Below are positions 1 to 29,957 of a stretch of 29,957 nucleotides of DNA, one piece after another. Source of the DNA: a virus; the IMG/VR virus record IMGVR_UViG_3300034104_001089, positions 1-29,957 of that record, one strand, 5' to 3'. Within the stretch, counting starts at the first letter, position 1, and the number at the start of each line of letters is the position of its first letter. Both the position numbers and the translations under genes were made by a program. The notes below the pieces were generated by a model, which saw nothing but the letters and a program-made list of their open reading frames with translations, made no database searches and was not told where the DNA came from.

Positions 1-30
1 CATCCAAGAACATTACCTGCTAATTGTATG
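1..30. repeat. Terminal direct repeat, left copy
   Basis: These 30 bases are identical to 29928-29957. The exonuclease reading frame continues intact across the join when one copy is removed. The repeat therefore most likely reflects circular assembly of a circular or circularly permuted molecule of 29,927 bp rather than a functional phage end. Confidence 0.9.
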
Positions 31-212
31 GCTTCATCTTCCATCTGAATGCCTTTGTCGGTGTAACGCGATGAAATGTCTTTGTAGATTCCGTATTCTT
101 TCTCACGGAACACATCTTCAATAAAAGTCTTTGCAGTTTCGGAAAGAACCTCTCCCTTACTACGGGGAGAAGTCATAAGTTTACCTAAACCACTGCATCT
201 GAATTGTATCAT
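1..212 (-). CDS. YqaJ-like recombination exonuclease, N-terminal part (crosses the circular junction)
   Basis: This is the start of a 223-aa protein completed at 29468-29927. It begins at ATG 212-210, which overlaps the ERF stop codon as ATGA. The N-terminus MIQFRCSGLGKLMTSPR is typical of phage YqaJ/RecE-type 5'-3' exonucleases of the PD-(D/E)xK superfamily, which resect double-strand ends and pair with a single-strand annealing protein. Glu58 of the joined protein is a likely active-site residue in the helix before the core. Directly following ERF, it forms a two-gene recombination module. It looks truncated only because the window is linear. Confidence 0.9.
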   Translation of the reverse strand, partial: MIQFRCSGLGKLMTSPRSKGEVLSETAKTFIEDVFREKEYGIYKDISSRYTDKGIQMEDEAIQLAGNVLG

Positions 213-763
213 AATAATGCGATTGTTTTAGTTTGTGATTCCGTTAATTGAAATTTAGATAGGATTTTCTTAAACTCCTCTTTGGTCATATCTCCGTTAT
301 CTACTTGTTTAAGTCCATTTTGGAATCTATCCTCCGTGATGCTTGGCTTCGTGTTTTTAACGTAATCAGAAGCACTATTTGAATCGTCATCCTCTGACTG
401 CATCGAACAAAGCGATAGCAAAGTATATCTACGATAGTAAGTAATTGCACTTCCTATCTTTTGTGGGTCAAGAATATCAGGAAGTCGCATAAAAGATTCA
501 ATGGTTTCATTAGTATCAGTATCAATGATAATACTGAATACGTTGCCATCTTTAATAGGTTGAATAAGTAGTAAGCCATTTTCTAATAGTATTGGTTCGA
601 TTGCTTCTAATGCAGAATTAATATCTACATAATTACTCTTAAAGTGTGGATTCTTTGCATTTTTACTTGCTTTACCAATTTGTTGCTTGGCTTTCCACAT
701 TTTAAAATAGATTCCGTGTGGTCTTGGAATCGCATCCTCAAAGGATTCTTTTGTTGTTTTCAT
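209..763 (-). CDS. erf: ERF-family single-strand annealing protein
   Basis: This 184-aa protein belongs to the ERF (essential recombination function) superfamily of phage single-strand annealing recombinases. Characteristic segments are NPHFKSNYVDINSALEAI (38-55) and GSAITYYRRYTLLSL (104-118), followed by the acidic EDDD (124-127), matching the family hallmark in which an alanine/arginine-rich helix precedes an acidic patch. The C-terminal quarter is a variable, charged tail. It directly precedes the exonuclease gene with ATGA overlap. The pair should repair or circularise phage DNA by annealing and may drive mosaicism. An AAACACG motif falls in codons for Lys-Asn-Thr-Lys. Confidence 0.92.
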   Translation of the reverse strand: MKTTKESFEDAIPRPHGIYFKMWKAKQQIGKASKNAKNPHFKSNYVDINSALEAIEPILLENGLLLIQPIKDGNVFSIIIDTDTNETIESFMRLPDILDPQKIGSAITYYRRYTLLSLCSMQSEDDDSNSASDYVKNTKPSITEDRFQNGLKQVDNGDMTKEEFKKILSKFQLTESQTKTIALL

Positions 764-775
764 ATTATTTGTTTT

Positions 776-1222
776 TTAGTTTATGCTAATATACTTATTT
801 AATTCTAATCTATCTACATACACTACATAAATATGTCGAGAATATGTAAAATTTATTTTATCGTACTTGGAATTGCAGACAGTTACAGGATATAATCCTT
901 TTTCTATTAATTCCTTCCATTGATACTTTACTTCAAAGCATTGCGAATCTTCTTTTCGGTGTTTATGAAGATGCTGAACTGATGACTGGTGCATATTTAA
1001 ATAGTCTGCTATTTCTTCGTATGTATGTCCTGCATCTCTTAATTGAATACAGGCTTCCTGCTTTAGTGTGATGAAATAAACTCCTCTGTATCTGATGCCT
1101 TTGAAATAACTCCTTATAAGTTCTTTGTCTATTCCTATTTCTTTAGGTTCTGTGATATTACGTTCTTTTCTGATGTACTTATTATTTATTTGTACCTGTC
1201 CTTTAATCTCTGTAAGTTTCAT
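776..1222 (-). CDS. Helix-turn-helix DNA-binding protein
   Basis: This 148-aa protein has a clear helix-turn-helix near residues 56-87 (ACIQLRDAGHTYEEIADYLN, then a Gln-Ser-Ser-Val recognition helix), like MerR/sigma-region-4-type HTH segments. I chose ATG 1222 because it overlaps the upstream stop as ATGA; the frame extends 11 codons further up but only through the end of the preceding gene. An AAAACACG motif lies about 15 bases before this start. It sits between small early genes and ERF, suggesting an early regulator, but its target is unknown. Confidence 0.7.
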   Translation of the reverse strand: MKLTEIKGQVQINNKYIRKERNITEPKEIGIDKELIRSYFKGIRYRGVYFITLKQEACIQLRDAGHTYEEIADYLNMHQSSVQHLHKHRKEDSQCFEVKYQWKELIEKGLYPVTVCNSKYDKINFTYSRHIYVVYVDRLELNKYISIN

Positions 1223-1443
1223 AATTGATTTATTTCGTGTTTTACTTCTTGCCAATAAGATACAAACTGAAAATCAAAAGCACTAAACTGGTCTTCTGTA
1301 TCTCGTTTTTTTTCATCAAAATAAGGACATACTTTTATAACCTCATCTACTGCTATTAATGCACAATCTTTGGCAAATGTTTTATCTGTTAGAATAAATT
1401 GATAGTCATCAACTAATTCTTTTGCTTTTTCTTTCGGTGTCAT
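1219..1443 (-). CDS. Small conserved phage protein, tandem paralog A
   Basis: This 74-aa protein begins MTPKEKAKELV and ends YWQEVKHEINQL, with a central ALIAVDEVI helix. It shares N-terminus, central helix and C-terminus with its upstream neighbour, so the two are tandem duplicates. It appears all-helical with no catalytic motif. I chose ATG 1443 because an upstream start would only read through the previous gene's end. Overlaps of a few bases with both neighbours indicate translational coupling. Function unknown; similar MTPKE proteins are, from memory, common in flavobacterial phages. Confidence 0.75.
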   Translation of the reverse strand: MTPKEKAKELVDDYQFILTDKTFAKDCALIAVDEVIKVCPYFDEKKRDTEDQFSAFDFQFVSYWQEVKHEINQL

Positions 1444-1667
1444 AACTTTTCTATTTCTTGTTTTACTTCTTTCCAATATTCAATAGTTACCAATGAACCT
1501 ATTAACATATCTAATATTGTATCTACTGCTATTATTGCAAATTCTCTTGGATTATATCTCATAATATCAGTTAAATAATTTAAATCTAAGTCATAAAAAT
1601 CAACATTTCCATAATCAATATTAATATATTTTATAACTAACTCTTTTGCTCTTTCTTTCGGTGTCAT
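1440..1667 (-). CDS. Small conserved phage protein, tandem paralog B
   Basis: This 75-aa protein begins MTPKERAKELV, has a central FAIIAVDTIL segment and ends YWKEVKQEIEKL. It is a diverged copy of the 74-aa gene immediately downstream. The middle, between the shared ends, is rich in Tyr/Asp and differs between copies. Its ATG overlaps the stop of the MazG-like gene. It is probably a helical accessory protein of unknown role. Confidence 0.75.
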   Translation of the reverse strand: MTPKERAKELVIKYINIDYGNVDFYDLDLNYLTDIMRYNPREFAIIAVDTILDMLIGSLVTIEYWKEVKQEIEKL

Positions 1668-1843
1668 AATTCACTTTTTAATCGTTCAATATATAGCGTT
1701 GCATCCATCAATTCTTCCTGTAAGTGATTGAGCCAGTCTAATAGGTTTAAATCTTCACGTTCTAACGTTGTTCCGTATTTTTCTAAACCTGCTTCTGCTC
1801 TTTCACAGTACTTACTTAATACTTGTTTTACGAATCTGTCCAT
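1664..1843 (-). CDS. MazG-like small protein
   Basis: This 59-aa protein begins MDRFVKQVLSKYCERAEAGL. The segment EKYGTTLERED...LLDWLNHLQEELMDATLYIERLK (21-56) resembles the all-alpha NTP pyrophosphatase (MazG/dUTPase-2) core: the EExxD-like 'EELMDA' at 43-48 is the metal-binding signature of that fold. Only one half-core is present, so it could be a minimal hydrolase acting as an oligomer or a non-catalytic relative. The start has AACTATG context. Phage MazG proteins are linked to nucleotide-pool or (p)ppGpp control; activity here is inferred. Confidence 0.7.
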   Translation of the reverse strand: MDRFVKQVLSKYCERAEAGLEKYGTTLEREDLNLLDWLNHLQEELMDATLYIERLKSEL

Positions 1844-1967
1844 AGTTGTTTAGTTTAATGTCGCATACTCGAAGGTATAAATCCATATTAAAATTACCTC
1901 CTTTTTCCTGTTTTACTGATGGCTTACTCCACCATCTTTTAATCATTGCTATTGGTATTGTTTTCAT
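1812..1967 (-). CDS. Hypothetical 51-aa protein
   Basis: This open frame begins MKTIPIAMIKRWWSKPSV, contains a Lys/Gly-rich middle, and overlaps the start of the MazG-like gene by 32 bases. There is no recognisable domain. It fills an otherwise uncoded interval in a densely packed operon and has an ATG in A-rich context, which supports it moderately. A shorter start at its internal Met (MDLYLRV...) is possible. Confidence 0.45.
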   Translation of the reverse strand: MKTIPIAMIKRWWSKPSVKQEKGGNFNMDLYLRVCDIKLNNYGQIRKTSIK

Positions 1968-1977
1968 TGTTATTAGT

Positions 1978-2253
1978 TTAATTTAATGCTATTAATTCTT
2001 TTTCTAAATTATTAATTATTTTACTGTGATGCTGTGCATTGTTTTTATAGAAATATTCTAATAAATAAATCATTCTATCCATATCGTCATCATGTGCTTC
2101 GACTTTAATTGATCCTTCTCCTTCGCATTCTACACATTTGATTCGTTCTGTACAACCACCACAACACATTGATGTTGGTTTAAAACATCCGACAAAGACA
2201 TCATCATAACCTTGTCCTTGACATTCTCGGCATTCTAATTCAATTGTTTTCAT
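1978..2253 (-). CDS. DnaJ-type zinc-finger-like protein
   Basis: This 91-aa protein has two CxxCxGxG-like units: CRECQGQG (8-15) and CVECEGEG (40-47), with extra cysteines between them (CCGGC at 30-34). This resembles half of the DnaJ cysteine-rich zinc domain. Residues 55-91 form an amphipathic helix. It probably binds one or two zinc ions and acts in protein or nucleic-acid contacts; the partner is unknown. The start (AACTATG context) lies inside the end of the preceding 60-aa gene. Confidence 0.75.
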   Translation of the reverse strand: MKTIELECRECQGQGYDDVFVGCFKPTSMCCGGCTERIKCVECEGEGSIKVEAHDDDMDRMIYLLEYFYKNNAQHHSKIINNLEKELIALN

Positions 2254-2422
2254 AGTTTTCTATTTTATATGCTTCTATTAGACTATCACAAAGTTTAATC
2301 ATTCGTTTAATATCTAATTCAGATACATTACCACATTTTAAAGTAAATTCAAGTTGATCCTTAATCAATTCTGTTGTTTCTGTTTTTCCTTTTAAATAGG
2401 ATTTGAAGTCAAATTTTTCCAT
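2240..2422 (-). CDS. Hypothetical helical 60-aa protein
   Basis: This small acidic/basic helical protein begins MEKFDFKSYLKGKTETTELI and overlaps the zinc-finger gene by 14 bases. Start context is GGAACTATG. No family recognised. Position next to the early promoter suggests early expression. Confidence 0.7.
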   Translation of the reverse strand: MEKFDFKSYLKGKTETTELIKDQLEFTLKCGNVSELDIKRMIKLCDSLIEAYKIENYENN

Positions 2423-2433
2423 AGTTCCTGTTT

Positions 2434-2532
2434 TTAAACGTTAATATCTCTTGTTAAATAAAGTCCGTATAGAACTACAGACCAAAAAATTGCATAGACT
2501 AATTTTTGTCCAAGTGGTGTTAAATGTTTCAT
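2434..2532 (-). CDS. Small single-pass membrane peptide, first gene after the early promoter
   Basis: A 32-aa frame reads MKHLTPLGQKLVYAIFWSVV then LYGLYLTRDINV. Residues 11-26 are a plausible transmembrane helix. It is the first ORF after the -7 box at 2569-2576 and ends 12 bases before the next gene. Function unknown; phage early micro-membrane proteins often act on host envelope or exclusion, but that is speculation here. Confidence 0.55.
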   Translation of the reverse strand: MKHLTPLGQKLVYAIFWSVVLYGLYLTRDINV

Positions 2533-2568
2533 AATGTTTGTTTTTAATTTTGTGCCTTATTGACTTTA

Positions 2569-2608
2569 CAAAAATACAACAATATTAATATCGTGTAACT
2601 TTTTACAC
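2569..2608 (-). promoter_or_regulatory. Early promoter with palindromic operator candidate
   Basis: On the minus strand TATTTTTG (2576-2569) matches the Bacteroidetes -7 consensus TAnnTTTG exactly; the -33 box is weak. Immediately upstream are a perfect 10-bp palindrome ATATTAATAT (2582-2591) and an inverted repeat GTGTAA-N4-TTACAC (2593-2608), positioned where a regulator could block polymerase. It lies between the late terminator and the first early gene. Confidence 0.6.
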
Positions 2609-2661
2609 AATTATTTTTAAATTATTTTCACTTTCTCAATGTTTATAAGGCTTTCAGAAGC

Positions 2662-2693
2662 AAAAAAAATCCCCTAACATTTCTGAAAGGGGA
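2662..2693 (-). terminator. Intrinsic terminator at the end of the late operon
   Basis: On the minus strand TCCCC (2693-2689, read as RNA) and GGGGA (2674-2670) form a 5-bp stem with a 14-nt loop, followed by eight T (2669-2662). It lies about 50 bases past the phosphoesterase stop, so it ends late transcription before the early promoter. The remaining sequence between 2433 and 2746 holds only the early promoter, operator candidate and 32-aa ORF. Confidence 0.8.
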
Positions 2694-2746
2694 CTTAAAC
2701 TAACCAAACAAACTATGAAAAACTAACTTGTCAAAGATATATTATA

Positions 2747-3757
2747 TTATCTAACTTGCCCATTTATTATTCTATGGTTATTAACAATGAAATTTCCATT
2801 TTCAAAAGTTTCAACATAGCAAAAACCCAAATTCCACTTATTGAAAGGCATATATTCTGGGGACAATCCACATAAACAACCAACTGACCAAGTAGTAACA
2901 ACATTACCGTTTAAGTCTTTTTCTGAATGTTCCGATGTTTGGTGATGGTGACCTACTAAAGAATCACTTTTAGCTCTCATATAAAGACCTCTCGCAGCGT
3001 TTACAGGACTAAATACACTTTGCCCAAACTCATGCCCGTGAAGTATACTTAAATTACCTGCTTTGATAATTTGTGTTGATTTAATTTCTTGAATTCCTAA
3101 AGCACCAAATTGTAGAACAGATGACAATTCAAAGTCTGCAATACCTAATAGTTCAGGTGCAGATACTCGTAAATAGTTCTCCCATCGTGCTTCGTGGTTT
3201 CCTATCTTAAAATATATAGGGCATTCAAACTCATCTTTAAGGTAATTAAGAAAATCTCTTACCATTTCCAATTCTCCTGCTAAATCACGCAATCTCCTAT
3301 CTTTAATAAATCTACTCGCTTGATACATATCAATAGTATCTCCGTTCAATAATATTGCGTTAGGATTAAGTTTTTTACCATATTCTAATGCGATTTGTAA
3401 AGCATCTATGTCGTGGTAAGGAATATGTATGTCTGTAAGTACTAAAATACGGTTATTTCCTTTAGGCATTATAAAAGGCATTACTTCCTTATAATCGCTT
3501 TCAGGAATCTTTTTACTTGCCATTGCTTCTTTCTTTTGTTCTGCTGTTCTCTTAAACATAGTTATTTTTGAATTATATTTAGTACTATCTTCCCCTCGTA
3601 ATCTTTTAATTGTTGACCTTACAGAATCAAAATTATTAAATTCATTAGGATGATTTTTAATAAGTAATGTTGCAAGTGTTCTCGTAGGTATTAATGGATT
3701 TTTAGTAAGATATTCAATTATAATATTCCGTCTTACTTGTGTATCAATTTTATTCAT
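2747..3757 (-). CDS. Calcineurin-like metallophosphoesterase with N-terminal helical domain
   Basis: This 336-aa protein carries the five metallophosphoesterase motifs: DIHIPYHD (109-116), GDTIDMY (139-145), GNHEARW (186-192), HGHE (240-243) and GHHH (269-272), which bind two metals and catalyse phosphoester hydrolysis. Residues 1-75 are a separate basic helical domain with a winged-helix look (TLATLLIKNHP, SVRSTIKRLRG), likely nucleic-acid binding. It is therefore probably a DNA or RNA phosphatase/nuclease. It is the last late gene, its ATG overlapping the endolysin stop as TAATG. Similar genes occur in many Bacteroidetes phages; the substrate is not evident. Confidence 0.88.
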   Translation of the reverse strand: MNKIDTQVRRNIIIEYLTKNPLIPTRTLATLLIKNHPNEFNNFDSVRSTIKRLRGEDSTKYNSKITMFKRTAEQKKEAMASKKIPESDYKEVMPFIMPKGNNRILVLTDIHIPYHDIDALQIALEYGKKLNPNAILLNGDTIDMYQASRFIKDRRLRDLAGELEMVRDFLNYLKDEFECPIYFKIGNHEARWENYLRVSAPELLGIADFELSSVLQFGALGIQEIKSTQIIKAGNLSILHGHEFGQSVFSPVNAARGLYMRAKSDSLVGHHHQTSEHSEKDLNGNVVTTWSVGCLCGLSPEYMPFNKWNLGFCYVETFENGNFIVNNHRIINGQVR

Positions 3758-4206
3758 TAATAAGGTGTATAAGGTACATACATTGTAAGTCCGTGTTTTT
3801 TTAAAGCACGAAGTACTTGTTTACGATTTCCTTTTTGTTTATATGATATGTGAAACCAATCAGCAGTAACGTTATTTCCAAACTCCCAAATCAATTGGTC
3901 AAACTCTACGTTATTAATTATCCAATCAAAAGTATCTTTGTCGTGTAGATCTAAGTCCATTGCTTCGCCTTTGCAATGTTGTGATGATGTGCTACCTCCT
4001 ATTTTTTTATTCAGTTTTGCACTTCTAAAACCAGAATTTACTTTTATTGGATGTCCTACCTTTGCTCTTATAGGCTCAAAAACATTAACACACAAAAGTA
4101 TTGCTTTCGTTGTTTGTTCTTCATTCATTTGGTTGTCTATTCCTAACCTAACTGCAGTAGGAGATAACTCAAATTCTGACTTGGTAACGTGCTTACTTAG
4201 ATTCAT
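3757..4206 (-). CDS. Endolysin, M15-family peptidase
   Basis: This 149-aa zinc peptidase belongs to the M15 (D-Ala-D-Ala carboxypeptidase/L,D-endopeptidase) family. Visible elements are SGFRS (58-62), SQHCKGEAMDLD (76-87) with zinc ligands His77 and Asp84, and WFHISY (117-122) with the third ligand His119. No signal peptide is present, so export should rely on the holin. It follows three small membrane-protein genes, forming a lysis cassette. It is expected to cleave peptidoglycan stem peptides at lysis. Confidence 0.92.
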   Translation of the reverse strand: MNLSKHVTKSEFELSPTAVRLGIDNQMNEEQTTKAILLCVNVFEPIRAKVGHPIKVNSGFRSAKLNKKIGGSTSSQHCKGEAMDLDLHDKDTFDWIINNVEFDQLIWEFGNNVTADWFHISYKQKGNRKQVLRALKKHGLTMYVPYTPY

Positions 4207-4298
4207 TTTAGTTGATTGTTATCGTTGTTAATAATAAATGTAGTGTAAATAAGTAACACTAATACAAATACCACTATTAAAAAACGATTTTCAATCAT
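4203..4298 (-). CDS. Small membrane protein in the lysis cassette
   Basis: A 31-aa frame starting MIENRFLIVVFVLVLLIYTT has one strong transmembrane helix (5-24) and a short Asn-rich polar tail. It overlaps both neighbours by 4 bases (ATGA junctions), a strong sign that it is real. It could be a holin accessory, antiholin or short spanin component; sequence alone does not decide. Confidence 0.7.
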   Translation of the reverse strand: MIENRFLIVVFVLVLLIYTTFIINNDNNQLK

Positions 4299-4561
4299 CT
4301 GTCAAGTATTAATTGTTTAACTGCACTGGATAATTCACTTACATTTTTAGCAAGATTCTTTATTTCAAGTTGTGTTTGCTCTTGTATTGCTTGATACTTT
4401 AATCTTGCTTCTTGCTCTACAAGTTCAATCTTTCCTTTCTGCTTTCCTATTTCTTCCGTGTTTTTTCGTACATCATTATGTACAATTTTAAGGAAGTAAC
4501 CGATAATAGTTGTTGCAGTAGCAAGTATAAACATCCAAATTTCAGAACTTCCTATTGTCAT
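4295..4561 (-). CDS. Membrane-anchored coiled-coil protein of the lysis cassette
   Basis: This 88-aa protein has an N-terminal transmembrane segment (about 8-28) followed by a long charged coiled coil (30-85). The topology suggests an anchor in the inner membrane with the coil in periplasm or cytoplasm, as in i-spanin-like or XhlA-like proteins. It overlaps the holin candidate and the 31-aa membrane ORF by 4 bases. A spanin or holin-regulator role is inferred only from topology and place. Confidence 0.65.
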   Translation of the reverse strand: MTIGSSEIWMFILATATTIIGYFLKIVHNDVRKNTEEIGKQKGKIELVEQEARLKYQAIQEQTQLEIKNLAKNVSELSSAVKQLILDR

Positions 4562-4761
4562 CTTTGTTCAGCAGTTTGTGCAATTGTAGCAGCAGTTGTG
4601 CCTATTGCAATTAAATACGAAGATACTGCAACCAATCCTACAGGTAAACTTACAGGAAGTGTTGCTATTGCAGTCCCTACTCCTGCAACTATTAAACCAA
4701 TATTTCTCACTTTCTTAAAGAAAGGTGGTGTTGTCGCTTTAAGTCTTTTTATGATTCTCAT
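4558..4761 (-). CDS. Holin candidate
   Basis: This 67-aa protein has a basic N-terminus (MRIIKRLKATTPPFFKK) and two hydrophobic helices, about 20-40 (NIGLIVAGVGTAIATLP) and 43-62 (VGLVAVSSYLIAIGTTAA), ending in a polar tail. Two closely spaced helices in a small protein immediately before an M15 endolysin fit a class II-type holin. The Gly/Ala-rich helices suit oligomerisation. No sequence motif proves the function. Confidence 0.65.
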   Translation of the reverse strand: MRIIKRLKATTPPFFKKVRNIGLIVAGVGTAIATLPVSLPVGLVAVSSYLIAIGTTAATIAQTAEQR

Positions 4762-4832
4762 TTTGCTAATGATTTAATGAATGCTTGTAATTTAATTATA
4801 TTACTCTGTTTTGGTTTATAAGTACCAGCCAT
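4758..4832 (-). CDS. Hypothetical 24-aa peptide
   Basis: This frame begins MAGTYKPKQSNIIKLQAF and overlaps the end of the connector gene and the holin candidate start by 4 bases. It has AACTATG start context with an AAAACACG motif just upstream. A much longer frame (to 4949) exists but runs inside the connector gene, so the short form is more plausible. It is very small and could be chance. Confidence 0.4.
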   Translation of the reverse strand: MAGTYKPKQSNIIKLQAFIKSLAK

Positions 4833-5316
4833 AGTTAATCGTGTTTTGGTTCGGAAACATATCTCCATTACTATTCTCGTAGTATTCAGGAAACGATGCT
4901 TGATTAAAGCACATATAATCTTTGAATCTCGTTGTATAGTGTTGTGCAATGCTCTGTTGTTTATTGATTAGATAATCAACTTCTTCTTTGCTTACAGTTT
5001 CGCTTGTTTCACTACCACCTTTATAAATTCCTTTATTTGCTATTTGATAACTCGCAAAAGGTAAATATTCATATAATGCCCAATGTATAACCATCGGTTT
5101 AATATATGTTGTTAAAAGCGATGTATAAGGCTCTGCTAAGTCATCAGCGACAATATCATCGTTGAACTTCATAAATAGACGAGTACCTAAATACTCTTGT
5201 ATATGTGTATCTTGTGCAATTTTGACAAATTGAATGAACTTATCAGTGTCTACATTACCATTTAATGCAGTGAATTTTTTAATATCTTCTGTTGTTACAA
5301 ATAATGCTTGTGCCAT
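4816..5316 (-). CDS. Head-tail connector-like structural protein
   Basis: This 166-aa protein starts MAQALFVTTEDIKKFTAL; I chose this Met because it follows the portal stop by two bases, while the longer frame reads into the portal gene. The N-terminal helical part (KIAQDTHIQEYLGTRLF) and a central WALYEYLPFASY resemble Bacteroidetes phage proteins that sit beside portal genes and are thought to be head-completion or adaptor proteins. There is no enzymatic motif. The role is inferred from context and my memory of the family. Confidence 0.65.
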   Translation of the reverse strand: MAQALFVTTEDIKKFTALNGNVDTDKFIQFVKIAQDTHIQEYLGTRLFMKFNDDIVADDLAEPYTSLLTTYIKPMVIHWALYEYLPFASYQIANKGIYKGGSETSETVSKEEVDYLINKQQSIAQHYTTRFKDYMCFNQASFPEYYENSNGDMFPNQNTINYGWYL

Positions 5317-5317
5317 A

Positions 5318-7159
5318 TTATTTTGGTAAAAATCCTTTATTAGGCATATCAATAGGTCGTTGATATACTTTGTTATCGTTTACAGGTGCAATAAATCCTT
5401 CTTTACGTTGTTGTGCAGGAGTAACTTTAACTGCTAAAGGAGAACTAATATCTGTTCCTTTTCTTCTATATGTTTCACGTTGCCATGCGTGATGACACGC
5501 ACCCCCACCTTTATAAAGCCATATAGAGTAATTATCTGCTCCATTTGGTCCAAATCCTTCATTTACAACTTGATTTTCCATAGCAACTATATCTTCTTTT
5601 CTATATAGTTTATTGGCTTTAATCATTGCCTTACAAAATGCTCTTGATTTATCAGATACTTCACCTATATATCTGTAACGTGTTCTAAATATTTTATTGT
5701 CTTGCTCTGAATTTCTACGTGGATATGCAGTTCCTGTTTTAACAAAATTGATTACCTTATTCATTAAAGTAGGTTCATTAGCTTTATTGATTAATTCATC
5801 GTATTCATCCTCTAAATCATAATCAACTAAACGTGTATCTATTAATTCCCACTCATCTAAATCAATACCTGAACTAAAATCATCTATATTTATGTTGTCT
5901 ATTGACTTAATTTTACTCATTGTAGTAGATTGTAAATCACTTCCACCTGTTTCAGGAAGTAAACCTACTAATGCTCTAACCTCGTTTGGAGTCATTGTAT
6001 CAAGTACCTTATTAGCAACTAATGGAGATAGGCTATTAATTGCTTCAATTACTTGCTTACTTGTTTGTGATGAGTCAATATCAGCACCTAATAAATCTAA
6101 TGATTCAAATTTAAGGTCTAAAGAAATGCCATTAAAAGCAAGTATTTGATTTAATCCGTTAATTATTAAATCCTGAAATGGTCTTATTACTGTATTATAG
6201 AAATAAACAGAAGCTACTTTAATCTCATCAGCAGTAGAACTGAAACCTTGCCCACCTTGATTGATTCCTACAAGCATTGAACTCGTTACATTATGCCCAT
6301 TTAATATCTTATCCCGTGCTTCGGTTGCTAACCACGAATAATGCTCTGGTGCATCTGTTAAACTTATATCCTCAACAGTAGTAGCCAAGTCTTTGTTATT
6401 ATTAAAAGAAACAATTACTTTCTGTCCTGTGCTGCCTGTCAATTTGCCCATCACTTTAGTAGTGATTTCTTGTTGTTGTTCTTCAGTAGGTACAAGTCCA
6501 TTAAAGTTGATTACTTTAGTTCCCGAGAAACTATTTTTAATCTCGTTAATTAGATATAAAGCAATTTCTTCTTCTGCTACACAATAGTCTAAGGCACCCA
6601 AATAATCAACAAAACTAAAATACTTTTGACCTACGGAGTAATGACCTAAAACAAGTACTTCAATGCTTTCTGATGAAGTTCCCATTGTGGGAATTCTTGT
6701 AGGTGCATATCTTTTTATATCTTCCCAATTATCCGAATAGTAGTATGCGTTTATTTTGCCTTTCTCATCGCATTTCTCAGGTCTTAAAAGATTCATCGGT
6801 ATGTGTTCTACCTTTGCTATCTTCTTTCTGTCCTTTGTGTAGATAAGTTGAAATGCACAATTACCTAACATCTTCAAATCCATAATAACAGAACGAAGCA
6901 TATTTTTTCCGAATAGCATCTTCATCTGTGCATATTCGTTAGGCTTCCTTCCTGCATCTTTAGCACTTAAGCCATTGCCATAAATCAATCGTGAAATGTT
7001 GTTTATACAAGCATTATTCGTAGTTGAATTTTGGTAGCAGTCTATAAGGAAATCATAATATTTATTATTCTCTCCATATTCTACCCATTCATTACGTTTA
7101 CTTTCGACAATTTTAGGCTGTGTATATTGGCTTAAATTGATAACGTGAATATCATTCAT
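5318..7159 (-). CDS. Portal protein with additional C-terminal domain
   Basis: This 613-aa protein has a portal-type body: an N-terminal conserved YYDFLIDCYQNSTTNNACIN region, a YIWLIG-like beta core, TSSMLVGINQGGQGFSS (about 290-310) and a helical stem ending near residue 410. Twelve copies would form the DNA-translocation ring. Residues about 490-570 form a separate basic Cys/His module (RTRYRYIGEVSDKSRAFCKAM, GPNGADNYSIW, GGGACHHAW) resembling the Mu gpF-type head-morphogenesis domain. The protein may thus combine portal and minor-head functions. It overlaps its upstream neighbour by 8 bases. The portal call is firm, the C-terminal domain tentative. Confidence 0.87.
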   Translation of the reverse strand: MNDIHVINLSQYTQPKIVESKRNEWVEYGENNKYYDFLIDCYQNSTTNNACINNISRLIYGNGLSAKDAGRKPNEYAQMKMLFGKNMLRSVIMDLKMLGNCAFQLIYTKDRKKIAKVEHIPMNLLRPEKCDEKGKINAYYYSDNWEDIKRYAPTRIPTMGTSSESIEVLVLGHYSVGQKYFSFVDYLGALDYCVAEEEIALYLINEIKNSFSGTKVINFNGLVPTEEQQQEITTKVMGKLTGSTGQKVIVSFNNNKDLATTVEDISLTDAPEHYSWLATEARDKILNGHNVTSSMLVGINQGGQGFSSTADEIKVASVYFYNTVIRPFQDLIINGLNQILAFNGISLDLKFESLDLLGADIDSSQTSKQVIEAINSLSPLVANKVLDTMTPNEVRALVGLLPETGGSDLQSTTMSKIKSIDNINIDDFSSGIDLDEWELIDTRLVDYDLEDEYDELINKANEPTLMNKVINFVKTGTAYPRRNSEQDNKIFRTRYRYIGEVSDKSRAFCKAMIKANKLYRKEDIVAMENQVVNEGFGPNGADNYSIWLYKGGGACHHAWQRETYRRKGTDISSPLAVKVTPAQQRKEGFIAPVNDNKVYQRPIDMPNKGFLPK

Positions 7160-7484
7160 AAATTATAAATTCATTATCGGATGACTTTTGTACGTACTCA
7201 TCCTTATTAATTGTGTATTCCGTGATTTCTTGGTTTGTGCAAAACACCTTATCCTTATAAACTACATTCGCATCATCATCGAATATAGTAAGTGAGTAAA
7301 AGTTACCCTCTTTAGTATCTACGATGTGCGTAATCTGATGGTAATATCCGATACGTTCAGGAGATACGTTATAACTATATACCTGCCCACTACTTTCGTT
7401 GACTAAACGTAAATTCACTCCTGTATAATATCTCGGAATAAACTTAAATGTCTGCGATGTATTTTGTTCTTTTAGTATAATCAT
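7152..7484 (-). CDS. Small beta-rich structural protein
   Basis: This 110-aa protein of alternating hydrophobic/polar strands (TFKFIPRYYTGVNLRLVN, FYSLTIFDDDANVVYKDKVF) has no helices of note. It lies between the tail tube and portal and probably belongs to the virion as a neck or decoration component. Its leader carries an AAACACG motif and a shared AT-rich start element, and it follows a terminator, so it may have its own initiation signals. Confidence 0.6.
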   Translation of the reverse strand: MIILKEQNTSQTFKFIPRYYTGVNLRLVNESSGQVYSYNVSPERIGYYHQITHIVDTKEGNFYSLTIFDDDANVVYKDKVFCTNQEITEYTINKDEYVQKSSDNEFIIYE

Positions 7485-7512
7485 ATACTTATATAACTTA
7501 TAGTTCGTGTTT
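7485..7512 (-). promoter_or_regulatory. Shared AT-rich leader element
   Basis: On the minus strand AAACACGAACTAT is followed by AAGTTATATAAGTATATG, which ends in the start codon of the 110-aa gene. The second part recurs almost identically before three other structural genes. It could be a promoter or a ribosome-loading leader. Confidence 0.45.
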
Positions 7513-7523
7513 TTGTTTTAAAT

Positions 7524-7551
7524 AAAAAAAGGGATACATCTCTGCATCCCT
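7524..7551 (-). terminator. Intrinsic terminator after the tail tube gene
   Basis: On the minus strand AGGGAT and ATCCCT (7551-7546 and 7535-7530) pair around a 10-nt loop and are followed by a T tract (7530-7524). It sits 20 bases past the tail tube stop and before the 110-aa gene. Confidence 0.85.
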
Positions 7552-7571
7552 ATTTTATCGTTGTTTAGGTA

Positions 7572-8114
7572 TTATTCTACTATAGTACCATTTAATAATG
7601 ATGCCATTCCAGTTTCTGTAGAAGTATCTAAATAGTTTGCAAAAGTTTTTTCACGAGCAACAAGAGTAACTTCGTATCCTGTCATATCGCCCATTGCTGC
7701 ACCTGTATTTGCATTAATTGTAGTTATATCACATCCAAACTCTAATCCCATTAAAAAGAAATCTCCTGAAGTTGTGCGAACTACTGCCTTTGGATTACTT
7801 GCAGCCAATAATTTGAACTCTTTATGTGTAACTGAACTCATTACAGGAAGATTCAAAACAAGTGTTTGTTCTGCAAAACGTGTACCATTTTCACGAGATA
7901 CATTCATTACTTGATTAAAAGTAGATGTACCTTTTAAATCATATTTGTAAAGTGAAGGTGTACCACCTGTTACATCTGTAATCATATCTATATTATCACC
8001 AGTACCAAATACAGGAACCCCCAATGTATCTTGATTAATAAAATAGATAGCATCTAAACCACCTACTGAATCTGTGCAAGGTAAAACTCTACCTTTTGAA
8101 ATATCACAAGCCAT
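7572..8114 (-). CDS. Major tail tube protein
   Basis: This 180-aa protein begins MACDISKGRVLPCTDSVGGL and looks beta-rich, with tail-tube-like blocks: RFAEQTLVLNLPV, FLMGLEFGCDITTINANTGA and GYEVTLVAREKTFANYL. In the family the last blocks form the hexamer-stacking strands. Its own terminator on each side implies high-level, separately terminated expression, as expected for a tail subunit needed in large numbers. The assignment rests on size, strand pattern and place after the capsid gene. Confidence 0.75.
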   Translation of the reverse strand: MACDISKGRVLPCTDSVGGLDAIYFINQDTLGVPVFGTGDNIDMITDVTGGTPSLYKYDLKGTSTFNQVMNVSRENGTRFAEQTLVLNLPVMSSVTHKEFKLLAASNPKAVVRTTSGDFFLMGLEFGCDITTINANTGAAMGDMTGYEVTLVAREKTFANYLDTSTETGMASLLNGTIVE

Positions 8115-8136
8115 TTTTTAAATTATTTAAAGTTTA

Positions 8137-8168
8137 TAAAAAAAGGGTGGCAGATATTCCACCACCCT
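8137..8168 (-). terminator. Intrinsic terminator after the major capsid gene
   Basis: On the minus strand AGGGTGG and CCACCCT form a perfect 7-bp stem with an 11-nt loop, followed by seven or eight T. It lies about 20 bases past the capsid stop. It probably protects abundant capsid mRNA while allowing partial read-through to the tail tube gene. Confidence 0.88.
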
Positions 8169-8188
8169 CGATAATTAATAGGTTAATA

Positions 8189-9136
8189 TTAGTTAGCAGA
8201 ATTTGTGATTCCGTAAGTAACCATATCCTCAGCCCATCCGTAAGTAGCACCTGCTGCGAATTTCATAATTACTCGTACGTTGTTTGAACCATCCAAATCA
8301 GACATATCTAAAACTTTAACTTCCGACAAATCAGAAAGCAAAGAACATCCAAAATAAAGGTTATCTACAGTTGTAGCGATTGCTGTATTAGCAGCCATTC
8401 CGTTAGCCATAAATACAGGAATACCATCGAAAGACAATGCTCCGTTAGCGTACCACATAGTACCTTCAGCATTCATACCATTAGCACCAAGACCACTTGC
8501 TCCAAAACCACCTAATGCTCTTACATAAGCCTTAGCGATGTTTTGAGAAACATACAATCTCAAACCTTCTTTTCCGTACAAACGTGACGGCACGGCATCG
8601 ACCAACAACCCGAGCTGAGCTAATACATTCGAGGATGTTACAGTTGTACCTGCTACTTCTTGTGCAGAAGGCAAAGCAGCATCTAAAGCGATTTGAGTAG
8701 AAATACCTGCAAATTCTCCTGCTGTTGCGTTAGCACCTACCCAAATAGTAGATTCCATTGATGCAGCAACCTTTTCAGCAGCATAAGCGATTAAATAATC
8801 AGCAAATGATGTAGGCAATTGGTCAAATGAAGAATATCCCATCTCCATAGACTGCCACGTTGAATGGAAAGTCTTTTTACACAAAGTTAAGTTAACTTGG
8901 AAATCTTCAGTTTGTAAGATTCTTTCTGTAAGTGTAACTGTTCCTGAAGCATCAAAATCACAAGTAGCATCCTTGATTATCGAATCTGTAGCGAACTTCT
9001 GAATTATGTGCTTGAATTTGACATTGGGAATAACTGTTACCCCTCCGTTTTCGATTGTTGGTGCAGACAATAATGCTGCTGCGATGTACTTACCTGCAAA
9101 TTCACCAGCGTAAGTAGTAGTAATTGATAATGCCAT
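8189..9136 (-). CDS. Major capsid protein
   Basis: This 315-aa protein begins MALSITTTYAGEFAGKYIAA and has HK97-fold character: an N-arm/E-loop region with TLTERILQTEDFQVNL (79-94), a spine helix region (FDQLPTSFADYLIAYAAEKVAASME) and a C-terminal axial domain (SRLYGKEGLRLYVSQNIAKAY; MKFAAGATYGWAEDMVTYG). It follows protease and scaffold-like genes and is closed by a strong terminator, as expected for the most abundant virion protein. There is no large N-terminal delta domain, consistent with a separate scaffold. Confidence 0.85.
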   Translation of the reverse strand: MALSITTTYAGEFAGKYIAAALLSAPTIENGGVTVIPNVKFKHIIQKFATDSIIKDATCDFDASGTVTLTERILQTEDFQVNLTLCKKTFHSTWQSMEMGYSSFDQLPTSFADYLIAYAAEKVAASMESTIWVGANATAGEFAGISTQIALDAALPSAQEVAGTTVTSSNVLAQLGLLVDAVPSRLYGKEGLRLYVSQNIAKAYVRALGGFGASGLGANGMNAEGTMWYANGALSFDGIPVFMANGMAANTAIATTVDNLYFGCSLLSDLSEVKVLDMSDLDGSNNVRVIMKFAAGATYGWAEDMVTYGITNSAN

Positions 9137-9153
9137 TTTTTTACTTTTTTAAA

Positions 9154-9732
9154 TTAATTGTTAACTATTTTGTTTAATACAGAATCCATTATATTTCTTG
9201 GTCTGTTTTTTCCGTACTGCATAAGTTGTACAGGTTTTTTATTTTCAGGATTGAAAGCGATTGGTTCAGCAGCAGGTTCGTTACTTTCAACTACTACTTC
9301 TTCTTTTACCTCACTCAACTTCAAAAGTTGCTCTTTCAACTCTAAGTTTTCTTTTTTCAATGCTTCAATCTCAGAGAAAAAACTCTCTTTTGAAATTGTC
9401 TCAATGATTTTTTTAGCAGTAGGTTCTGATACTTCCTCAGATGCTTCTACTTCTACTTCCATTTCAGGTTCAGGCTGTTCAGTTTGAGCATCTTTGATTT
9501 CTTTTATTACTCCTTCTTGCTCGATAACTAATACACGACCATCTTCTAAAATGTGTTCACCAACAGGTGCAGGAACTATACCCTCCTCTGTAACTATTCC
9601 AACTGAATAACCTGCCTCAAAACTTTCTGCTTCGATAACAGTCACTCCGTCTTGTAGTTTCATCTGAGCAAGTTTTACTTCCATCCCGAGTAGTGTCTTC
9701 ACTTCGTTTAAGATTTTTGTTGTCTTGTTCAT
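9154..9732 (-). CDS. Scaffold-like capsid assembly protein
   Basis: This 192-aa, strongly acidic protein has an N-terminal helix (MNKTTKILNEVKTLLGMEVK), a beta-like part, an acidic Glu/Pro stretch (EQPEPEMEVEVEASEEVSEP, about 85-104), a coiled coil (EIEALKKENLELKEQLLKL) and a basic C-terminus (KPVQLMQYGKNRPRNIM). An acidic coiled-coil protein between prohead protease and capsid genes fits a scaffold. The basic tail may bind the capsid protein. There is no enzymatic motif. Confidence 0.65.
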   Translation of the reverse strand: MNKTTKILNEVKTLLGMEVKLAQMKLQDGVTVIEAESFEAGYSVGIVTEEGIVPAPVGEHILEDGRVLVIEQEGVIKEIKDAQTEQPEPEMEVEVEASEEVSEPTAKKIIETISKESFFSEIEALKKENLELKEQLLKLSEVKEEVVVESNEPAAEPIAFNPENKKPVQLMQYGKNRPRNIMDSVLNKIVNN

Positions 9733-9760
9733 ACTATTACTATTTACTTATTTAACTTAC
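9733..9760 (-). promoter_or_regulatory. Shared AT-rich leader element, diverged copy
   Basis: On the minus strand AAGTTAAATAAGTAAATAG precedes the scaffold-like gene, differing in few positions from the leaders at 7485, 10483 and 20652. Confidence 0.3.
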
Positions 9761-9913
9761 TTACAATTCTCTTGTTTCATTTTCGTTTACTATCTCGTCT
9801 TGTTGAGCAGTAACTAAACTTCCTAATCCTTGACCTTTAGATTCTTCTAAGTAGTTTTTTAATTGTGGTTCTAACACTTCTCCGAACCCTTCTAATTTTA
9901 CTTTTTTAGCCAT
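9761..9913 (-). CDS. Hypothetical 50-aa protein in the capsid module
   Basis: A 50-aa frame begins MAKKVKLEGFGEVLEPQLKN and ends NENETREL. It overlaps the protease stop (TAATG) and ends shortly before the scaffold-like gene. It is acidic and probably helical, without a known domain. It may be a head assembly accessory. Confidence 0.6.
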   Translation of the reverse strand: MAKKVKLEGFGEVLEPQLKNYLEESKGQGLGSLVTAQQDEIVNENETREL

Positions 9914-10482
9914 TATATTTGATTTAATAATTCCTTAATTTGTTTTAAAAGTTCTTCGTCTTTTGATAGTCCTAACTTTTCAAGACCACTAAACATTGCT
10001 TCGATTGAGTAACCTTTATAAGTACCGTCTTTTACTTGTTGCCATACTTTCTCATTATCAATCTTACTCATTACTACCCACTCTCCACCTTTAGGATTTA
10101 GGTTGTATAAGTTTGACTTGTCGTTATTAGCATCTTCTACTATCCAACTTTCAATTACACTTACTCCATCCGTGTTTTTCTCATGTTCTAAAGTGAAGTT
10201 CTGTAAGTTAAGTTGCTTCATATATAACTCTTGTGCTTCACGAATTGTGTCAGCAGAGAAATAAATATTAAACTCTTTGCCTTTTAAAACACGATAAATA
10301 CGCTTGTCAGGAACTAATGCAAAACCTACTACTATTCTTCTTTCAGAATCGATAACTTTTAGTTCTACTTTTTCAGAAGATAATGCAATAAAATCTTCTT
10401 CAATTGCAGGATTCTCTACCAGTGAAATAGCGAAAACACCATCTTTCGCATCTTCTATTTTTAATTCTACTTCTTGTAACAT
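9913..10482 (-). CDS. Prohead protease, XkdF-like
   Basis: This 189-aa protein resembles the XkdF/HK97 prohead serine protease group. Typical blocks are VENPAIEEDFIAL (22-34), VGFALVPDKRIYR (52-64), FTLEHE (96-101) with likely catalytic His100, ESWIVED (111-117) and YKGYSIEAMF (155-164) with likely nucleophile Ser159. It would mature the capsid and remove scaffold during head assembly. It lies just after the tape measure gene and before the scaffold and capsid genes. Confidence 0.83.
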   Translation of the reverse strand: MLQEVELKIEDAKDGVFAISLVENPAIEEDFIALSSEKVELKVIDSERRIVVGFALVPDKRIYRVLKGKEFNIYFSADTIREAQELYMKQLNLQNFTLEHEKNTDGVSVIESWIVEDANNDKSNLYNLNPKGGEWVVMSKIDNEKVWQQVKDGTYKGYSIEAMFSGLEKLGLSKDEELLKQIKELLNQI

Positions 10483-10497
10483 ACTTATATAACTTAA
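10483..10497 (-). promoter_or_regulatory. Shared AT-rich leader element
   Basis: On the minus strand AATTAAGTTATATAAGTATG leads directly into the protease start codon and overlaps the short gap after the tape measure stop; it matches the leaders at 7485 and 20652. Confidence 0.45.
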
Positions 10498-12441
10498 TTA
10501 TAATACACTTGTTTTAATTGCTTTCTGTTCCAACATTTGAGCAGTTGTAATATCACTTGCAACAACATAGGCTTTAAGTGGTTGCATAGACAATCCTTGT
10601 AATAATTGCGAAGTTTGATTACCACCTGCCACGTTAAATTGTGGAGTTATAGATTGTGCATTTGCACTTGGTACATTTGAATTTAAACTTGGATTATCAT
10701 TACCACTACTAAAACTTGTTTTTGATATAGCAGCGATTTGCATTGCACCCATTGTAGCAGCAGCAATACCAAATGGAATACCTGTAGGAATACCACCACC
10801 ATTTCTAACTGATTGAACAACGTTAGATGCAGTGTCTATGATTGTTTGAACAATTCGCAATTTTTTATCACGTTCAAACATTTTACGTTTAATTGCTTCT
10901 TCTTCTTTACTTCCTTTTACAACGTGTTTTAACCTTTCTTCATCTTGTGTATTAAGCAAACCATTTAAAGAACCCATTACATTTCCAAAAGTTTCTGCAT
11001 ACTTCAATGCTAAATCTAATCTTTCCTTATTTTTCTGCTTTTGTTTATCTATTTCATCTTTATCTCGTTGGTCTTGTGCTTTGGAAAAATCCCAATATTG
11101 TTGCCACCAAAATTTTTGATAATCTTCTTCGTCTTGTTTCTTTTGTTCTAATAATGCATTGCTTGATTCTGCTCTTTTTTTATCTTCTTCTATTAATTGT
11201 TGCGTGAAAATTGCTTCAATATCATCTTGTGTTAATAGACTTGTATCGATTTTTTCAGTTACTTTATCAATAGACTTAACTACTTCATCATTTTGTTTAA
11301 CATATTTATTCCCTCCTTCAGTTAATTTATCTATTTGATTAGATGCATTTAATGCTGCTTTTCCATAGTTGGTATATCTATCTTTTGCATCATTTAACTT
11401 TTGATTATTATCACTGATTCTTTGCCCAAGTATTTGTGCTTTTCCTGCTAATTCCTCATTGGCATAAGCCAAACCTGTATAAACTCTTATACCTGCATCA
11501 TCAGTTTCGTATGTTTCTTTTCTTTTTAAAGCACCTTGTGCAACAAGTTTATTGTATTCTGCTTCATCTTTTGCTAAATCTCGTTTTAATTTAGATTGTA
11601 GTTTAAGATTGTTAACTATAGCATCTTCATTTGCCTGTAGTTTATATTTGTATTCTTGGTATGTTAGATAATTTTTTAACTCAGTGTTTAACTGATTCTG
11701 AAAATCTTTCTCATCTTGAAGATTTTTTAATGTTGTTCCATATGTATCATTAATATCTTTAATTAATCTTTTCCTATCTTCACTATTTTTATTTGTTGCT
11801 TTTAATTGTTCTATTAAACTAACAAATGATTGACTTTCTTTATATACAGCATCATTTTGTTTTTCAAATGCTTTGTTTAAATCATCTTGTTTTTTGTTTA
11901 ATTCATCTTGTTCTTTAGATACAGATTGATATGCATATACTAATCCACCTATTGCAGTTACTACTAATCCTATTCCTGTCAATGCAAATGCACGACCAGC
12001 AGTAGTCATTGCTGTAAATGTATTTTTTACAACAGAACCTAATTGAATAAAACTATCCTTTGCCTCCATCAGTCCTTGCAGACCTTGTGATAAAGCCATA
12101 GCAGATTGAACTTTCAAAAGTGTTTTCTGTAAATCTTGACTTTCTACACCAATAACACCTAAAGCACCTTCAAAGGCTTGGAATCCATTTAATACTCCAC
12201 CAATTGAAGTACTTAATGCGTTAAATTTAGCATCAGGATTAAAGGCATCAGTTAACGCTTTTGCATCTGCTATTCTATCTTTTAATTCTGCTGCTTTTTT
12301 GGCTGCGTTTGCTGCTTCGGTACTTGTTGCACCAAACTTTTCAGATAATATGGCAACTTCTGCTTGTGCATTTTTTAATTGTGTGCGTAAACTACCTAAG
12401 TTAGTTTCTACATCTAATTGGATTGTCTTATTCTCTGCCAT
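10498..12441 (-). CDS. Tape measure protein
   Basis: This 647-aa protein has an N-terminal helical coiled coil (LGSLRTQLKNAQAEVAILSEKF region), a hydrophobic stretch near 150-173 (ALTGIGLVVTAIGGLVYAY), long charged coiled coils to about 490, then a Gly/Ala-rich part (IPTGIPFGIAAATMGAMQIAA). This architecture is typical of siphophage tape measures, which set tail length and travel with the DNA. With the usual 0.15 nm per residue, a tail near 100 nm would be expected. It is separated from the tail chaperone by several genes, which is unusual. Confidence 0.9.
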   Translation of the reverse strand: MAENKTIQLDVETNLGSLRTQLKNAQAEVAILSEKFGATSTEAANAAKKAAELKDRIADAKALTDAFNPDAKFNALSTSIGGVLNGFQAFEGALGVIGVESQDLQKTLLKVQSAMALSQGLQGLMEAKDSFIQLGSVVKNTFTAMTTAGRAFALTGIGLVVTAIGGLVYAYQSVSKEQDELNKKQDDLNKAFEKQNDAVYKESQSFVSLIEQLKATNKNSEDRKRLIKDINDTYGTTLKNLQDEKDFQNQLNTELKNYLTYQEYKYKLQANEDAIVNNLKLQSKLKRDLAKDEAEYNKLVAQGALKRKETYETDDAGIRVYTGLAYANEELAGKAQILGQRISDNNQKLNDAKDRYTNYGKAALNASNQIDKLTEGGNKYVKQNDEVVKSIDKVTEKIDTSLLTQDDIEAIFTQQLIEEDKKRAESSNALLEQKKQDEEDYQKFWWQQYWDFSKAQDQRDKDEIDKQKQKNKERLDLALKYAETFGNVMGSLNGLLNTQDEERLKHVVKGSKEEEAIKRKMFERDKKLRIVQTIIDTASNVVQSVRNGGGIPTGIPFGIAAATMGAMQIAAISKTSFSSGNDNPSLNSNVPSANAQSITPQFNVAGGNQTSQLLQGLSMQPLKAYVVASDITTAQMLEQKAIKTSVL

Positions 12442-12587
12442 AATTTATATTTGTATTCTCGTTTAAGTTGTTTTACTCCGTGTTTTACTGATGTAGGAAG
12501 TTGGTATTTTCCTTTTGCTATTTCGATATTCTCCGTCTTTCCGTAGAATTCATCTAACTGTAATAAATCTAAAATGTTTCTTATCAT
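12414..12587 (-). CDS. Hypothetical 57-aa protein before the tape measure
   Basis: This frame begins MIRNILDLLQLDEFYGKTEN, contains VKHGVKQLKREYKYK and ends QRIRQSN. It overlaps the hub gene stop (ATGA) and the tape measure start (28 bases). It is basic, with no known domain. The AAACACGG motif lies in its Lys-His-Gly codons. Confidence 0.6.
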   Translation of the reverse strand: MIRNILDLLQLDEFYGKTENIEIAKGKYQLPTSVKHGVKQLKREYKYKLWQRIRQSN

Positions 12588-14959
12588 TCTGCTACATTTG
12601 GGTATTCTTCTGGGTCATTTTGCCAATTAAGTGTGTCAATAAATCTGAAGTCATTTAGTAACTTGAATTGTACATCTCCACTTGTTAGGTCTGCTTGGTA
12701 ATCGTTTATGATGTATCTCTTATCCCTTATTACTAACCTATCATTTAGTTTCAATCTTGTAAGTATTGATAGTGGTAGATTCGTCTTTATGGTAGTTATC
12801 CTGTTTTTCTTGTTGTATAAGTTTAGTAAGTATGATTGATAGTAAAGTGAATAACTATTGAAATCCATTTGCTTTTCTAATAGACTCGAATTATCTGTAC
12901 TCCAGTTTAAACTTATATCTTGACTGCCATATCTTACATCTTGTCCAAATGGTTGATAAGATGTTAAATTAAATGTAGAAGTGCCATCTGTAATATTTAT
13001 ATCTACATCCGTATCTTGCCAAGTGTATTTGTATAGTATAATAGGCTTAGGAACGTAATCATTATACTCTTGATTTAAACAATATCCTACCTGTACATTT
13101 GTCGGAATAGTGTAATTTAATTTACTGAAAAGTAGATTCTCAAAAGGTAGTTCAATGTTATAATCACCACCATCGAAATCTTTTACATCTCTAATATCAC
13201 CATATTCGTATCCACTTTCAGCAAAAAATGCTCTATTTATAAATGATTGACTTTGTTGATGTGTAAAATTAATTGCCTTATATAATTCTACTCTTTCGAT
13301 GTCTATGCTTTCCGTGTCTGTGTATTGTGTAATATCATAAATATTGCCTTCTCCATACCAAGCATCTAAAGGTTCAATAATGTAATTAGTATCAGATGTT
13401 GCTACACAAGTTAGATTGAATTGTTTAAGTATCCCACTGATGAAATCCGTGATTTTAATATCAGGTAAATATTGTGTAATGTCAAAATTAAAAGTTGAAA
13501 AAGTTACTGTTGATATATTATCAGTATCAAATGGAGAAAATACAAGATATTGTTCATATCTTATTTTTATATCAGTTTCAATTGTATTAGCATATTTACT
13601 TCTTATATAAAACTCATATTTTTCATCAATCCAATCACCATAAGTGTTATTTGTATAAGTATATATTTTTACATATTTATCACCAGTTCCACTTGTTGTA
13701 ATACTGTTAATTAAATTACCATTCATATATACATCAACAAAATATTCATCTGATGATGTTACAGATGTAACTGTTAAGAATAAATATAACTTAACGTAAT
13801 TAGGATTATAAACTAATCTCGCAGTATCATTGTCTGCATCAAAAATAGTATTTCCTGCAAATTGTTGTGTGTCAGTAATCAATACCTTTTCTCTAATACT
13901 TGGACTTATTATAGGAACATTTGTATTATCAAGTTGTATTTCTTGATTCTTAAGCCATAAAAACAAGTTCGTGAATCTGTCATTAGATAAGAAATCACTT
14001 GTAAATGTTAGATTAAATTGATTTTCAATAGTATTAAATAACTCTTTTACCTTTATAGCAGGAAATAATTCTGTGAAATAGAATGCTTTTGCTGGGTCTG
14101 TAATGTCATAAGTACCACCATCGCCATAACTCCATAGATTCTTACTTGTTATCAATGGAAACTTTATAGCACTATCGAAGTCTAAAGAAACTAAATCAGA
14201 TACATTCGATAAATTATACTCAAATGAATATTCTGATAGGTCTAATGTGTTTAAACTTGCTTCGCCTAATGTGTCTTTTAAACTTACTAAATCACCAAAG
14301 AATTGTAGTGTATAAGATTCTATTCTCTTATTTTTGATGTTTGCCTTTTCAAGTTGTAGGTTTCCTGTTTTGAAAGGTATATGATCGATCTCTATTCGTG
14401 CTTTTCTACGGATACGATTATCTTGTAATGCGTTTACATCACTATTATACCAATGCTCTAAAATTTGGTTGTTATTTGTTGAAGCAGGAACTACAAAAGA
14501 CTGCGAGTAATCGCTGAAAACACTTGATATATCTGATACATTTTGTACTGAACTATTAATAACAATTTTCTCATCATCAAATAAATCTAATCTTTCGTAA
14601 TATTGTTTGTTTACTGTGCAACTTTCAGTTAAAATAGATGTTCTTATTTCCGAAATCCAATTATCAGAAACAGGACAATTTGTTCCAACATCGAATGTAT
14701 AACCTTCTACTCGTTCACCTATTGCATCTCTATAAAGTACCCACGCATTATCGCCTAATCCTGCTGGTCCACCTGCTAATTCATATACAATAAAATAGTG
14801 ATATTCGCCAATATAGAATTCATAGATATTATAGCCTTCCTCTGTTGATGAAATAGAACCTGCTTGATATGGAACATCGTCTAATGTAATTACAATACAC
14901 GAACAAAAGTTCTCATCAATTTTATCTGTCTGAATGTATATCTGTACTTTTCTATTCAT
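12584..14959 (-). CDS. Large tail hub / baseplate protein
   Basis: This 791-aa, mainly beta-strand protein resembles the large tail proteins of Bacteroidetes siphophages, with YYERLDLFDDEKIVINSSVQ then SQSFVVPASTNNNQILEHWY (about 120-170), which I recall as a recurring block in them. The C-terminus (LTRLKLNDRLVIRDKRYIIN) looks like a late hub domain of the gp27/Tal type. It is adjacent to the tape measure, as expected for a hub that caps the tail tip. No lytic domain is visible. Confidence 0.72.
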   Translation of the reverse strand: MNRKVQIYIQTDKIDENFCSCIVITLDDVPYQAGSISSTEEGYNIYEFYIGEYHYFIVYELAGGPAGLGDNAWVLYRDAIGERVEGYTFDVGTNCPVSDNWISEIRTSILTESCTVNKQYYERLDLFDDEKIVINSSVQNVSDISSVFSDYSQSFVVPASTNNNQILEHWYNSDVNALQDNRIRRKARIEIDHIPFKTGNLQLEKANIKNKRIESYTLQFFGDLVSLKDTLGEASLNTLDLSEYSFEYNLSNVSDLVSLDFDSAIKFPLITSKNLWSYGDGGTYDITDPAKAFYFTELFPAIKVKELFNTIENQFNLTFTSDFLSNDRFTNLFLWLKNQEIQLDNTNVPIISPSIREKVLITDTQQFAGNTIFDADNDTARLVYNPNYVKLYLFLTVTSVTSSDEYFVDVYMNGNLINSITTSGTGDKYVKIYTYTNNTYGDWIDEKYEFYIRSKYANTIETDIKIRYEQYLVFSPFDTDNISTVTFSTFNFDITQYLPDIKITDFISGILKQFNLTCVATSDTNYIIEPLDAWYGEGNIYDITQYTDTESIDIERVELYKAINFTHQQSQSFINRAFFAESGYEYGDIRDVKDFDGGDYNIELPFENLLFSKLNYTIPTNVQVGYCLNQEYNDYVPKPIILYKYTWQDTDVDINITDGTSTFNLTSYQPFGQDVRYGSQDISLNWSTDNSSLLEKQMDFNSYSLYYQSYLLNLYNKKNRITTIKTNLPLSILTRLKLNDRLVIRDKRYIINDYQADLTSGDVQFKLLNDFRFIDTLNWQNDPEEYPNVAE

Positions 14960-16077
14960 TACATATTGGTATATACAAGTGCTTTTAAATATTCAAACTC
15001 TAATTGGTAATTAATCAGTTTATCATTTATATGTTTGAAGAATTGTGTTTGATTAGTATTAAATTTGACAGGTACATAATAAGTTAAAATATTATCAGAA
15101 TTGAAATCACATAGATATAACTTTTCTGATAGCATTATTTTGTTTAAAGTCAAATTCCAACTTTCAGATTTCCAATTCGTGTTTATGGTAATATTATACA
15201 AACCATTCTTATTGAATTCTGTTTTCTCTGGTTCTGTAAAATCAACAGGATTATAAGCACCTCCAAAATTCTGACTATATAATTGATATTGATTTGCAGA
15301 TGTTTGAATATTAGATTTTGAACTACCTAACATATAAGTACTTTCCCATACTCCTGCATCAGATATATACCATAAAATACTCTTATAATTGCATACATCT
15401 TGAGGAACAATTGTAAATGTTTCAACTAATACATCATCTGCATTTAAAACAGTAATTATAATATTGTCATTTATTGAATTAAATGGATATAATGCACCTG
15501 TAAAATATACATAAGGGTAATCATTAGGTATTGTAACACTTGTATAAACTTCCCCTATTTGAGTTGATATAGTATAGTCTGTACAATTAACAAAATATAA
15601 AGGCTTTACTTGACCTTGAACATAAGTAAGTTCATTTTTAAAGTTAACATAGTTTAGTATTATAGGATTATTTGCCCATAATTGAGAATCAAATCCTTCG
15701 TAAAATGTACTTAAATAACCATTAAAAGCAAAATATTCAGTAGTATCTAATAATGTATAAGTAGTATCCGTGTTTTGATTGTATCTCTTTACCTTAACAT
15801 TACACCAATTACTATAATTCAACGTACCACTTGTAAGATTTAATGGTTGATTTGAACTTTGAACTGAATCTACATATTCACGAATATAACTGCTAATATC
15901 ATAAGTCATCCTTAAATTATCAGGTGCAGCGATAAACTTACTCAATACATAATTCGGCGATACAGGTGCAGAACCTACTCCATTCCAAATGAATACCTCA
16001 ATTTTACTACCCATTGAAGGTGATTGGTTAACTTCTACTATGTAAGGACTTCTCGCTAATATGATAGGTTTACTCAT
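14959..16077 (-). CDS. Distal tail / baseplate protein
   Basis: This 372-aa beta-rich protein begins MSKPIILARSPYIVEVNQSP; aromatic strands alternate with Asn/Thr-rich loops (YNITINTNWKSESWNLTLNK). Its place directly upstream of the hub gene, sharing a 1-base overlap, fits a distal-tail or baseplate wedge component. Low cysteine and no catalytic signature. The role is from context. Confidence 0.6.
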   Translation of the reverse strand: MSKPIILARSPYIVEVNQSPSMGSKIEVFIWNGVGSAPVSPNYVLSKFIAAPDNLRMTYDISSYIREYVDSVQSSNQPLNLTSGTLNYSNWCNVKVKRYNQNTDTTYTLLDTTEYFAFNGYLSTFYEGFDSQLWANNPIILNYVNFKNELTYVQGQVKPLYFVNCTDYTISTQIGEVYTSVTIPNDYPYVYFTGALYPFNSINDNIIITVLNADDVLVETFTIVPQDVCNYKSILWYISDAGVWESTYMLGSSKSNIQTSANQYQLYSQNFGGAYNPVDFTEPEKTEFNKNGLYNITINTNWKSESWNLTLNKIMLSEKLYLCDFNSDNILTYYVPVKFNTNQTQFFKHINDKLINYQLEFEYLKALVYTNM

Positions 16078-16592
16078 TTCTTATAATTTGTTAGTGTGTA
16101 TTGTAGGAATTCACTCATATCTAAACCATAGGCTTCAATCAATTCATTTGATAGTTTTTTGTACTCGTTTTCAAATGGTTTAGTAAAGAATAAACTTGGT
16201 TTGATTCCTTTTTTAAATATGTTTTTAGCAATTGCAAATTTTAAAGACTTTCTATCAATGAATTTTCCGTTTTTATCTCTTGGTGCTATACCTCTTTTCA
16301 CTACCCATTTATCAAGTGAATTAAGCATCTTTCTACTTGGTACTCCTTTCTTGAAACTAAATGGTGCATTTCTGTTTATTTTTAACCCATTTACTCCCTT
16401 ATCTTGAAATTCTCCATAGTCAGCCATCATAAAATCCAACTGAAAAGAATTAGGACTACCTTTTAAGTCTGAATCTAAACTATTATACAAGCGTTTTGAT
16501 GCGTTCTTTCCTGTTTTGGTAAGGTTAGATTTCGCTTGTTGTATAACTCGCTTTCTAAACGTATTTAATTCGTCTTTTAGATGCTCTAACAT
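16074..16592 (-). CDS. HK97 gp10-like head-tail or tail-completion protein
   Basis: This 172-aa basic protein has an N-terminal helix (MLEHLKDELNTFRKRVIQQA), a central DYGEFQDKGVNG segment (58-69) that matches the 'Y-A..-E-F-G-T' turn of gp10-like proteins, and C-terminal helices with SLFFTKPFENEYKKL. gp10-like proteins connect head and tail or complete the tail. It overlaps both neighbours by a few bases. Its position among baseplate genes is odd for a connector. Confidence 0.65.
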   Translation of the reverse strand: MLEHLKDELNTFRKRVIQQAKSNLTKTGKNASKRLYNSLDSDLKGSPNSFQLDFMMADYGEFQDKGVNGLKINRNAPFSFKKGVPSRKMLNSLDKWVVKRGIAPRDKNGKFIDRKSLKFAIAKNIFKKGIKPSLFFTKPFENEYKKLSNELIEAYGLDMSEFLQYTLTNYKK

Positions 16593-17746
16593 TAGTTAAT
16601 TGTTGCGATTTGGTCACCTGTACTTTGAACACTTGCAGGATTTGTTGGTATTCTATCTGTTGCAGTTTTTATGGCTGTTGAATTTATCTCTGTGTCATCT
16701 GTTGTTATGTTTTTTGCAGATGTCAACTCCCTTGTTGCATATGCCCAAATACTTGCTTCGGTTACTGTTGTTGCCGATGGTGTTTGGTCTCTGTAATTTT
16801 TAAAAGTAGTAGGTGTATCGTAATAATAAATATTAGTAACAGACAACAATGCTTTAAATAACATTAAGGCATCCATTCCGTTTGAATTACCATTAATATT
16901 CGTTGCGTTAATTATAAATTGTGTTTTATTTATATATGGTGCTGTACCTGTATAAGATTGAATTGCTGGGGATGTTGTACTTGCAGTAATATCGGTTATT
17001 GGTGATGCTGTAGGTGTTGCTGTGGTAAAATTCCAAGTATAACCTACATATTGACTTTGTGCATTGTTTTCATTTTGTTGCTGAATACCTGCAATACTAT
17101 TTCCGCCCTCAATTGTTGTTGCTTTATATATTACTATTCCTGATGTTGTGTTGTTGTTTATTGCTGCTGCCGTACCACCTGTAATTTTAGTACAATTTAC
17201 ATAAATAGTGTTTCCTGTTGCTGCAGATGGAATATGTATTGCATAAGCAGTATTTGCAGTAATACCACTCAAAATTTCATCGGCAGTCATATATATTTTT
17301 GAGTTAGTGCAGTTGATATATATTCCGTGTGATGTTGCAGCAGATGAAAAGCCACCTGTAATATCCCCACTACACAATATTTGCATTACTGATGGCTGTG
17401 ATGTTGGTGAACCTAAAATTGTTATTGTATTACCTGCTGTTGTTAACTGACTTGACTCAATTCCTCCTGAGCCAACTGTTACTGTTGGTGAGTAAGTATT
17501 TGTAATTGTAATTTGTGCTGTACCTCCTGCATTTGCATTGACAGTAAAACCTGTTGTTGCTTTATTACTAATTTTATTAACGTTTACTGTTACTCCTGAA
17601 TCTATTATAACTGTCTTATTATGTAAATAAGCATCATCTGCTGATGTTGGAACTGTACCAGTTGTGTTTGTAGCCATATTAGTCCAATTGGCTGCTGTAC
17701 TCCAATTTAAAATACCTGTTGTTCCTGAATATAAATAACTTGCCAT
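16592..17746 (-). CDS. Beta-helix-like tail appendage protein
   Basis: This 384-aa protein is rich in Thr, Asn, Gly and Ala and low in charge. The N-terminus (NWSTAANWTNMA, VPTSADDAYLHNKTVIIDSG) resembles the start of adhesin-type beta-helices, followed by regular short strands to about 300. The C-terminal EASIWAYATRELTSAKN is a tail-protein motif I recall from other phage appendages. It probably extends from the tail tip as a fibre or spike; no hydrolase residues are evident. Confidence 0.62.
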   Translation of the reverse strand: MASYLYSGTTGILNWSTAANWTNMATNTTGTVPTSADDAYLHNKTVIIDSGVTVNVNKISNKATTGFTVNANAGGTAQITITNTYSPTVTVGSGGIESSQLTTAGNTITILGSPTSQPSVMQILCSGDITGGFSSAATSHGIYINCTNSKIYMTADEILSGITANTAYAIHIPSAATGNTIYVNCTKITGGTAAAINNNTTSGIVIYKATTIEGGNSIAGIQQQNENNAQSQYVGYTWNFTTATPTASPITDITASTTSPAIQSYTGTAPYINKTQFIINATNINGNSNGMDALMLFKALLSVTNIYYYDTPTTFKNYRDQTPSATTVTEASIWAYATRELTSAKNITTDDTEINSTAIKTATDRIPTNPASVQSTGDQIATIN

Positions 17747-17749
17747 ATC

Positions 17750-19252
17750 TTAACTATAAATTAAATCTGCTCTATTTGTCCAAGCACCTGTAGCAACTCC
17801 TTTTGTTGTTGTTCCATCACTTGCTAATGTTAATTTTGTTATTGTCCATACTGATGCACTCTCTGAACTTCCTTGTGATGCGTGACCATTATAGTCATAA
17901 GGAGAAGCAAATGAGTGTAATCTGTCTAATTGTGTTTCAGCCATTACTCCTGCTTGTTGTGTAACAGTAAAAATTGCACTTGCAGTTGAAGGAGGATTAC
18001 CTGCTGCATAATACTGCATTGTGACTTGTGTACTTGATGCACTCCAAACTAACTCGTAATAATCTCCCGAATTTAATTCAAGCAAGTAATTCCAAGAAAC
18101 AATTGTATGACCATTTACTCCTGCGTGTTTATTTGGTATCGAACAATATCCTGATGAACCTGCTACATCTGTTCCGTTCTTCCTTAACCAAATAGTTACA
18201 TCTTGTAATTGTGTATCCGTGTTTTGAAACTGACTACTGAATTGTAAGTTATAAACACCACCATTTGCAAACGTTATTCTTGAATCACTTACTACTGTTA
18301 CCTCGTTTGATAAGTCCATAGTTCTGAACTTCATTGGATAACCTGTGTTTATTGTAGCAACAGTCTGTGTTGCGTCATCTTGATATTGTGCGTAATAACC
18401 TAATGTAGTTAATTGCGAAGGTTTATTTTTTATGTAGTCTAAAGCACTTGTGTTGGCTTGTGTCCAATCTGATTGAATCTGTGCAGCAGGAATAGTTAAA
18501 GTAACAGCACCTGTTAATCCATTTACTGAAGTTACTGCATCCGTAGCTGGAGAATGTTGCCAAATGCTACCATTGTACATCACCCAATCACCAACTCCAA
18601 AACTTATAGCACCTGATCCAAAGTTTACACTACCTGCAACTGAACATCGATATACATCTCCTGCGTTACCTGTGCCATTCGCTAAAGTTGGTGTATTTGT
18701 TGAAGCATCCCAAGCACCTTTAAACTCCATTACTGAATTTGGTAATTGTGTAGCTGGAATCTTACCACCTGAATCTAATGAAGCGTAACCATTTGCGTTT
18801 CCTTTTTCCTCTGTTGTTTGAATAATATAATTTCCAGCAGATGCTTTGTCAGGAATTTGTAGATTTATTCCATTTATATTTACTTCTAAATTATCAAGTG
18901 TACTATCATAGCCCCCTGATTTAAGTCCTAAAATACCTGTTGAACCTAAATAAGCATAAGTCCCTGAATTTTTATCTTCCGTACCTATTTCAGTTGGTGC
19001 AATTAAAGAGTAAGCATTTGCACTATCTATTGTTAATGAATTGGTGGTAGTTGCTCCGTTATCTGTTACACTTTGTAAATCTTGGTTTCCACCACCACCT
19101 CCCGATAGTTGTACATACCCCGTACCATCCCAATAATAACTGAAATCAGAATCCTCTGCTATGTAGATAGTTTTTACACTACCCGTTGCAGGAAAAGATG
19201 CTAAATCAGCATACGTTAGTATCTGTGAATTTATGTTAATATCTATTGCCAT
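17750..19252 (-). CDS. Receptor-binding tail fibre candidate
   Basis: This 500-aa protein has an N-terminal attachment-like region (residues 1-55, ending Ser-Gly-Gly-rich), several fibre-type repeats (GNANGYASLDSGGKIPATQLP; DAVTSVNGLTGAVTL; WTQANTSALDYIKNKP) and a C-terminal jelly-roll candidate (about 310-440: ITFANGGVYNLQFSSQFQNT, DVTIWLRKNGTDV, YYELVWSASS) like C1q/TNF-type heads. This is the best receptor-binding candidate. Two AAACACG motifs lie only 94 bases apart in the head domain. Confidence 0.72.
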   Translation of the reverse strand: MAIDININSQILTYADLASFPATGSVKTIYIAEDSDFSYYWDGTGYVQLSGGGGGNQDLQSVTDNGATTTNSLTIDSANAYSLIAPTEIGTEDKNSGTYAYLGSTGILGLKSGGYDSTLDNLEVNINGINLQIPDKASAGNYIIQTTEEKGNANGYASLDSGGKIPATQLPNSVMEFKGAWDASTNTPTLANGTGNAGDVYRCSVAGSVNFGSGAISFGVGDWVMYNGSIWQHSPATDAVTSVNGLTGAVTLTIPAAQIQSDWTQANTSALDYIKNKPSQLTTLGYYAQYQDDATQTVATINTGYPMKFRTMDLSNEVTVVSDSRITFANGGVYNLQFSSQFQNTDTQLQDVTIWLRKNGTDVAGSSGYCSIPNKHAGVNGHTIVSWNYLLELNSGDYYELVWSASSTQVTMQYYAAGNPPSTASAIFTVTQQAGVMAETQLDRLHSFASPYDYNGHASQGSSESASVWTITKLTLASDGTTTKGVATGAWTNRADLIYS

Positions 19253-19914
19253 ACGATGTTAATTGTTTCGTTGCTTAAAGTTGCTACTTCTATTGATTCC
19301 TGTAGTACTTCATCAACATATACGTTAAATGTTGTATCAGGTAGTATGATTATCTCTTCTGCTCCACTTTCTATATAACCTTGCTCAATTATTGTATTAT
19401 CCGTGTTTTTAATTACAAAGTGTGCAGCCAAACAATCATCAGGTATAGGAACTAATCCATCACAAGATGTCATTGTGTTAGGAATAAGAACATCAAATGT
19501 ACCTGTCCATCCTGCTAAACTATTTTCAAATCTTTCTGTGAAGTTTTCGCAAGTAGGATTGCCATCTAATTGGTAAAGGTCCTTAGATAAACTACCTGTC
19601 TTTAATACTTGAAAAAGTCTATTTAAAACTGCCAGTTGTGTATTAAGAATGTCTTGCTCATTCGTGTTTCCGACAAACCAATCAGTGATGTTATCTTTGC
19701 TCTCATCGAGAATATCCATAGCGATAACAGAAACGTTAAATCGCCAAATGTTATTTTCCATCGTTGCTTCATTCACCATCAAGTGACAAAGAGGAAAGAT
19801 AGTTTGTTTGTTTAAGTCAATTTTAAAGATGTCGCCATAAGTAACCGTGTTTACATTCGGGTCTTCTTCAAGTTGAAGTTTTATTCTTTCTAATATGTTA
19901 TAAAAACCTTGCAT
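19243..19914 (-). CDS. Tail-terminator-like protein with extension
   Basis: This 223-aa protein has an N-terminal part (1-150) that begins MQGFYNILERIKLQLEEDPN and contains PLCHLMVNEATMENNIWRFN, consistent in size and position with a tail terminator. Residues 160-223 form a separate beta domain (FVIKNTDNTIIEQGYIES). It directly follows the chaperone frameshift product. Role inferred from context; three AAACACG motifs lie within 450 bases here. Confidence 0.5.
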   Translation of the reverse strand: MQGFYNILERIKLQLEEDPNVNTVTYGDIFKIDLNKQTIFPLCHLMVNEATMENNIWRFNVSVIAMDILDESKDNITDWFVGNTNEQDILNTQLAVLNRLFQVLKTGSLSKDLYQLDGNPTCENFTERFENSLAGWTGTFDVLIPNTMTSCDGLVPIPDDCLAAHFVIKNTDNTIIEQGYIESGAEEIIILPDTTFNVYVDEVLQESIEVATLSNETINIVWQ

Positions 19915-20163
19915 CTATTTCTTTAGTCTTGCTATTTCAATATCGTTCTTTTCTTTTTCGTACATCAAGTATGTAAGGCATTGCCTAACTGGTAACTCGG
20001 TAACTGCATCAAATCGTGTAAGGTCTCCTTTAGCGATTGTATAGATTGAATTATACCATCCCCATTTGCTTCCAAATTGTGCTTCTGCTGAATAGTCATT
20101 TCCGTTACTTCCTCCTTTAAATAATCCATCGTAGCCATCAATAAGTCGTTGCTTAAATTCCAA
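19915..20163 (-). CDS. Tail assembly chaperone, -1 frameshift extension
   Basis: This 82-codon frame has no ATG; it opens at TTG right after the slippery T run and reads LEFKQRLIDGYDGLFKGGSN, then KWGWYNSIYTIAKGDLTRFD and ends in a charged helix (YLMYEKEKNDIEIARLKK). Conserved-looking aromatic content shows real coding. It is expected only as the C-terminal part of a 245-aa fusion (163 + 82). An independent TTG start is the alternative. Confidence 0.7.
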   Translation of the reverse strand: MEFKQRLIDGYDGLFKGGSNGNDYSAEAQFGSKWGWYNSIYTIAKGDLTRFDAVTELPVRQCLTYLMYEKEKNDIEIARLKK

Positions 20164-20651
20164 AAAAAAAGCATACTACCAAACACAGCACTCATTGGTG
20201 CAAATTTCATCGCTTCCTCTAATGCTTCTGTTCCTGTGTACTTGGCAATCTCGTATTGTTCTTTCTTCGTCTTTATGACAGGCCGATACATTACAGCCAT
20301 TGCCTTGTTCATCGTTTCCCAATTTCCGATAGTTGTTTCAAGGTCTATGTACTCACCGAAACTCATATCTTCCAAATTAGGAATAAATCCGAACTCCATA
20401 TCAGACAACTTGAATCGTTGCACTAACTTAGGTTTATTCTCAAACATCTTAGTAAGTGATTCGATTATTGCAACTGCATCCGAGTATTTAATCATTTGAA
20501 CGTAACTCATCTTGATGTTACAGAATATAGAAATCATCTTTTGTGCGATAAATTCCTCATCCTTATTTTGGTCAACAACTTTTAAGTATTCCTGATACTG
20601 ACCAAGTGTTATCTCATCTAATGAAGTTGGTATCTGTATATCTACGTTCAT
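19965..20651 (-). CDS. Tail assembly chaperone, unshifted product
   Basis: This 228-aa protein starts MNVDIQIPTSLDEITLGQYQ; I chose ATG 20651 because an AAACACGG motif and the shared AT-rich leader sit just before it, while the 32-codon extension upstream overlaps the 56-aa gene. It is helical and acidic with no catalytic motif. A run of nine T at codons 161-163 (Leu-Phe-Phe) allows a -1 shift into an overlapping frame that ends at 19915. This is the classic two-product G/GT arrangement of siphophage tail chaperones that coat the tape measure during tail assembly. Confidence 0.75.
   Translation of the reverse strand: MNVDIQIPTSLDEITLGQYQEYLKVVDQNKDEEFIAQKMISIFCNIKMSYVQMIKYSDAVAIIESLTKMFENKPKLVQRFKLSDMEFGFIPNLEDMSFGEYIDLETTIGNWETMNKAMAVMYRPVIKTKKEQYEIAKYTGTEALEEAMKFAPMSAVFGSMLFFWNLSNDLLMATMDYLKEEVTEMTIQQKHNLEANGDGIIQSIQSLKETLHDLMQLPSYQLGNALHT
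20161..20171 (-). other. Programmed -1 frameshift site (poly-T slippery run)
   Basis: The minus strand reads C followed by nine T, then GG. In the zero frame this is CTT TTT TTT TGG. Slipping back one base gives CTT TTT TTT TTG and joins the downstream frame. A homopolymer T run lets both tRNAs re-pair perfectly. I see no strong downstream stem-loop. Confidence 0.65.
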
Positions 20652-20680
20652 ATATTTATATAACTTAATTTCCGTGTTTC
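20652..20680 (-). promoter_or_regulatory. Shared AT-rich leader with AAACACGG motif
   Basis: On the minus strand AAACACGGAAATT is followed by AAGTTATATAAATATATG, ending in the chaperone start codon. The arrangement is nearly the same as at 7485-7512. Confidence 0.5.
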
Positions 20681-20835
20681 TGTTGTATGTAATCAAATGC
20701 CTTGCATAATAGCTGAAAATGTCGGTGCATAACAAAAGGATTATCAAATACTATCTTCACTCGCTTACCTGTAGTATCAAATATGTAATCTTGAATAACT
20801 GCACTATAATGCTCTATGCTTATATGCTCTACCAT
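20665..20835 (-). CDS. Hypothetical 56-aa protein
   Basis: A frame overlapping the terminase large subunit stop begins MVEHISIEHYSAVIQDYIFD and ends YIQQKHGN. Mixed strands and helices, no recognised family. It fills the terminase-chaperone gap. Its last codons contain the AAACACGG motif that may also serve the chaperone leader. Confidence 0.6.
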   Translation of the reverse strand: MVEHISIEHYSAVIQDYIFDTTGKRVKIVFDNPFVMHRHFQLLCKAFDYIQQKHGN

Positions 20836-21986
20836 ATATGGTATTTTTCTCTGTTGTTCTTTAAGCCTAAAGTTTCCATTTCATGATACCTCAAAGCATC
20901 AATAGCGTGATTAAAGTTGTCAATAGGTTTGTTTAGTTTAATTCCTGTTTTGTCAGTTGCCCAGCAGTAACTTCGTAACTCTTTAATTAAATTAGTACTG
21001 TTTGACGTTACTGAATAATTCTGTGATTGCATTATCTGAATACCAAAATTTATACTATCCTGACCTTTTGTAACTCCTGAAATTAACTTTCCGAATCTTC
21101 TAATCTCTTCGATTGATTTAGGCTCTGAACTATCTGCGTAAATAGGAACGTTATTAGGAAGGTGTTTAGCGATATCGCTATTAACTAAACCTTGTTGATA
21201 AACTAATTCATTGACTATCCTTTGCCCATTGTAATTGTAAACTTCGATTATCGTTGTAGGATCATTCGTGTAACCAAAATCGACTCCGATGCCTAATAAC
21301 TTTGCATCACTTGGTATTATATCAATAGTTTTCCAATTATTAAACACTACACCTTGAAGACTTCCTATTTGACCAAGCCCATATACATTCCACCAATTCT
21401 CCCAGTATGAAGATGTCTTTGCCTTCTCCCTGTTTTTCTCAATCTCCTTTACTATGCTTTCATCTAAGGCTTCGTTGTCTAAATAAGTCAAGATAAGAAA
21501 GTCTGTATCTTCCGTATCTTTTAACTCGTTATGCACCCAAAACTCATTCGCAGGATTGAAGTCTAAATAGATTTCTTTTTTTGTACGGATTGCTAACTCA
21601 TTGTAACTTTCAAACGTTACGTTATTACACTCGTTTATGTATAAGATGTCACGCCTTGCACCTCGAAGTTTAGAACTATCATCAGCAGAGAAAAACTCAA
21701 TGTAACTACCATTCCAAAACTCATACCTCAGAAGACTTCGATTAAAACGTTCATCAAAGTATCTACCTGTCTGTTGCATTATCTTAATGCAGTCTTTCAT
21801 CGCACCTCTACGCAAATGTGGGATGCTTTCTGCTACGATACTTATTTCCGTGTTTGGATACGTTGCAGCCTTTGTAATTAGAATAGGGAGTATTCCGTAC
21901 GTCTTACCGGCACTTGTTCCTCCCTGTACTATCTTGATACGTTTCTTTAAACTATTTATCTTGCGTATTGCCGATGTTATTATCAT
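20829..21986 (-). CDS. terL: Terminase large subunit
   Basis: This 385-aa packaging motor has the Walker A motif GGTSAGKT (22-29), Walker B region ILYINE (115-120) and a C-terminal RNase H-like nuclease with acidic residues Asp236 (GVDFGYTNDPT), Asp284 (YADSSEP) and Asp363 (NHAIDALRY). It powers DNA packaging and cuts the concatemer. It is somewhat short for the family but all motifs are intact. The start overlaps the small subunit end by 35 bases. The packaging type (cos or headful) cannot be judged from sequence here. Confidence 0.95.
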   Translation of the reverse strand: MIITSAIRKINSLKKRIKIVQGGTSAGKTYGILPILITKAATYPNTEISIVAESIPHLRRGAMKDCIKIMQQTGRYFDERFNRSLLRYEFWNGSYIEFFSADDSSKLRGARRDILYINECNNVTFESYNELAIRTKKEIYLDFNPANEFWVHNELKDTEDTDFLILTYLDNEALDESIVKEIEKNREKAKTSSYWENWWNVYGLGQIGSLQGVVFNNWKTIDIIPSDAKLLGIGVDFGYTNDPTTIIEVYNYNGQRIVNELVYQQGLVNSDIAKHLPNNVPIYADSSEPKSIEEIRRFGKLISGVTKGQDSINFGIQIMQSQNYSVTSNSTNLIKELRSYCWATDKTGIKLNKPIDNFNHAIDALRYHEMETLGLKNNREKYHIW

Positions 21987-22389
21987 CTAAACTAAATAGT
22001 GGTTGCTCGATATTTGTTTGTTCTACTTGCTCTTTTAAGCCATTTAAACGTTGTGTGATGCTTGGATTATATTGTCCTACCATACCACCTTCTATTTGGT
22101 CTTGACGCACAATTTCCTTTATATGCGTACAGATAGTAACAAATTCATTAAATCTTTTATCAGGATTATCAAAGTATTGTTTTACACATCCTACTTTATC
22201 GAAGCAATAAACTCTGAATCCTTCCATTGTTAAAGGTCTTTCAAGTGGCTCTGCTCGTTCTTCAAATTCCTTACCTCCGAATACTGATTTTATTCTTGGA
22301 TTACTCTTTACATCCTCTCTATACTTTTTGAATAGTTCGTATAGTTGTTCTGGTGATTCGAGATTGCGTGGTCTTCCTACTTTAGCCAT
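21952..22389 (-). CDS. terS: Terminase small subunit
   Basis: This 145-aa protein begins MAKVGRPRNLESPEQLYELF, has a DNA-binding-like helical N-terminus (PLTMEGFRVYCFDKVG, about 50-70) and a C-terminal segment SITQRLNGLKEQVEQ typical of small terminases. It recognises the packaging site and recruits TerL. It lies directly upstream of terL with overlapping ends. Confidence 0.85.
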   Translation of the reverse strand: MAKVGRPRNLESPEQLYELFKKYREDVKSNPRIKSVFGGKEFEERAEPLERPLTMEGFRVYCFDKVGCVKQYFDNPDKRFNEFVTICTHIKEIVRQDQIEGGMVGQYNPSITQRLNGLKEQVEQTNIEQPLFSLDDNNIGNTQDK

Positions 22390-22759
22390 TATTTTCTTCT
22401 TTGTATGTATTGTAAACTTTTGCTAACTCTGAATGCACCTCACGGAAACAACTTGAGCAGGAAGTAGGTCTTTTATTTGTATTGAATACTCTATTGTATA
22501 TCTTCAAGAGCATCTGTTGTGTACTTACGTTTATTTCGTTTCGTGTTTCTGCAAAATAAGTATGTAAGTAATTATACTCATCCTCATTCAAGCATTGTGG
22601 CTTCTTATAAGGAAACCACTCATTAAGTTTCTGTTTACGTTCCTCGCAATTACAATCATCACCTGCTATAAATTTTACTACTTGTGCAATACCTGTTGCT
22701 TCTAGTACTTTCTCTACTGTATCTCCTAAGCCTTTACTTGGTTTTCTTCCCCTTGCCAT
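22382..22759 (-). CDS. Hypothetical cysteine-containing protein upstream of terminase
   Basis: This 125-aa protein has two Cys clusters, CNCEERKQ (37-44) and CSSCF (99-103), which might bind a zinc ion together. The N-terminus MARGRKPSKG is basic, like a DNA-contact arm. It overlaps terS by 8 bases. I recall similar proteins just before terminase genes in Bacteroidetes phages, suggesting a packaging accessory, but function is unproven. Confidence 0.65.
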   Translation of the reverse strand: MARGRKPSKGLGDTVEKVLEATGIAQVVKFIAGDDCNCEERKQKLNEWFPYKKPQCLNEDEYNYLHTYFAETRNEINVSTQQMLLKIYNRVFNTNKRPTSCSSCFREVHSELAKVYNTYKEENNG

Positions 22760-22907
22760 TTTGCTCTAATAAATAGTTAACACCCATTAATAATCCAATT
22801 AGGAAATGATAGTCCACTGTGTTGAATCTATCTTGCTTTCCTATTACTTCAATCTTGGCAGTTATATCTTGTAACTGCTCTTTGAGAAACTTATCTACTT
22901 GTTTCAT
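22734..22907 (-). CDS. Hypothetical 57-aa helical protein
   Basis: This frame begins MKQVDKFLKEQLQDITAKIE and has a hydrophobic middle (YHFLIGLLMGVNYLL), ending GKGKKTK. It overlaps both neighbours (17 and 26 bases). It looks helical and may associate with membrane or dimerise. Unrecognised. Confidence 0.6.
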   Translation of the reverse strand: MKQVDKFLKEQLQDITAKIEVIGKQDRFNTVDYHFLIGLLMGVNYLLEQNGKGKKTK

Positions 22908-23061
22908 TGCTTATATATTTAATTAACTCTTTTTCGTTCTTTATGTTTTTTGCTTCGTGTTTTTGAAGCCTTATGTATTCAGTCTTACCTTTATGTAGTA
23001 CAGTGAAGATAGTTGTCAATTCTCCTTGCTCGTAATATTCCTCTATGTTTAATACTTTCAT
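22891..23061 (-). CDS. Hypothetical 56-aa protein
   Basis: A frame starting MKVLNIEEYYEQGELTTIFT and ending YISNETSR couples to the upstream stop as TAATG. It is a small alpha/beta protein with basic centre (LHKGKTEYIRLQKHEAKN). The AAACACG motif falls in Lys-His-Glu codons. No family recognised. Confidence 0.65.
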   Translation of the reverse strand: MKVLNIEEYYEQGELTTIFTVLHKGKTEYIRLQKHEAKNIKNEKELIKYISNETSR

Positions 23062-23264
23062 TAGTTTAATGTGTATAGAATATTCTTGTGTTCTGCTATT
23101 TCAAAATCAAAATGATTGCTTTGTTCTAATCCTTGCATCAATATATACTGATGGAATCCGTAAAGTATCATATATCCGATAACAATCCTTTCTAACTGCT
23201 CAAAGTCTGTTTTTAAATAAACTATCTGACCAATGCGATACTTAAATTCTCTCGTAATCTTCAT
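23061..23264 (-). CDS. Hypothetical 67-aa protein
   Basis: I take ATG 23264 (MKITREFKYRIGQIVYLKTD), which lies within the end of the sigma-like gene; the longer frame reads into that gene. The order of strands, with RIGQIVYLKTD followed by IVIGYMILYG, resembles small SH3-like or KOW-type beta barrels. Unassigned function. Confidence 0.65.
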   Translation of the reverse strand: MKITREFKYRIGQIVYLKTDFEQLERIVIGYMILYGFHQYILMQGLEQSNHFDFEIAEHKNILYTLN

Positions 23265-23775
23265 TGATAAAATCTTCGTAGTGTTCACTGCAATTATCTT
23301 GTACTCTTTCTTTGCAGTTCTTTAGTGTGTTGTATATAGATGATAGACTTATCTTAGTCTTGTCTGCAAGTTCTCTCATCGTTATATCTGAATCCTTATA
23401 GACTTTGAATAGCATTGCATCATACCAGTGCCACGAATCTATCTCATCGTTTAATCTTTGACTAAATATTTCGAATCCGTGTTTTGCTTCGTCTAATTCT
23501 TCATCCTCTACATCGAACTTATCAGATAACCTTGCAATGTCAATTCTGTTTCCGTGTTTCTTTAGGTCATTGTAGATATTTCGTAGCACAAACCAAACAT
23601 AAGCCTTATTCACTTCTCCGTTATTGACTATCTTATCTTCGGTAGTATATCGGTTGATTCGTAGATACATTTCCTGCACTATGTCCTCTGCATAGTCATT
23701 CTCTCCCCAACTCCTAACTATCTTCAAGTATTCGTTGTGATATTTAGCAATGTATGTTAACCAATCTGCACTCAA
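23242..23775 (-). CDS. Sigma-70-like transcription factor
   Basis: This 177-aa protein has a region-2-like segment YAEDIVQEMYLRI (28-40), followed by YVWFVLRNIYNDLKKHG (59-75), an acidic linker, and a C-terminal helix-turn-helix TMRELADKTKISLSSIYNTL (132-151) like region 4. This matches ECF-type sigma factors. No ATG is available: the start appears to be TTG at 23775, with an in-frame stop (TAG) shortly upstream. Located just before terminase, it could direct host RNA polymerase to late promoters. An activity as anti-host regulator is an alternative. Confidence 0.78.
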   Translation of the reverse strand: MSADWLTYIAKYHNEYLKIVRSWGENDYAEDIVQEMYLRINRYTTEDKIVNNGEVNKAYVWFVLRNIYNDLKKHGNRIDIARLSDKFDVEDEELDEAKHGFEIFSQRLNDEIDSWHWYDAMLFKVYKDSDITMRELADKTKISLSSIYNTLKNCKERVQDNCSEHYEDFINEDYERI

Positions 23776-23786
23776 TAGTGCAAAAT

Positions 23787-23864
23787 TTAACTTAATTTTC
23801 TATATATCAGTATCAAAACAGAAGATATTACAAAATCAGTTATTAACAATAGTAGTTTTTCCAT
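23787..23864 (-). CDS. Possible 25-aa membrane peptide
   Basis: A short frame encodes MEKLLLLITDFVISSVLILI then YRKLS, a single transmembrane helix with a basic end. It fills the gap between the 112-aa gene and the sigma-like gene. It is supported only by its hydrophobic pattern and A-rich start. Confidence 0.35.
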   Translation of the reverse strand: MEKLLLLITDFVISSVLILIYRKLS

Positions 23865-23869
23865 ATCTT

Positions 23870-24208
23870 TTAAATTGAATATTTTTCTTGTAATCCAGAT
23901 ATTGCTGTAAATATTGGTGTTACTTTATATACTGAATTCATTGTATATAACAAATCGTACCCTTTATGCTCTTCTTGTTTCTGTACTTCTGAAGTATGAA
24001 ACCATTTACCATCACCATAATTTACAAATAAACAGTTAAACTTTTTAGATAGTTCTAAATTTATAAAAGTATTTTTGGCTTTAAATCCTTTATTAAAACC
24101 ATTAGGATGATTGTTTTTAAATTTAGTATCTTCTACTTTCTCCAAATCCATACGCATAATAGCGTATTTGTCGTAGTTAATCATATTTAAAACACCTTTT
24201 TTTTTCAT
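23870..24208 (-). CDS. Hypothetical 112-aa protein
   Basis: This protein begins MKKKGVLNMINYDKYAIMRM (the internal Met9 is an alternative start) and has a compact alpha/beta look with NTFINLELSKKFNCLFVNYG and GKWFHTSEVQ. No family recognised. Its ATG overlaps the preceding stop as TAATG. Confidence 0.7.
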   Translation of the reverse strand: MKKKGVLNMINYDKYAIMRMDLEKVEDTKFKNNHPNGFNKGFKAKNTFINLELSKKFNCLFVNYGDGKWFHTSEVQKQEEHKGYDLLYTMNSVYKVTPIFTAISGLQEKYSI

Positions 24209-24339
24209 TATTCTTCAGGATTTAATCTCTCAAATGCAGTATCTTGATATACCCAACTTAACACATAGTTAGTTGCTCTTTGCCAGTTACGTTTTAGAAA
24301 TGGATGCTTTTCGTGTTTTCTTCGTCTATTCTTGTTCAT
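24208..24339 (-). CDS. Hypothetical basic 43-aa protein
   Basis: This frame begins MNKNRRRKHEKHPFLKRNWQ and ends DTAFERLNPEE. The N-terminus is very basic, so nucleic-acid binding is possible. Start and stop both overlap neighbours by 1-4 bases. The motif AAAACACG lies in Arg-Lys-His-Glu codons. Confidence 0.65.
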   Translation of the reverse strand: MNKNRRRKHEKHPFLKRNWQRATNYVLSWVYQDTAFERLNPEE

Positions 24340-24431
24340 AATTTATTATCATATTTGTCTAATAATCCTGAATACTTAAATGAAATACCCCATATAGGCA
24401 ATACAATTAAAAATATTATATAAGCATCCAT
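24336..24431 (-). CDS. Small membrane protein, 31 aa
   Basis: This starts MDAYIIFLIVLPIWGISFKY and has one transmembrane helix (3-18) with a charged tail. I take ATG 24431, one base after the preceding stop codon; the longer frame only reads through that gene. Its stop overlaps the next start (ATGA). Confidence 0.55.
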   Translation of the reverse strand: MDAYIIFLIVLPIWGISFKYSGLLDKYDNKL

Positions 24432-24432
24432 T

Positions 24433-24648
24433 CTATTCTGATTTAAATGTTTCGTTGTAGTATTGTCTTCTGTAATTTTCACTACCTTCATAATGTGCAT
24501 CATTAATTTGCTCCTTCTCCATTTCTTTGGCTTTTTCAAACAATGCTTCTCTTTGTTCCATAAATTCATTAAATGTTAAAAAACCATCAAATAATTGTAG
24601 TGATATACATTCAATCTCATTATTTAACAATTCTATTGTTGTTTTCAT
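24433..24648 (-). CDS. Small MEKEQI-family protein A
   Basis: This 71-aa helical protein has the block AKEMEKEQINDAHYEG (40-55) and ends YYNETFKSE. The same arrangement (AL/K-EMEKEQI ... YYN-T-K) appears in the 68-aa protein at 29257-29463, so the two are dispersed paralogs. Function unknown; overlaps the 72-aa gene's stop. Confidence 0.7.
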   Translation of the reverse strand: MKTTIELLNNEIECISLQLFDGFLTFNEFMEQREALFEKAKEMEKEQINDAHYEGSENYRRQYYNETFKSE

Positions 24649-24863
24649 ATTTCAATTCCGTTTTCAGTTAGTATTCCGTTAAATTCTTCTCTGATTCTTT
24701 CAAAAGTATCTCTTTCAATATCAGATAGTTGTTCGTTATATTTTATTTCTCTCCTTAAATATTGGTAAAATTCAAATAAACAAACGTAATAATCTGCTGA
24801 TTTTACTGCTCGATTAAATTCTTCGTTATCTTCAGGGAGATTAAATGTAAGTGTTGCTTTCAT
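24645..24863 (-). CDS. Hypothetical 72-aa acidic protein
   Basis: This protein begins MKATLTFNLPEDNEEFNRAV and has alternating strand and helices with Tyr/Glu-rich surface. I recall this 'LTFNLPED..EF' opening as common in phage hypothetical proteins. Start context AACTATG, inside the end of the upstream coiled-coil gene. Confidence 0.7.
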   Translation of the reverse strand: MKATLTFNLPEDNEEFNRAVKSADYYVCLFEFYQYLRREIKYNEQLSDIERDTFERIREEFNGILTENGIEI

Positions 24864-25003
24864 AGTTTCTCTAATTGTTCTTCTAATATTTCTAACTCTG
24901 CTTCGTACTTCTGCATATCGTATAATAAGTCATTTACTTTGCAGTAGTATATCTTACCTTGTAGGTAGTCTATCTCTTGTTCTATTTCTATTCGTGTTTT
25001 CAT
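24860..25003 (-). CDS. Hypothetical coiled-coil protein, 47 aa
   Basis: This frame begins MKTRIEIEQEIDYLQGKIYY and continues as a coiled coil to LEEQLEKL. It is joined by ATGA overlaps on both sides. The AAAACACG motif occupies its second to fourth codons (Lys-Thr-Arg), directly after the ATG. Confidence 0.7.
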   Translation of the reverse strand: MKTRIEIEQEIDYLQGKIYYCKVNDLLYDMQKYEAELEILEEQLEKL

Positions 25004-25251
25004 AGGTCTAAATCAATTTTAGTTAACCATTCTCTAAATAATAACTGCAATTCATTTTGTTGCTCCATTGCTTCGTTATATTCTTCTTTTAGTACACTTT
25101 GATTAGTGAAGTGATTGTCTAATGCTCTGATTGAATTTATAACCGTGTTTGCCTTAAATTTAACTTCGTGTCTTAAAGGCACATCTTCGAGTAAATCTGC
25201 TAACACAGGCAATAAAGAAGTTGATAAAATTAGTTTTTCTTGTGTTTCCAT
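25000..25251 (-). CDS. Hypothetical helical 83-aa protein
   Basis: This protein begins METQEKLILSTSLLPVLADL and is predicted entirely helical, ending LLFREWLTKIDLDL. No known domain. Start context AAAACTATG, 15 bases after the NinG stop. Confidence 0.7.
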   Translation of the reverse strand: METQEKLILSTSLLPVLADLLEDVPLRHEVKFKANTVINSIRALDNHFTNQSVLKEEYNEAMEQQNELQLLFREWLTKIDLDL

Positions 25252-25265
25252 AGTTTTGTTTTTTG

Positions 25266-25796
25266 CTAATATAATTCTTTTATTTTATTCTTATACATTT
25301 CGATAATATTTTTTAATTCATCTTTAGTCCACTTCTTTGTTTCATTTGAAAAACTTTCAAGCATTGCATATCCATCTAATCCTATTTTTTTTATTAATTC
25401 TTCTCTATATGCTATTAAGTTTCCGTGTTTATGTTGGTTACAAGCGACACATTGTCCGTGAACATTATCAGGATTAAATCTAATTGCTGAATGTCCTCCT
25501 GCACTCCAATAATGACCAGCATCAAATTTGCTTCCTAAAGGTTTATTACAACTTATGCAAGGTTGGTATTTATCTCGTTCTCGGATGTATTTATTAAATA
25601 CTTGTTGAGCAATCTTAAGATAGTCCTGTAAGGTCATTAATTCCTCTTTTCGTTGCTTCTGTCGTTTCTTTTCTTCCTTTGCTTTATTCTCCTTCCAAAA
25701 CACAGATAAACATTCTTCTTTAGTGCAATACTTTTGAAATGATGTATATGGGTGAAACTTCTCCTCGCAGTTCTTACATTTCTTGCTTCTTATCAT
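25266..25796 (-). CDS. ninG: NinG-like recombination protein
   Basis: This 176-aa protein matches the lambda NinG (Rap) family of Holliday-junction/branched-DNA nucleases. An N-terminal zinc region (CKNCEEKF, KYCTKEEC; Cys7, Cys10, Cys24, Cys29) precedes a Lys-rich helix, then the core CISCNKPLGS (80-89), AGHYWSAGGHSAIRFNPDN (93-111) and HGQCVACNQHKHGN (113-126) with Cys116/Cys119. It resolves recombination intermediates, complementing ERF and the exonuclease. It overlaps the 87-aa gene start as ATGA. Confidence 0.92.
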   Translation of the reverse strand: MIRSKKCKNCEEKFHPYTSFQKYCTKEECLSVFWKENKAKEEKKRQKQRKEELMTLQDYLKIAQQVFNKYIRERDKYQPCISCNKPLGSKFDAGHYWSAGGHSAIRFNPDNVHGQCVACNQHKHGNLIAYREELIKKIGLDGYAMLESFSNETKKWTKDELKNIIEMYKNKIKELY

Positions 25797-26056
25797 AATT
25801 CATATATTTTATCTATTGCTAACTTACTATTTAACTCTAAATTGATTCTTAATAGTTCCGTGTTTTCCTGCATTAACTGTCTATTCTCTGCTTCTAATTC
25901 AAATAAAGTTATCCTTACTTGTTCTAAATCATTGCAGATGCGTTGTATTCCTATTCTCTTTTCATCACTCATCTTCTCTAACTGCAATCTTAATAGCATT
26001 TTATTGATTGTTAGATTAATGTTGATTCTTGCTGTTGTTAGTTTTAAATTATCCAT
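25793..26056 (-). CDS. Hypothetical coiled-coil protein, 87 aa
   Basis: This protein begins MDNLKLTTARININLTINKM and has long coiled coils (ELEAENRQLMQENTELLRIN). It begins directly after an AAAACACGTAACTATG junction, and a second near-copy of that sequence (AAAACACGGAACTAT) lies inside it at 25859. No known function. Confidence 0.7.
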   Translation of the reverse strand: MDNLKLTTARININLTINKMLLRLQLEKMSDEKRIGIQRICNDLEQVRITLFELEAENRQLMQENTELLRINLELNSKLAIDKIYEL

Positions 26057-26068
26057 AGTTACGTGTTT

Positions 26069-26518
26069 TTATATGATATGATATTTTTCTTTAGCATTTA
26101 TATATGCTTGTCTTGCTTCTTCTTCAGTATTAAATAAACCTAAATAAATTCTATTTTTATTTACTTTTATAGATGCTTGCCATTTTTTTGCGTTTTTATG
26201 CCAACTATATCCTTTTAATATATTTCTATTCCATTGATTTTTTATATATGTTATACTTCTTAAATTACAAATTCTATTATCTTTTTTATTTCTATTTATA
26301 TGGTCTATTTGTTCAATAATTTCATTATTAATGATATACCAAGCATATTGATGTGCTAATAAATTTATTTTTTCTTTATTATATTTTAAACAAATACATA
26401 TATATCCATTTTTATTTCTATTAATTTCATTTCCATATATACCAAATATTTTTCCTGTTTCAGGATTATATGTATATCCTTTTTCAATTGCAAGTTTACA
26501 TTTTTCTTCTCTTGTCAT
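26069..26518 (-). CDS. Free-standing HNH endonuclease with AP2 domain
   Basis: This 149-aa protein has an HNH core with His56 (LLAHQYAW), IDHINRNKKDNRICNLR (71-87) and a C-terminal AP2-type DNA-binding domain (103-147: YSWHKNAKKWQASIKVN, RIYLGLFNTEEEARQAY). Such proteins are typically phage homing endonucleases. The gene is visibly more AT-rich and Ile/Asn/Lys-biased than its neighbours and is flanked on both sides by near-identical AAAACACGnAACTATG sequences, suggesting late insertion. Confidence 0.88.
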   Translation of the reverse strand: MTREEKCKLAIEKGYTYNPETGKIFGIYGNEINRNKNGYICICLKYNKEKINLLAHQYAWYIINNEIIEQIDHINRNKKDNRICNLRSITYIKNQWNRNILKGYSWHKNAKKWQASIKVNKNRIYLGLFNTEEEARQAYINAKEKYHII

Positions 26519-26529
26519 AGTTCCGTGTT

Positions 26530-27501
26530 TTAAAATGGTAGCCCATCATCAAAGTTAACATTCTGTTGAATAGCATTGTGAATATTCGTTTCTTTTATTA
26601 TTTCATTTTGTGGAGATGCGTAAATCTTTTCATATACATTAGGTGCTGGATTAGTCTGTTCAAAGTATGTTAATCTATCTTTGTCAAACCATATCTCAAT
26701 ACTTCCTACTTTTCCATTACTTCGTGGTTTAATCTTATTAAAATGAATTTCTGCAAGGTTAAGTGTTGTATCTTGTCTATGTACTGTTATCATACATTTA
26801 CCACTATTGAACCATTCACTACCTCCTTTCAAATCATAAGGTACAGGAACTGCTCTTTTACCATTTACTTTCTCTGTTAGTTTAGGATGAATTATAGTGT
26901 GTAAATGCAAGTTATTATCCTCTGCAATTTGATTTCGATAAGGTAAAACGTATTCCAAGTATTGAGCATAACCTCCGTGTTTTTCGTATTCGTGTGTTAA
27001 GTCCTTCCAACTATCAATAGAAGCAGTGTGCAATCCTTCGTGTTTTTGTATCTGAACTGCCATATCCCAAAATTGTATTGGAGTCATCTTTGCCTTTACA
27101 TCTGATTTAGTTAGTACTTTAAAATGTTGAATCACCCAATCTATATTTCTATTGATTTCTTCGTTTGTAATTACATTGTTACTACTTGGATTAAAAGACT
27201 TACCTGTTTTTTTGTGTATAAGGTCTGCTATGATTTCTACATTCGTTCCAACATCAGGAAAATATATTAAATGCTTCCATCCATAAAACATCGAAGTATT
27301 TATAAGAAGTTCCATAAGCACCTGTGTTTTACCTGACATCGGATAACCTGTCCAATCTGTGCAGTTTCCTAAACTCATCGAATAGTATTCGTGAAGTGTT
27401 TTAAATCCTAAATACTTTCCTTTCTCGTTATATGTATCTCGGTATGTAAATAGTTTGTCTATGACATCACCTATCTCTGTTATTTTATATCCATTATCCA
27501 T
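26530..27501 (-). CDS. DnaB/RecA-fold replicative ATPase with SSB-like C-terminal tip
   Basis: This 323-aa ATPase has Walker A GYPMSGKTQ (52-60), a RecA-like core with HTASIDSWKDLTH (Walker B Asp about 164) and HLHTIIHPKLTEK (arginine-finger-side strand) and a KGGSEWFNSGKCMITVHR segment. It lacks the DnaB N-terminal domain and is probably a replicative helicase or loader acting with the upstream initiator. The C-terminus ends NFDDGLPF, strikingly like the acidic SSB tip that recruits repair and replication proteins. Confidence 0.8.
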   Translation of the reverse strand: MDNGYKITEIGDVIDKLFTYRDTYNEKGKYLGFKTLHEYYSMSLGNCTDWTGYPMSGKTQVLMELLINTSMFYGWKHLIYFPDVGTNVEIIADLIHKKTGKSFNPSSNNVITNEEINRNIDWVIQHFKVLTKSDVKAKMTPIQFWDMAVQIQKHEGLHTASIDSWKDLTHEYEKHGGYAQYLEYVLPYRNQIAEDNNLHLHTIIHPKLTEKVNGKRAVPVPYDLKGGSEWFNSGKCMITVHRQDTTLNLAEIHFNKIKPRSNGKVGSIEIWFDKDRLTYFEQTNPAPNVYEKIYASPQNEIIKETNIHNAIQQNVNFDDGLPF

Positions 27502-28138
27502 AAGGTGAGAATTTAGGTTTATTATCTATTGTATAATCATTTCCAAATTTAGTACTATTCTTTTTCCAAGTTCCTAATCTTCGTTCAATATTAAAAGTTC
27601 TCTTAAGTTCAAAATTAAGTTTCTTTTTATCTTGTGTTTCTTCTGTCCAATAGTAATAAAAGTCTTTTATAAATTCTCTACCATACTTTTCGACATAAGG
27701 TTGAAGTGATAAAGCAAACTCTTGTTTGCGTTCTTCTATTGTTCCTTGTTCTATTGTTACTTGTTTATTTATACTCACAGTGCTTTGACGTTGCTTTGTA
27801 CTGTGCTTTGATAGTGCTTTATCAAGTGCTTTGTTGTTTGCTTTTGCGTTTAACGTCAACTCAATTACATTAGAAGAGTATTGATTTTTAGAGTATTCAT
27901 GTACTTTAAAGAAACCAAATTCAACTATTTCATCAAAATGTTTTTTATATGAAGAATAAGATTTAATACCTGTTGCTTCTAATACCATTGAAGTAGGAAA
28001 TCCAAACTTTGTTTTCCATCCAAGTCTATTACAATGTTCAATAGCAAAAAAATAGATTGATGTATGAATAGGTTTAATTTTGTCAGGATGATTAAATGAA
28101 TAATCAAACCATGATCTGCTTAATTCATAACTGTTCAT
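27494..28138 (-). CDS. Replication initiator-like protein
   Basis: This 214-aa protein has an N-terminal winged-helix region (SIYFFAIEHCNRLGWKTKFG, SMVLEATGIKSYSSYKKHFDE; 27-72), a Lys/Ser/Gln-rich linker (KALDKALSKHSTKQRQSTVS) and a C-terminal helical domain with FIKDFYYYWTEETQDKKKLN, a DnaD-like or primosomal pattern. It probably binds the origin and loads the adjacent ATPase; its stop and the ATPase start overlap. No origin repeats were identified within it. Confidence 0.7.
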   Translation of the reverse strand: MNSYELSRSWFDYSFNHPDKIKPIHTSIYFFAIEHCNRLGWKTKFGFPTSMVLEATGIKSYSSYKKHFDEIVEFGFFKVHEYSKNQYSSNVIELTLNAKANNKALDKALSKHSTKQRQSTVSINKQVTIEQGTIEERKQEFALSLQPYVEKYGREFIKDFYYYWTEETQDKKKLNFELKRTFNIERRLGTWKKNSTKFGNDYTIDNKPKFSPYG

Positions 28139-28301
28139 CTGTAATTTTTATATAATCAATTAATGCTTTAATTTCTTTGTCATTCATTATATAATAACAA
28201 GTTCCATGACCATTTAAAACTGATACCATTAATTCACCATCATTAGTGCGATAAAATTCAATTTCTCCTTCTTCATTTTGTGATTTAATCAATAGTTGCA
28301 T
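28125..28301 (-). CDS. Hypothetical 58-aa protein ahead of the replication genes
   Basis: This frame begins MQLLIKSQNEEGEIEFYRTN and continues as beta strands then a C-terminal helix (NDKEIKALIDYIKITDEQL). It overlaps the initiator start by 14 bases. It is the first gene after the kissing-loop leader. Unrecognised. Confidence 0.65.
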   Translation of the reverse strand: MQLLIKSQNEEGEIEFYRTNDGELMVSVLNGHGTCYYIMNDKEIKALIDYIKITDEQL

Positions 28302-28326
28302 AAAAATAATTTTTAATAAACAAAAA

Positions 28327-28412
28327 ACCCGACCTTTATCCAGTAGGGTTCGACGTCTACTTTCAAAAAATCGGGTAATAATTTTTTTAGTTACTTAATG
28401 TCGAACCGTAAC
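28327..28412 (-). ncRNA. Two-hairpin kissing-loop RNA with terminal U tract
   Basis: As minus-strand RNA, hairpin 1 has stem GUUAC/GUAAC (28412-28408 and 28394-28390) with GGUUCGAC in its 13-nt loop. Hairpin 2 is an outer stem ACCCGA/UCGGGU (28376-28371 and 28332-28327) enclosing an inner stem AGUAG/CUACU (28361-28357 and 28346-28342) whose 10-nt loop contains GUCGAACC. The two loops are complementary over 8 bases. A T tract follows the outer stem, so it could act as terminator or attenuator. It lies between the 64-aa gene and the 58-aa/replication genes. No known family is recognised. The interval 28302-28431 holds only this RNA and its promoter. Confidence 0.7.
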
Positions 28413-28418
28413 CGTATA

Positions 28419-28426
28419 CAAATATA
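28419..28426 (-). promoter_or_regulatory. -7 promoter element before the kissing-loop RNA
   Basis: On the minus strand TATATTTG matches the Bacteroidetes TAnnTTTG box. It falls right after the 64-aa gene's stop and a few bases upstream of the first hairpin, so transcription would begin at or just before the structured RNA. The -33 region shows no clear match. Confidence 0.5.
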
Positions 28427-28431
28427 ACTAA

Positions 28432-28626
28432 TTATTCTGATTCTTGTTTTGAATACATACCTAATCGTTTTGAACAATTTTCTATCCAGTCATCTAATAG
28501 CCATACATCGTATATGTCATCAGGATTCCTATCAGACTTTTTAATAGCATCTTCTTTACTATTTGCTTTGCCTATCCAATAGTTAGGACTTCCTTCATTC
28601 CATACGAATACTTTATAATAATTCAT
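28432..28626 (-). CDS. Hypothetical 64-aa acidic protein
   Basis: This protein begins MNYYKVFVWNEGSPNYWIGK and contains ANSKEDAIKKSDRNPDDIYD, an alpha/beta pattern often found in small phage proteins. Its ATG follows AAAACACGAAACTATG exactly. It is flanked by a terminator upstream and a promoter-leader downstream, so it may form its own unit. Confidence 0.7.
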   Translation of the reverse strand: MNYYKVFVWNEGSPNYWIGKANSKEDAIKKSDRNPDDIYDVWLLDDWIENCSKRLGMYSKQESE

Positions 28627-28643
28627 AGTTTCGTGTTTTTGTT

Positions 28644-28666
28644 AAAAAATGCTCGTCTTTCCGAGC
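28644..28666 (-). terminator. Intrinsic terminator after the SSB-like gene
   Basis: On the minus strand GCTCG/CGAGC (28666-28662 and 28655-28651) pair around a 6-nt loop and are followed by A and six T. It closes the recombination/SSB transcript before the 64-aa gene. Confidence 0.8.
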
Positions 28667-28668
28667 TG

Positions 28669-28714
28669 TCAACAGGACATCGCTTAACCTGTGGTGTTGA
28701 TATCATTACACACC
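28669..28714 (-). other. Hairpin cluster upstream of the terminator
   Basis: Two further hairpins precede the terminator: GGTGT/ACACC (minus strand, 28714-28710 with 28697-28693) and ACAGG/CCTGT (28692-28688 with 28676-28672). Alternatively TCAACA (28700-28695) and TGTTGA (28674-28669) could pair, excluding both. This may be a structured 3' end or regulatory RNA of the SSB transcript. Confidence 0.45.
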
Positions 28715-28743
28715 TTTAATGTTTCCATCTACGATTTTTTTTA

Positions 28744-29043
28744 CTAAAATGGCAAATCAGGAATATCTTTGAACTTATCAGATGTATTTTGAAGTGGTTT
28801 ATCTTGCTTCTCTGCGACTTTTACCTCTCCGTTGGTATAAACTACTTTACCATTGCCTAAGTATGTCTTAGAAGCCTTTAAATCACGTTCTTCTTTTGAC
28901 TGCTGAATAGTTAAAGATACGTTGTTTCCGTAGTTATCTAAATTGTCATTAACTGAAATTGTTAAATTTAGATACTTTCCTTTGATAAGTTTTGCCTTAT
29001 CTACTTTTGTCAAATCAATACTTGCATTAATTAGTGTTGCCAT
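28744..29043 (-). CDS. SSB-like single-stranded DNA-binding protein
   Basis: This 99-aa protein has a beta-rich N-terminal part (MATLINASIDLTKVDKAKLI, LNLTISVNDNLDNYGNNVSL) of OB-fold size, a Lys-rich linker (EVKVAEKQDKPLQ) and ends KFKDIPDLPF, matching the SSB acidic tip. It would coat ssDNA and recruit partners. Shorter than bacterial SSB (about 110-180 aa). It lies near the exonuclease and ERF in the same direction. Confidence 0.75.
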   Translation of the reverse strand: MATLINASIDLTKVDKAKLIKGKYLNLTISVNDNLDNYGNNVSLTIQQSKEERDLKASKTYLGNGKVVYTNGEVKVAEKQDKPLQNTSDKFKDIPDLPF

Positions 29044-29058
29044 ATTTATTTTTATTTA

Positions 29059-29253
29059 TTAATTACTTTGTCTTGATGGTTTAATCCTAATGTATAGATT
29101 GTTAAATCGTTTTTTTGTGCATTGAAAGATTTTTAAAGGATTTTTATAATTTCCTTGTGTTACTTTATACACTACATTTAATGCATCTACTTCTAATAAT
29201 TCTACAATTTGTTCTGCCCTTGAACAGTTGTAATAACGTTGCCCTGTTTTCAT
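29059..29253 (-). CDS. Hypothetical 64-aa protein
   Basis: This protein begins MKTGQRYYNCSRAEQIVELL and has a small alpha/beta pattern with KIFQCTKKRFNNLYIRIKPS. Single cysteines do not form a motif. Start context AACTATG. Unrecognised. Confidence 0.65.
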   Translation of the reverse strand: MKTGQRYYNCSRAEQIVELLEVDALNVVYKVTQGNYKNPLKIFQCTKKRFNNLYIRIKPSRQSN

Positions 29254-29256
29254 AGT

Positions 29257-29463
29257 TTATTTGTTTTTATATGTTTTATTGTAATATACTTCATGATAAT
29301 CAATACGTGAATTGTGCATTAATTTACCATGTAACCAAGCATTTGTAATCTGCTCTTTTTCCATTTCTAAGGCTTCATCAATACATTTTTGAAACCCTGC
29401 TCTTGTAACTCCATTATGGTTTTCTATTTGTTCGATAAACCATTGTAATGCTGTTTTTTTCAT
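29257..29463 (-). CDS. Small MEKEQI-family protein B
   Basis: This 68-aa protein begins MKKTALQWFIEQIENHNG and has ALEMEKEQITNAWLHGK (31-47) and a YYNKTYKNK end, paralleling the 71-aa protein at 24433-24648. It is the gene immediately after the exonuclease (ATG with AACTATG context). Unknown function, common in flavobacterial phages to my recollection. Confidence 0.65.
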   Translation of the reverse strand: MKKTALQWFIEQIENHNGVTRAGFQKCIDEALEMEKEQITNAWLHGKLMHNSRIDYHEVYYNKTYKNK

Positions 29464-29467
29464 AGTT

Positions 29468-29957
29468 TTACTTTTTTAAAGATAAATAATAATCGTTTGC
29501 TTGTTCTACTTTTTCTTTGATTCTGTTTTCTGCATCAATGCTTCCTTCAACAATAAATCGTTTGATTCTTAAATTGTCTGATAAATGGTCGAAGTTATGT
29601 TGACATTGCACTGCTTCTCTTACATCTAAACTTTCTTCTAATAGATTTAGTTTCCAGTGCATACGTCTTATCTCATCTTCTACGATTTGTTGTGGAGTAT
29701 TCATAAGGCAATATACTAACTCTGCTTGTAAATGTCCTGTAAGCATCATATAACCTTGTAACTGCCAAAAGTAATCTTTGTTCGGTAATTCAGTATCGAA
29801 GAAAGGGAATGTACTACCACTCCAAGAGCATTTAATATCTGCAAGTAGTGTTTCCGTGTTTATGTCAGGAATGCCTGTTATCCATTCATTCTTTAAACGT
29901 TCTTCGTTTTTGTTTACATTTAAATCCCATCCAAGAACATTACCTGCTAATTGTATG
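29468..29957 (-). CDS. YqaJ-like recombination exonuclease, C-terminal part (crosses the circular junction)
   Basis: This continues the frame from bases 212-1; the 30-base overlap must be counted once, and the joined protein is 223 aa. The nuclease core is visible: Gly-Ile-Pro-Asp at 89-92 and Asp-Ile-Lys at 101-103 (Asp92, Asp101 and Lys103 as metal/catalytic residues), then a YFWQLQGYM segment (123-131) typical of YqaJ proteins. The tail after residue 150 is helical. Its expected role is resection of linear DNA to make 3' overhangs for the ERF protein. The family assignment is firm; the substrate range is inferred. Confidence 0.9.
   Translation of the reverse strand, partial: IQLAGNVLGWDLNVNKNEERLKNEWITGIPDINTETLLADIKCSWSGSTFPFFDTELPNKDYFWQLQGYMMLTGHLQAELVYCLMNTPQQIVEDEIRRMHWKLNLLEESLDVREAVQCQHNFDHLSDNLRIKRFIVEGSIDAENRIKEKVEQANDYYLSLKK
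29928..29957. repeat. Terminal direct repeat, right copy
   Basis: Exact copy of bases 1-30. It lies inside the YqaJ-like exonuclease gene, which is an unlikely place for a cohesive or packaging end, so I read it as assembly overlap. Confidence 0.9.

Follow-up and report, generated by a model that had tools for sequence, protein, structure and literature searches.

Why does a small phage genome carry one short, asymmetric word again and again, almost always on the same strand? The window analysed here (the whole stretch of DNA, 29,957 nucleotides) is a complete, circularly closed phage genome of 29.9 kb. An earlier note on it, made from the sequence alone, had drawn attention to a scatter of AAACACG along the coding strand and had proposed, among other roles, a Chi-like recombination site or a transcription signal.

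Occurrence and placement of the motif

Exact counting gives 33 copies of CGTGTTT on the plus strand and one of AAACACG, as the earlier note had found by hand, and the copies span 350–29861 as claimed, from the first at 350 to the last at 29855–29861. The count of 16 copies that extend to AAACACGGA was likewise exact; these read TCCGTGTTT on the plus strand, where the reverse form AAACACGGA occurs 0 times. With either purine at the eighth position, the extended motif AAACACG[G/A]A (AAACACGRA) is found 27 times on the minus (coding) strand and 0 times in reverse.

All sites are from exact counts. On the minus strand, the copies followed by GA lie at 3792–3798 (in an endolysin-like gene), 4457–4463, 10171–10177, 12479–12485, 15769–15775, 18218–18224 (in a minor tail protein gene), 19402–19408, 20673–20679, 21849–21855 (in terL), 23478–23484, 23553–23559, 25424–25430 (in a NinG/Rap-like gene), 25859–25865, 26524–26530 (at the gene boundary before 26518), 26976–26982 (in a primase/helicase-like gene) and 29855–29861 (in the exonuclease gene). 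Those followed by AA, on the same strand, lie at 350–356 (in the Erf-like gene), 1236–1242, 15178–15184, 19663–19669, 22542–22548, 22956–22962, 27039–27045 (in the primase/helicase-like gene) and 28632–28638 (before a start codon), and, outside ORFs, at 7506–7512, 24312–24318 and 24993–24999. Other minus-strand copies are followed by AT (4840–4846), TT (10923–10929), CA (18124–18130, in a minor tail protein gene), GT (19846–19852 and 25144–25150) or TA (26062–26068, directly upstream of a start codon). The sole reverse-orientation copy, at 10287–10293 on the plus strand, is without the RA extension.

A second-order Markov model of the window predicts 3.14 copies of AAACACG on the minus strand and 0.38 on the plus strand. 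The 33 seen against 3.1 expected thus represent a roughly tenfold excess, and under a maximal-order model CGTGTTT is the top-ranked 7-mer of the window (z 5.2), so the over-representation that had been estimated by hand is upheld. The strand bias requires more caution: at 33:1 it is real, but about 8:1 of it is compositional, since the Markov expectations themselves stand at 3.1 versus 0.4. The density, ∼0.9–1.1 per kb, corresponds to about 900 per Mb in the window.

Mechanical ORF calls place 27 of the 33 sites inside ORFs, where they occupy all three reading frames (15/10/2), as had been noted; the remaining 6 fall outside or at an ORF edge, rather than the four intergenic sites first reported. 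With so many copies inside genes, the motif does not have the placement upstream of genes typical of a promoter or regulatory element. When the genes of the window are shuffled among synonymous codons, 6.6±1.7 copies are expected and 24 are observed, and in 24 relatives, in all frames, 313 are observed against 93±6.6 expected. Codon usage and protein content therefore fail to explain the motif, which agrees with the earlier view of codon preference and rules out a codon or protein cause. The enrichment is also present in intergenic DNA and is specific to the word: sequences one base away from it, such as AAACGCGAA and AAGCACGAA, show none.

Distribution and turnover among related phages

Many relatives from environmental metagenomes carry the motif at ∼1 copy per thousand bases, nearly all co-oriented. 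AAACACG is the top 7-mer in 1.55 Mb of such sequence (867 copies versus 187 expected), so the over-representation is common to the related phages. It extends to a second group of phages, whose portal protein is unrelated and whose terL is distant (G428–G430, G767–G772 and G785); for the backbone of this group no close isolated relative was found. The individual sites turn over: genomes whose orthologues have ∼50% amino-acid identity hold 9–17 sites in the same genes, yet only 1–2 of 7–15 sites are in common with the window, density being kept despite this turnover. In the course of phage divergence the motif has thus arisen anew at other positions, implying that it has probably been selected as a signal on the DNA.

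Closely related phages without the motif also exist, and five phage gene trees each require 5–7 switches between the rich and the poor state, implying that none of those five genes determines motif density. Three recombination genes of the window, all on the minus strand, were considered as sole determinants: the Erf-like single-strand annealing protein (209–763; phrog_2324, PF04404), the exonuclease (29468–29956; phrog_5715), whose gene runs over the circular junction into 1–212, and the NinG/Rap-like junction endonuclease (25266–25796; phrog_171). None can be retained, since motif-free phages with Erf or exonuclease exist and the trees need 5–7 changes. No single phage gene among those tested tracks the motif. 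Some small genes are commoner in rich than in poor phages, by statistics that ignore kinship: a 72-aa family (window 24645–24863) in 27/47 versus 6/56, a family that we read from its sequence as DnaA-domain-IV-like in 16 versus 1, and NinG in 30 versus 13.

A scan of IMG/VR on the motif alone returned, among the matches listed, motif-rich phages that are almost only members of the same supergroup; outside it, the listed matches that were checked were chance matches or tandem repeats. Other clade-specific heptamers could be traced to tandem pentapeptide repeats or to the context of start codons. The rich phages have, in addition, a tendency to avoid palindromes of the restriction type, for example GATC, CATG and CTAG.

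A probable polar signal on DNA

Is the motif read on the DNA or on the message? The copies sit on the sense strand of terL, the terminase large subunit gene (20829–21986, minus strand; PHROG/Pfam Terminase_3), which serves as the orientation reference and is accompanied by the gene for the small subunit (21952–22389, minus strand; phrog_606). The second phage group contains a conserved inverted two-gene block in which AAACACG occurs 13 times on the main strand of the genome, versus 2.9 expected, and 3 times on the block's own coding strand, versus 3.5 expected; with shared sites removed, about six distinct positions stand against three. Codon-position divergence indicates that the inverted gene is a genuine coding sequence. 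Within the block the motif thus keeps to the genome main strand, against transcription, and the transcription signal once proposed is disfavoured. We conclude that, on these modest numbers, the motif is probably a polar signal on DNA rather than on mRNA.

The relatives, too, qualify the strand bias as first stated: copies in reverse orientation show a fold excess of their own (26 versus 3.5), antisense copies in rich phages exceed shuffles 7–12 fold, and one group, L231, is enriched on both strands. In both phage groups the absolute excess is largest over the 9 kb that lie upstream of terL; this gradient is one of absolute excess, and in fold-enrichment none is seen away from the gene.

Host genomes and the literature

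A Chi site should be oriented with replication in the host genome and frequent there, as the earlier note had pointed out. The prediction of frequency failed in every Bacteroidota genome sampled, Flavobacterium included: none of ∼750 (395 counted and 395 screened, partly overlapping), a sample that may not include the true host, has the motif at phage-like density. The densest hold 17–37 motifs per Mb, with a rough observed/expected ratio of 0.7–2.3, against the far higher density of the window. What hinted at replichore bias in the host genomes was an artefact of the listing order of matches. In the literature searched we found no description of a Chi site for Flavobacterium or other Bacteroidota and no reader assigned to the 9-mer, and a search for AAACACG gave only unrelated matches among those listed.

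A possible Chi-like site and its alternatives

Of the single readings, a Chi-like role is still the best. From the comparisons made here, AAACACGRA may be a Chi-like site from which phages of a probably Bacteroidota host benefit, a proposal that we make tentatively. The word would serve as a polar recognition site in the duplex DNA of the phage and work like Chi. A translocating helicase-nuclease of the host, of the AddAB/RecBCD type, would enter at a free double-strand end arising from packaging or restriction, travel against the terL strand direction and so reach the motif from its 3′ side; the encounter would switch it from degradation to recombination, and phages rich in copies on that strand would survive, with concatemers that can be packaged. 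We infer that the reader is a nuclease, that it is of host origin and that the orientation is tied to the packaging end; the repeated state changes on the five gene trees would fit a host-encoded reader.

Chi itself is over-represented in phages with a recombinase of their own that lack a RecBCD inhibitor, and its copies crowd around origin and packaging regions (PMC3784561). The motif, too, is over-represented in the DNA that it would protect (33 versus 3.1; 24 versus 6.6 under shuffling). Several findings count against Chi: no motif-dense Bacteroidota genome was seen among those sampled, unlike E. coli, in which Chi density is similar in phages and host (PMC3784561); reverse copies are enriched, which an orientation-dependent Chi does not need; fold-enrichment is flat away from terL; and the inverted block offers only some six positions versus three. 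Nor is the need for host recombination obvious, because these phages have their own Erf-exonuclease module.

The close rival, somewhat unlikely in our judgement, is a binding site for the phages' own DNA-binding protein, acting in replication, condensation, packaging or silencing and swapped between groups along with replication and recombination genes. The near-confinement of the dense motif to one supergroup among the IMG/VR matches listed, the sampled host genomes without it and the small genes commoner in rich phages all speak for such a protein, but none of the enriched genes occurs in all rich genomes, their statistics are blind to kinship, and the five large gene trees need their many state changes. 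It is also quite possible, short of probable, that the motif is a phage-only polar DNA code word with no relation to host Chi, which structurally unrelated backbones carry and continually re-create, and that its reader is an undescribed factor, of phage or host, with a part in end processing, replication or packaging.

The other readings fit worse. That the motif is a mutational or compositional by-product with no reader, through strand composition or codon pair bias, is improbable: composition alone predicts an orientation bias of about 8:1, but the enrichment survives synonymous shuffling and reaches intergenic DNA, the single-base variants do not share it, and closely related phages are without it. 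An mRNA-level signal on the sense strand, for an RNA-binding protein, stability or antitermination, is more doubtful still; unidirectional genomes carry the motif on the coding strand and some copies directly precede start codons, but the inverted block, the antisense enrichment and the two-sided L231 group all oppose it. Stoperator-like sites, the scattered asymmetric repressor-binding sites that cluster A mycobacteriophages carry in the direction of transcription, are alike in number (20–30), asymmetry, dispersion and single orientation (PMC6550527). We consider them very unlikely here, given that the motif of the inverted block runs against transcription, that the majority of copies lie within ORFs, and that PHROGs and Pfam revealed neither an integrase nor a clear immunity repressor in the window, several ORFs being without a family. 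Least probable of all is an escape from type III restriction by an enzyme that requires two opposed sites, as in phage T7, where all EcoP15I sites lie in one orientation. The asymmetric word, its one-sided orientation and the avoidance of palindromes would suit such an escape, but it leaves the over-representation unexplained, and reverse sites are not depleted (1 versus 0.38 expected in the window, and enriched in relatives).

Comparison with known systems

One 9-mer thus recurs in many environmental-metagenome phages at 4–5 times the Chi density of E. coli phages, rebuilt by turnover. As a Chi site it would be a candidate for a Bacteroidota-type host, of which we found none described, and could help to link phages seen only in metagenomes with their hosts; otherwise it points to a polar signal on phage DNA that is new. 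In both cases the question can be tested, given the word, its orientation and the relatives listed as rich or poor.

The Chi sites of RecBCD and AddAB, such as GCTGGTGG in E. coli, GCGCGTG in L. lactis and GAAGCGG in S. aureus, are likewise short, asymmetric, over-represented words that are oriented on one strand of the DNA and do not depend on reading frame. To our knowledge, AAACACGRA is absent from the Chi sequences known. Chi is known to accumulate in phages without a RecBCD inhibitor (PMC3784561). The motif differs in its density (0.9–1.1 per kb, where Chi in E. coli and its phages stands at 0.2 per kb) and in not being comparably enriched in any sampled host genome. The stoperators of the cluster A mycobacteriophages L5 and Bxb1 resemble it as 20–30 asymmetric, genome-wide sites, mostly in one orientation, with a consensus that varies between phages (PMC6550527). 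In contrast to these sites of 13–14 bp, the motif has 9 bp, lies mostly within genes and is opposed to transcription in the inverted block, and no cognate repressor was seen. Finally, DNA uptake sequences and KOPS-type motifs, KOPS being polar on DNA, are also very frequent short words; these, however, are features of cellular chromosomes, whereas AAACACGRA is dense only in phages.

The window as a phage genome

This virus record carries an exact 30-bp direct repeat at its ends (1-30 and 29928-29957) and its exonuclease gene spans the end-to-start junction; the genome, about 29.93 kb long, is therefore complete and circularly closed. Nearly all genes lie on the minus strand, among them those for the large and small terminase subunits, portal, tail and endolysin and those for an Erf-like annealing protein, exonuclease, NinG/Rap, HNH and a primase/helicase-like protein. 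The nearest isolated phages are Flavobacterium phages by the terminase large subunit, TerL (56%), and Nonlabens phages P12024S/L by portal and Erf (32% and 47%); the motif is not enriched in P12024S, nor in the 27.7 kb examined of FpV9. Four-base palindromes are strongly avoided across the window (observed/expected: GCGC 0/6, CTAG 1/62, GATC 8/90, GGCC 1/9, AGCT 9/68, CATG 10/78), and CATG is absent from several relatives.

Over-representation of the motif

The counts in the earlier note proved exact: CGTGTTT occurs 33 times and AAACACG once on the plus strand, with extension to AAACACGGA in 16 copies. On the minus (coding) strand AAACACG is followed by G or A in 30 of the 33 copies and then by A in 29, and AAACACGRA is found 27 times, with none in reverse. 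Second-order Markov models fitted to each strand separately predict 3.14 (minus) and 0.38 (plus) copies of the 7-mer, and 0.89 and 0.05 of the 9-mer; the over-representation is thus 10-fold for the 7-mer and 30-fold for the 9-mer. The 33:1 strand bias also holds as a count, but the purine-rich coding strand alone predicts a ratio near 8:1. Copies do fall in all frames (15 in frame 2, 10 in frame 0, 2 in frame 1), with six, not four, outside ORFs or at their edges. Codon preference had been discounted, rightly: when synonymous codons are shuffled gene by gene, so that protein sequences and codon usage stay unchanged, 6.6±1.7 copies arise in the window genes, compared with 24 observed.

In 1.55 Mb of related metagenomic loci, found with TerL and portal, the motif is the top over-represented 7-mer (867 vs 187 expected, 91 in reverse), and shuffling in 24 of them gives 93±6.6 against 313 observed; the variant AAAGACG is enriched in these 24 (194 vs 75), not in the window. 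A non-redundant set of 126 loci comprises 47 rich in the motif, 56 poor and 23 between. In the rich loci AAACACGAA (287 vs 71), AAACACGGA (115 vs 23) and AAAGACGAA (177 vs 50) are in excess, figures that are descriptive rather than a test since the split was made on the motif count itself; the majority of other single-base variants show little or no enrichment there, and none of the tested words is clearly enriched in the poor loci. Opposite-strand copies in rich loci (26 vs 3.5, 6 vs 0.7 and 25 vs 2.0, respectively) are enriched in fold terms but few, and one group of relatives, L231, shows clear enrichment on both strands.

Other repeated words were seen in relatives. GGTGGTG (L009-L168, 354 vs 45 on the coding strand, almost only frame 0) probably reflects Gly-Gly coding. 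TGGCACA, noted for L371-L374, occurs 7-12 times in L372-L374, mostly within a repeated start-codon context, AACATGGCACAACA. Pentapeptide-repeat proteins are encoded by 15-bp tandem repeats near exonuclease loci (L347 1016-1286, L350 3742-4072, L360 710-1070, L367 142-652).

A probable signal in the DNA

Conserved protein motifs might also produce such an excess. Aligned codon by codon in orthologous genes, however, phages of about 50% amino-acid identity have in common only 1-2 of 7-15 alignable window sites, while holding 9-17 of their own in those genes; motif-poor relatives have 0-2. With few common sites and density kept, the cause cannot lie in conserved protein motifs, and repeated gains of the word must have occurred. 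The Erf-found loci include a second phage group (portal only about 24% and TerL about 32% identical to the window's). Each of these genomes carries 7-21 copies of AAACACGRA, almost exclusively on the strand that encodes most genes, and a conserved pair of genes forms an inverted block in them. Within this block AAACACG is found 13 times on the genome's main strand (2.9 expected) and three times on the block's own sense strand (3.5 expected); as related genomes have sites in common, these counts reduce to some six separate positions against three. Across the 31 loci with the block, differences by codon position of 9499/5313/29422 show the inverted gene to behave like genuine coding sequence. 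The block argues against a signal in mRNA and against a by-product of sense-strand composition, and fits a signal tied to the DNA molecule. In L544, from this otherwise largely one-way coding, ~29-kb group, it spans 3887-5180 and has no PHROG match. We conclude that the motif is very probably a selected recognition word, rather than a product of chance or codon usage, and that it is likely to act on DNA with polarity.

Distribution among phages

Among the 126 loci, several genes for replication and recombination occur more often in rich than in poor phages, but none of the genes tested is decisive. The rich or poor state switches five to seven times on each of the Erf, exonuclease, NinG, portal and TerL trees, and poor phages occur among close TerL relatives of rich ones. 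The restriction-type palindromes GATC, CATG and CTAG also tend to be avoided in rich phages, a modest effect in statistics that ignore kinship. Such a picture is what a host-determined state would produce, although it falls short of proof. A small protein resembling DnaA domain IV, with an HSTVVH signature, is encoded at 31624-32043 of one locus (G410, oriented contig), and its family is present in 16 rich loci and one poor.

Comparison with Chi

In both phage groups the absolute excess peaks within the 9 kb upstream of terL, at 0.85 per kb in one group and 0.68 in the other, and is lower at 9-18 kb downstream, where the respective values are 0.32 and 0.36; this gradient is not seen in fold-enrichment. 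By the general workings of RecBCD and of packaging, a packaging cut upstream of terL would leave an end at which an enzyme could enter and move away from terL; if the pac position is as assumed, the motif's orientation is such that this enzyme would approach a Chi site from the 3' side.

The earlier note expected a Chi site to be frequent in the host genome. This was not borne out among the sampled Bacteroidota, although the host may lie outside the sample: none of the 395 genomes counted has a phage-like density, and in a second, partly overlapping 395 (the class of a Bacteroidota MAG) site pairs are just sporadic or tandem repeats. Seventeen genomes, most among the densest, have 17-37 copies per Mb with both strands counted, compared with the window's density of about 900 per Mb, and an observed/expected ratio of roughly 0.7-2.3, rough because the expectation was drawn from 10-20 kb samples. 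The ratio for Chi in E. coli is 2.3 (PMC3784561), and an excess of that order may be present in one of the 17 or in an unsampled host. That the motif is Chi-like for a host nuclease is a tentative reading that may well prove wrong. Since the host and enzyme features of Chi are here not seen or only presumed, we do not place the motif in the Chi family, and regard it as a Chi-like candidate.
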